Below, piece after piece: positions 1 through 64,000 of a stretch of 64,000 bases of DNA; positions within the stretch are counted from its first letter, which is position 1; each line of letters begins with the position of its first letter. The translations under genes were made by a program, and so were the position numbers. The DNA is from Magnolia sinica (lineage: Eukaryota; Streptophyta; Magnoliopsida; Magnoliales; Magnoliaceae), in NCBI RefSeq assembly GCF_029962835.1, contig NC_080581.1, positions 19,544,001 to 19,608,000 on the forward strand, given 5' to 3'. Under the pieces are notes generated by a model. It had not been told where the DNA came from, searched no databases, and worked only from the letters and a program-made list of their open reading frames with translations.

Positions 1-199
1 GCATTACTCCAATATTGTACAATTTATGGATTGCCAGTATTTCCGCTTACTCTGATATCTATATGCTTGGCACGTGCATCGCACACACTTTCGCCACCCT
101 CTAAGCTTTTTATAAGCTTATGCACGATAGATGCGTGTAGGTGGCGTTAGATCGCAACAATGTGGAGCGTGGAGCATGCAGCTGTCTTCTGGAGCTTTG

Positions 200-248
<49 letters not shown>

Positions 249-501
249 CTTTCAGCACTGTATTCAACTGTTTATATTAGTGGATATGTGATGATGTTGT
301 TGCCTTTATGATTTACGTAAACTTGTAGTTATTCTTCTTATGAGATAAATGTACGTTGAAAAATCCTCCTTGTAGGATCCCAGGATCGAAATCTAGCGTA
401 TGGGTGCCGGGAGCCGAGAATGGGGTACTATGGAGGCTGTCGGCACCGGATTCGGCGATAGAAAATTTTGTGAGCCCGGTTTCCGAGTTTGGGGCGTGAC
501 A
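1..501 (-). mobile_element. Del/Tekay-like LTR fragment (fossil), 5' end at 501
   Basis: Read on the minus strand, this piece begins at 501 with TGTCACGCCCC, a start typical of long plant Ty3/gypsy chromovirus (Del/Tekay) LTRs. The same sequence recurs in plus orientation from 13773: both copies share the block around CTCGG-AAACCGGGCTCACAAA, the phrase about a 'GATCCTGGGAT' motif and, further in, the CCACCCTCTAAGCTT...ATAAGCTTATGCACGAT block. The window edge cuts this copy, so length and coding content are unknown. A (TA)n tract splits it. The family name is inference from the LTR start; homology between the two copies is seen directly. Confidence 0.65.
202..246. repeat. (TA)n microsatellite
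   Basis: About 22 uninterrupted TA units inside the LTR fragment. Confidence 0.95.
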
Positions 502-1889
502 GTATGCGTGAAAGTCTACAATGTTTTCATCCTCTATAATGCACTGTATATTCGTATATATATCTTTTAAGATTTGGTAGTATCTTTGATTGTCGGCCTT
601 TTTTAAAGATTTGCGAATATATTTGTTTAAGTTTATCAATTGTAAAAAATTGTTTATAAATAAGAGCTAGTAGAGGGATAAATATATGTAAAAAAGAATT
701 CTTTCGTCTATTTTCTTTTCTTCCTCTCTATAATAATAGTCTTTTGAGTTTAATATGATATCAGAGTTATGATGCCTTAATTACTTCACTCATACTTATT
801 CAAATCTCTTATTTTTGTTCTTCCTCATTATTCCTTTGCTACAACCCTGTTATCAAACTATAAAGGGCTCTCCCCTCATCATAGATCTAATGGCCTCTTT
901 AGATCCACCTAAAAAGAAAACGAGCCCTATTATATGTTTATAACAACCGAAAGTATTATCGGAATGTCATCCAGCCACCTGAAGTAATGCCAAAATGTCA
1001 TTCAGTTACGAAAAATGTTGTTGAATCATCATTCAACTATTGGAAGTTTTGTTACAACATCATCTAACTATTGAAATTATTGGTGGAATGTTCTCAAGCC
1101 ATTAGAATTGGTTTTAGTTAAAATCTCAGCCATCACAATTATCAGAAGCACAATCAACACTTTCCTTTCTCTAAAATTATTGACAAGCTTGGCATCAATA
1201 TTTATAGTAGTGACAGTGTGTTACGTAACGTTTAACCTTCCATAGTATGTAGCGTAAGCTACACGATATTTCTATTTTTTAAAGATAATTCATTTTTTTT
1301 AGTGTAAACATATTCAAACAAGTGATTAATTATCATTTATCAAAAGTTAATTCATATATATAAACCAAATCAAATAATTATCACATCGACAACTTTATAA
1401 GTAACCCACTTTAATTAATAATGTCTAATTGAAAGTTGAAACTACAAGTCGCGAGTATGAAAAGAAATAAAAATCCCACATGTAAGAGTATTGAGTACAA
1501 CACAAATGTCACATTTATCAAAATCTCAAAATCTCAATTAATAGTCTATAGGCTCTAATATCTAAAGGTTATTTTCATCAACTAATAAATAATCATCATC
1601 ACCATCCTCATTCACTTTGTTACAGGGTGTACGCCTTTCATTATCTACATCTACACCATCCATGCCATGGACAATCAATTTTATATCTTGTTCCTCTCTT
1701 ATAGGAGTAAGAAATTGTATCATAAGACCACCTACACATTAAAGAAAGAGATTTATTAGTCTTTTACTTTCTTTGTGAAAAATATTCATGTAACTTAGTC
1801 TATAAGTAGAAGCACCTATTTAAATCAATTATCTTTCTTTTGTTTGAAGAATGTAGGATGCAAACTCTTCAAGAATTATTAGATGTTGA
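502..1889. other. AT-rich intergenic stretch, possible copia LTR end
   Basis: No gene is visible. At 756-767 the sequence TGATATCAGAG resembles the initiator-Met tRNA primer site (TGGTATCAGAG) of copia elements and follows a pyrimidine-rich LTR-like tract (690-745), so 640-770 may be the end of an old copia LTR plus primer site. No partner LTR or coding region is visible downstream. From 930 to 1090 there is a loose repetition of short phrases built on 'catccagccacc' and 'catcattcaac'. The rest is featureless. Confidence 0.3.
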
Positions 1890-3800
1890 TGGTGCATTAC
1901 TACTAGTTGGATCATCATACCATGAAATAATTGCAATGACACTAAAGTCAACGATCATATTTTCATCTTCAAGCCACGATGAATCAATTGAGAGAAAATA
2001 GTCTTCTTTATCAGTAATCTATTCATTATCTACAATAATGTGGTCCAACATTATAGGATATATAGGCTTCTCTTCATACTTCTTTCTCTCAGTTTCATAT
2101 TATACATCACCCATGTTGGAGAGTATAACTTTTGTTACTCTAACCAATTTCTTTTTTTTATGTGAATCTAACCATATGATAATATTTGTCAGTCAATTGT
2201 CAAACACTTGCTAATCTACTAAATAAAAATTAATTAATTTAGAATATTGAATGGTACAGAAGTCACTTACTCAAAAGTACTCCAATTTCTCTCACAGCTA
2301 AAAGCACCGCATGTGAGACTTAAAACTCATATTGCAAGCTTCGTAAGCTATAGAGTTCTATCTCCAAAGTGTGCCCACTAATCATATACACAAATTACTA
2401 AGAAATTATTGAAAAGCTTTCACCAATCATAGAAATACAACTTACATAAAAATAAAAATATCAAAATATTACCTGAAAAATGCTTTGTGATAGTTTGAGT
2501 GCCGGGCAAGAATCAAAATCTCCTCTTCTATTGTCACATCCATCCAACTAAATATCAGCATCAACATGCTCATCACGTGGATCATCCTATCCATGCACTC
2601 CAACAATCATTTGTTTAATCTAAAGATGTGTATAGAACTTATTTGATTATCGTATCTGATGATTCAAATAGTACTCAATTGGATGTAAAAGCTGAGAAGT
2701 CGATTTCTTATTTATTTTGTTCCAAATTGGAATATATCATTTTTTACATTATTGCAATTAAATGCAATCTTTTCATTTGTTGAGTCCATCAATTCATAAA
2801 TAAACCTTATTGATGGCCTCTCTTTTGAATCCATTTCTCTCAAAATGCTTACCAAAGGTATTGTGATCTTAACACATGAGGCAACATATAGCCAAATCTT
2901 TTTATCAAACATTATAATGGTCTGTACCTTTATTTCTTTTGATCTTTTAGCCTTGGAACTTAACATAACGCTATTGTTCTAATGCGAACATAACTTGAAG
3001 ACTATTCTTTTGCTTGTAAATACTTCGAATGGTGAGGAATGCTACTGTAAACCATGTCACTGTCGACCATAGAAACACATTGTCATTCGTGAAGCTTCTC
3101 ATTATGCTCAATATAATTTCATACCCATAATAAATTTGGTCACTGTCCTTGCCTTTTCAAGTGTATTATAAAATATTTTAATTTTTTCAATATATCTAAC
3201 ATTAGATATATGTAGTGTACAACACATGAAGTCTAATATATCATTTTCCTCTTATTCATTAGCTTCTTTCCAATACTCACATAGCTTGAATGATTATCCA
3301 TAATAAATTGGACCACATTTTCTTCATCATTTTCTTCCCTAATTTTATCAAGATATTTAAATAGCAAATTTTCATCTTTTATTGAATCCAAAGCATCAAT
3401 AGACTTATAAAACATTATTTTGGCTGGAGAATTAATAAAAATAATAATAATGATGTTTCTATCATTTTCATCCATCAAACCATCAGACATAATTGAACAT
3501 CCATGAGTTTTTCAAAAATTTATGTATGCTCTCATTAACTTAGAATATTAGCAATTTTCTCATTTAATATCAATGTCCTCATCTCATGTATGGATGGTGG
3601 CTCAACCTTAGTCTAAACTTTCTAATAACCTCACATAATTCTAAAAAGTATAGGGCATTACACAAGTTTGAACGGCAAAGCATTCTTCAACAATTTTTTT
3701 ATTATTTTTTTAAAACTTCAAATCTTCCTTCATACTTCTTTTCTCTTCTTTCTTCCACCTTGAATTCAATGTGGACTAACATTGTTCATTGCTAATAAAC
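1890..3800 (-). pseudogene. hAT-superfamily transposase remnant (DUF659 and hAT dimerisation domains)
   Basis: A decayed transposase of the plant hAT type. Reading the minus strand from high to low coordinates, the domains come in the right order. At 3490-3233 there is a DUF659-like part with SIMSDG, NFI-like 'INSPAK', ENVVQFIMDN and 'GKKLMNKRK'. At 2966-2712 comes the block with KKIWLYVASCVK and MDSKERPSIRFIYE. Near 2690-2620 follows the LHPIEYYLN block that corresponds to the family LHAAGYYLNP. At about 2360-2270 lies the C-terminal dimerisation signature CERNWSTFE. Several stop codons and frame changes lie between blocks, so it is not functional. No intact terminal repeats or 8-bp duplication were found around it. 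The family assignment is firm; the outer borders are approximate. Confidence 0.82.
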
Positions 3801-4889
3801 TGGTCCATAAGACCCCTTGCTCTTGTCATTAGTTGGTTACTAGAAGACCTACTATCAAGTTAGCAAAATGCCAATCGTTAATTGCGCTAATGTTTATGTA
3901 TCGCAATAACTCAAGACCTATACCCTAATGACCGTATCGATGTTGCGATTTCAACACTGCACGGCACCCGGATTGAAAGATATAAACCTAATGAGACCAA
4001 ATTTCATATTACTACAACTAAATCAAGCATAAAAATCAAGCATTCTACCATAAAACAAAAAATTCATATTTAACTAACTTGGTTCCAATCAAAATTATCA
4101 TCCCACAATGCTCAATCAAAATAAAATTAGGAAAGAAATGTCCCAATGAGATGCGGGAATCTTGTTCTAACATAGGATCATTTTAACATTTAAATAAATT
4201 CGTGATCTTGAATTTCGAAATCAATTTGTGGATTAAGAAACCAAAATAGGAAAATTATAGTTATGATTTGGGGAGAAACTAATGTTAGGGTTTAGAGAAA
4301 AAGAAAAGAGGGATTATGTCTAGGGTTTTATAGAGAGAATAAAGAGGGAAAATGAAGAAAATAGGGCAGGGGTTGTCCACGTGGAAAACGCTACATGCCC
4401 ACACATCTCAATACATTGCACGAATCTTGAGGGGCATATTTTTGTGGACCCCACCCCACATTTTTGCAAAAAGGCTACCATATATCCTTTTCCCAACTAC
4501 TAAGTCTCATCATTGCCTACCCCTACTACCCTCTCCCAAAGTCAATAAAATCTCTCCTATCACCTCCTTTTTCAATCCCCAATGAGCCCAAAATGAGGGT
4601 GGATGGTGCCCCTGAACCTCATTAATGAGTTCAATAAGTTTTGTGAAACTCAAGGAATCATACATTAATTCTCTATACCTTATACCCTATAATAAAATAG
4701 AGTGGCCGAAAGAAAGAACAAGTCATTGACGGAAATAGTGAATTGCATGCTCATTAGTTCAGGGTTACCTTTGAACCCTTGAGAGAAGCTCTATTTTCTA
4801 CATGTCACATACAAAATAAAATTTCATTAAAAAAACCATCACAACAGCATATGAGATATGAAAAGGCGAAAAGCCTAATCCTAATTACT
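3801..4889. other. Intergenic stretch with no recognised feature
   Basis: AT-rich sequence with a few short reading frames (for example 4352-4585) that show no family resemblance or coding character. I see no terminal repeats, RNA genes or repeat arrays here. Confidence 0.5.
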
Positions 4890-5627
4890 TGAGAGTTTGG
4901 GGATGTTAAGCTAAAATCAAATTACTTGATAAAGATAGACCATAGTTAGGAATTCGTGCAAGCACATGTGCCATATAATGTTCTATGAATAACAAAGCTT
5001 ACAAGTTTGACTTAGAATCTTATGCTCCTCATGTAATTATCGAGTCGAGACACGCAGACTTCTTAAAAAGTTTTTTGTTTTTTCATATAAAGAGAATGAT
5101 ATAATCAAAGAAGTTGGAGAGCTTAGTGAGATTAAAAAAAGAATCAGAAAATTTAGAAGTTTTGAAATCTTACGAGAAGTAAGCGTATACAAAAGCAAAA
5201 TGACTTTGGTCTCGACTTTCTATTATATATGATTGAAAGTGTTCCCTCTACTTATTCTAAGACTGAATTCTAATGATGGTTACTTTATAAAAGGAAACAA
5301 TTGAGGATGAAATGCTCTCTGTAACATCTAGTAATACTTAAATTTTAGTGGACCTACATCTTAGATTAAAATGTGTTGGCTGCAAGTAGATCATTAAAAA
5401 GAAATTAAGATCATATGGAATAGTCAATAAATATAAAACTAAATTGGTGGCTAAAATGTTTAAATAACAATAAGGCATAGCTTTTTTATACATATATCCT
5501 TATGGAGAGAGTAGATATAATCACACTTTTATTACCATAATATATATCTATAACTTTCTTATTCACCAAATATATGTAAAAATTACATTCTTAAATAGTG
5601 ATTTAGATAAAGAAATATATATGGAAC
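4890..5627 (+). mobile_element. Older Ty1/copia fossil, left part, interrupted at 5627
   Basis: This is the left half of an old, broken copia element. Its reverse transcriptase start is recognisable at about 5290-5627: the conserved block corresponding to 'GCKWIFKKK', then LVAK, and finally a stretch ending in FLNSDLDKEIYME, which in living elements sits just before the 'QPEGF' block. The recognisable sequence stops exactly where the younger copia element begins, and the next block resumes at 11186. Sequence from 4890 to about 5290 looks like the weakly conserved linker before the RT. Its own LTRs were not found. The element is old, with many breaks. Confidence 0.75.
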
Positions 5628-6391
5628 TAATGGGGTTTTTCCTCCCCAGGTTAGAAGAGCAGACAGAGCTGCTTGACCGGTCGAGTAGCACTCGACTCAA
5701 AGTACAGCGAGTTTTTGTTTGAAAATTTCGAGGTGCTCGACCAGTCGACGGAGGTGCTCGATCGGTCAAGTGGGCCGCTCGAGCGGTCGAGGGCCCTGCT
5801 CGACTAGTCGAGGTTACGCAGATTTGAGTTCGAATTTTGTGCGGACTACGTAAATTTGAGGGGGTTTTCACAGAGGAGCGGAAAGGAGTTTCCTAAACTA
5901 TAAATATGGGTCATTAGGGTTGTTCTAGGGGATGCAAGAGAGTTTTCGAAAGCTTTACAAGGGTTTGCTAAAGGATTTAGGGCTATCAAAAGTGAGAGAG
6001 AGAGAGAAAAAGAGAGAAGAAGCTTGTGAAAGGGAGGTTTTGCTCATAAAGGTGATCTATTGTGCACTCGACATCTTAGTGCTTCTACGTCCTCGTGATT
6101 AGTGAGATCTCTCCGTTTTTCTTTATTCTCTTATTGTTTATCCACTTTTACGTGAGTGAAGAAGGTTTGATCCAACCGGTGTGTGCTTGTGATCGGTTGT
6201 AACGTTCTACTTTATAGTGGATTGTTGATCTTGATGAGGTCCCGTGGTTTTTTACCTCTTTGAGGGTTTTCTATATAAAAATCTCTTATGTCGTGTGGTT
6301 TATACTTTGATTTATTTCATTGCTTTATTATCACATAATTCTGGTGTTTTGGGAGGCTAGATCTTAAGGTTTTGTGTAATAGCTCCCAACA
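5628..6391 (+). repeat. 5' LTR of the copia fossil
   Basis: Pairs with 10388-11180. Ends in CCCAACA before the primer site. Its upstream part carries repeated copies of a palindromic CTCGACCGGTCGAG-like motif, and its transcribed part has a short GA-rich tract (5995-6025). Confidence 0.92.
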
Positions 6392-6394
6392 AAG

Positions 6395-6406
6395 TGGTAT
6401 CGGAGC
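6395..6406 (+). other. Primer binding site (initiator Met tRNA type)
   Basis: TGGTATCGGAGC, one base away from the canonical TGGTATCAGAGC, four bases after the LTR end. Confidence 0.85.
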
Positions 6407-9400
6407 GTCCAGGTTTATTGAATGGAGTGGGATCGGTTCTAAATAATGGAAGGTGGCTCATTAAAGATGATCGGTCTCAATAGTTCTAACTGGACTATAT
6501 GGAAGGCTAAGATGGAGGACTTGTTTTATTGCAAGGACTTATATGCTCTAATCTTAGGCATATCAGCAAAAACAAAGGATATGATAGATGATGATTGAAA
6601 GAAATTATACCGGAAGGTGGTGAGGTTTCTTAGACAATAGTTGGATGATTCCGTATTCCACCATGTGTCTACGGAGGCCTCAGCCGCTAGCCTATGGCTG
6701 AAACTACAAGGGCTGTATAAGAGGAAGACAACCGGCAATAAGATTTTTCTAATAAGATGACTTGTGAATCTCAAGTTCAAAGATGGTGGTTCTATGGCTG
6801 AGCACATGAATGAGGTCAGCAATATATTAAACCAGCTCTCCGCTATGAAGATAGTCCTAGATGATGAATTACAGGCTTCACTATTGCTTAGCTCATTGTT
6901 TGATAATTGGGAGACATTGGTGGTGTCTCTAAGTAACTCCGTGCCAGACGGAAAGGTGTCCATGAAGCATGTAACTAGTTGTCTCTTCAATGAGGAGATA
7001 AGGGAAAAGTCTTAGGGGTCTACTAAGCAAGAAGCCCTTGTAACACAAGAACGAGGGAGAGGAAAGAACAGAAAGGGCGGGAAGGCTTAAGATAAATCAA
7101 GAGGCAAGTCGAGCTTAAGAAAGGATATTGAATATTAGAATTGTGGCAAGAGGGACCACTACAAGCATGAATGTCGTAATAAGAAGAACGACAAGAAATG
7201 AGAAGGAAGATGAATCAGACTCTGCTGTGGTCACTTCAGATGACGACGTGGTAGTTATTCTTTCAGTAGATCATGATGTTTGCCTCACGGTTGCCTCACG
7301 GCTATGAGTCAGGACACCGACTAGGTGATGGATTCGGGAGCCTCATTTCACGCGACTCTACGCAAGGACTTCTTCACAAGATACAAGTCAGGTGACTTTA
7401 GTACCGTGAAGATGAAAAATTCTGGCATATCGAAGATCATAGGGGTCGGTGATATTTGTGTGAAGACCGATGTGGGCTACACATTGGTTCTCAAGGATGT
7501 GAGGCATATCCCAGACCTTCACCTCAACTTGATGTCGACGGGAAGGTTGGATGATGATGGCTATGAAAGCCAATTTGTTGGTGGGTGCTGGAAGCTCATC
7601 AAGGGTTTGTTGATTGCAGCCAGAGGGAAGAAGTGTTGCACCCTATACAAGACAAGTATCAGTATATGCAAGGGTGGGTTGAACGCAGTGGAAGATTCAG
7701 CTATTGACATGTGGCACAGGCGTCTAGGCCACATGAGTGAAAAAGGGCTTCAGCTACTAGCAAGAAGCGGCTCCTTCCAGACGTGACAGGTATACCTCTC
7801 AAAACCTGTATTGGTTGTTTATCAGGGAAACAACATAGAGTTTCATTCGTTGAATCTGCTTCTTATGTGAATAAAGTGCATGCATTAGATTTGATTTAAT
7901 TTGATGTTTGTGGTCCTATAAGGACAAAAACCTTGGGCGGGGCATTGCATTTTGTCACTTTTATAGATGATGCATCTAGGAGGGTTTGGGTTTATGCTTT
8001 AAAATCCAAGGATGAGGTCTTTGGTGTGTTTAAATTGTTTCATGCTATGGTCGAGAGAGAGACAGGTAGATCATTGAAGTGCATCCACACTAACAATGGT
8101 GGTGAATACATCGGTGACTTTCATGAGTATTGTAAGTCCCTGGGTATACCGCATGAACAAACAGTTCCCAAGACCCCCATCATAAGGTGTGGTTGAGCGA
8201 ATGAATCGCACCATTGTAGAGAGAATTAGATGCATGTTATCCGAAGCAAAGTTACCCAAGACATTCTGGGGAGAAGCAATGCACACTGCAGTGTATTTGA
8301 TAAACAGGTCTTCATCAGCCCCGTAGAATGGAGAAGTACCTAAGAAGGTGTGGACTGGATATGATCCATCATTCAATCATCTTAGGATGTTTGGATACAG
8401 GGCATCCATTCACGTACCAAAGGACGAGAGGTCCAAGCTCGATATAAAGATCAGGCAGTGTATGTTCTTTGGGTATGGTGATGAAAAGTTCGGTTACAAA
8501 TTGTGGGATTCAACCAAGAAGAAGCTCACCAGGAGTAGAGATGTGGTATTCTTTGAAGATCAATGTATAGAAGACATTTGTAAGCTAGAGAAGAACCAGC
8601 CTAGTTCAGGTGAGCTAGAGGACATGGATTCGGTTATTCCTCCTGTGGTGCCTGATGATGGGGGAGTACAGTACGGTGTAGAGGATGAGAAAGTTCCTAC
8701 AGAAGATGGACCGGGGGAGCAGCCCTCACTTGATCCACCTATTGAGCCACAGGTAAGGAGGTCATCCAGGGACAGACAGTTGTCCAAGAGGTACTCGCCA
8801 CATGAGTATATTATATTCACTGATGGGGAAGAGTCAAAAGATTATTCTGAGGCCTTAGCTGACGAGCATAGGGAGGAGTGATTAAAGTTATGCAAGAAGA
8901 GATGAAATCCTTGCATAAGAACCACACCTATGATATGGTGAAACTACCTAAGGGCAAGAAATCTCTGAGCAACAAGTGGGTGTTCAGAAAGAAGATTGAG
9001 CAGAAGAATTCACAAACGAGTTTAGTCAGAGGAAAGGCATAGACTTTAAGAAGATATTCTTACTAGTGGTAAAGATGACATCCATACAGGTGTTGCTTGG
9101 GTTGGCGGCTAGCATGGATTTAGATATAGAGTAGTTAGATGTTAAAACTATATATCTCCATGCTGACCTGGAAGAAGAGATCTACATACATCAACCAGCG
9201 GGGTTCAAAGTCAAAGGTAAAGAGCATATGGTGTGTAAGCTGAAGAAGATCTTGTAGGGGCTGAAAAAAGCTCTAAGGTAATGGTACAAGAAGTTTGACT
9301 CATTCATGTTAAAGCATGGGTATGACACAACGGAGTCGGACCACTATGTGTTCACGCACAAGTTCTCAGATAGTGATTTCTTAGTTCTGCTGTTATACGT

Positions 9401-10387
9401 TGATGACATGCTTATCATGGAAAAAACATCAAGAATATTGACAGGCTGAAACAGGAGTTGGGCAAGTCATTCGCGATGAAAGACTTGGGCCCAGCTAAGA
9501 AGATCCTAAGAATGGAGACAACTTGTGACAGAAATAGCAGGAAGCTTTAGCTGTCACAAGAGCGGTATATTGAGAAAGTCCTAGAGCGGTTCAATATGAA
9601 TGCAGCGAAGCTGATCAGTACTCCACTGGATGGTTACTTCAGATTGAGCGACAAGCAGCGCCCTAAGACAAAGGCAGAGGTGGATGAGATGAGGAAGATA
9701 CGCTACGCGTCAGGGGTAAGAAGTTTGATGTATGCTATGATGTGTATGCGTCCAAACATAGCATATACTATTAGTGTTGTTAGCCGGTATCTTGTCAATC
9801 CTGTCAAAAAGCATTGGGCAGCGGTGAAATGGATACTGTGGTATCTAAGAGGCTCATATAGGTTGAGCCTATGTTATGGTGATAGAAAACCTATGTTAGA
9901 GGGTTATACAGATGCAGATATGGCAGGTGACATAGACTCAAAGAAGTATATATTGGGGTTCATGTTCACGTTTTTAGGGGGAGCGGTCTCTTGGCAGAGC
10001 AAGCTACAAAAGGTCGTAGCATTATCGACGACAGAGGCTGAGTATATTATAGTCACAAAGGCATGTAAATAGATGCTTTGGATGAAGAGGTTCCTACAGG
10101 AACTTAGCCTGAAGCAGGAGCAACACATGGTCCATTGCGATAGTTAAAGTGTTATATACTTGAGCAAGAATCAAAGTTAGCACTCCAATTTGAATCACAT
10201 AAAGATTCGGTATCACTGGATGAGGGATACTTTGGAACAGAAGGTGTTACAGCTTGAGAAGGTCCACATGGACAACAATGGGTCAGACATGATGACTGAG
10301 GCATTGATCAAGGGCAAGTTTGAGGTTTGTAGAAACCAGGCTGGCTTGAAGAATGTGAATTTCTCCTGAGTCAGAAAGGGGGAGATT

Positions 10388-10776
10388 TGATAGGTTTTTC
10401 CTCCCAAGGTTAGAAAAGCAGACAGAGCTACTTGACTGGTCGAGGAGTCTGCTCGAACGGTCGAGGAGTGTGCTCGACCGGTCGAGTGGCACTCGACTTA
10501 AAGTACCACGAGTTTTGGTTTGAAAATTCTGAGGTGCTCAACTAGTCGAGGGAGGTGCTCGACCGGTCGAGGACCCTGCTCGACTAGTCGAGGCAGATTC
10601 GAGTCCAGATTTTGTGCGGACTGCATAAATTTGAGGCGGTTTTCATAGAGGTGCGAAAAGGAGTTTCCTAAACTATAAATATGGGTCCCTAGGGCTATTT
10701 TAGGGGATGCAAGAGAGTTTCTAAAGCTTTACAAGGGTTTTCTAAAGGGTTTAGAGCTATCAAAGTATGAAAGAGA

Positions 10777-10808
<32 letters not shown>

Positions 10809-11180
10809 AAGTTTGTGGAAGGGAGGTTCTGCTCGTAAAAGTGATCTACTGTGCACTCGACATCTCAACGCTTCTACGTCATCGCGATCGGTGAGATCTC
10901 TTTGTTTTTCTTTATTCTCTTATTGTTTATCCACTCCTGCATAAGCGAAGAAGGTTTGATTCAAGCAGTGTATGCTTGTGATCGGTTGTAACATTTTACT
11001 TCATAGTGGATTGTTGATCTGGACGAGGTCCTGTGGTTTTTTACCTCTTTGAGGGTTTTTCACATAAAAATCTCTTTTGTCGTGTGGTTTATGCTTTAAT
11101 TTATTTAATTGCTTTATTATCCCATAATGCTGGTGTTTTAGGAGACTAGATCCTAAGGTTTTGTGCAATGGCTCCCAACA
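10388..11180 (+). repeat. 3' LTR of the copia fossil
   Basis: Begins TGATAGG after the purine tract GAAAGGGGGAGATT and ends CCCAACA. Slightly longer than the left copy because it has extra palindromic CTCGA..TCGAG units (10433-10500) and a longer (GA)n tract (10768-10808). Confidence 0.92.
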
Positions 11181-11185
11181 AGAAC

Positions 11186-11804
11186 AATGTAAGAGATTTG
11201 TGCTAAAGGGTAAGAGAAAAATGTATGTAGTTAACCAAATCATTGCATGGTCTAAAATAGTCACTTAAACAGTGGCATAAGAAATTCAATCAAGTTATAA
11301 TTTCTCATGAATACAAGATTAACGATGGAAACGTATCCACGCCAACTTCAAAAAGAACTCTGGTATTATTATCTACTTATATGTTGATGATATGTTAGTC
11401 TTTAAAATTGATCTGGAGAGTATCAATGATGCTAAAATGTTCATTTCCATTAACTTTGATATAAAAGACATAGGAGAAGCTGATATAATTTTAAAAATTA
11501 AAATCATAAGAAAAGATAGTGAAATTGTGTTAACATAATTTTAGTACATTGAGAAAATTCTTAAACGGTTCTATTAATACAATTGTGCACTAGCTCCCAC
11601 TCACTATGATTCTAAAGTGAAGTTTGTAGGAAATACAGGAAGAAGTTTATATCAACTATAAGTATTCAAGGGTCATCGGTCGCTTGATGTATGAGATGTA
11701 TTGTACAAGGACTAATATAACTTTTATAGTAGAAAATTTGAGTAGATGTGTATAAGAGAAATGCTCATGTCCATCCAGTGGAATGGTAAGTTTCGATATA
11801 TCTA

Positions 11805-11881
<77 letters not shown>

Positions 11882-12420
11882 TAAATTATGGTATTCATTA
11901 TGAGAAATATCCAACTGTAATTGAATGTTACAGTGATATCACTTGAAATTCATATTTTGATTATTTAAAATCTACAACTGGTTGAATCTTTAACTTTGGA
12001 GGTTGACCAATTTCTTGAAAGTCCAAGAAACAAAACCTATATTATACAATCGACAATGGAATCAGAATTCATCGCCTTGGCATCACTAAGAGAAGTGGCA
12101 AATTAGCTTCAAAGCATATTAGTAGACTTGTGTATATGGAGTAAGCTAATGTCTGTTATTCCCATGTGTTATGACAATAATGTTGCTTTTATGTAAAACA
12201 TATTATAAGTCATATAATGAAAAGTCGAAACAACTATGACCTGAATATAGTTATGCAAGGAAGATTATTAAGAGTGGAAAAATCTCAATTTAATATGTGA
12301 GGTTGAATGAGAACTTGGTTGACACATTGACGAAGGCCTTGATAGAGATCTAATTTCTAATAGATTGAAGGACATAAGACTAAAGCCCATACTTCATTAA
12401 TTACTTATACTGGAAACTTA
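11186..12420 (+). mobile_element. Older Ty1/copia fossil, right part
   Basis: Recognisable copia sequence resumes immediately after the younger element. First comes the block after the RT 'QPEGF' position (11190-11300), then the active-site region with YVDDML (11375-11400), the post-RT block with the YSRVIGRLMYEM match (11655-11700), and an RNase H region with a D-N-x-A pattern (12160-12190). A (TA)n tract at 11808-11877 lies within it. No LTR was recognised at its right end. It is heavily broken and clearly older than the insertion. Confidence 0.78.
11808..11877. repeat. (TA)n microsatellite
   Basis: About 35 TA units inside the old copia remnant. Confidence 0.95.
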
Positions 12421-12422
12421 AC

Positions 12423-12443
12423 TATATATATATATATATATAT

Positions 12444-12492
<49 letters not shown>
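12423..12492. repeat. (TA)n microsatellite flanking a MITE
   Basis: TA tract with one interruption (ATAGAT) that abuts the left terminal inverted repeat of the MITE at 12493; the tract resumes on the other side at 13003-13026. Confidence 0.95.
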
Positions 12493-12496
<4 letters not shown>

Positions 12497-13002
12497 TCTA
12501 TGCGGTCGAGCTATGTGGGCCCCACCATGATGTATGTCGAACATCAACACCGTGCATTTGATGGGTCCCCTTTAAATTATGGGATATCCCAAAAATCAGC
12601 CATATACGGAACTCAGGTGGGCCATACCATCTAAAATCATGTGAAGACATGCCTAAAACATATAAAAGCAGTTGGTGGGGCCCACCTGAAATTTGCATGC
12701 GTCTGAAACTTGGTTTGATCCCTCATCTAAGTGGGATACATAATGGATGGGCTGAATTTGTGAACCACATCTTGTTGGGCCCAATAAATGAATTATGAAT
12801 GTTTTATTGGAAGGGTAACCCCTCCTAACTTCTGTATGTGGTATGGCCCACGAAAGTCACGGATTGACTTGAATTTTAAGCCCAAGGCCCACCGTGGAAT
12901 GGTGCATCTGATTGATAAGGTAGATGTTCAACACGCATCACGGTGAGGCCCACACAGCTCAACCTCAAGGGAAGTTCGAATGAGCTCAACCACATAGAAC
13001 CT
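12493..13002. mobile_element. 510-bp MITE inserted in a (TA)n tract
   Basis: Ends are inverted repeats: left AGGTTCTATGCGGTCGAGCT, right (reverse complement) AGGTTCTATGTGGTTGAGCT, 18 of 20 matching. Both sides are (TA)n, which resembles the microsatellite-targeting Micron elements known from rice, although no sequence relation to them is claimed. The interior carries the GGGCCCACCATGATGTATG core and is homologous, in reverse orientation, to about 15960-16290. No coding capacity. Confidence 0.85.
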
Positions 13003-13026
13003 ATATATATATATATATATATATAT

Positions 13027-13077
13027 AGGTTCTATGCGGTTGAGCTCATTTGAACTTCCCTTGAGGTTGAGCTGTGG
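13027..13077. mobile_element. Truncated second copy of the same MITE, inverted
   Basis: Begins AGGTTCTATGCGGTTGAGCT straight after the second (TA)n tract. It matches the reverse complement of the right end of the first copy for about 50 bp, then switches abruptly into the inverted-arm structure at about 13078. Confidence 0.8.
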
Positions 13078-13772
13078 TAATGCTCACACACAACTAATTG
13101 GATGTCTAACTAGCTACCTAATTTCAAGGCTACTTGATGTAATTAAATGTTGCCTAGATAACAGATATTTCAAAGGAAAGATGAGTTTTCCACTTCAATA
13201 GGCCCCACTATGTGGTGTTAATGTTTAATCCACCCCAATCATCAAGTGTGGGACCACATTTTATTCCTAGGGTCCAAAAATTAGCCTAGGCCGTGGTTCA
13301 GGTAGACTACAAGATTGGACATCGTGTACATAAAAATCACACCCTTAAAATTGTTTCTCATGGTGTGGCCCACTTGAATCACGTATGGACTACATTTTGG
13401 GCCTCATGCATAGCTTCTTTTTTTTTTTGTAATTTAATGGTTAAAGTGGATTTTACATGTTCATCACGGTGGGCCCGATAGAAATCAACAGTGGATGTCT
13501 CTATTTCGACAATTTTCACTGGTATGGCCCACTTGAATAACGGAGCAACTTGACTTTTCCATTGGACCCAGCATAGGGTTTCACATCTAATGGTCGGAGT
13601 GGATCTCATGTGTACATTACGATAGGCCTCGTGAAAAATAAAAGGAGTCTTCCTTCTCACTGTGCTTAGAATCCCATAAATTTTGGGGACTTTGATTGTT
13701 GAACATGTTTCGTGGCCAAAAAGTATCGTGGATGCAAGGGAGTCCTGTGTTAACATGGCTAAGTGTTGTGAC

Positions 13773-15530
13773 TGTCACGCCCCAAACTCAGAAACCGGGC
13801 TCACAAAATTCCCGATCGCCTAATCCGGCGCCGACAGCCTCCGTAGAACCCCGTTCTCGGATCCCGATACCCATTCACCAGGTTCCGATCCTGGGATACT
13901 ACAAGGAGGGTTTCAAATCATCAGTCTGATTTATAATGAGCATAACAAAAGCATAACCCACAGACAATAACCACAAGAACACCACCACAAAATCCACTAT
14001 GAACAAAAACTTTTTAGTACAATGCGACAGAAAGGAAAAATACAATGCAATAAAAGAAACGAAACTCCAGAAGCTCGGTTGCAAGCTCCAACTACAGTGA
14101 GACTAGGGCTGCGACTGCGTCCTGGTGTCACCTGCACGTATCAATCGTGCATAAGCTTATGGAAAGCTTAGAGGGTGGTGTAAGTGTGTGCGCAATATAA
14201 ACGTGCTCAAAATGCAAGGTCAGAGAGATGCGGAATCATGGTGATGAGTACATGAATGCAATTAGCTGTACGAAGGCTATGCGGTGCAAGATATGAATGT
14301 TATCGGCCATAATACAGCCATGTGATGCGAGATGCAACTCAAGCATGTCAATCCTCATCATGTATCGGTACAGTTCTCATTCTAGATAATCACCGGGGTT
14401 TAGTACACTCCAAGTGGCACTGCAGCTCTCCTAGCCGCATAGTCCAAGTGAGAGTAAGAAACTTCACTATCCGCCTAGCCAATAGTCTGCCAATACCTAT
14501 CCGGCACGTCGATAGCGGACCCATTCGCGAGCTGGTCAAACTCAGCCTAGTATTGCCCCCTACCCTCGGGCGAGTAAGGCCACACTCCTTTTCAACCGAC
14601 CACGACACAGTGGGAGACGCGGCCTCCTGGTATTCGGCCCTCATGCGCTCGTATATCCACTCGGTCTCGACGTTGGAGTCATCCTCTGGTACCATCGGGT
14701 TTAGGGATTTTCACCCAGAGATATCTATGGCGCCCGTATGCTAAAACTAAATATTTTCAGTATCCAATCCTGTCATCCACGATGTGTCTATGGAGGCTAT
14801 GGCCCTGATGTCGCTAGGGCATACAGTAACTACAATCATACAAATGCAAGTGCATGAGTCACACTATCAGTCATGCAACAGTCCTGTATATACCATGCAC
14901 TTATATGAGGCAACTCCGCCTATCAGGGAGCCCATAAACAGTCTATCCAAAGGTATATGCTATGATCGGTCACCCTCACATCAGGCATACATATGGTGCG
15001 AATGATCATGAATCATGGATCTAAACTAAACATGTATAAAGAGATGGGCTCTAGGTATAATGGAGATGGCCCTAGACGGCCCACTTGCCATAATTATGGG
15101 CCTATCAGTGAGCCTTAGGGAGAGTTATAATGCGGACATTTAACCAACATTATCCGTTCAATGTGGACATCAAACCAACATTGCTCCCAAGGCACTGTCG
15201 CTATAAGGGTCAACACATAAATCATGAAATGGGCCTCATGTACATCCCATTGGGCCTCTAATACATCAAATGGGCCTCATGCATGGGTCTCGTATACATA
15301 TATCAAGGTAGGCCTCAATGACGGGCCACAAATGCATCCACATGGGCCTAGTCACATGGGCCTGCATACATCACAATGGGCCTCATAAAATGGGCCTTAA
15401 ATTATCTTCAAAATGGATAGATAGTTGGATGAAACACATGCATCATGATGGAGCCCACTCTAATGGAGGGTATGGTTTACAACACATACATCAGTGGGTC
15501 CCATGAGGGACTTATCATAATGTTTATTTC
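13773..15530 (+). mobile_element. Del/Tekay-like LTR (fossil), right border uncertain
   Basis: Starts TGTCACGCCCC at 13773 and is homologous over at least 430 bp to the inverse of 1-501. Its body (14380-14760) shows the same kind of sequence as 23380-23640 and 53850-53960, other members of this LTR group. No coding domain is seen, so it is either a lone LTR or a fragment. The right border could not be placed; the sequence grades into the tandem array at 15535. Confidence 0.6.
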
Positions 15531-15534
15531 CCAT

Positions 15535-15850
15535 CCAACCCATTGTTAAGGTCATTCAGACCGGGGCCCACAGTAATGTTTATTTTCCAAGCAACCTAGG
15601 GCCCAACATAATGTTTATTTTCCAACCAACTGTTCATATGGTCATGTGGACCCGGGTAGGGCCCACTACAATATTTATTTATCACCCAATCTATTCATAA
15701 GGTCACGTGGGCCTGGATAGGGCCCACTGTGCTATTCATTTGACATCCAAACTATTCGTAAGGTCACGTGAGCCTGGATAGGGCCCACTGAAATATTTAT
15801 TTCCCATACAACCTGTTAATGGGGGGTTGGGTGGGCCAAGGGCCCACTGA
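15535..15850 (+). repeat. Degenerate tandem array, unit about 60 bp
   Basis: About five units, each running GGGCCCACTGNAATRTTTATTT, then a CCAACC/CCAAAC phrase, then TAAGGTCACGTGGGCCTGG. The phrase 'GGTCACGTGRGCCTGGATAGGGCCCACTG' is nearly identical in two neighbouring units (15700-15730, 15761-15790). Confidence 0.8.
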
Positions 15851-15949
15851 AATGTTTAGCCACGAGGTGGAGGGGCCCACCGTAATGTTATTTTTTTTAT
15901 TTTATTATTTTTTTTTTTTTTTGTGCACCCGTTCTGGACGAGGCCCCAC

Positions 15950-16290
15950 GGTAAGGTTTATTTGTCATTTGATGAGGCCACCTAACCTAGGGCCCACTGT
16001 GATGTGGTCCATGGATCCAGCCCACCCATTAGGTGAGTCCCACCTAGTTGACGGTCCAAACCAAGTTTTAGCAACGTTCAAAACTCAGGTAGGCCCCACC
16101 AAGTGATTTTATATGTTTTGGCGCGTCTTCACATGATTTTAAATGGTATGGCCCACCTGAGTTTCGTATAAGGCTGATTTTCGGGGTGGACGGCTGGTCC
16201 AAGGGGACCCAGCAAATGCACGATGTGAATGGTCTAAACGCATCGAAGTGGGACCCACAGCTGGGGCTGTGAGCCCCAGTCCGTCCGTCC
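15950..16290 (-). mobile_element. Partial relative of the (TA)n-targeting MITE
   Basis: The reverse complement of 12515-12740 aligns here: shared landmarks are AAACCAAGTTT, TTTATATGTTTTGG, GTCTTCACATGATTTTA and ATGGTATGGCCCACCTGAGTT. The GGTTCTATG termini are missing. Confidence 0.75.
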
Positions 16291-16709
16291 GTCCACGGCT
16301 GGCGCGGTGGCAGCAGCAGCGTCAGCGCTGCTGTCTCCCCTCTCTTTTTTTTTCTTTTTTTTTTTTTTGAAAAGCAGTTTTTTTGCGGATTTTCATAGTC
16401 GCAGCCCGCATCCACAAGATCTACTCCAGCCATGGGTCCCTGTGGCTTGATACAAGCCCATAGAGTCCAATATTGGGCTATTTTTAATATACAGGGGCGT
16501 CAGGGAGTAAACCGAAGGTAGGAACACTGTTTCCTATGGTATGGCCCGCCAAGGAAGGGGATCAACTTCATTTTTCGGCTCAACGCCTAAAATGAGATGG
16601 GGAACAACATGGACGGCTTGGATTTTACATATACATCAAGGTGGGGCCTGCATGAGTGGCCCACCACTCCCCTTCTCTGTTTTTTTTTAAAATAAGGTAT
16701 TGTTTGCAA

Positions 16710-16735
16710 CGTCCAGCGTCCAGGGACGCTGGACG
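16710..16735. repeat. Perfect 12-bp inverted repeat
   Basis: CGTCCAGCGTCC, two-base spacer AG, then GGACGCTGGACG. No element boundaries were recognised around it. Confidence 0.95.
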
Positions 16736-16779
16736 ATTTACAACTCTCATCATTGTGGTGGGTCCCACGTAGACATGGC

Positions 16780-17090
16780 CCACCACTATATATGCATATA
16801 CTTATAATATATCTTATATTATATATATATAATACATATTATATTATATATATATTATATATATTATATAAAATATACACATATAAATATATATACATAT
16901 ATACATATATATGTATATAAAGATGCATTGGACCCATCCAAACAGTGGATGGTGTGGATCATCACCTGTAATAGAGTGGGCCACACCGTCTGATGTAGAT
17001 GGACGGAGTAGATGTAACACATATTGGTGGGATCCACACCATTATAAAGAAAGAGAGAAAGAGAGAGATAGAGAGAGACATACGGTGTGA
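16780..17090. other. AT low-complexity tract and GA tract
   Basis: 16785-16920 is a TATA-rich low-complexity stretch; 17045-17080 is a short GA-rich run. No gene is visible between 16300 and 17300. Confidence 0.8.
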
Positions 17091-17299
17091 TTGAGGAACC
17101 CCGCCACTATGGGCCCTCTTGATTAAATCACATACATCCAAATGGGTCCCACCAACAAGTGGGCCCTAAAATTTAAAAAAAATGACAAATCACCCACCTT
17201 ATCTTCCTTCTCCTTGCTCCCTTGGACTCCTTAGCTCCTTACCTTCACTTTTAATGGAGGTTGATGAAAGATGAATGGTTGAGATTGGAGATGAGAGGG

Positions 17300-17760
17300 T
17301 GGGCCACAGTGACCCCCACCGTGATGTATGTGTTATATCCATACAACCTATCCACTTGCCAATATCATTTTAGGACACTAGCTCAAAAACTATGAAGATC
17401 TTAAACTCAAATGGACCACACCACAGAAAGCAATAGTGATTGAATGCCTACCATTGGAAATATTTTAGGCGCAATAAAAGTTTTGAATCAGAAGTTGGAT
17501 CAAGCTAATATTTCTGTTTTCCCATTATCTAAGTGCGTACGTGTGACCTTGTCAACAGGTTGAATGGAAAGTAAAAATTATTGTGGGCACTAGCAAGTTT
17601 TTAATGGTAGGCATTCAATATGCACTGTTCGTTATGGTGTGGTCCACTTGTGATTTGGATCTTCTTTATTTTTAGGATCGTACAGTAAAATGATATGTAA
17701 AAACTGATGAACGGGGTGGATATGATGTACATACATTAAGGTGGGCCTTACAGTTAGAAA
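17300..17760. mobile_element. Foldback MITE of the GGGCCCACC family
   Basis: The two halves are inverted relative to each other. The left half begins CCCACCGTGATGTATGTG with a 'CATTTTAGGACACTAGCTCAAAAACT' equivalent; the right half ends GGATATGATGTACATACAT-AAGGTGGGCC. Central phrases around 'AATGCCTACCATTGGAAAT' and 'TTTTTAATGGTAGGCATTCAAT' mirror each other. No coding capacity. Relatives lie at 19960-20540, 44840-45110, 52140-52500 and 54540-54770. Confidence 0.75.
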
Positions 17761-18376
17761 AAATTCTAATGCAGTGCTACCCGTGTAAAACCTGATTATC
17801 TACATTATTTTCGGGAAGGTGAAACTTATATGGGAACTAACATTCGCAATGTTATAGCCTGCCCTTCATTTTTTAAGTGCCCCATGATGATGTATGAGTG
17901 AGATCCACTGTAACCATGAGATGTGAAATTTTATGTTGGGCTCAGAGCCAAAAATCATGCTGATATGTGGTTCAAGTGGGTCGTACTAATGAAAACAATT
18001 GAGAGAGACATACACCCTTTAATTTTACATGGCCCATCATAATGATCATGTGAAATTCAGTCGAACCATTAGATACCACACAAAAACATTGGCCCTAGAC
18101 CCAAAAAGCAAGCCCATACACGATTCAACGGCCACACCAAGAGAAATAGTTTAGAGGGTGATTTTTTTCATGCATACTATTTCCAATCGAGTAGTCTACT
18201 TAAACTATGGATAAGACTGATTTTTAGGCCATGGGTTTATCATAGGGTAACACACCGATGGTTGGGTGGATTTCAAATTTATGCTATGACAAGGCCCATC
18301 TAAGCTAACAATTCCTTTTCCTCGAAATAACTTTCACCAAAGACATTTACTGACATTAATTTCTCCTTAAATGAGG

Positions 18377-18403
18377 CAACTAGTTGGACAGTCCAACTAG
18401 TTG
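18377..18403. repeat. Perfect palindrome near the right end of the inverted-arm structure
   Basis: CAACTAGTTGGAC, a single A, then GTCCAACTAGTTG. The left arm has a decayed version (about 13090-13118). Such terminal palindromes may serve as recognition sites, which is inference. Confidence 0.95.
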
Positions 18404-18420
18404 TATGTGAACATTTCTCA

Positions 18421-19803
18421 TACACACACACACACACAAACACTGGAGGTTGAGTTTTTTCTCTTTATGAATATATGAAGATTAAATTGAGGTGATTAAG
18501 TTACAAGATTATTTTTGATAAATTCATACATTTGAGTATAAAAGTGAATCGCTTCTTATGAGATAAGAACTAAATATTTAAAATAATCAGTAAAACAATA
18601 AATGGCATAGGACCATATAATGTGCAACCAGTTATTATTCTTACAAACATTGAAAGGATTATATGTGTAGCTTTAATGGTTCCGTTAACTAGGATAATGT
18701 AGTTTAAGACATTCCTCACTATATACCTTGATGAACTTTGACCAGTCTCACTAAGTTAAGGTTTAAGTCCAAAAGACATATTTATTTATATATTAAACTT
18801 TTCTAAATACAAAAGAAATTTTTTGTCTTTCTAAGGTTCTAAAAATAGTAGGAATTATATGAGACATATTTGAAACAAGTATGGAATTGTTGCATATGTT
18901 TCAAATTTATAATGTGTGTTTATCATGTATCTTATGAACTAAGTTAATATGATACATGTATCTTTATTATGACACATACATGTATCCACCAATGGATGCA
19001 TGGATGCATCTTTTCATAATCACTCATACATGTATCTATCGATAGATGCATCGATGTATCTATCTCATTAACTTCATTCATGTATATATCATAATAAACT
19101 TTTCATCAAATATTACTTAAAGTCTATAGAAATCTAAATATTATCCCATTTAGAGGACATACAAATATTATCTTCTCATTCTTCTTTCTTTGAGTTTCTT
19201 TTAGTCTTGAGTAATGTTAAAAATACGATAATTTATCTTCCTCGTGGTGTAAACAAATAATAGACACTATTCTAATACTGAGATCAAATACAAACTCTAC
19301 GAGGGTCTGAGCTTGGTTGAATTTCTGGGACAATATGCAATAACATCGTTACACCATTTGGGATGCTTAAACTATCTTTAAGAACCAGCATTGCAGTACA
19401 CCTCTAGGTCAAAAATTTTCAAGTGGGTCATTCACTGAACAACAAAACTAATTGTGTAGACACCATACTTGACAACGGAATAATCGATCATGCCAGATCA
19501 GAATGATCATTTCTCACATGAATTATTCCAAACCATACATATTGTCAAAGTCTGCATAAGTTTATATAAGTTAGCCAAAGTCTTTATACCAGAATACCCC
19601 CAACCCAAATCTTGATCAAACCTATCCAAACCTCATAATAAGGTTAGATTGGTCATCTAGTGGTAATCGAAATCCCATTTCTGTTGGCACATTTTCTCCT
19701 CAGAAGTTGTCAAGTGTCCCTGTAATCAATGACTAATCAATTAAATGTCTGAATTTGGTTAAAAATCACTAAAAAAAAAAATTGAATTTTCATTTTTTTA
19801 TGA
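18421..19803. other. AT-rich intergenic stretch
   Basis: Starts with a short (CA)n run (18421-18440). At 18930-19090 there is a loose repetition of ATACATGTATC and GATGCATC phrases. No gene, RNA or element ends seen. Confidence 0.6.
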
Positions 19804-19811
19804 CAACTTAG

Positions 19812-20742
19812 TAGAGCTGGGCACAATCCAACCCGATCCGACTGGAATCGAAGGCCGGATCAAGTTGGCCCACTCAGATCCGACCGTACATTGATTCGAG
19901 TTCGGGTCAATGGTCAATCCGGACTAATTCGATCTGCATAATGTTCATTCAATACTATTTCCCGTAATGTTGTCCACTTGAGATTGGGATATACCTTATT
20001 TTAAAATTTAATACCATAAAATTTTTTAGAAAAATAGATGGACGATATGGATGAAATAAAGACATCATGGTGGGGTCCACAGAGCACTGACCAACAACCA
20101 TTGGCTGGTGGCAGGGGCAGTAGCCAATCCGTCTCCTCAGTCCTCTTAGCTGGTGCCTCGAGCACGGGTTCTGACTCCTGACACTCTGACAGTGTATTAA
20201 CGTGAGGAAGCGAATGGGCAGGTGTACCATGCACCAGTCGGTGCATTGACGTCAGCAAGTTCTATGTGTTATATCCAAACCGTCCATCCATTTGGTGGGC
20301 TCATCTTAAGGCTTGAGCCGAAAATATGACAGATCTAAAGATCAAGTGGACCACGCTGTAAAAGGCAGTGGGGGGTTGAATGTCTACCATTGAAACTCTT
20401 TTAGGGGTCAGAAGTTTCGGATCAATATGAAATTTGTTTTTCCTCTTCATCCATGTAATTGTGACCTTATTAACAAATTGGATGGAAAATAAACGTTATG
20501 GTGGGCCCTATGAATTTTTTAATGGTGAAAATCATAATTTTTTTATTTTTTTAAATTTTTCAAAAAATAAAAATAAAATAGAAGGCTCGATCTGAACCGT
20601 ACCCAATCTGATCTGACTCGGTTTCCTTGACCGAGTCGGACTCAGTCCCGGATTGGATTGAGTTCAGGTTAGTTCATTAAAAATTTCAGACCGAGTCGAG
20701 TTGGACCCAATCTGGTCCGACTCGACTCGATGCCCACCTCTA
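19812..20742. mobile_element. 931-bp hAT-type MITE with intact 8-bp target duplication
   Basis: Ends TAGAGCTGGGCAC and (reverse complement of right end) TAGAGGTGGGCAT. The flanks are exactly CAACTTAG on both sides (19804-19811, 20743-20750). The 8-bp duplication and YAGRG-type ends fit hAT. Both subterminal parts are rich in ACTCGACTCG/CGAGTCGG motifs. The centre (about 19960-20540) is a member of the GGGCCCACC foldback family, apparently inserted within it. No transposase. Confidence 0.9.
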
Positions 20743-20994
20743 CAACTTAGTTATAAGATCATTTTCTTAATTAATTGATTTTCTAATAATCTCTCTCATA
20801 TCACTTTTTTTATTTATTTATCAAATCCTTAAAGGAAAATTATTCAACTCTTTTACCATTAACATTCACCCAAATTACTAAGCCAACCGCCCTAACTAAG
20901 TAATAATGAGATACCATGTGTTTAAGGGCTTCTAAGAACCAATTATAATAAGGCACATGTCATGCACTTACTTTAAAATAACCAAAATGTCATA

Positions 20995-21085
20995 CCCTTC
21001 ACTATAAATACCCCTTACCCCTCTCATAACATAATCCACAACACAACACTACGATACCAAGCCTTGAAGACATCATATAGATTAA
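20995..21085 (+). promoter_or_regulatory. Possible orphan plant core promoter and leader
   Basis: CTATAAATACCCC at 21003-21015 is a good TATA box in plant context. It is followed by a CA-rich leader-like run (ATAACATAATCCACAACACAAC, about 21025-21046). No reading frame follows because a PIF-type MITE begins at 21086. Could be a chance match. Confidence 0.35.
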
Positions 21086-22486
21086 GGGCTTGTTTGGCAT
21101 AAAGGATTAGACTACAATAAAAGGGATGGATTTCACCTTTTGTATTAAATACACCTGGCAGGCAATTCTTTAATAAATTCATGGGAGACAACCTATTCTA
21201 GTTCATGTTTATGCCATCCCCTATATGGTATAAAGATGTGTTTTCATATCATACCACATTTGGTATAATATGGAACACAACTTACATATCCAACAACGAT
21301 GTTTGGAAACAACTGACTTGATTTGTTGAGAAATAGTCCTGCTATTATACATTGTATTGTGTTTAAATTGGATTGAAATAAAACAAAAATAAAAAAAACA
21401 ACAGAACATGGTCTCAACTACCTTTAGGAGAACAATAGAAGGTGATAATCAAATCACACAATGTACACAAACTTAATCCAATCATATATATTTTGATTGT
21501 GAGAAGTTCTAAAAAGATCATACTTTTTTGTTTTCTGCAAAAAAGAAGGAATGTCTTAAACGGAAATCGAAGCCTTAATTTTTTGCTTTGGATGATGAGA
21601 ATGTTGATTCTGCGGCATACATTCCACCAAGTTTGTGACCAACAAAATATTACACAATGAAAATGTGGTAGTCGTAACTAGAAATTATGAGAATGTCTAG
21701 ATAAAAAAAGAGGAACATCAACAAAATTCTTACTTGATGGAAGGGAAAAGCAAACACTATGTACAATATGTAGCTTCAACATAGTCTCACAAGCTGAAGG
21801 ACGTATTCCCCTAAAACCCCTATAAAAATTATAATTTTAAAAAAATGGAATGAAATTGAAAGGGTGAAACTGAGAGGTAATTTCGATTGCTTTCCCACAA
21901 TCAAGAGCCGTGAGTAGGGCATCATTACTTAGGAAATCTTTAATCCCCTATAGATAACATGTGGAAAACCTGGCCCTTTGTATCCAGATTTTATGATCTC
22001 ACATGCATCCTTATACTAATATTTCAAACCCTTTTAAGGCATATAAAACTGGATCTTACCATTTGCGGACTGACAGCACTCAATTTCTAGATGTAAAAGG
22101 TGAATTTATACTAGCTACTACCTCTATCGAGTAGGGTGTACGAAAAAGGAGGGAGATTGTCTCCCTTGTACCATCCAACTACAAGATTTGGATTCTCGAA
22201 TGACCTTTAAATCGAGTTTTGCAGAGAGCATCAATGAGGCTGCTGAATATCCCATGGATGGAGCTTTGAATCCTACGGTCATAATTGCGTATCCGACGTT
22301 GGATAAGATCGAATCTTATCTTGAGTAGCGAAATCCCTTAAGGGATGCGAGCGTCTTCTCACACGTGACTCGAGGCGAAGACCTATCTATCTATATTTTT
22401 CACCAAATGACATGGTGTATTGACTTCTTCCCCAATCCCTCATATTATCGCTTAACCCCATCTAATCCATTGTACCAAAAAGGCCC
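21086..22486. mobile_element. 1.4-kb PIF/Harbinger (Tourist)-type non-autonomous element
   Basis: Ends GGGCTTGTTTGGCATAAAGG and (reverse complement) GGGCCTTTTTGGTACAATGG, both followed by ATTAG. The flanks are TAA on both sides (21083-21085, 22487-22489), the usual 3-bp duplication for this superfamily. The ends resemble the GGGCCTGTTTGG ends of plant Tourist elements. I see no transposase or DDE domain in the interior; the small frames are not coding-like. Confidence 0.85.
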
Positions 22487-22492
22487 TAAGGG

Positions 22493-22496
<4 letters not shown>

Positions 22497-22529
<33 letters not shown>
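22497..22529. repeat. (CT)n microsatellite
   Basis: About 16 CT units directly after the PIF-type element. Confidence 0.95.
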
Positions 22530-22532
<3 letters not shown>

Positions 22533-24497
22533 AAACTACCATCCCATAGGTTCTAAGTCCAAAGCTTTAAAGATCCGTGAATATCCTAGATATTAAGGGT
22601 GAAGTGCCTCCCTCTCTAAGATCACCCTCTTATAAGTTATGTGTAACACCCCGGATTTCCAAGGGCCGTGTAAGAATTCGGCTCCTGAATTCCCAGGTGC
22701 CATTTGTGCCCTAATGGGCTTAATATTTTAATTACATTTGGATGATCTCATAAACAATGGAGGATTTAGCAAGGCATGAAGCATAAGTACGTCATAACGC
22801 AGTATCAATTGCTACTAATTATAAAAATATAAAAACCACGAATCCAAAATCATCTAAATAGGGAACTAGTCCCACCCATACATGACCCAAAGCGACTAGA
22901 GCCCTGGTCCATACCCCGCGGTAGTCTGAACTCAAACTAAAAGGATTCGCTGAAAGTCTAGAAGCAGGGAAGCTCCTCTTCCTTATCCTTACTCACCTCC
23001 CTTGGCTTGTCGAGCTCCACCTCACCTGCATCTCATAAAGGGTCTGGTTGGTGTTTTAAAACACCGTCCCAGAGTGAGAGTGAGTAGCTAACTCAGTGGT
23101 TACTATTAGCCTTAAGTTATAACAAGCAGCAATTATATGATGAATTTAATGAAAGGCATACATTCACAGATCCCAAACTAGTTTTGTTAATGTATGTACA
23201 TGTATTATGATATGATGCATGACCTCGCAACAACACTCCCTTTATCGACTTTGTCTAATGATCGCGCATGATCAACACTACCTCATTATAACCTTAACTA
23301 CAGAGTCGCTAAATCCTAGATAATGCGATGCGTGAATAATGTTAGCCGAGTATTTAGTTAATTCCGTTCATCTAGCAGATTGAAAAAACTGGTACACCCC
23401 ACATATCATTGCCCTCAACTTGTTGCGAGGCTAAGACCTCTCAACGTGCGAGGTCAGGACCCCGCGATCCTTGATTCCATCGAGTTCTCCATCCCTAATT
23501 CAAGCACATGGGAAGTGCTGAGAAGAGGGATCACTCGCGGTCACTACGGGGAGGCTCGTCACCATAGCATAAGCAGACAGCTCAGACACAGTGTCCCATT
23601 CCACCATGCCTAACTCTCGAGTCAGTGGATCAGTTTTAGATGGTTATCAATGGGCTTCAGTGGTTGAAGGGTGTTCCAATGGTTAACAAACATGGTTGGT
23701 CAGTAAGTGGACTAGACCATTTGAGTTTAGGCGAGTACATGACGAACGACATTGGGTACAAGCGACCTATGTAGTCCAACTACTTTCACCCGTTCGCATC
23801 CGTCCAAATCTGTTGGTCTAACCATAGGATAGTCCTACCAACGGGACCACCTTCTCTCACCTCAATTCCTGAATAACGTAGGGATCTGATGGTATTCAAT
23901 AGCACTTCAACAAATTAGGGTTTATCATCTAGCACAAGTGATGTCAAGTAGTCATACATTAAACATATAAATTCAAGTTTCTCTATAAATGTGACTACAT
24001 GAAATTGCGGTAATGACCGCTTTAGTTGAAGTAGGAATATGCTAATATGTCCTAGAGGGGGGTGAATAGGAGTTTTTCAAATGTTTTATGATTATTTTAA
24101 AATCCTATCAAACCTATCCTGAGAAAATATTCATAAATCAGGATTTCTTCAAAGTAACTTTAATGGCTTCTAAGCCAATTAGAGGATCCAATCATAAAAC
24201 TAATTTAATGATAAACATGATGCAATTCAGAGTTTATGCTGGATGTAACTGTGTATGAAGTGTGATCAAATATGAAAGCATTTAATGAAATCACACAAGT
24301 AATCAAAGACAAATATCAATCACAAACACAGTCATTTTTATAGTGGTTCAACTACTTGTCTACTCCACTCCCGGTAACCACACTCAACCCTTGAGTGTAC
24401 CGAATTTCACTAAGGAGGTTTCACAACAGTTCACCTCAAACCCAAGGTTTCAAATCAGGTTCGACTTCATTCTTTACAACCTACACTGAGGCTAACT

Positions 24498-24880
24498 GTT
24501 TATGCTCTCACGAGCAAGGGTCAACACATAGCACCCGATTTTGGGCACACTGGCTAAGGATCCACTCAAGGAACCTCACTTGTTTATGCTCTCACGAGCA
24601 AGGGTCAACACAATGCACCCAACTTTTAGACCACCTTGGTCAAGGACCTACACAAAGGACCTAACGTTTATACTCTCCACAGAGTAAGGGTCAACACAAA
24701 GCACCCAATTTTAGGCACACTAGCCAAGGATCCACTCAAGGAACCTCACTTGTTTATGCTCCCACGAACAAGGGTCAACACAACGCATTTAACTTTTAGA
24801 CTACCTTGGTCAAGAACCTACACAAAGGACCTAATGTTTATGCTCTCCACAGAGAAAGGGTTAACACAAAGCACCCACCA
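24498..24880 (-). repeat. 84-bp tandem repeats in the LTR
   Basis: Five units, with starts near 24498, 24581, 24666, 24751 and 24835, each with TTTATGCTC...AGGGTCAACAC. Two unit types alternate, so the higher-order period is about 168 bp. The other LTR has the same array (starts near 32177, 32261, 32345, 32429). Confidence 0.9.
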
Positions 24881-25439
24881 CGTACACTCCTGCCGGAGGC
24901 CTCTTAGAGGACTTGCAAGGGGTGAGAAACACTTTAGACCCAATTCTACAAAGGAATAATCACAAGGGTCCTCTGGACTCTAATAACTTACAGATAAGTA
25001 GATGAGCCCCATTCAGCGCGTTGTCGAAGATCTCCTCTTTTGTTAATGAAGAATCTTCTGCTTCCTTGAACCGCAACTCAGAAGATGTACCAATACATGG
25101 CGATGGGTTGGGTTATGGTTATGAAAGAATCCTACTCTCAAATATTTTCCTATAAGGGAGATAAAGTGATTCCAATCATCTATGCATTCAAGGCATCCCA
25201 GCTTAATGATTTGTCATTAAGATGGTAGCTGGAGGATCCTTGAATGCGGAAGTTCATTCCCCAATCCACTCTATTAAATGTCAATGATGAGGGTGGATTG
25301 GAGGATGAACTTCCATGAGAGAAAGGGCTTTGGGTATATGATTTAAGGTTAAACACTCAAAAGCACTCTCTTCTTTCTCTACTAGCAACTAAGAACAAGT
25401 TCTTTATAAATAGACAAAAGGTTCCAACGGTATAAAATG

Positions 25440-26260
25440 GTCACATTTATGATAGAGTTCGATATCATCGAGCATATACTCTCGATTGCATCGACTGTCC
25501 GCTCGATGACACAAATTCAATTGTCACACGCTTTTGAAACCATTTGCCAGCTGGTCGAGGGAATCAAAACTTACATCGATGTCATCGGATTTCAAACTTT
25601 GATTTCATCGAAACGAGGATCGTTTCCTCGACATTTGAAAATAAGAGATACTTGCCTTTGAAATATAACAGGTCAAAGTATGATCGAGGCACACTCAAAT
25701 ATCAACGGAATTTGAATGTCGATGATATCGATGGCAGTGTCGATACATCGATAAATCCAAGGATTTTACTAGTGAGCTTGCTGGACAGTTTATGCCCATT
25801 CTCGATACAATCGACCCGGCCTCGATGTCATCGATATTTGAATATCGATTCTATCAAGTGACCCTCGATCCAAGATAAAACAACCTGAAAATATTACTGG
25901 ATAACTGAGTGTCTAAGATCGATATCATCGAAGGCCTTCCGATATCATCAAAATTTAAATTCCGAGGATATCGAGGAGAACTTCGATATATCAAAAATTT
26001 TATGATTTTCTTTCGAAAAATAGGGACACAACTGATGTGATGTCGATTTTATCGTGTCAACTTCGACAGACTCGAGATTCAAAGTTCGATGATATCGATA
26101 GGTATATCGATACATTGATAATTCCATCCAGAGATATATGTGGTTACTGGATATCTTTTGTCCTCATTTCGATGGTATCGATTGGTCATTGATGACATCG
26201 ACAGCACTGTTCGATTACATCGAACAGTCTATCGATAAATCGACAGAGGAAGAAAACTTA
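25440..26260. repeat. Cluster of TCGAT/ATCGA palindromic motifs
   Basis: Dozens of short phrases such as GATATCATCGA, ATCGATGACATCG and GTCGATACATCGAT, many self-complementary, crowded in the upstream (U3) part of the 3' LTR. A second smaller cluster lies at 28825-29015 inside the same element. Confidence 0.85.
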
Positions 26261-27316
26261 GAAATTTTCTAAAGTTTGAAAAAGTTTTCTAACACAAAAA
26301 CCCTATGATATTCTAATCAATTTTTAAGGGTTTTAATTTCCTGGTGTTTTGGGACATGGGATGTGAGGCTAAGATTTACCTGTGGTGAGTTTGAGCCCAC
26401 ATCCAGTTGAGGCAGATGGTTGATTGATCTTCCTATGGAGCTTCTCTATCTAGCTGACTCAACACTCACGTTAATTTACAAACCAGGGTAGTTTCAATCT
26501 CCCCCTTTGTCAATTATATGACAAAATACCAAAACACCCTAGAACAACTTCTATACTGACACCCTAAATTATGTGTACATGAACTTTACACAATTGTACA
26601 ATACTATCTAGTTCATATACACAAACATTCAGAAGCTGCTCCCCCTAACTGCAAACTCCCCCTTTTACCTTGCAGCTGCTCCCCCTAACACCTGCACCAC
26701 CACCATTCATAAGCAGATATACACAATTTTTCCGTCGGGATGTTGATTTGTTCTCCCCCTTTTTGTCAGTCATTGGCAAAGGATAATGTAATAGGTGATA
26801 TTGACTAAAGTTTAGATAATATGGGAGAACCAAAATTCATGGAGCATATACATATAGCAGGTAGATGTAAAGCATTTCAGTACAGAACCATGTATGCATA
26901 GTAGACCAAGTAAAGCGGTGAGATAAGTAGATAATCGAAAGATGAAGCATCACACACAACACATCCCATAGATGATATAAACTAGATAACACAGGGGATC
27001 GCAAAATGGCGTGAACTATAACCAGCCATTTCCAAAATATCCAAAAAGATACTGCCCAGGATTGATAGCAGTATTTCCATGCATCCCAAACTAGAAAATT
27101 AAACATCCAGCCCATCCATGGGCACCCAAATGAAAACAACCACAAGTTTTTGGCCCATTCATGGGCATATACAAATTCCCAAAAAAAATATGTCAGACTG
27201 TGTAGGTCAGTAAGCTATCGCACACACTTATGAGAGCGTAGAGCGTCCAAAAAGATACTGATGCTCAGATGCAGAGATAAGAGTAGGGTGAATGTGATAG
27301 CATCCAGAGACCAGCA

Positions 27317-28617
27317 CTATGGCTGAGGAGCAGAGGAAGATGGTGCCGTGTCATCTCGACGACAGGTGATTAGTTCAACCAATTGTTGCATGGTTTGTTG
27401 CACTCCATTTACCAGACGTTCCAATACAGTGAACCTGGTATCCACAAACTCCTTTAGCTGAGAGATGTCCCGCTGCATCGCGCCAATTCTATCCTGATGG
27501 AGCTTGAATCGTTTAGCTTGCTCGACAGCAGATGATGATGGAGCTTGTGGAGGTGCAAGTGGTTCATTCCCAGCCATTCTAGCCCCTTCAGCAGGAGCAT
27601 CGCCTTTACCTCTTTCTCTTTCTTCATGAATTCCTTCCTCCGGTGGATCCTCAGGAAATTTGTGGAATTTTAAATCCATCATTCGAATGTTGTTCTTATT
27701 GAAGACATGAAGGGGAAGTTCCGGATCGTTGGTAGTTGGAAAGCCGATGGCATTGCACACAGTGTGTATAATCCAGGGATAGGGCAAGTGAACATCCCGG
27801 GATGTATAAATGACATAGACTAACTGATGTATAATAAGGGTAGGGAGGCAGAGCTTCATCCCTGTGGCTATGGAGTAGATTATCATGGTCATAAACCCAG
27901 TGAGATCGGAACGGTTAGTACTTCTAGGATAGATGTTGGAAGCGAAGATACCATGAAAAATGCGAAACCGTGGTTCCATGAATTTGGATTTTAATGCATT
28001 ACCTTGGTACCAAGGAATGTCACGATCATGGCAGAGAAACTTAGTGACCATGGTCGAGTTTCAATATTTTCAAGATCCACATCTGGAAGACCGACCGATG
28101 ACAGGGTAAGACCAAAGATTCCTGTAATAGACTCAGGTGTGATCTCCACGTCGTCACCATCAATAGACATAATGATGGAAGGTGGATCAGACATAGGAGA
28201 ATAATAAGAAGCGAAAAAATTGTATGTCCGTTCATAGTGGCATGGACCACCAAAGTCAAGAACAGGCAACTAGTTAACTTCAGCAAAAAGTGATTCTAGA
28301 TTATACGGTATTAGACAGTCCCTATCAACCTTTCTCTCATGGATAAGCTTCCTACCGATACATTTGGCTAAAGCTGAATTCACCTTAGGCGGAGGAGGTG
28401 TCTGTGCCTCGGATTGGGACCCGCCATGCGATCCCTGTCTAGTGCGTTGGCATGTAGGGGTCCCACGTTTAGGAGCCCTTGCTCTTTCTTTTGAAGCAAG
28501 AACTTTTTGTCGAGAGGCTTTAGAAGACTCTCCAAGACTGGACACCTTTCCTTTATCCTTTCCCATTTGATGACACTCACAGAAAGAGATTTGAGAGATT
28601 TGGGGATAATCGGACAA
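27317..28617 (-). pseudogene. Envelope-like region of the SIRE-like copia (fossil)
   Basis: A basic, Ser/Lys-rich N-terminal part (28350-28580) leads into a region containing FFASYYSP, PESITGIFGL and, further on, MVTIIYS-like and 'PYPWIIHTVCNAIG' phrases. It ends in a Pro/Glu-rich stretch and a coiled-coil-like tail (about 27330-27500). This layout matches the envelope-like or 'putative plant transposon protein' frames downstream of pol in SIRE and Athila elements. It is broken in a few places. Function is not known even in whole elements. Confidence 0.6.
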
Positions 28618-29275
28618 AATTTCCTCTTGAAAATCTGAAAATACCTAATCTAAAAGCAAAATGGAATCTTAAAAAGAAGGAATGGAAGGGGTAATACCGA
28701 TTTTGAGGAACGTCGATGACTCTTTGATGAAGTTTCGTGCGAACTGACGAAAGGAGACGAGCAAGAAGAAAGAAAAATGACCTTTTGATGAAAAATGTGA
28801 TTTTTCCCACTCGACCACCTTATATGAGGCGGCAATCTTCGATATTATCGACCAGTGTTTCGATGATATCGAGAGACCCCACTCGATGTTATCGAAACTG
28901 TTTTCAATATCATTCTCGATCATATGACTCTTCCCATTCCAAAGAGGCATCGATGATATCGACCTTTGATCGATTAATCGAGAACCCACATGACTCATCG
29001 ACAAACATATCGAAGGTGAATAATTTTCATTTTTCCATAATTCCACAAACTTTCATGTAAAGTATAAACTATCTTTGAATCAACAGTATACATAGCAAAA
29101 TTTTGTACAAGCATTGTACAAATCAAAATTATAAACATTAGAATGTTTATATACAAAGAGATTGAGGTGAGAGACCTCAAATGTATCATTACGAGCTCAA
29201 CAAAAATTACATCATTTCAGCAAATATCCAGATCTCGATGCATGACCTGGACTTGTTTTTCTATGCTCAATATTT

Positions 29276-29770
29276 CTAGGCATAGGGATCATCCCTTCCT
29301 CTGCCTTTAATGATATAGCAGTGGTTATTTGTGCGATAACCCTTCATCATTGATTTACTTGATAGGTTAAGGATTTCGCATTCTTGATTGTTGAATGTAA
29401 CCACATGCCCATTGTCACATATTTGAGAAATGCTCAGAAGATTATGTGTTAATCCTTTTATGCAAAAGGCATTCTCATTTTTTAGCGATTTTATTCCTTT
29501 GATAATTCCCTGTCCAATTACTCTAGCGATGCTTCCGTCTCCATAGGTGACTATCCCATCATTAAGATCTGAATAGTTTGACAGAAGGGATTTGTCACCC
29601 GTGAAATGTCTTGAGGAACCGCTATCCAGGTACCACTTAGTATCATTACTTGTTATATGATTTGAATCAGTAATAAGGCAATTTTTCTTTTCTCTCACTA
29701 CCCTTTTTGTGACAGGATTATTAACTGTGGTAGATTTAGTTTTCTTGTTTAATTCAACCACTTGATTCAC
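29276..29770 (-). pseudogene. Protease/pre-integrase part of the SIRE-like copia (fossil)
   Basis: Contains the copia protease motif WYLDSGSSRHFTGD, then GQGIIKGIKSL and a HNLLSISQICD motif that marks the start of the pre-integrase region. The recognisable pol sequence stops here; no integrase or RT follows. Confidence 0.88.
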
Positions 29771-30366
29771 TACTTCATTCTGTTAGTCATTCTAGGTGGT
29801 GATGGATGTGTGTTTCTTCTATCCATATTCTTAGGTGGACTCTTGGTATTTTGTATTTCTCTGGTTAGTTTGAATTTACCAATATGATTTTGACCAGAGT
29901 TATGTTGAGTCCTCCTAGTTGTTATGCATTCAAACTTATAATGACCCGAATCACGACATAAATGACAAGCTGGAGTGGTTCTTATATTACTACCTGAAGT
30001 AGTAGATTTTTCAGTTATTGGTGCTGCATTTCTAATCTTTGTTTTAAATTTATCATATCATAAGCCGCTCTTGTCCTTTCCAGGGCTTCCTATACTTAAG
30101 AGTTTTTCTAACTTCTCACCACTCTGGGAAAACTTATAGTTTAGCTTAGCGATTTTTTTGGATTCTTCTAAATCAAACAGGAGTATATGATTTTCATTTT
30201 GAAGGAGCATGTTTTTGTCCTTTAATAGCTCAACCTGTTTGTTTAGTTTTTCAGACTCGGATTTAATGAAGGTGTTGATTCTTTCTAGTCTATCATTATC
30301 TAAGTGATATTGTTGTATATCATTGATTAGATGTGTATTATTTTCTAAGGTTTTATCTAGATCTTT

Positions 30367-31630
30367 TTACAGCAATTCCTTTTTGTTTTCAGATATACCA
30401 AGTCTTCTAACTATGTTGATGCTAGGGATGTAGAGTTGATTGTAAGCATCTTGTAGTTTATTTTGTTTTTCTTCTTCTTCCTTTTCAATTTCCTCATTGT
30501 CTAACGGAAATGATTTAGTGGCTTGTGGTTCTTCCTCATTCTCAGTTTCAATGGGAATGATTAGGGCAGTGGAGACCATAAAAATTTTCAAAGATTTCTG
30601 ATCTCCATCGCTCTCTAAGTCGCTAGATTCTGAGTTTGACTCTTCCGTATCATCCCATGTGGTAGCCATTGCCTTACCCTTAGTTTTTCTATTTGGGCAT
30701 TTAGTAGACAGGTGTCCATACTTCTGACAGGCATAACATTGTAGTTCTTTGGTCTTTTTACCAAATTTACCTGCAGAATGCTTGTTGTCCACCTTTCTTC
30801 CTTTAAATGGATGGCCACGATTTTTCTGAAAGAACTTCCTGAATCGTTGCGCCAACAAAGCTACTTTCTCATCATCGTCTTCTCTTTCACTTTCAATGTC
30901 CTCATTTGTTGTATTCTTTGAAGTTTTGAGGACAGTAGTTTTGGATTTACGAGTTTGTTTAAAGTGTAGTTCAAATGTTTGTAGGGAACCTACTAGTTCT
31001 TCTACTTTCATTTCATCAATGTTCCTACACTCTTCAATGGTTGTTACTTTAGGATTGAACCGTTCCAGAAATGATCTTAGTATTTTTCTACATATTTTTG
31101 GGACCGGAACCTTCTCACTTAATCCACCCATGGAGTTACAGATAATGTTCAGCTTTGTGAAAAACTCCATAAAGGTCTCATGCTCTTCCATTCTAAGACT
31201 TTCAAATGACGATGTTAGGAGTTGCAGTTTGGATCTCTTCACAGTGATTGTTCCTTCATGGGTTGTTTCCAACAAATCTCATGCTTCTTTGGCTGTCCCA
31301 CACTTACTGATTTGATTGAAAATATCTTGGGACACAGCACAGTAGATAGTATTCATAGCTTTAGCCTCAACGTTTGGTTTTCTTTATCGAATGTGTCCAC
31401 TTTTCTTTGGATTTTGGTTTGGTGATAGTCGTGCCATTTTCAAGTATTATTTGTTCAGATGGTGGCGCATATCCTCTTTCAACTATATCCCAAACATCAT
31501 GATCTAAATATCTAAGAAAGTAGTGCATTCTAGCCTTCCAGGATGCATAATTTAATCGATCAAATACTAGAGGTCTAGTGACCGATGAACCCTCTTCTTT
31601 GGCCATATTACCAACTTTAGTCAAGATCAC
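30367..31630 (-). pseudogene. Gag of the SIRE-like copia (fossil)
   Basis: Begins with a RPLVFDRLNYASWKARM block typical of the copia gag start (DUF4219/UBN2 family), continues with 'ESLRMEEHETFMEF', and carries a CCHC zinc knuckle CYACQKYGHLSTKC around 30690-30740, followed by an acidic coiled-coil tail. Carries a small number of breaks. Confidence 0.88.
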
Positions 31631-33600
31631 TCTTTAGGCGGTGAAGCCCTTTAAGAGAGACCCACTTTGATACCAATTGAAATTACGGTAATGACCACTT
31701 TAGTTGAAGTAGGAATATGCCAATATGTCCTAGAGGGGGGGAAATAGGACTTTTTCAAATGTTTTATAATTATTTTAAAATCCTATCAAACCTATCCTGA
31801 GAAAATATTCATAAATCAGGATTTCTTCAAAGTAACTTTAATGGCTTCTAAGCCAATTAGAGGATTCAATCATAAAACAAATTTAATGATAAACATGATA
31901 CAATTCAGAGTTTATGCTGGATGTAACTGTGTGTGAAGTGTGATCAAATATGAAAGCATTTAATGAAATCACACAAGTAATCAAAGACAAACATTAATCA
32001 CAAATACAGTCATTTTTATAGTGGTTCGATTAATTGTCTACTCCACTCCCGGCAGACGCACTCAACCCTTGAGTGTACCAGATTTCACTAAGGAGGTTTC
32101 ACAACAGGTTCACCTCAAACCGGAGGTTTTAAATCAGGTTCACCTCTAACCAGTACAACCTACATCTAGGCTGACAGTTTATGCTCCCATGATCAAGGGT
32201 CAACACATAGCACCCGATTTTAGGTACACTGGCCAATGATCCACTTAAGGAACCTCACTTATTTATGCTCCCACGAGCAAGGGTCAACACAACGCACCCA
32301 ACTTTTATACCACCTTGGTCAAGGACCTACACAAAGGACCTAATGTTTATGCTCTCCAAAGAGCAAGAGTCAACACTAAGCACCCGATTTTAGGCACACT
32401 GGCCAAGGATCCACTCAAAGAACCTCACTTGTTTATGCTCTCTCTCTACTCTTTTTACTCTCTTTTTTTCTTCTCCCTTTCTCCTTTTTTTTCTCCTTCT
32501 CTAGAGCATGAAATTCGTATGGGAGGAGGGGGTGCCCAAATAAAGCCTTTATATAGTGCCGGATTTTGTGTAAATGGCCTTTAGGGTTGGGTTTTTTCTA
32601 TACTAGCCCTATAGGAGGGTTTTTCTAGCCTCTAGAGCCCACTACAGGGTGTACAAATTAATATACATCGTGGGATAGTTAGCCCTAATGATGATCTACG
32701 TATGGACATGTTTGTCCCGCCATTTGATGCGCCGATCGATAGATATGGTTAGAAGTCTGTTCAACGGTCACCGATGGTCGATCGGGGCCGCGGCTATACA
32801 GATATGAGCAGGGAAATATCCTTACTCCACGTGTGAAGTTTGGTCATAAACCGACGGTCTGAAATTTTCAACTTTGCATAAGAGTGGACGACCCAATTCA
32901 CTTAAGTTTCAACATTTCCTTTAGAGTATTTGCACTTCTCATACACTCATCCTTTGGCTCAAGTTAAACAGTTCTGGACAGTACCTAGGTCCGACTCCTA
33001 CGATGGACGTCAAGCCCAGTAAGATGGACATTATTCTATAGTTTTAAAACTAGTGGCCCAACAACGAGCAGTCTAGAGCTTGTTCAGAAAATCGAGGCAT
33101 TTGTGGAATGAATTAGGTATTGAGATTTCTCATGGGCAATGATTAGGGTTTGGATTAATTATGTTCATAATATGACCTATTTATAAGTAGTGAAAGTGGA
33201 GATTTGGTCATGTTTACTCTAAACCATCGGTTTTAGGCTAAAAGAGTAATGGGGTTGATTTGGTCTATTAGTCAAGATCTAGGCCTCATTTGACTCGGCT
33301 TCGGTTAGATCATTAATTTAGTTATGATTATTTTAATTAGTTAGCGATGGGTCGGTTAGATTTGGGCCCTGCATAAGTAAATCATGGTGCTAAACTTGAT
33401 ATTCAAGTGATCGGACGGATTCGTTGACTTCCTACGGTTGATTAATCGGACTTGTGTAGTTTTTTACCAGTATTACCCGTGTATAAACTAACATTGAGTG
33501 CCAATGGTCAGTAAGTAATAATATAAGTTAATTACATTAAAAAAAAATTTAAGGATTTTTAGAAATCCAAAACAGTGAAAATCTAGGATGTTACATTATG

Positions 33601-35150
33601 TATGAGAATGTCTTATGAGTATAGCATAAATCAAAGAGCTTAAGCCATCTTCTCTAACTAGTGATCTTTCCCTCTCACATATCTAATTATAGCCTATATT
33701 CTTACAATTGAAGATTTCACAGAGTAGAGTTGAAAATCTGATAGCTCTTATTATATTCTCTTATATAAAAGTATTGAAATTCTTCTTTCTTCACTCAAAT
33801 CTCTAGGCCCTTGGTTAATTAAAGTAATTGATTTATTGTTTTTCTTTTACATTACTTTTAACTATTGTGTTACTACAGTTACCTACTAATATACTCCCCT
33901 ATTATATAATTATTATATTTCTAACTTTATTTATTTACTTTCAAGCAATAATCTAAAGCTAGAATCTCAAATATCGTAAAGTAAAAACCATATAGTTGTA
34001 CAGACGGAAAATAGTGCCTAGGACATTTATTCTCCATAATCGAGACTATTATTTAGAATCTACAAACATAGATTATGCAAAATTATTTCGAATTTAAATT
34101 GTTCATGTCGATAATTGGGTTATCGTGGCTCTTCGATATCTAGCCTTCCATAGATTTCGAGATTTTAGTTAGTGAAAACTCTACCAAATATTTTTTACAT
34201 TCTCATGTCGCATCTTTGTTTCTGATGCATCAATCTGTTCTGTAATGTGTTAATAGAATAAGTATCACTAACAACAAGAGTATAAGCAATATAGAGAATA
34301 AAATATTACTTTGTAACCGAATAATGATTGGATCAAGAGCTCCCCATTCTAATACTGATGAAAAAAATGAAGTTATCTAATTAGTTGAAATTTTGCTCAT
34401 GAAATACTAAATCACTAGGCACCTTTTAACTTCATAGTAGGGTCTTGTCTCACACACATATAATAAATAATTTTTTTAAATGATCAAAATATGCTCATTG
34501 CTTGATTTCATTTTCATCGAAAACCACTTCACTTGGAGTAGCTGTAAGCAACGTCAAGCTCTTACCAAGAAAATGTTTAATCGGGCACTTGTGAACCCGA
34601 ACTGGCGAAACATTTTTCCTAATGCCAAAAACTCTCATCTTGATAATCTCATATGACCATTGCCTTCTTTTTTTCAATGTAGGCCCATAACATCAATTTA
34701 TAAACCATTTAAATTCAAATCCCTCTAAACTCTTAATGATGACTTTCAACAAGTGATTTGATTGGCTAGTAGCTATCTAGTTTTTAAATCACATATATAC
34801 AAATTATGTTAGAAGTTTAAAATCACCAAAGAAAGATTCAAACATAGAGTTGATAGGTTTATCTCCATAAGAAAATTCTTAACCTCCAATCCCATATAAA
34901 AGAAACCTAACAAACAATAATGATCCAAGAAAGTTTTCTTTACACCATCCTAACATAATACAATGAACTACTCAAAAAGCATCTCCTAGGAAATGGTGAT
35001 ATCACTATCTTAACTAATTTAAAAAAATAATGTTATCAGATTTTGGTACTAGAAGACCCATCAAATTGGCTAACTTCATGAGACAGTGATATCAAATCTT
35101 TCATATAACAATGATTTGATGGTAGTTTGCAAATAAGATCATTATCTTAA
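33601..35150. other. AT-rich intergenic stretch
   Basis: No recognised gene or element ends. A 60-codon frame on the minus strand (34495-34677) resembles nothing I know. The last part may be the badly decayed upstream portion of the LINE that follows. Confidence 0.5.
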
Positions 35151-35199
35151 TATTCCTAACACCCATCGATACACTTAAGATTATGAATAGATAACATTA

Positions 35200-36000
35200 A
35201 TTTTGGTTAACTATTTTCAACAAATATGTTCCTCCCCTACCCATGACAATCTCATTGTAACTTTTCAAACTACTTAAAATTTCCTTGATGATTTAAGAAA
35301 GCAACTAAGAACTGATCAAACTTCATTAAACCTACAAATATTCAAAGCTTAAAAGCAAATTATCCCACATAAGGCACTAGCTCTTAATGGATTTCATATT
35401 TTCTCTATGAATCTTACTAGTCTACAATTGATCCTTTGATCTTTGACATGGACAAAGCCTTCTTTTCGTCGAGACACCTACTTAGAGAGAAAAATCATAC
35501 TAATGTGGCCCTTATCTCGAAAACTAATAACCTTGATAAAGCTTATAAATTCATACCTATAATTTTTTGTACTGTCAGTTACAAAATTATCCCCAAGACC
35601 CTAGTAAATAGGCTTTGAACAATGTACATGTCATGTCTTTTACTTTAATTAGTATGTCTTCTTATGTCATGTCCATAATAAGATTGTAAGCACCCATGAA
35701 TTATTTATCACGCTTTCAAAGAAAAAACGTAGCAAAATGAATGTTTGTGAAGAATGATATTAAAAGGCTTATGATAGGATGAAATGGTCCTTCATTGAAG
35801 ATGTCCTGATCAAATTTGACCACCACCCTCACTGGATCAATTTTATGGAATGTGTGAAAAACACATCTTATTTTATTAGTGAATGTACACTATATGACTT
35901 AATTACACATAATCAATGACTTAAATAAGGTGACCTGCTTTCACATTTTGTGTGTGTGTGTGTGTGTATTCTTTGCTAATACTAACATTTTCAACTAATA
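35200..36000 (+). pseudogene. LINE (L1-type) reverse transcriptase relic
   Basis: At 35436-35618 the frame with NHTNVALISK...YKFIPIIFCTVSYKI matches the L1 ORF2 block 'INHTFIALIPK...FRPISLCNVLYKII'. From 35690 to 35890 a shifted frame shows the equivalents of 'HALKKKK', 'KAYDRVEWSFLE' and 'GFHPSWI'. Stops and frameshifts occur after LVNRL and within the later blocks, so it is dead. The YADD box, endonuclease, 3' tail and target duplications were not found. Confidence 0.75.
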
Positions 36001-37694
36001 GACCATGATGATCTTACAGTGGATTGTGATGATCTCACATGTGGTCATATATGACTCACATTGTTTTAGTATTTGACATTATTATTAGGCTAAGATGTGT
36101 TAGAACAGTGTTTATGTTCATAAGATTTGTTTTATTTTATGACTCAAGTATGGTGATTTTTTGTACTTTTACTTTTATTATAAAAACTCTGATAATATAA
36201 TAAGAGAAGCTAGGAGTGTATGAGCCTATTGAGTCATTCTCTCCATTTCTTTTACTTTTTCTCATATTTTCTCTTTCTTTCTGTCAATCTTATTCAAGAA
36301 TATAGTTCTTTTCTTTCAGGCTTTCTCATATCCTTCTTTTATTTTTATAAAATAAAATCCTAAGCCGTTTATATATTGATTTATACAAATCATCTTTACT
36401 TTTTGTTCAACTACCATATGGTGTTATATAGTTGTATCCCATGAGTGTACTTGAAGCCCACTTCCATATACAACCAATTGCGATGGTTTAAAGTAACCAT
36501 TTTGCATATATTGATATATTTGAAGATCAAATGTGCATCTAAAAGTTGCCTATATATAGTTAGATTTGAAGATCAAGTGTGTATATAAAAATTTGTAAAT
36601 GAATGTGAATAATTTTTCTTATTTATTATAAATTGGTTAATGCATATGTAGTGGTAATTATTTATATATGATCACTTGGAATAAGTATTTAATAAGTTCA
36701 AGTCTAACTTCAAAATTTTTTTCATGTGTTTTTATTTCATTTTTTTCTAAATATGAATGTAAAAGTAATGATAAGAATAGGCTTCCATCTCCACCTGAGT
36801 CGATAAATCTTTACAATACATCAACTAAACTTAACAATGCAAATGACTTAAGTTGATGCAAAAATTCAGTCAATCCTTCTTCACCTCCTGCTAGCCAAAA
36901 TACCTGTGATTTAATGGAAAACAAGGGAAGACCTTGGGGGTGTCGATTAAGACCGAGGACCCTTCGATGCCTAAGTTAGGTAGGTTTGCAAAAAATATAG
37001 AAGAATCGGAATATTTGTTGTGTGTACCCTTACTCATGGTAGTGGGTGTATTTATAAGCTTTTGGAGGCAATGACGTATATGACAATGCCTCTTGGATGG
37101 TGATTGCGTATTACGAAAGAGATCTTTCTCGAGATGCGTGTGATTATCTTTCCAAGATGCATGACAAAAATCTCGGGAAGATCTTATCTCAATATATTCT
37201 AAGTATATTTATATTTTGAGTTGGTGGTTGATATCCGAGTCCGACCTCCGAGGCAGAGGTTGATACCCGAGGCCGAGTTCCATATCCGAGGTTGAGGTTG
37301 ATACCTGAGGCTGAGGTCAGTATTCAAAGTCGATGTGATTTTTCAGCTCTCAAGCAATCAATAGTCTTCGAGTATGTACATCTGGTTAGTTTATTTTTAC
37401 CCATAATAACTTATAATCAGTCATATTAATAGAAGTATTTCTTATAGAAAAAATAAATTTGAAGTATTTAATATCCATTAAGCCTGTTGAAAGCTTAACA
37501 GATTTGAATATTGAGTGAAGATACTTAAATTAGAGTGGAATAATAACATATAACTGCATATTAGTGCAATTGTTATCCTTTTAAAAAAAAGTGTAGGATA
37601 ATTTGAAAGAAATATATTTATATGAGAAGAATTTAACTTGTAATGGAAGTCGCTTCAAAATATATTTACACTTCAAAAAGAGATGAAAATGTAA
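36001..37694. other. Intergenic stretch with a possible LTR scrap
   Basis: Mostly AT-rich with no gene. 36925-37340 differs in composition: it has a phrase 'GACCGAGGACCCTTCGATGCCT' and a degenerate tandem repeat of GAGGTTGATACCYGAGGCYGAG (37240-37325). This resembles a scrap of an LTR, though no ends were identified. A (TG)n tract lies just before, at 35949-35966. Confidence 0.45.
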
Positions 37695-37719
37695 CACTAC
37701 AAGAAAAACGGATAAAGGC

Positions 37720-38045
37720 TACGGCCAAAAACCATAGTAAAGGTTCTTTTGCTACGGATATGATCCGTAGCACATCTGTCACTATTGGTGGGGTAGATAA
37801 AGGTATAGCTACGGATTATATCTGTAACAATAGATACCAATAGCTACAGATTATATTCGTAGCAATCCCTTTAGCTACTCCACCATTAGCAACGGACGTA
37901 CTACGGATCATATCCGTAGCAAAAGGGATTTTATCCGTAGCAATAGATACCAATAGCACCAATAATATCTGTAGCAATAGATACCAATAGCTATGGACAA
38001 AAGCCGTAGTTATAGCTACGGATTATATTTGTAACTATTTTTTTA
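37720..38045. repeat. CACTA A subterminal repeats
   Basis: Repeated imperfect palindromes of the form GCTACGGAT-ATGATCCGTAGC and TAGCAATAGATACCAATAGC. Such subterminal arrays bind the TnpA-like protein in En/Spm elements (family knowledge). Confidence 0.88.
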
Positions 38046-38346
38046 ATTGTAATAATATGACCTGTTTCCATTACAAGAACCTGCTGTGATTGATAACTCA
38101 TCTAAGCTTAATGCTGATAGAAATAGTACATAAAATGCAATCAGAAAAAAAAATGATGCATTTATTACAAATAGCAATCAAATCATACGATGCATCCTAC
38201 ATTTACATTTCTAAATAAATAATACTTCACTTTGCTCAACTTATCATAACAATTACAACTAAGGCGTGCCCTCATGTGTAAGAAACAAATACACTCCAAC
38301 ACAGTAAACACCCTCCATATGCATTCAATAATGCTCACGTTTTTAC

Positions 38347-38523
38347 AGAATTTTCTTCCTTCAGACGGTCAATTTCAGCAAATGCAGAAGATAGAGCTTC
38401 TTCTTTCCTTGAAACTGCGGATGTAACTTCTGTGGACTTTGACACAAGATCACTTTCAAGTTCTGAAACCCTTCCCTTGAGAAAATGAATTTCATCTTCC
38501 ACTGACTTCTTTAACTTGTCAGC
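38347..38523 (-). pseudogene. Captured coiled-coil exon, NUA/TPR-like (nuclear pore anchor)
   Basis: A 177-bp (59-codon) open block bounded by a good acceptor (TTTATACAG before ADKLKK) and a donor (GTAAAA after EENS). The peptide ADKLKKSVEDEIHFLKGR...ELESDLVSKSTEV...EIDRLKEEN is an amphipathic coiled coil with regular heptads. From memory it resembles the plant nuclear pore anchor NUA (TPR/Mlp family), which has ELESxLxSKxEE and ALSSALAEI..LKEEN-like segments. Other long coiled-coil proteins remain possible. No neighbouring exon of the same gene was recognised. Confidence 0.45.
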
Positions 38524-38725
38524 CTGTATAAAATAGCATTTGTAAACACAATCAGATAAGCATGCCTTTTTACACATCTCAAAAGGAAGAAAGACAAAAA
38601 AAATATATATATATACTATATATGAAAAAATTAAAAAAATGTACCTACAAATCTTTTAAACTATAGCAAAATCCAACATGAGTAATGTGTTCAAACCTAA
38701 GATGGACTTTTAAACTCAAAACCCA

Positions 38726-40316
38726 GGTTTAGGTTAAGGTTATAAGTTTAAGTTTAGGTTTAGGTTTTAGGTTTAAGTTAAGTTATAGTTTTAGGCTAGG
38801 TTTAGGTTATAGGTTATAGGTTATAGCTTTAGGGAATTGAGAATAGGTTAAGGTTTAGGTTTAGGAAATCGGGTTCGGGTTTGGGTTCGGGTTTAGGTTT
38901 CGGTTTTCAAGTTTAGTTCTAGGTTTAGGTTAGGGAGTTGAGATTAGGATTAGGTGTAGGTTTAGGTTTAGGTTAGGGAGTTGAGATTAGGATTAGGTGT
39001 AGGTTTAGGTTTAGGGATTTGAGAATACATTTAGGTTTTAGGTTTAGGTTTAGGTTTTAGGTTATAGGTTTAAGTTATAGGTTTAGGTTTAGGTTTTAGG
39101 TTTAGGTTAATAGGTTATAGGTTATAGGTTTTGGTTTAGGTTAAGGTTATAGGTTTAGGTTTAGGTTTAGATTATAGGTTATAGTTATAGGTTAAAGCTT
39201 AAACCTTTAGGGAATTGAGAATAGGTTAATTAAGGTTTAGGTTTAGGAAATCGGGTTCGGGTTTGAGATCGGGTTTAGTTTATGTTTTCAAGTTTAGGTT
39301 TAGGTTAAAGAGTTGAGATTAGGATTAGGTGTAGGTTTAGGTTTAAGGATTTAAGAATACATTTAGGTTTTAGGTTTAGGTTTAGGTTTTAGGTTTAGGT
39401 TAAGGTTATAGGTTTAGGTTAGGTTTAGGTGTAGGTTATAGCTTTAGGGAATTGAGAATAGGTTAAGGTTTAGGTTTAGAAAATTAGGTTCAAGTTCGGG
39501 ATCGGGTTTAAGTTTGGGTTTTCAAGTTTAGGTTTAGGTTTAGGTTAGGGAGTTGAGATTAGGATTAGGTGTAGGTTTAGATTTAAGGATTTGAGAATAC
39601 ATTTAGGTTTTAAGTTTAGGTTTAGGTTTTAGGTTATAGGTTTAAGTTTAGGTTTTAGGTTTAGGTTAAGGTTAGGTTATCGGTTATAAGTTTAGGTTAT
39701 AGGTTATATGTTATGGGTTAAGGTTTAGTTTGTAAGTTTTGGTTTAGGTTAAGGTTATAGGTTTAGGTTTAGGTTTAGGTTATAGGTTTAGGTTAAGGTT
39801 AATGTTTAGGTTTAGGTTATATGTTATAGATTATAGGTTATAGCTTTAAGGAATTGAGAATAGGTTAAGGTTTAGGTTTAGAAAATTGGGTTCGGGTTCG
39901 GGATCAGGTTTAGGTTTGGGTTTTCAAGTTTAGGTTTAGGTTTAGGTTAGGGAGTTGAGATTGGGATTATGTGTAGGTTTAGGTTTAGGTTAAGGTTAGG
40001 TTATAGGTTACAAGTTTAGGTTATAGGTTAAGGTTTGGGTTATAGGTTTTGGTTTAGGTTTTAGGTTTAGGTTATAGGTTATAGCTTTAGGGAATTGAGA
40101 ATAGGTTACAGGTTTAGGAAATCGGGTTCGGGTTCGGGATCGGGTTTAGGATCGGGTTTAGGTTATCGATTTAGGTTTAAGTTATATGTTATAGGTTTAG
40201 GTTACAGGTTTAGGTTAGGTTATAGGTTATAGGTTTAGGTTTAGGGTATATGTTATAAGTTATAGGTTAAAGTTTAAGTTATAAGTTAAGGTTTAGGTTT
40301 AGGTTATAGGTTTAAG
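38726..40316 (+). repeat. Degenerate telomere-like array (TTTAGG-type), about 1.6 kb
   Basis: Nearly continuous GGTTTA/GGTTATA units, with scattered exact TTTAGGG heptamers (the plant telomere unit) and GGGTTCGGG variants. There is higher-order structure: the blocks 'GGAATTGAGAATAGGTTAAGG' and 'GGAGTTGAGATTAGGATTAGG' recur in a similar order every few hundred bases (for example 38830, 39215, 39445, 39850, 40090 for the first). It lies inside CACTA A. Confidence 0.9.
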
Positions 40317-40329
40317 GTGTGGTCCTTGC

Positions 40330-40834
40330 AAATACAGATATAAATACGGTCTGTCCAAATGGTCAGGCCCCTTTAATGCTGTCCATAAGAAATGGACAAC
40401 CTCATCATGGTCATAAGAGCGGTTCCCACCTTTCAGGAACCCCTGCTCAACATCCGGATAGCTCCGATGCACATCCAGATCTGCTTCATCAATTTCGAGA
40501 TAATACATAAACACGGGCCTGTCCAAATGGCCAGGCCACCCATATTGTTGTCCATAAGAAATGGACAGCTTCATGGTGGTCATAACAGCGATTTTCACCT
40601 TCTAGGGAACCCCACTCAATATCCGGATAATTCCGACGCACATCCAGATCTACTTCATCAATTTCGAAATAATATATAAACATGGGTCTGTCCAAATGGC
40701 CAGGTCACCCATATTGCTGTCCATAGGAAATGGACAGCTTCATCATGGTCATAACAGCGGTTCCCACCTTTCAAGGACCCCCACTCAACATCTAGATAGC
40801 TCCGACACACATCCGGATCTACTTCATCAATGAA
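40330..40834 (+). repeat. 169-bp tandem repeat, about 2.9 copies
   Basis: Units start at the CTGTCCAAATGG landmark at 40351, 40519 and 40688. Each has CATAAGAAATGGACA, CATCATGGTCATAA and CATCCAGATCTRCTTCATCAAT. The third copy breaks off at about 40834. The open frames on both strands here come from the repeat and are not genes. Confidence 0.92.
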
Positions 40835-41152
40835 TCATATAGTATGAAGGAAAGAATACTCACTAATTTAGCTAGCAAGGAGAGAAAGTGTGAGTGCTTG
40901 GAATGTCGCCCTTTCTTTGAATAATGGATGCATATTCCACAATGCAATCTGAGAATGAGTAAGTTTTTTAGTTTCTCCGACAATGTATATGGGCACAGAT
41001 TTACAAATAAAGATTTTAAGCTAAACCAAAATAGAGATGACAGTGCTTGGCACTTCCTCCCAATCTTGGTCCTCAAGATAAGTGGTGCTCACATGGACTG
41101 CATCAGAATTTAAGCTAAACCAAAAGAGAGAATACAAGAAAGAGATTACTAC

Positions 41153-41228
41153 CTGGCCAGACATAACTTCACCATTGATCCAACTAATGTTAATTCCAGC
41201 ATAAAGGCATGCTTTGTAGTATTGGCCC
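41153..41228 (-). pseudogene. Captured glutamine synthetase exon
   Basis: A 76-bp block with an acceptor (TTTGTGTAG) and donor (GTAGTA) encodes [23 protein letters not shown]. It matches the conserved glutamine synthetase segment [23 protein letters not shown] that lies near the active site, with changes at G-to-W and P-to-S. The exon end after GQ matches what I recall of plant GS genes. Glutamine synthetase joins ammonia to glutamate; this isolated piece cannot. It is a captured fragment in CACTA A. Confidence 0.85.
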
Positions 41229-42491
41229 CTACACAAACCGACACACATAGCCTCAGCTCTTGTAACATGAGAGATATCTAGATAGCAAAGATACACATTG
41301 GATAAGATCCTTTTTTTAAACTATGGTTTGTGAAGTCAGTGAAATTTGGGACCATTTATGCAGATCTTGTTTCTCATAAAACAAGAGACATGCTGCTATT
41401 AAAGAACGAAAAATGAACCACATCTACTTGAAATGTGTTCTCCTATCCCAAATAAAATCCAATTAACAGAATAAGATGTAACTATGTAGCCAAACCAGAG
41501 ATCAAATGTATAAACATGTCAATCAGAGCAATACTTCAAACAGTTTCTTTTAGTTAAAATGAGGAAGAATGGTAAAGTAAAACAGAAGGTAAGATCTTAA
41601 GACTAAAAAATTTTCTATTTTCCCCTTTGAAGGTTAAGGCAAAATCTGTTACAACTCAAATTCAACAGACCTAGAAACCCAATCCTCGACGCCATTAAAC
41701 CTAGAAAGAACTCTGATACAAATGAGTAGGGTAGCTAGACATGCATACAACTATTCAGCCTCAGCATTCAAACATGAGCTTCACATGTGATTTACATAAC
41801 CTGCGTTAGGACATCTCAGCTGTATATAAAGTTGGACTTATTATATAGATAATTAGGTCCAAAGCAATAGGCGGAGCAACCCCTGATAACACCACACCTG
41901 ATTAAAATGAGTAGATGGTTTAAAACAGCAATTATTACCATAAATGCATCAAGAACCTGAATGTTAACAGTCCAATCTAGGGTCCAGGTCATCTACATGG
42001 TAGATCCAAATTGATGCACAACTTTGATGTTTTTTTAAAAAAAAATAAAAACCTTTTTCACTCTCCATTTAGCAGGATGCAAACAACATCAAAACCAATA
42101 CACACGGGAGGATTCGAGCCGGGACACAACTCAAATATCCTATAACTACATTTAAGAGTGCATGTAGAGAGAGCAATGGTTGGTCTAGCAAACAATTATT
42201 ATGTACACACACACACACACATAGTTTACCAAATGCTGAGTGTCAGATGGTATCATTCTACAACACCAACCAAATGCAGACTTATGGAAATATAATCCAA
42301 AAATGGGCCTCCAAAAAAAACTTTTTCAAAAATAATAACAAGAACATACCAGAAAATGATTATCTGGTCAGGCTTCTTTTTCCCTGAACTCATATAGAAA
42401 TATAGTAGAAGTTCCCTAGAATCTTTCTTGAAAGTCATAATCTACTATTGCTGGGAGGTCAAGTTGAATTAAGATCAACGAAAGAAGTTAC

Positions 42492-42602
42492 CTTTGCCAA
42501 TCTGGCAATAATTCGTCTTTTACGCTCTTTGTTAGCATCCATGGGGCTCTTGAAATTACCAACCAAGTTCTTTTCATCATTTTCTATTAGCAAAGAGGAC
42601 TC
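42492..42602 (-). pseudogene. Captured exon of an unidentified gene
   Basis: A 111-bp, 37-codon open block with a good acceptor (GTGTGTAG before GAGTCC) and donor (GCAAAG then GTAACT). The peptide runs ESSLLIENDEKNLVGNF, then KSPMDANKERKRRIIARLAK. It is charged and basic at the end. I do not recognise the parent. The exon-like borders and position among other captured exons support capture. Confidence 0.55.
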
Positions 42603-43395
42603 CTACACACATGGGTCCAAACCAAATTGCAACTCAAACCAACAAAACTCAGATATGGAAAAATTTGGGAAGCAAATTGTCAGTTTGAAAAGTTAGGAAA
42701 AAGCACACCTATGGCTCATGGATGAGAGTTTCTGAATCACCCATGTCATTCAAATGTCGCACAATGCCTTTCTTCTAGAAGTTCAGCATACAAGGCTTGG
42801 ATCATGCCCGAAAGGTTTTTGAAAATTTGACAAATTTCCTATAGGTTCTTCTTCATAAGCACCATGAGAGACTTTTAATTCATTAAAAAAAAAAAAAAAA
42901 AAAGACAAGATTCTGAAACATTCAAAATTGAAATCTGCACGGCATGCTAGAGTGGGACAAATGGTGTGGCATTTGTTGAGCCTCCAGGTGTCACTCCATT
43001 TCCATTCTGAGACCCACAGAACTTGATTATGTTGACTTCATTTGCATTAGTACATACAGGATTCCCTTGAAGCCTGATCATCATGTTAAACAAATCACTT
43101 AAATCGCCATGGCAACCAAGTACAATATTTCATAATTGAAATACAATTCATTGGAAATAAATCACTTAAATCACCATGTAAAACAAATCATTCGCCTTGT
43201 GTTATTGGAAACTATCATAGAAATAAGAGGGGCTGTAAAAATTCGGATCGAACTTTTCAGATGGCTGTAAAAATTCAATATGTTATGGATTTTTTATCTG
43301 CACTTACCAAGAAAACAGTGAACGCTTAAACAATCATTTGGGAAAAAAATGGAAAAGTGATTACCCGCTTGCAGAACTTCCTGAAACAACATAAA

Positions 43396-43503
43396 TTACT
43401 TCTTCAGGCTGTTGCTTGAAAGGACTTTCTTCCCATAAGGGCTGCTCCGGAGTGCTAGAACATGGGGCCTGATGGCCTCCACAAAAGCTACATTAATAGC
43501 ACC
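43396..43503 (-). pseudogene. Captured last exon of a Pumilio-like RNA-binding protein
   Basis: A 108-bp block after an acceptor-like GAGTAG encodes AINVAFVEAIRPHVLALRSS, then PYGKKVLSSNSLKK and a natural TAA stop. The pattern IRPH-xx-LR-xx-xYGKxVL is the C-terminal flank of Pumilio (PUF) repeats (animal version: IRPHIATLRKYTYGKHIL). PUF proteins bind mRNA 3' UTRs. Only this last exon is present, so it is a fragment. Which plant PUM subfamily is uncertain. Confidence 0.6.
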
Positions 43504-44029
43504 CTACTCTGCAGTAGAACAGTGACAAGGTTACAATCAAGAAAAAAAGAAAGGAAAGAAGAAGAAGAAGATTTTCTTCAGTAGAGATTTTCTTCCACTA
43601 TGAGATCCCTTGTCCAACAATCAATTTGGTCCTACAACTAGATATGTGGCTCGCAAGTAAGTTGTTATCTATCAACAAGGACAACATGCTAAAATAACTT
43701 CAAAACTGCCCAAGGATCCTATTTTTAAGCTTAATTTACTCAAATAAACTAAATAATGATAATATACCATGTTACTCAATTTTTTTTAATACATATGAGC
43801 TTTGACTAGAGTTTAAATGATTCTTCTATAACAAATGGCAGAATTAATGCTGAAATTACAATTATGTTAGCGTCATTTATTATGGTAAGGATTCCAATCC
43901 ACTAGAGATAATTAGTCTTTAGATGAATAGAAGATCGACAGCCCTTGCGTAACTTGCATCAATATCAAAGAAATGAACATGTATATACACTAACGAGAAG
44001 TACATGTTAAAGATGTTGGTGGATTTTGA

Positions 44030-44725
44030 GTGGAGTTAGAAAAGGTCACCTCAGTCAAACTAGGCTCTATGAAGTTCCTCACCCAAAACCCATGAACACT
44101 TCTCCCTTCCTTAAGCCTAGCGGACCAACCACATGTTGTAATCGCACTCACCATTGTCGTAGGGCTCGATCTCATTCCCGCCCTTCCCATCTCCTGAAAC
44201 AACTTCAGCCCACAACCCGGATTCCCCCCTCTCAAATACCCTGCAAGCATGACATTCTAAGAAACCACATTTCTCTCTGGCATTACATCAAACAAACTGC
44301 GAGCACTAACCAAGTCGCTCATCTTTGCATACCCATCAACAATCGAGTCCCAAGAAACTAAATCCCTCAAAGGCATTACATCAAACACCTGCTGAGCGCA
44401 TCCCATGAGCCCACAGCTCGCATACATATGCACCAAAGCATTCCTCACATGGACAACTGCATCGACCCCATTCTTCACCCCCTACCCGTGGCACTTCTCG
44501 CCATCATCCGCACACCCCTTCTTCGCGCACGAGCTCACCAATGGTGGGAACGTGTAGCTATTCGGTAAGAACCCTCTCCGTAGTATCTCGAAATAGAACT
44601 CCACAGCATTGCCAGGATCGGACGACTGTGAATATGCCTTGATAACGGTGTTCATGCAGAAAGAGTCGGGAGAATTGATCTGGCGAAATATCAAGAAGAG
44701 CTTTCCCAAAGCTCTGATTAGGGAA
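44030..44725 (-). pseudogene. Captured PPR (PLS-class) gene fragment
   Basis: Minus-strand pieces spell pentatricopeptide repeats: MNTVIKAYSQSSDPGNAVEFY, NSYTFPPLVSSCAKKG, VRNALVHMYASCGLMGCAQQVFD, MPLRDLVSWDSIVDGYAK, ARSLFDVMPERNVVS, MLAGYLRGGNPGCGLKLFQEM and TTCGWSARLKEGRSVHGF. The mix of P-, L- and S-length repeats is that of PLS-class proteins, which act in organelle RNA processing. In-frame stops (after EKCHG and after ERNVVS) and loss of the start region and the C-terminal E/DYW part make it a pseudogene. It begins right after the shared CACTA terminal segment, so it is the first captured sequence. Confidence 0.9.
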
Positions 44726-44774
44726 CGGAGAGAGAGAGAGAGAGAGAGAGTGAGTGAAATACGGGCATTTGGGC

Positions 44775-45260
44775 GCGGCTCTGTTTTGAGCGCGCGCCCA
44801 AAATTGGGGTTTTTTTTACGGACGGACGAAGGAGGTGCGATCAGGGGATCCGTGGGGCCCACCATGATGTATTTCGTTAATCCATTCCAATCCATAATTT
44901 TAATAAATTATTTTACTTAGGAACACCAACTTTCAGGTATATTGAAGGCCCAAGTGGACCACACCATAAGAAGCAACAGTAATTTAATATCAATGTTTCC
45001 TACCGTGTGGTCCACTTGAGCCTTAGATCTAGCTAATTTTTTTTTTTCATCCTCTAAAGTAATATTTACAAATATATAGACGGCTTAGATAGAACATATA
45101 GTTTTTTTAGGCCTCATAGAGCCCCTTACAACACTATTAATTATTAATGGTGTATCAACTTTTTAGCTACGGATTAAAACCGTAGCAACTATAGCTAAGG
45201 TTTATATCCGTAGCAAAAAAGTAACGTGGTCTGAATCCTTTGCCCCTTTTTTTGGTAGTG
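44775..45260 (-). repeat. Terminal segment shared with CACTA B
   Basis: The reverse complement aligns with 54353-54840 from CACTACCAAAAAAAGG through GCTACGGTTTTAATC, AAAAAGTTGA, GTAGGAAACAT, TATGGTGTGGTCCACTTG, TACATCATGGTGGGCCCCAC to GCGCGCTCAAAACAGAG. Homology then stops in both, and host-derived sequence starts. It includes a member of the GGGCCCACC foldback family and a (CT)n tract at its inner edge. Confidence 0.93.
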
Positions 45261-45263
45261 TAA

Positions 45264-46500
45264 GCGAATATTATGAGACCAGAAAACAACAGACAAATGA
45301 ATTTTGTTTTATCAAATTTCTCTCTAATCTTTGTCTTAGGTTTGAACCTATGCGATCTTAGATTCTTAGAGTTGGTGAAATTCCATTCGATATAGAGGCA
45401 TTTGCTTGGGTTCATCATGAAAGTTGTATAAATACATGAAGTCCATCTACATCTAATAACTTGGCTTTTATTCTTCACTAATAAGGAAGGTGAAGTCATA
45501 GGTGGTTGCGGTCATAGTAGACAGTCTGGTGGTAGAGATTCAAGAGGAGGTGGTTTTAGATGTACGAATATTTAGAAAGATCGTGATATAGATTTTGATG
45601 GTAGATGTTGTTGTAGCCGTGGTCATTGACAATGCTCTCACTATAGTCTTTCTAACTGCACTATTAATGAGTTGGGATTTCACTAGTCTATCTTGCAAAT
45701 CAAGTTCAAATTTTTTATCACAGGTTTAAGAACTATGGCTGTAAGCCCATATTAGCCCATTCTAAATCAAGAACCGCATGGCATAGTTATGTTGTCCAAT
45801 GATAAATATATGTCAAATTGTTAAAAGATCATTTTACCCATGGATCCTTCTCTACTACTGCTCTTGTTCAATTATGTATGATATGTATTGTTTTCTCTAA
45901 AAGTATTCTTTAAGGTATTGATTTTTAAGCTTTAGACATATTATTAGTGAGCATAGTGTTTCGTCTCAGGTAGATAAGCCTACTCCTATTTCTTCTATAA
46001 CATTAACTAACAGCACTATAATATATGTACCTTTGTTGTGTACTAATTATCATACTTCACTAAATCTTGAATGCACATGCGCCAGTAACGAAGATTTTAA
46101 AAATGTTTTGAATTAATGTAATTTTAACTACATGTCATTTAATCAATTAGATGATTTTATCTATTTTAATTTTTAAATGATAAAATCATTTTCTATTTTA
46201 TGTGGTATTCCCACATTTACCTCAAACAATCAGACTCCTTTGATTAAAAAAGAATGCCCAACTGATTTAGACCATTTCATATTCACGGCGGTCCGTTTAT
46301 GACAATCAGATATGTCACACGTATGACGCATGGGACCAGGACCCTTTGCATGGATCATTCGTTTAAGGTACTGTACAATGCTCGGGTGAATATTTTGTAC
46401 GGTGCAGTTACCTCCTGTGTAAGGATCCAAAAGTAGAATCGATGGCCGTACCCTATATGGCCCCAGATCGGAAGATCCTCTCCATTAAATGCTTGAACCT
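45264..46500. other. Intergenic stretch right of CACTA A
   Basis: No gene recognised. 45480-45660 has a Gly/Arg-coding flavour (GGTGGTAGAGATTCAAGAGGAGG) that recalls a decayed copia gag, but no further domain supports this. Confidence 0.45.
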
Positions 46501-46926
46501 TAATGGTTGGATGTGAACTGTTGTTTTGTTTTTCATTACCGTCTATTTCTTTGCATCCCATGAAGAGTTGTGAGCTTTTCTAATGTGGGGTATTTTCGGC
46601 ACCTGGGCCGTCCATATCTAGGCCCATCATACCAATGGTTTGGATCACAGAACCCTGGCCTCGATTGTACAAACTGAAAACACGAACAACTTACTAGAAA
46701 CATTCCCACAAGCATTGGTTGAATGTGAACTTTTGCTTTGTTTTTCTTAACCGTCCATATCTTGGCCACCAGAAAAAGTTTCTATTTTTTCCTATTCTAG
46801 GAATTTTTCGTACCTGGGTTTTCAACGGCTAGATCCATTGTATCAATGGTTTGGATGACAGAACCCTGGGCCCCACTTGTGTAAACTGAAAACACGAACA
46901 GGAAACTGTACAAACGTCCCCCGAGC
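46501..46926. repeat. Diverged tandem duplication, period about 212 bp
   Basis: Copy 1 (46501-46712) and copy 2 (46713-46926) share TTGGTTGRATGTGAACT, TTTTGTTTTTC, ACCGTC, CACCTGGGCCGTCC / TACCTGGGTTTTC, ATGGTTTGGATSACAGAACCCTGG and ACTGAAAACACGAACA. Similarity is patchy, so the duplication is old. Confidence 0.8.
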
Positions 46927-48479
46927 ACTGTACAAGAGTTTGTTTCGTTAAGCCGCGACTGAAACAAACCATCATTTGTTTCCTACTGGGGCCAACGTGC
47001 AGGGATGAATCGATATCCGAACGGTTCATATTCTCTGCCATGGTTAAAACATACGCTTAACAGATGATTCTGTTCATTAATACTTATAGCGGACTGTAGA
47101 CCACTGAAAAGAAAGCATTCAGTAGCTCACATTGAACTCTACAGATCAAGGGTCAGGAACAATCTTTTTGCGTCATTATTAGATCATAGACCAATCAAAA
47201 TATATATATCCCAGAGGATAGACCGTCCGATTATTCGGCCATCTCTGCATATGGGATTGAACGAGGGCGACATATGCTGGTTTTACTGACTCCCGACTGC
47301 TCAAAGGCACTCAGGTGCAAGCTATGCTTCGAGACATGCAGGCAGTTCAACCATCGATCTTGATCATCCATTAAGTTCCTTCTTCCTTCAATGGGCCACG
47401 ATGAAAAAGTGACACCCATCAGACGATCGCTTCCATCCAATCAAAGTCCTGTTAGATGGACGGTGTAGATGATATACAAGAAAAGGTCCAACCATTAATA
47501 TGAACAATCTATTCGGTAGGGTGCCTTATTATGTTGATGACACAACCACAACCATCCGATCCACGACTTGAAAACCGACGGCAATCAATAATTTTTTTTA
47601 AAAAGGCTAACCTATGTAATGCGACAATCCTTTCATGACTGCTATTATTACAGGTGATCCATAAAAGAGTGGGTTCAAGCAAATGGACGGTTCAGATCTA
47701 CGATTGGCCTGTCTATTTGACTAGAAGCATCCGAGTGTACTTGTAGCTGAAGTGCAACCAGATGCACATGATCACTCGATATTAGGGTGCAGTAAATGTA
47801 GAGATAAGTACAGTGAAGAAGGTTGGTCTTCTTTGTATTCAATCCCTCTTCTGGCACGTTGATCAAGACGGTCCACCATTAATATAGAAAACTTTGATAC
47901 TCTGCAGAGAAAGATGATCGATATACATGCACAGATAAAAATAGTAAACGTGACATAAATTTACCTCAATCTAAACGGTCCACACATGTGCCCAGCTATA
48001 GATGGACAACTACCCCAAAAATGCACCGAACATATAATCCTAACCCGATGATTGATGGACAAATCTAATGGACGGTTAAAATGGAAAAGAAGTTCAATAA
48101 TTAGCAATAAGATCCGAAATTGGACAGATGCCATCTAGGCTCATCCGAACTACTTGGACGGTTGAATTGGAGATACACATATGCCAGTTGTGCAATTTCT
48201 ATGTGCGTGCACACTAACAACCATACTCTACCAGAATACCAAACGATACCTCCATTCCTCTATCGCTGAGGAAAACCACACGCGTTACCAAATCTACCCA
48301 ACAACTCGCCACCACAGCACCAGCACATAGATACAATTCAATCCATGACAGAAATCATGTGAAAAAATTCAAGCAATAAAAGCATATACACCATTCTTCA
48401 GTGTATATACATATACACATACACAAACACATACGTTGCATGCATGCATGTAACCATATCCCGTAAACCAAACCCAAAT
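46927..48479 (+). promoter_or_regulatory. Upstream region of the proline-rich protein gene
   Basis: Unique-looking sequence with no repeats or frames of note. A TATA-like TATATACATATAC lies at 48404-48416, which would give a leader of roughly 40-60 bases before the chosen start. A run of GCATGCATGCATG (48437-48449), a purine-pyrimidine RY-like motif, lies just before it and creates an upstream ATG in frame with the gene. The promoter call is a guess from position. Confidence 0.3.
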
Positions 48480-50225
48480 ATGAAAGCTATTTTCATACTT
48501 GTTTTGCTGGCTCTCGTCTCCACAGAGGCCACAAGGCACCATCATCGATCACAGCCACACGATCAAGATCAAGAGCTAAGGCGAACCAATCGTGGCCGTC
48601 CATCTTGCGATCCATTCTTCCGGTACCTCTTTGGAAGCTGCGGCCAATGGCCGTTCGCCCGATCCCCTACTAACCCTTTTGCACCGGCGCCGTCGCCCCG
48701 TCGACGCACTCCTCCGGTCCCACCACCCATATTTCCTCTCCCACCTCCGGCGCCGCTTCCGACGCCACCAATTCCCACATTCCCACCACCCATAGTTCCA
48801 TCCCCACCACTCATTCCACCCGTTGTCCCGTCCCCAGCGCCACCAACGGTCCCGATTCCACCACGTGGACCTGTCGTCGTCCCGTCCCCACCAATCATTC
48901 CACCCGTCGTCCCGTCCCCCCCACCACTAGTTCCATCTCCACCACCACCATCCTCACCGCCCCCGCTACTTCCGTCACCACCACCACCACTCATCCCATC
49001 ACCTCCACCACCATCGCCACCGCCACCTCTTGTTCCATCTCCCCCTCCGCCATCATTGCCATTGCCTCCACCACCATTTATATTTCTCCCACCGCCGCCT
49101 CTCGTACCTTCACCACCACCCCCACTAGTCATTACACCACCAGTACTTCCTACATTACCACCACCCACTGTAATTCCGACATCTCCCATCGTACCGATGT
49201 TTTCTCCACCACCATCCGATCCGTTCGATGTTCTCCCACCACCATCCGACCCGTTTGATTTCCTCCCACCACCATCTGATCCAACAATCCCACCCGTTAA
49301 TCCACAACCACTGCCACTTCCCCCACCAATCGTGCCATTACTGCCTCCACCGGCGGACAACATCGATGGGCCAACCCTGCCTCTGCCACCTCCATCGAAT
49401 GATGATACTGATGCGCCCGTTCTACCTCTGCCGCCACCATCCAGCGACGATACAGGTAGCCCGGTGCTGCCGCTGCCATTGCCACCTCCATCAGACGATG
49501 ATACGGTTGGCCCCGCACTGCCATTGCCACCTCCATCAGGTGATGGTATTGTGGGGCCGACGCTGCCGATGCCTCCTCCATCAGATGATGGTACTGGTGG
49601 GCCGACGCTGCCACTGCCACCTCCATCAGATGATGGTATTGTGGGGCCGACGCTGCCACTGCCACCACCATCAGATGATGATACCGGTGGCCCTACACTG
49701 CCATTGCTACCTCCATCAGATGACAGTGGCCCTGCACTGCCATTGCCACCTCCATCAGATGACAGTGGCCCTGCACTGCCATTGCCACCTCCATCAGATG
49801 ATGGTATTGTCAGGCCGACGCTGCCACTGCCACCTCCATCAGACAATGATAGGGATGGCCCTGCACTACCATTGACACCTCCATCAGATGATGGTATTGT
49901 AGGGCCGACACTGCCACTGCCACCACCATCAGATGATGATACTGGTGGCCCTACACTGCCATTGCCGCCTCCATCAGACGATGATACGGGTGGCGTTGCA
50001 CTGCCATTGCCACCTCCACCAGATGATGTTATTGTTAGGCCCACACTACCTCTACCATCCCCAAGTAATGATGGTATTGTCGGGCCGACGCTGCCTCTTC
50101 CGCCTCCATCAGATAATGATATCAACCCACCGTCGCTGCCTCTGCTACCGCCAGCAGACGATGATATCAATCAGCCAACGCCTGTTATGCCTTCCCTTCC
50201 CTTCTCTCCTCCTTTCAAGAACTGA
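48480..50225 (+). CDS. Secreted proline-rich cell-wall-type protein (581 aa, intronless)
   Basis: The frame opens at 48444, but I choose the second ATG (48480) because MKAIFILVLLALVSTEA is then a normal signal peptide; the upstream ATG adds 12 polar residues in front of it. After cleavage comes a short His/Arg-rich part, then a two-cysteine module RPSCDPFFRYLFGSCGQWPF (residues about 41-60), then Pro-rich sequence to the end. The first part (about 70-270) has Pro runs and PSPPP phrases; the second has some 20 repeats of LPLPPPSDD[D/G]xxGPT type. Ser-Pro runs of the extensin SPPPP kind are few, and Tyr is scarce, so it is closer to a proline-rich protein than a cross-linking extensin. Expected location is the cell wall. 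Gene symbol unknown. It is the only whole-looking host gene here. Confidence 0.85.
   Translation: MKAIFILVLLALVSTEATRHHHRSQPHDQDQELRRTNRGRPSCDPFFRYLFGSCGQWPFARSPTNPFAPAPSPRRRTPPVPPPIFPLPPPAPLPTPPIPTFPPPIVPSPPLIPPVVPSPAPPTVPIPPRGPVVVPSPPIIPPVVPSPPPLVPSPPPPSSPPPLLPSPPPPLIPSPPPPSPPPPLVPSPPPPSLPLPPPPFIFLPPPPLVPSPPPPLVITPPVLPTLPPPTVIPTSPIVPMFSPPPSDPFDVLPPPSDPFDFLPPPSDPTIPPVNPQPLPLPPPIVPLLPPPADNIDGPTLPLPPPSNDDTDAPVLPLPPPSSDDTGSPVLPLPLPPPSDDDTVGPALPLPPPSGDGIVGPTLPMPPPSDDGTGGPTLPLPPPSDDGIVGPTLPLPPPSDDDTGGPTLPLLPPSDDSGPALPLPPPSDDSGPALPLPPPSDDGIVRPTLPLPPPSDNDRDGPALPLTPPSDDGIVGPTLPLPPPSDDDTGGPTLPLPPPSDDDTGGVALPLPPPPDDVIVRPTLPLPSPSNDGIVGPTLPLPPPSDNDINPPSLPLLPPADDDINQPTPVMPSLPFSPPFKN
49330..50175 (+). repeat. 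Coding minisatellite in the proline-rich gene
   Basis: Units of 39-54 bp built on CTGCCATTGCCACCTCCATCAGATGATG with a variable GG-T-ATTGTGGGGCCGACG part. Two neighbouring units (49719-49760 and 49761-49796) are almost identical, indicating recent expansion. Confidence 0.88.
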
Positions 50226-50424
50226 AAATTTCTACCTTCTGGTATCACTACAGCAAGTGATACAATGCCCTCAGTTGTATAGGGAAATCTCAGTCGTCCA
50301 ATGAATTGCACCTTTGGCATGTAACATACTTTTGCGCAGAGACTACTCTCATCCAAGCAGATTCTAGTTCCTGTATGACTGAATGTATTGTATCCTTCTC
50401 AATTTCTCTGTCCTTTGGCTAAGA

Positions 50425-50430
50425 AATAAA
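50425..50430 (+). terminator. Polyadenylation signal candidate
   Basis: AATAAA 200 bases after the stop codon of the proline-rich gene, in an AT-rich context. Confidence 0.5.
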
Positions 50431-50902
50431 TGAGGTTGATGTATGGTTCTAGAATGGTTAAATTACAAAGTGTATTTTCATGGTTTTAAGGTGTAATTAT
50501 ACATGATTTTGAGTCTTATAGATGAATTACATTTACCTGTCTTGTGTATATTTACGTTCTTCCTCCCTCTTATTATTATTATTATTATTATTATTATTTT
50601 AAACCGTAAGATGGCATGCTCAACTCAAGCTGAAATGTCATCAATGGGACCTCCACCATCAACCTAACCGTCCAAACCATGTTGCATAATGTGTTAAATC
50701 TTTCTGTAATAGGGTCTATCGATGCCATTTACAAACCCAATTAACAAAATATAAAGTGTCGTCCGGTTGATCCAAACAAGGTAGACAATAAATCAAGCCA
50801 AAATTTTGTTTTTGAACCATGGTTCGAGCAAGATTTTCAAATCCTATTTTGCCAAACTGTATTCGCATGAGACTCGCCACATGCCATGGAGATGTTTTTA
50901 TG
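50431..50902. other. Intergenic stretch with (ATT)n
   Basis: A (TTA)n run of about nine units lies at 50569-50597. Nothing else recognised. Confidence 0.7.
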
Positions 50903-50910
50903 ATTACAAT

Positions 50911-51504
50911 TAGGGGTGTACACGAACTGATCTAGCTCGGTTAGTTGGCTCGACTCGACTCGAAAAAGCTTGATTCAACTCGGTTCAAATCTGAGTTCGA
51001 GCCAAGTTGAGCTGATTTTTTGAGCTCGAAAATGAGTTCGAGCCGAGTTCGAGCTGGCCTCAACTCGACTTGACTCGGATCGAACCCAACTCGGATCAAA
51101 CCAGTTCAGCGACTCGGTTACTTTGATATTGATGTTGCTCACCAAGTGTTTGATGAAATGACTCAACGAAGTGTGGCTGGTGGTAAGGAAGGTATGTATA
51201 TGAAACAACTACCCTTTTTTTCTTCATTTTTATGTTACTTAGAAGGTGTTTGATAAAATATCTGTAAAACCACTGCTGTTATTTTACATACAGTGAGATT
51301 TTGAAGGTGTAGTCCATGTGTTTGTGAAAATGTGGTACATGCGAACTCGGCTCGAACTGGTCTGAGTTGTTGACCGAATCGAGCCGAGCTAGCCAGTCAG
51401 GCTCAAGGACCGAGCCAAGCCAAGTTTGAGCTGGGGTCAGCTAGTGGCCGAGCTGAGTCGAACTGAGGCTAGCTCAACTTGATTTGACTCGGTGAACGCC
51501 CCCA
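50911..51504. mobile_element. 594-bp hAT-type MITE with intact 8-bp target duplication
   Basis: Ends TAGGGGTGTACACG and (reverse complement) TGGGGGCGTTCACC. The flanks are ATTACAAT on both sides (50903-50910, 51505-51512). Interior rich in GACTCGACTCG and GAGCCGAGTTCGAG motifs. No transposase. Same family style as 63185-63616. Confidence 0.9.
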
Positions 51505-51512
51505 ATTACAAT

Positions 51513-52009
51513 TGAAATGAAAATTTTATAAGTTAAAAGACCAGTCATACTTTATATATATATAGGTCAGAATGTTGGGTATACTCCATGAAATGAGCAT
51601 ATATGTCAAATGGATGTTGAGACAAATGAGTGAAAAGACAAGGAACTATAGAATTAGAAATGGATATGTTTAAGGAAATTTAGAAGTAACACTAATGTAT
51701 AATAAGACAAGTAAAGGTAGACTTTAATCAGAGGGCCTGAACTGGTATAATTAGAAGCTTCAAAAGGACAAGGGAAAGGCTCAACAGGATGTGAATGGAG
51801 GTAATAAAAAGATACTTGATAACCTATAGTCTAAGGGCATTTGTTAAATCTAAAATCAAAAGTCCGAATACGAAATCTAAATCTGAAATCTGAAGTCGAA
51901 AAACTAATGGTGAATCTAGAATAATTTGTTTATTAACTAATGTCTGAAATGTTTGAAATATATTAATTTGACACATTTACCCATATGAAACAATTGTGAT
52001 TGAATCCCT
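51513..52009. other. Intergenic stretch
   Basis: AT-rich. 51560-51800 has purine-rich phrases (AAATGGATGTTGAGACAAATGAG) that loosely recall a LINE RT end, but no domain can be supported. Confidence 0.4.
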
Positions 52010-52700
52010 ATCTTAAAAAACTCCATGAATTTCACCGAAATGTTTATTTGTTATCTAACATATTGAAAAGGTCAAAAACAGCTAGATGAAAAGATGACAC
52101 AAATATCAACATGATATTTATTTTTCCCTTCAATCCAGGTCTGTATGACCTAATCAACAAGTTTGAAGTCAAATAAACATTACAGTGGTCACTAAGAGAC
52201 TTTTTATGGTGGGCGCTTAATCACTATTGTTTTCTTTTGTTGTGATCTACTTGATATTTATATACAACTCATTTTTTATATCAATGATCTATTAAATGAT
52301 TTGGAAAATGGATTAATGATGTAGATGAAACACATACATCATGGTGGGCCCACAGAGCACCGACCACTAGCCACCCGGCTAGTGGTACTATCACTGGCCA
52401 AACCACGTCCCTAGGTGTGAGCCAGATTTCATGGGAAAGCCTTTCCCAGGAAGTCCACCGCTAGAAATCTAAGTGAGCCCCATTGTGATGTTTGTATGAA
52501 ATCCACCATGTCCATCCGTTTTATGAGATCATTTTAGGACATAGTGCTAAAAATGAGCCATATTCAGTACTCAAATGGGCCGAAATTGTGAGGATTGGAC
52601 ACCCATAATTAAAATATTTATGGGGCCACATGAGTTTTCAATCATGCTAATATTTGCAGTTTGAGTTCATCTCACTAGAATGACAGTATGAGAGTATGAA
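52010..52700. mobile_element. Member of the GGGCCCACC foldback family
   Basis: Shares ordered landmarks with 19960-20540: GTGATCTACTTGA, ATTTTTTATATCA, ATGGATTAATGATGTAGATGAAAC, ACATCATGGTGGGCCCACAGAGCAC and GACCACTAGCCA. Outer ends not defined. Confidence 0.65.
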
Positions 52701-52987
52701 TTTTGGTTTTTGTGAAATTGTGTTGGAAGCTATGAAGTCTAATCATGGGAGAAAACTTAACAAGTAATGTGCAAGGAAAGTTGTCCATGTAGGTTTTTAT
52801 TATTGGGAGGAGAACTAGGTGTCGATGCTAGATTGCGCTCACAAGTGTTTTTTCGAGCTTTTGTGTGTGTTTGTAACTTGGGATACTGTATGTTTGATTT
52901 ACAGTCATCGCTAGCTAATTACTCATATTTTCATCATCGAGTAAACCTTATAGAAAACTTAAGAGAATGAATTGGAAGCGATTTCCT

Positions 52988-54100
52988 ATCACGCCCCAGT
53001 TTGCATAATCCAAGTCTATTACTCATTTTCTGAAATCCCTGAGTATTAATCTTTAAAGATCGTCTAAATTTCAAACATATTTCTTTTTATCATTTTTCAA
53101 GAGTAAACATTTCAACAAAAGAGAAATAAATAAAACATAAAGGAAAATTTGCACACACATTTAAAATATACGAGCGGTTGCCCACATGGCTTGTACAAAC
53201 CAATGTTTCATTACTAACAATTACGAGAATGAAACAATTTAATACATGAAAGAGAATAAAATGCAGCTAGACTTGAGCTGCAAGATTGCGCAACTTCTTT
53301 TGAGTGTAAATACAGCCATACATCCCTAATATCTATGTTATGCTCCTTATTAATATGAACATCAAGTATCTTTCAAATCATCTGTATCATCTATATAGTT
53401 GTGTATTCAAGCATGAGTAGCTAGCTCGTTGGAAATTTTCCTTAATATTTCACACCACCGCATTAGTTGAGTATAGTTTAAACAATAAAACATACAAAAC
53501 AATCTACGATACAATATTATTAAAATGCATGAATACATGAATGCGCATTAGTCTGAAGATGCTCACATCCAAGTGGCTTTTGGGAAAAACTTATGAATAG
53601 TGCGAAACCCACATACAAGTCGCTAGTCACCAACGAAAATACACAAAGTACGTGCTAAAAGTGATTAGCTTATACAAATTAGGTCGACTGTTAGTAGTAT
53701 GGGGGCTAGCGAAGCATACCGTGACAGATGATACGTGTTACATCATTCAAAATTAGAAACCCGTTATCACCTATATGTCATGCATATATGATTAACCCAA
53801 TCGTTATTATTGAAATTGTGAACAACCATTTTAAGAAAGCTCAAAGGTCACTCACTATGAGGGACTCGTCACCTAGCATAAGCCGACAGATCGGACGTAT
53901 TGTTCATACCACCATCCCCGACTCACGAGACTTCAATACTAGGATGTTTAATGGTAACCTCATCACCTAGTGACCAATTATACTTCAACAAAGTGAAACT
54001 TAACATCGCGAGGTTATACGAAAATAATTCATCAAAGCCATGTAGGGTAAATATTTTATCAAAGCTATATAGGGTAAATATTCCATCAAAGTCATACATG
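52988..54100 (+). mobile_element. Del/Tekay-like LTR relic
   Basis: Starts TATCACGCCCCAGTTT, one base off the TGTCACGCCCC start seen at 13773. Its part at 53850-53960 (GGGACTCGTCACC-TAGCATAAGC-CGACAGATCGGAC, then CCGACTCACGAG) parallels 23550-23625 in the LTR at 22642. A short threefold repeat TTATCAAAGCYATRTAGGGTAAATA lies at 54010-54120. Right end uncertain; no coding part. Confidence 0.55.
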
Positions 54101-54352
54101 GCAAATAGTTCATCAAAGGATGCCATAAAAAAATGAATTATCCCAAAAAGCCACATAAGTACAAATGATACACAAGATGGTAAGTCTACAACAAAATTCC
54201 ATTTAATTCATTAGACAAAAATGGCCACTAGTTCGATGGTCTATTGTAATCACAATCAATCAATTTTACATCCCAAATATGAATGTGTGTGTGTGTGTGT
54301 TTGTGTGGAGTTTTCTACTAATTGATATGGTAATTCAAGCTTTGTAAACAAT

Positions 54353-54840
54353 CACTACCAAAAAAAGGTAAAGGATACAGATCACGTTAGTTTTTGGCTA
54401 TGGATATAAATCGTACTATATATACTACGGTTTTAATCTGTAGCTAAAAAGTTGACACACCATTAACAATTACCGGTGTTGTAAGAGGCTTTATAGGGCT
54501 TTTAAAAAAAATATATGTGTCCTACCTAAGCCTTACATCTATTTCAAAATATTACTTTAGAGCATGAAATAAAAAATCAGCTAGATCGAAGGCTCAATTA
54601 AACCACACGGTAGGAAACATGGAGATTAAATCACATTGTCTTCTTATGGTGTGGTCCACTTGAGCCTTCAATCTACCGTAAGTTTGGGTTAATAAATTAA
54701 AATAATTTAATAAAATTAATTGTTGGAATGAGTAAAAAAATACATCATGGTGGGCCCCACGGAGCCCATATTAGGACCGTCAATAGTCCGTCTTAAGAAC
54801 TAACGCCCAAATTTGGTCGCGCGCTCAAAACAGAGTCATT
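54353..54840 (+). repeat. Terminal segment shared with CACTA A
   Basis: Inverse counterpart of 44775-45260; homology ends after GCGCGCTCAAAACAGAG. Confidence 0.93.
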
Positions 54841-55201
54841 TCCCAATCCTCTCTCCCTCCCGATCTCTGCTCCATCACTCTCATTCTCCTCCCTCTCTCT
54901 CCAATGCATCTCTGCCGTCTCTTCTATCTCTCTCTATTGCAGCAGTCGTGAAGCTCCTACCCGAAGAAACTTCTTGTTTTAAACACGAATGTGGACAGTA
55001 ATCGAGATCTGATCTTGTGATGTTCAGTTAGGGTTCACTGATTTTGATAATTATTCTTGATACTGTTAATAGATTTTGGATTTTGTAGATCTGTTCATTT
55101 GTATCAGATTCTCTTTTATCTTTGCAATTTCTTGAGTCTATGTTAATCTTTTCTTTTGTAAATTGGGTTTTACAAGTTAGTGATTTGGGGAATCTGATCA
55201 G

Positions 55202-55298
55202 ATTCTATGCTCAATGGCACTCGTGTTTGCTCCCCTACTATTCGTTTGATCAGTTCATACACAAGGTGGAACAAGTAGGTGCCGCCAAATGTGTACAG
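55202..55298 (+). pseudogene. Captured exon of an unidentified gene (weakly TIPIN/Swi3-like)
   Basis: Acceptor GATCAG and donor ACAG-GTAAGC bound a 97-bp block coding FYAQWHSCLLPYYSFDQF, then IHKVEQVGAAKCVQ. A possible next exon starts at 55402 (after CTGTTAG) with DIVKEASTGKDAM. The FDxFIxKVExxG pattern loosely recalls the Swi3/TIPIN replication-fork protein domain; I hold this only as a hint. Confidence 0.45.
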
Positions 55299-56711
55299 GT
55301 AAGCCGCTTCGAATGTTAGGTCTTGCACATCTTTGCTCCGCACACATGTGCTGTAAGCTGTGTTAGTTAGGATTTTACTCAGATCAACTTTCCTCTGTTA
55401 GGACATTGTAAAGGAAGCTAGTACAGGGAAAGATGCAATGGACAGGCCATGTATCTTGGTCCAGAGGCTTAGGTTCTGTATTGAGCTGAAAAGGACAAAA
55501 TCTTGGCTTATCTCTCTTCACTGAAATTGGGCTAGTCCACTCTTCGGCTCCTGTTTATTTGACTGGCCATATTTTTCAAATGATCAGTCACAGTTATACA
55601 GGCACGATTGAATTCCTGTGTTTTTCTGATATCAAGATTTATAGATCCTTAACCTAGGCATTATGACCATGAAAGCCTGTTAGCTGATGATTTTGATAGA
55701 GGTCAGCTATTACAAATGATGTTATTTTGATAGAGTTACTCATTTGAAATGTTTCTGCTCATTTGAAAGATCATATGCATGGCAGTAGTTTGTTTTTTTG
55801 CCAATGAAAATATTCTTGTATTGATGTTCTAGTATATGCATATGGTGAAGCAGGACCAATTTCTGCTCATTTGAAATTTCTTGCAAGAGATGGCATGCAA
55901 CTATGTTAAGTTTCAGCTTCTTTGATATTTCCTGCAAGAGAAAGCTAACAACTATTGAGTGTGAAATGTTCTAGTAAGCCAGGGGTTCTGGGTGGTCAGA
56001 TTTTCTACGAGCAGGGCCTTAATCTTCTAAGCTTTTGGTTCGTTTGTTGTTTAGTTAGTTTGCTAGCAGGGCCAGTTTTTGTCGTTCCTGGTGAAGTATG
56101 CAAGTTGTCTCCATCCTTGTTGGAGCCTTTCATGTGGTCTATTTGCTTATTTGCCCAAGCTTCTTCAAGTTTTGTCTCTCTCAAATTTCTGTCGTTCAAG
56201 TTGGATTGGAGCATCAGTTTTAAGGTGTTCTTTTCTCAGAATATAGGATGGTAATTTTGGATTGGTAAAAATATTAACCAAGATTGCAATGGTCCATATT
56301 TCAGATTGCATGACCCGGAATGGAAAATGTATTGGGGTTGGCAAATTTTGGTAAACATCATTGACAACAAAATGATGCCTTGCCTATTAATGCAATGCCT
56401 AAATTGAAAAAACTTAATAATTTTTGTGGCAAATAACGTCTTGGTCCTATTGTTATTCTAAATGTTATTTCAGCAACTCTTAAAGGATCTTCCGATCTGG
56501 TTAAGTGAGTTCTGGTTTTATGGGATTCTGTTGAGTTGTTAAATGAGGTTGGGGATTAGCTACAACCTTTTGGAGGCCTATTGCTGTTCTAAATGTTATT
56601 TCAACAACTCTTAAAGGCAGTTCTTTGGTTTTGATGGAGACCTGTTTATGCCGTTTGGAGGCTATCTGAAGAGGAACATTTAATTTGACAAACATTAAGC
56701 TATATTTTGTA

Positions 56712-56810
56712 GGATGTGCAAGCATGTAGGAGAATTTGAATCGAATTTTCTGTCTGACCTTGAGGGAGGCCAATTGCCAATAAAAGACTCCCATGATGGT
56801 TTGGAAGGTA
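56712..56810 (+). pseudogene. Exon-like block, parent unknown
   Basis: After a TTTTGTAG acceptor, an open block codes CKHVGEFESNFLSDLEGGQ, then LPIKDSHDGLEG, followed by GTAAAG. The acidic peptide shows no family I recognise. Confidence 0.3.
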
Positions 56811-58678
56811 AAGTTGGAGGACAACAATTTGAAAACTCTTCTTGGGACATTCAGTCATTTTTTGAGGTTGACCATATCGGTATTGTTAGCTTGCAAGATA
56901 CTTCATATATTAGTTATAGTTTGAAACACAACTAATCTGTGTTAAGTTTCAGGTGAATTATGGATGAATTTGGATGGTGACCTTTCTCCCATATGTCTGA
57001 ATATCTTGCCATTACTTTCCTCTTCCTCACAATTGTAATGTTTTCATGTCTTTATTGCTTAACTACATTATATCATTTGTCTGAAATTTATATTCTCATG
57101 GCAAGCAGTTCCTGACATAGCATGTGTTGGTACAGGTCTTCATCCTCCTTTTTTATTCTTCCTGCTAACTTTCTATTACTCTCTACTGTGAGTCCTTGAT
57201 CTCATTGAACTCTTTTACAGTACTTACAATCAGAATTATGATCGGCAGATCATGGTTGGCAGCTATTCTTTTTCATGTCTATGAAAGGTTTGTTATGACT
57301 TATAAACTATGTTCGAAGATTTCAGGCTGAATTGAGAAAACCACTCTTTTATATTAGATAAATGGCATTGATTCAATCATCCACTCAGCCAACACTTTAT
57401 CCAATCCTTTTTCTCTTCTCATTATAGTGCCAGGTTCCCTACTTTGGTGGGCTAGGAATGTGATGTTAGGTTCAGTCTTGGGAGCGGCATTTTTTTTCCC
57501 TCTTGGTAATATTCTTATTCTCATTTATTTATTGAATGAGTCAAAAGCTTACCGTTCGTTGCTTCCAAATATAAATTGGCACTGCTATGTTAATTTACAC
57601 AAATACGACTTTTGTATTTTTCATGGAAGATATTGTGTGCACATTGTATACTAGGAGACTGCACGTCTCTTGCCATCTGATAGCAGATAGGAGGAATCTT
57701 AACATGCATTTCCAAATAGGTGTTTAAAATTTCACATTTTGTGAACCGCGTGAGATTCCCATGAATTGTCTTTTATCAGTCGAAGTTGCGCTCTTTATAT
57801 GAAAACCAAAAAAAAAAAACAGAGAATATGGAGAAAGCTAATCCTCTCATTTTTATTTTTATTTTTTTCTCTTTAGAAAATGATTTTTTGCTGAAACAGG
57901 TATGTGATCGAGTGATTGTGATGTGGTTTTCGTCATCTTTGAATGATAAGTTGTGCAATTATCAACAGCTATCAGCTGAGTTTTGTTTTTGCTCTTTCAT
58001 TGGGAGAGTTTGGAGAGCGAGAAGAGGACCCCATCATCATCTAGCATGGGGCTTTTTGGATTGACATAAGGTGGCAACCATCAGAAACCATCTTCCTAGC
58101 AGATTGGTGGTTCATTCTACATCAGATTGAATGCTTCTTCTTGAAAGGTATGTAGAGCGTTCTCTTGCATAAAATTTCAATTTTTGGTTTCTCTATATTT
58201 TCAGTGATGATTTTGAACTCTTTTCTACTATGTAATCTATTAATATGCTTTTTGAATTCCTTGATTTAGTATTTTACTATGTGTATTATGATAAAACCTT
58301 AGTTCTCTAGTTAAAGTCATGTCTTGTCTCCATATTCTTCCTTTAATTTAGAGGACATTTTGGTCAAAACAAGGGCAATGAGGAGACAAGCATTGTGCCA
58401 TACTCCAATGCCCAAGTTTCTTAACTTCTACCTTGGGTTTGATTTGGGCTTAAATGCTTTCTCTGTTGACAGATCCTGTAACATTATCATATCAGACTCA
58501 TCATTGGGCTCTTTAAAAAAAAAAAAATCATGGGTGGGCTGACAATAACAAGTTATTTGATTTCTCCTTTACAATGTTGAATCATGCCTTTGTTTCTAGC
58601 AGATTCCCCAGTTCTCTACTTGGCATTTGTGACATGTGCAATATTCAAAGTACTGCATTATATGGCCTTCCATTGCAG

Positions 58679-58810
58679 GTTCTAGTTCATGGTTGGACAA
58701 AGGCGACGGAGCATTTGAAACAATACTGCTCAAAAAATGTTTGCCCTCATGTATATGCTTCCCAGATCGAAGAGACAATCGACGTCAAATCGAATCTGTG
58801 TGCCTATAAG
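58679..58810 (+). pseudogene. Captured exon of an unidentified gene (44 codons)
   Basis: Strong acceptor CCATTGCAG and donor CTATAAG-GTATCA bound a 132-bp in-frame block: VLVHGWTKATEHLKQYC, SKNVCPHVYASQIEETID and VKSNLCAYK. It keeps an open frame and both splice signals, so it was captured recently or is conserved. I do not recognise the parent. Confidence 0.55.
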
Positions 58811-59184
58811 GTATCAATAGGAATGTCCTTAAGTTTTTTATGGACAAGCAATGGTTGAATATGCATTCTTTTTTTTTTCTTTTTTTTGTCATGAAGGTCC
58901 TTTTCCTTGAACTCAAGAAAGAATTGAACTTATTTTTATTCTTGGAAACTGGATGTAGCGTTCTTTTACTGCGATATAGATGGGATTTCCCTTTAATTGC
59001 ACTGTGACATGACTGTACATGTTGGAGGTAAAAGAACCCATGGAAGATATCTACTGTTGAGGCAGAGGTTTGAGGTTAGTTTCTATTCTAGAGAGCATTG
59101 GGTTGGATCGTTGCCTGTAGGAGACCTCACAAAACTAATACCTGTTTGGTTTCAATATAGTTTCCAGGGGTCCAAGCCATTCCT

Positions 59185-59391
59185 TTAGAAGAGCAAGCCT
59201 TGCAACCTATAAAACCAGTTGAATTTAGTAGGCAATAGACGCAGCTGCCTAAATTGACAACGAATGAGAAATTGCAAAACCACAGGTCCTCTCCTGTTCC
59301 AGTGCTAGACGCTAACATAGAAGATCCGAGCAAGATCGCCTCTACAATGATTGATCTCAACTGATTCATGGGCAGCCTTCAAATACACAGG
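59185..59391 (+). pseudogene. Exon-like block with stops, parent unknown
   Basis: Reads [19 protein letters not shown], then after a stop PVLDANIEDPSKIASTMIDLN, another stop, and SLQIHR before a GTGTGC donor-like site. Codon use looks gene-derived, but the frame is broken. Confidence 0.35.
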
Positions 59392-61210
59392 TGTGCATGT
59401 TATTGGCTTTCAATATGATATGTATATTTTGGTTTTGTTTTTTAGAGGTTGCGAAGCTAAAGTTAACCAATCTGCAAGTTACGCGAAGTTTAGTGTAATT
59501 TTGTGTCCATAAGGTGCAGGGGACGAATGCTTTAAGCGATAACAATCATGAGTGTGCAAGTGTAATTCCAATGGGATCTTGCTATCAAGATCTAAAGAAG
59601 TAAGGTAGATTCTATTCTTCTCATTTATGCTAGTTCACTGGTCTTTTTGTTTAACCATTTCTTGATTAAAGGAAGAAAAAGAAAAAGATAAGGAGCCTTA
59701 CTTCTTCGGCCTTCTGAGTTTTGGATGTCCTAAAAAAGAAAAAGATCAGAGTTGTTTAGACTAATCATTGGTTAACATCTATAAACCAACGCCATGGTGC
59801 ATGGGGTGTTTTTTTTTTTTTTTTTTAAAGCAGGAGTGCATGGGACTGAAATGTACAATGCATCTCTTGAATTTTTGTGGAAATGCATGGGAATTGTTAT
59901 ACATGCTTTGTTGAGTTCTTTTGAAATGCTTCATTTTGTATGGTAAAACTTTCTTTAAAATGATGCTAAGTTAAGAAAAAAAGAAAGATAAAGGATTGCG
60001 AGTTATGATTTCCTGAGATATTTAAAGTTTCATGAGTTGCATAAAAGTTCACACTTCGTTAAAAGCTAGGGAGAGACTTAGTTGCTAGCTTGTATGCTAT
60101 ATTCAAATCTTGGATTCGTAGAACTGCCTTGCTCTTGTACTTCTTTTCTTCTTAAACAAGGTAATCTATACTAGTGGAACTTTTTCCGTTCTCAATATGT
60201 CGTTGTCGTCTTTTCATCATCATCTTTACATTAGCCTTCCAACACTTCGGTGTTGGCTTTTGAATGGTAGATTGGCAAATCTTTTATGACACCGAACACC
60301 TATCTTCCATTTTTACCTGGGGTCTTGAACAGACTATATGGTGGTACCTTCTCATAATTCAAATGATCTTTGGAATCAGAGAACTTGGTTAAACGTAAAA
60401 AGAAAGAGAACCAGCTATTGCAAAACAAAATAATAGTGGATATGCCAAGATTAAATATGAAAAATGATCCAAACACATAACAAATGCGTTGAACTTTTCA
60501 AGACAAACATACTCAACAAATCGATGCGTCCTTCTATTTGTACATGCAACAACATGAAATGAGTTTTCAACGAATCTTCAACCGGATAAGGCAAAATCTC
60601 TTCATGTAGCACCAGTCCTCTAAATATATAAAAACTGACTCTCTTGCAAATCTAGGAAGTTCATGGCCTTTGATTTATGTGCAAGAAAATGCTGGACGAG
60701 AGCTAAACTTGTCATTGTTAGAATAAGTTATTCATAAAAATATCAATGGATTATTACGGAGGCATATGGCTCAGGATATAACCTAGATGTGGCACTGATA
60801 TGTACACACATGGGGAAAGCTAATCTACCCAATTTCACTAGCAGTCTATCATTTTTTTATTGCAGTGATACTGCACTTTAATCTGCTTCTATTCTACCAT
60901 TTTGAATTACCTAATATGGCTTAATAAAAAACCAATTTTCATCCTAATTACCTAATGGGCAAAGTGCAAGTTGTAAGTTGCTATATTCTCTCTATACTGT
61001 CATAAATGTTGTTTTAAACTAGAAATTTGAGTCAAGCTGATTGATCTTTTAGTTGTTTAAGATGTTTGAAACTTTGTTGTTTAATGTAAGTTGCATTTAT
61101 TATTAGTGAATAGAGCTTAATAAAGCAACTTTAACTTAAATATGTTGTATAATGCATTAAAGTGTGTTAGAAGAAATGTAGGATGGTTCTCGTTTTGAAA
61201 TCATATCCAG

Positions 61211-61652
61211 TGTTATGTAGCTTGGTATGCTCACATTCCTGGGTTGAAAGTTCTGACTCCATACTCATCAAAAGACGCTCAGGGCCTTTTAAAAGCAGCT
61301 ATTAGAGATCTTGATCTTGTAGTTTTTCTTGAAAATGAGTTGCTGTAAGTAGCTTTTCGAACGTGGAACTATTTTTGTCATGTGAAACTTGAAGTATTTA
61401 TTTGATTAGCATTGATTTTGGGATGCTCCAAATATGGAGAGTCTTTTCCTGTTTCAGCGGAAGTTCTTGATTCCAGTTTCTGCCTTCCAATAGGAAAAGC
61501 TAAGGTATGATTTTTTGGAGTGCATCACACGTTATCTGCAAATTTAATATTTTTCTTCAAGTTCCTCATCTCATGCCCTCCATTAACATATAGAACAAGG
61601 AAAAGATGTGACCATTACAACTTTTTCAAAGATGGTGGGTTATGCCCTCTAG
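61211..61652 (+). pseudogene. Captured pyruvate dehydrogenase E1-beta fragment (three exons)
   Basis: Three consecutive exons with introns retained. Exon a (61211-61344): [45 protein letters not shown], then GTAAGT donor. Exon b (61432-61504): YGESFPVSAEVLDSSFCLP, IGKAK, then GTATGA. Exon c (61590-61652): IEQGKDVTITTFSKMVGYAL, then GTGCGT. These match the transketolase C-domain region of mitochondrial PDH E1-beta ([47 protein letters not shown]). Damage: the acceptor AG before exon b is AA, exon c ends in TAG where the family has a Lys codon, and RDPD is RDLD. The rest of the gene is absent, so no enzyme can be made. Confidence 0.92.
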
Positions 61653-62274
61653 GTGCGTGTGCTCTTTCTTTTAAGCTGTGGTGCCAATGACCAGTATGTG
61701 ATCAATAGGTTTATTCACAAGTTGCTTGTGTATGTTGCACTCTTTTTGGAATTTGGTTGGTGCTTATCCTCGTTGAACTATAATAAGCTTTAGGCAGGGC
61801 AAAACTAGGTTATTTAGTGAGGGTTGCAAGCCTAGCCTGACCCAAGCTTGGCATGGGCGTAGCATAAGCTGGCCAAAGCATTTTCTCTTCAAATCTAGGA
61901 GTTAGATGATGAAGTCTTAATGGAGAATCAGAGTTAGAATGTGCTTGGTGTCACCATATCAGAGTAAGGCTGTAGTCGTTATTCTCAAAGTTGTGTTCCA
62001 GCGAACCTGTTAGCAATTCTGGATGGTTTTGGGTCTGATCCTATAGCTTGCTCTGTTTGATCATCGTCCTCTGCTCCTATTATACTTACAACCGGTGATC
62101 TGTTGTATTCTGAAATTTGTTTATTTAGAAATGTGAATGTAGGATGCATTGTATGATTTGATTGCTATTTGCAACATGAATGCATCGTTTTCAACATTAA
62201 TTGTATTGCTTAGATGAGTTGTTCAATCACAGCAGGTTCTTGCAATGGTACGGACAGCATTGTTATTTTAATTT

Positions 62275-62574
62275 CAAAGTAGCTACGGATATTAGTCGTA
62301 GTTGTTGTTCTAAAAATGTGCGTTGCTAACTTCAGTATTTGCTACGGATTTCATTCTACTTTTAGCTACAAATATTATTTGTAGCCGTTTGTAAATTTCA
62401 CTACAGAAAATTTAGCTACGGCCTATATCCGTAGCTATAATATCTATTTCTACGGATTTAATCCATAGCTATATCATTTAGCACACCAACAATCGCTACG
62501 GTAATGCTACGGACTATAATAGCAATAGGAATTTAGCTACGATTTTTATCCGTAGCTTTTTCCCCCTGGTAGTG
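62275..62574 (+). repeat. CACTA B subterminal repeats and right end
   Basis: About ten imperfect copies of TAGCTACGGAT...ATCCGTAGCTA, ending CCCCCTGGTAGTG. Confidence 0.9.
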
Positions 62575-62577
62575 AAT

Positions 62578-63176
62578 ACTTAAGTATGAAAAATATTCAT
62601 GTGCAATCATACAAGATAAATGTTGAGCATATGATTTGAAGATATATTCCAATAACTAACACAAGTAATAATAAAATTAAATTATCAATTATCAATCAAA
62701 ATTAAAAGAAAAACTATCACTTAAACTAACATGAAAACAGAAAGTTTAAGGGGAAAGGTCATCACCTTATGTGTTGAATCACCTACATTATCGATAGGAA
62801 GTGCATGCACCCTTATTATCGAATTCTACTATGAATTATGAAATTATATGGTTAGATTCAAACTCTACACACCATTTATGGTTAAGATCGTAACTTATGG
62901 TTTGTATTATTTATATTTAAGGTTTTGATGTATATATTTACATAGTGTACATATGTGATATTTAATGGGTTGATTGTAATAAAACCATTGAAATATATAA
63001 TTTAACCAAAAATAAAATAAAATTTTAAACCTTAGGTGAGCTACAAACATAAGGATCACAAACAAGCAACTTGCCAATACTTTTTAACCGTCCATTTAGA
63101 TGGTCAACCTTTACAGGATTTGTATCATTTTATCAGCATGATTTTAATAATGTAGTTGATATTTGAATAGTTTTGA
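62578..63176. other. AT-rich intergenic stretch
   Basis: No gene, element ends or repeats recognised. Confidence 0.65.
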
Positions 63177-63184
63177 AGCATCAC

Positions 63185-63372
63185 TAGGGGTGTACATCAG
63201 ACCGAACCGAGTCGAATCGGGCTCAAGCCGGCCCGACCCGGTCACCGGGCCAACATATCTAGCTCGAACTAGCCCCGGTCAGTAATCGAGCGAGTTCGGG
63301 CCGAGTTCGGGCCTACTCCATCTACATGGACGGACGGCGTTCTCACTTCTCCGTCTCAAATGATTAGAATAA

Positions 63373-63412
<40 letters not shown>

Positions 63413-63616
63413 GGCGGAGTCGGGCCAGGTCAAGTCGAGTTTCAGAACCGAGTCAAGCCGAACTAGGACATCTTTGAACTCCGTCCGAACTCAGTTTCGG
63501 GCTGAAGAAAATGGCCCGGCCCGGCCCGAACTCAGTTCCGGATTGGGCCAAGTCAAGCTTTTTCAAGCTGAGTCGAACGAGTTAACTGGGCTAGGCCGGT
63601 TTGTGTACAGCCCTAA
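63185..63616. mobile_element. 432-bp hAT-type MITE with intact 8-bp target duplication
   Basis: Ends TAGGGGTGTACATC and (reverse complement) TAGGGCTGTACACA. The flanks are AGCATCAC on both sides (63177-63184, 63617-63624). Interior contains CGAGTTCGGGCC and CCCGGCCCGG motifs and a (TA)n tract at 63377-63408. Confidence 0.92.
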
Positions 63617-63624
63617 GCATCACT

Positions 63625-64000
63625 AGCACTTTATGTATACGGTGGACATGTGTGTAGCCCACCTTCATTCTTCATTTACCTGTGCTACTCTCAAATGGAG
63701 ACTTTACTTTCATTTCTATGCATTTACTTGAATCCCGATATACTTTAAATACCAATTCCCGACTCTCTCAATTTACTTTTATTTACATCTATCCTAAAAG
63801 AATATCAATCCCATCAAATCCAAGTTTTTAAATAATTCACGAGGCTTAAAATTAGCCCAACAATAATTTATTCATGCTGCAGAAATAATGACCAGATTAA
63901 AATGGTACCGTTGTTATCTTAAAAGCTTCATTTTAACAAGGTCGAGCGGGGATTGGATATTACCTCTGTAAGAGCCAGACCGTCCTGTCAAGTGATCTAT
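63625..64000. other. Intergenic stretch to the window end
   Basis: Nothing recognised. Confidence 0.6.

Follow-up and report, generated by a model that had tools for sequence, protein, structure and literature searches.

Gene-carrying CACTA (En/Spm) transposons are already well documented in several plants; what is said of them here and below follows sections of the cited reports. In Ipomoea nil, the CACTA elements of the Tpn1 family have a mean length of 7,081 bp, and a chimeric transcript has been reported; non-autonomous members have captured host DNA in their interiors, conserved terminal regions, 3-bp target site duplications (TSDs), and subterminal repeats (PMC5105172). The Pack-CACTA elements of Arabidopsis and maize have CACTA ends and a TSD without a transposase, and carry coding pieces, at times from several loci, with new DNA in the interior and more conserved ends (PMC8903248, PMC13317346). 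The orientation of non-autonomous elements is described as not easily defined (PMC8903248). Tgm-Express1 of soybean, a single 5.7-kb CACTA element in a known gene, contains pieces of five host genes, exons as well as introns, and these pieces are spliced as cassette exons (PMC1947982). For CACTA families on wheat 3B, 140 capture events have been described, mostly of gene fragments and with some exon shuffling (PMC4290129). CACTA elements of Chenopodium contain captured gene fragments and have tandem arrays near the 3' end, and the same work notes that Magnolia ashei has a CACTA transposase domain (PMC8978399).

We examined a window of 64 kb (the whole stretch of Magnolia sinica DNA that was analysed) and identified two elements, A and B, which we take, with a probability of roughly 0.92, to be non-autonomous CACTA elements that belong to a single family of the Pack-CACTA or Tpn1 kind.

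37695-45260, minus strand: element A, non-autonomous CACTA element of 7,566 bp, TSD TAA on both sides
54353-62574, plus strand: element B, non-autonomous CACTA element of 8,222 bp, TSD AAT on both sides

Element A reads from its 5' module at 45260 to its 3' module at 37695; A and B are thus in opposite orientations, 9,092 bp apart. Both have CACTA...TAGTG termini and exact 3-bp duplications, as the initial annotation had claimed. When the two ends of each element were compared without gaps over the first 20 bp, 15 positions were identical in A and 10 in B, so the inverted repeat of B is short, which counts against the reading given above. Pfam searches of all 12 whole-element frames at E values up to 1 found no transposase domain in either element, and scanning the window for tRNAs and Rfam families returned nothing.

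By themselves, terminal motifs and equal flanks are little proof of an element. The window contains 748 CACTA...TAGTG pairs at spacings of 0.3-15 kb, and 15 of these in addition to A and B have identical 3-bp flanks (17 in all). The same is true of one pair besides A and B among the 27 CACTAC...GTAGTG pairs; it spans 23542-37044 with the flank GGT, and neither module described below matches at its ends. Equal flanks therefore do arise by chance, but the idea that the ends of A and B are themselves chance matches has almost no probability and was rejected, being contradicted by shared modules that adjoin both ends of both elements and by the clustering of subterminal repeats.

44763-45260, minus strand: 5' terminal module of A, 81% identical to that of B
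54353-54850, plus strand: 5' terminal module of B, 81% identical to that of A
37695-38230, minus strand: 3' terminal module of A, with a core at about 38068-38222 and subterminal CTACGG/CCGTAG repeats
62110-62574, plus strand: 3' terminal module of B, with a core at about 62117-62248 and subterminal repeats

The initial annotation had recognized about 485 bp shared at one end. This similarity is real (81.4% identity over 488 columns), but it is not confined to one end: A and B have in common both a 5' module of about 490 bp and a 3' module made up of a core and a repeat-rich tip. The 3' cores, about 150 bp long, are 82% identical, and the tips only 64%, likewise a point against the single-family reading. 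The CTACGG/CCGTAG motif occurs nine times in the 3' module of A and eight times in that of B, three times and once in the respective 5' modules, six times in the 37,694-bp left flank, and not at all in the 9,092 bp separating the elements. An alternative right end for B at 61108, which also has an AAT flank, was rejected because the 3' module and its repeats run on to 62574. A search of the window with the modules returned the sister module, the modules' own palindromic parts, and one weak match, leaving two family members in the window.

The cargo of A, in order from the 5' to the 3' module, comes from a pentatricopeptide repeat (PPR) gene, a Pumilio gene, a glutamine synthetase gene, and a nuclear-pore anchor gene.

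44056-44694, minus strand: PPR gene fragment (At3g51320-like), from Pfam and homologue alignment
43390-43512, minus strand: Pumilio C-terminal stretch (PDB 1ib2_A, E=6.8e-7, query residues 7-47)
42492-42602, minus strand: exon-like open reading frame (ORF) between AG and GT; the containing ORF has no Pfam match
41153-41228, minus strand: glutamine synthetase exon (PDB 2d3a_A, E=3.6e-6, 25 residues matched)
40340-40831, no strand assigned: tandem repeat of 169 bp, 2.9 copies
38725-40314, no strand assigned: degenerate AGGTTT-type (telomere-like) array of 1.6 kb
38339-38523, minus strand: nuclear-pore anchor (NUA/TPR) exon, AG before and GTGAGC after

The PPR piece corresponds to residues 91-303 of a 572-residue homologue, is 71.8% identical to the Persea protein P0004, and contains two in-frame stops. 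The matched Pumilio stretch also has two in-frame stops, one by each border. The glutamine synthetase exon is bordered by AG and GT, and its ORF has no Pfam match. The best match of the nuclear-pore anchor exon is to residues 1000-1062 of the Magnolia sinica protein P0001 (93.7% over 63 residues, alignment 38338-38526); in a separate protein search, a 66-residue query gave 89%.

In B, the corresponding order is a Swi3-domain gene, the gene for subunit 2 of the cleavage and polyadenylation specificity factor (CPSF), and the gene for pyruvate dehydrogenase (PDH) E1-beta.

55173-55307, plus strand: Swi3-domain match (Pfam PF07962, E=1.2e-9), with a GT 5' splice site at 55299
56713-56807, plus strand: exon-like ORF between AG and GT, with a weak Pfam match below cut-off
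58679-58810, plus strand: CPSF subunit 2 exon of about 44 residues with a splice site at either end
61202-61345, plus strand: PDH E1-beta exon stretch (Pfam PF02779; PDB 6cer_B, E=5.1e-16), GT at 61345
61433-61504, plus strand: probable following exon of PDH E1-beta, in collinear order with 61202-61345

The Swi3-domain piece, which we take to be TIPIN-type, had no PDB match at E values up to 0.1; searching B's three sense frames against PDB likewise left two without a match at this threshold. The CPSF subunit 2 piece is 70.6% identical over 51 residues to the Tasmannia protein P0174, in an alignment that overruns the splice site. The second PDH E1-beta stretch scores 2.7 bits, which is not significant alone, and its assignment rests on collinearity; it is followed by GT, the first matching codon is not directly preceded by AG, and it has no Pfam match.

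Pieces of at least seven unrelated host genes were identified in A and B, among them all of the kinds named in the initial annotation (PPR, Pumilio, glutamine synthetase, nuclear-pore anchor, and PDH E1-beta). That annotation had also listed an "unknown exon" in A without coordinates, for which 42492-42602 is a candidate, and "others" in B, which include the Swi3-domain and CPSF subunit 2 exons. Comparison within the window found no cargo common to A and B, and the cargo blocks searched against the window matched only themselves or a 41-bp repeat inside B. A few other weak Pfam matches in ORFs of A and B fell below cut-off and were set aside, as was a Trefoil match on the sense strand of A (E=0.57).

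Could the exons instead be native genes of this locus, disrupted by insertions? Nothing in favor of this was observed. Truncation was assessed for three of the seven genes: 63 of 2,073 residues are present for the nuclear-pore anchor, about 44 of 739 for CPSF subunit 2, and 213 of 572 for the PPR protein. In tblastn searches of the whole window with homologues of these three, matches were confined to the pieces inside the elements with two exceptions at one and the same place, where the coiled-coil query matched at 22% (E=0.032) and a PPR repeat also gave a match. Native origin is very unlikely because the exons are partial, unrelated, and enclosed within exact TSDs, with no other parts of the three genes in 64 kb; as these yielded fragments only, we rejected it. 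A and B could also be recent local copies one hop apart, as their spacing of 9,092 bp might suggest. This is quite improbable, given that their cargo is not common, that their 5' modules differ by 19% (K2P 0.221), and that they lie in opposite orientations, whereas the local pairs described in sections of PMC8903248 mostly point the same way (hAT 12 of 15, PIF 12 of 13).

Another origin for the mosaic is that it was first assembled in a Helitron or Pack-MULE, or as filler DNA where a break was repaired, before CACTA ends merely enclosed or carried it. Helitrons and Pack-MULEs likewise carry host gene fragments (noted in part of PMC4290129), and in A the 1.6-kb degenerate array and the 169-bp tandem repeat adjoin the gene pieces in a manner resembling stepwise accretion. 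The PPR similarity in A, however, starts merely 70 bp or so inward of the shared 5' module, no Helitron or MULE ends were noticed in passing, and we consider this origin unlikely.

The sequence thus supports the initial view of sibling CACTA elements whose ends are fixed and whose captured pieces differ, and shows both to be non-autonomous; the broader claim of a family that captures genes repeatedly holds for these two members only. Splice sites are largely retained in the pieces, some of which have decayed, and this retention points to capture at the DNA level. Host DNA would have been copied into the element interior (transduplication), by aberrant excision of neighboring copies or by template-switching repair. 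A transposase supplied in trans would recognize the ends, and the whole unit would move by cut and paste. The pieces are probably for the most part decaying passengers, and their transcription may yield spliced chimeric RNAs.

The difference between the two ends makes it possible to read the polarity of the captured genes. All seven identified pieces are in the sense orientation relative to the modules, two of them having been looked for on the sense strand only. The antisense control covered all six frames in Pfam and four of six in PDB at E values up to 0.01. The two antisense Pfam matches in A, DUF2490 (E=0.0032) and OMP_b-brl (E=0.038), are both below curated cut-offs and lie within the degenerate array. 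The elements might be directional exon cassettes, with fixed promoter-like 5' and terminator-like 3' modules, in which only sense pieces survive because antisense pieces would form double-stranded RNA with the parent mRNA and silence the element; we regard this as doubtful. The readable polarity is a means of asking whether such elements retain sense cargo alone.

A and B, two siblings with a clear direction and different cargo, appear to add a magnoliid example to the pattern described, in the cited sections, in Ipomoea, soybean, Arabidopsis, maize, wheat, and Chenopodium. They resemble the Tpn1 elements in their captured interiors, conserved terminal regions, 3-bp TSDs, subterminal repeats, and length, and differ in host lineage; the Tpn1 family proper is defined by the 28-bp Tpn1 terminal inverted repeat and the Tpn1 subterminal repeats, and the likeness is one of form only. 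The wheat 3B elements are likewise similar in their gene capture but belong to other families in a grass host. Tgm-Express1 shares the mixed cargo, but is a single element in a known gene, and its expression has been shown. The Chenopodium elements resemble A and B in their captured fragments, and A in its array; those described contain transposase domains. The satellite monomer mentioned there, of 171 bp, can be set beside the 169-bp repeat and AGGTTT-type array of A, with no homology claimed (PMC8978399). A and B share the Pack-CACTA features given above, and compared with the elements described in those sections of PMC8903248, the ends of A and B are asymmetric enough to define a direction and to make the polarity of their cargo readable.

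Two related CACTA elements were identified in the window; both have modules in common at each end and carry pieces of host genes between them. They are listed here with the other features.

37695-45260, minus strand: element A, 7,566 bp, target-site duplication (TSD) TAA
54353-62574, plus strand: element B, 8,222 bp, TSD AAT
42492-42602, minus strand: exon-like ORF in A, between the Pumilio and glutamine synthetase pieces
56713-56807: exon-like ORF in B
7325-8881 and 29276-31278: Copia-type retrotransposon gag/pol (Pol_BBD, gag_pre-integrs, SH3_retrovirus, Retrotran_gag_2)

CACTA-type ends taken alone are weak evidence, given that matching flanks are also found at other pairs of sites. The whole window has 14 CACTAC and 8 GTAGTG sites; 27 pairs of these lie 0.3-15 kb apart, and in three of them (A, B and 23542-37044) the two 3-bp flanks are the same. 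For the shorter motifs CACTA and TAGTG, this is true of 17 of 748 pairs at that spacing. Element identity is instead decided by the common modules. The 5' module of A (44763-45260, minus strand) is 81% identical to that of B (54353-54850) over the first ~490 bp, with a K2P value of 0.221 over 492 columns. The initial annotation had described one common end, which holds for this module, but the 3' end (37695-38230 in A, 62110-62574 in B) is common as well. Aligned whole, the 3' core is 82% identical over 148 columns, with the best stretches at B 62117-62191 (89%) and 62208-62248 (93%), and the repeat-rich tip beyond it is 64% identical. The subterminal motif CTACGG/CCGTAG occurs nine times in the 3' module of A and eight times in that of B, three times and once in the respective 5' modules, once in the interior of A and not in that of B. 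There are six copies in the left flank (37,694 bp) and none in the inter-element DNA or right flank.

Searched against the whole window, the modules matched each other and their own palindromic parts, with one further, weak match of the 5' module (69%, at 19968-20085). Imperfect palindromes lie at 54582-54675 and 54391-54450 in the 5' module of B, with counterparts in A. A section of this module, the one with the weak relative, could be a small inverted-repeat element nested within it. The cargo blocks compared with the window (B 54851-62109, A 40832-44762 and A 38231-38700, excluding the array of A) gave only self-matches or a 41-bp repeat within B, and none was common to both elements.

Read from the 5' to the 3' module, the cargo of A begins with a PPR fragment that is interrupted by two in-frame stops and matches residues 91-303 of P0004, a 572-residue Persea protein, at 71.8% identity. 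It has 432 homologues (E up to 1e-10). Among the best 120, many of those that bear a name are At3g51320-like; the top match by E-value, the longer PPR protein P0003, has only 34% identity. Next comes the C-terminal part of a Pumilio domain (PDB 1ib2_A, E=6.8e-7), with stops within the matched stretch, and then a glutamine synthetase match of 25 residues (PDB 2d3a_A, E=3.6e-6; no Pfam match) bordered by AG and GT. A 169-bp tandem repeat (40340-40831) adjoins a 1.6-kb telomere-like array of degenerate AGGTTT type (38725-40314), which contains 83 TTTAGG but only six exact TTTAGGG. The nuclear-pore anchor exon, also bordered by AG and GT and lacking a Pfam match, matched two of 82 candidate proteins at E up to 0.01. 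The better match is from Magnolia sinica, with 89% identity across the 66-residue query, and the other from Asimina triloba (73%), which makes the host a probable magnoliid and perhaps a member of Magnoliaceae. With the intron-derived flank removed, identity to the 2,073-residue Magnolia protein is 93.7% (residues 1000-1062).

In B, a Swi3-domain exon (PF07962, E=1.2e-9) ends at a GT, and its frame had no PDB match at E up to 0.1. The CPSF subunit 2 exon keeps both splice sites; all 71 homologous proteins contain PF16661, PF10996 and PF13299, CPSF subunit 2 is a common designation among the named ones, and both of the homologues aligned (2 of 71) match the exon. A PDH E1-beta exon (PDB 6cer_B, E=5.1e-16) is accompanied by a putative second stretch, collinear with it in chain 3exe_B (126-176, then 176-210). 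This second stretch, probably the following exon, scores only 2.7 bits by itself, and no AG was found directly before it.

Of each gene, the elements contain only one or two exons or a truncated stretch. For three of the seven genes, the window was searched with homologues (nuclear-pore anchor, PPR and CPSF); nothing but the pieces within the elements was found, apart from PPR-repeat matches at the same place and one 22% coiled-coil match (E=0.032). A native-gene origin is made very unlikely by the partial genes and, for the three searched, by the lack of other parts in the window. The proposal that these are captured host exons is borne out by partial pieces of seven genes, most with splice sites kept, and the kept splice sites show that capture occurred by copying at the DNA level. 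The PPR stops and the lack of an AG before the second PDH stretch suggest that these two pieces have decayed.

All seven identified genes run in sense from the 5' to the 3' module (two-sided p ~0.016, coin model), with the nuclear-pore anchor and CPSF exons sought on the sense strand only. Restricted to methods also run on the opposite strand (PPR, Swi3 and PDH by Pfam; Pumilio and glutamine synthetase by PDB), the count is five of five (p ~0.06, same test). For PDB, the antisense control took in four of six frames (E up to 0.01); the sense-strand search of A with which it is compared was run on selected stretches, not whole frames. The sense bias is suggestive only. The orientation of non-autonomous elements is hard to define, according to PMC8903248, and narrow searches of the open-access literature turned up nothing published on the polarity of CACTA cargo.

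Pfam (E up to 1) detected no transposase domain when all 12 whole-element frames of A and B were scanned, so both are non-autonomous at the sensitivity of that search.

Between A and B lies a proline-rich open frame of 620 codons, stop to stop (48363-50225), with 45-bp repeats and, by eye, a signal-peptide-like start at 48480. Pfam gave no hit for it (E up to 0.01), and it may encode a predicted secreted proline-rich protein. An ORF at 27317-28060 matches Transposase_32 (putative plant transposon protein) under the curated cut-off. Tandem repeats of 84/170 bp at 24478-24877 and 32177-32440, ~7 kb apart, have consensus units that seem alike.

Among the paper titles listed from 2018 on, none concerned CACTA gene capture in Magnolia. 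A proposed capture mechanism is set out in a 2026 review (PMC13317346). Counterparts are described in other plants. In Ipomoea nil, Tpn1 elements average 7,081 bp in length; their ends are conserved, their interiors have been replaced, and their TSDs, with one exception, are 3 bp long (PMC5105172); Tgm-Express1 carries spliced pieces of five genes (PMC1947982); 140 CACTA capture events are reported for wheat 3B (PMC4290129); and Chenopodium CACTA elements combine gene pieces with tandem arrays near the 3' end (PMC8978399). Given these precedents, A and B are best regarded as a further example of the documented gene-carrying CACTA elements, a kind already known.
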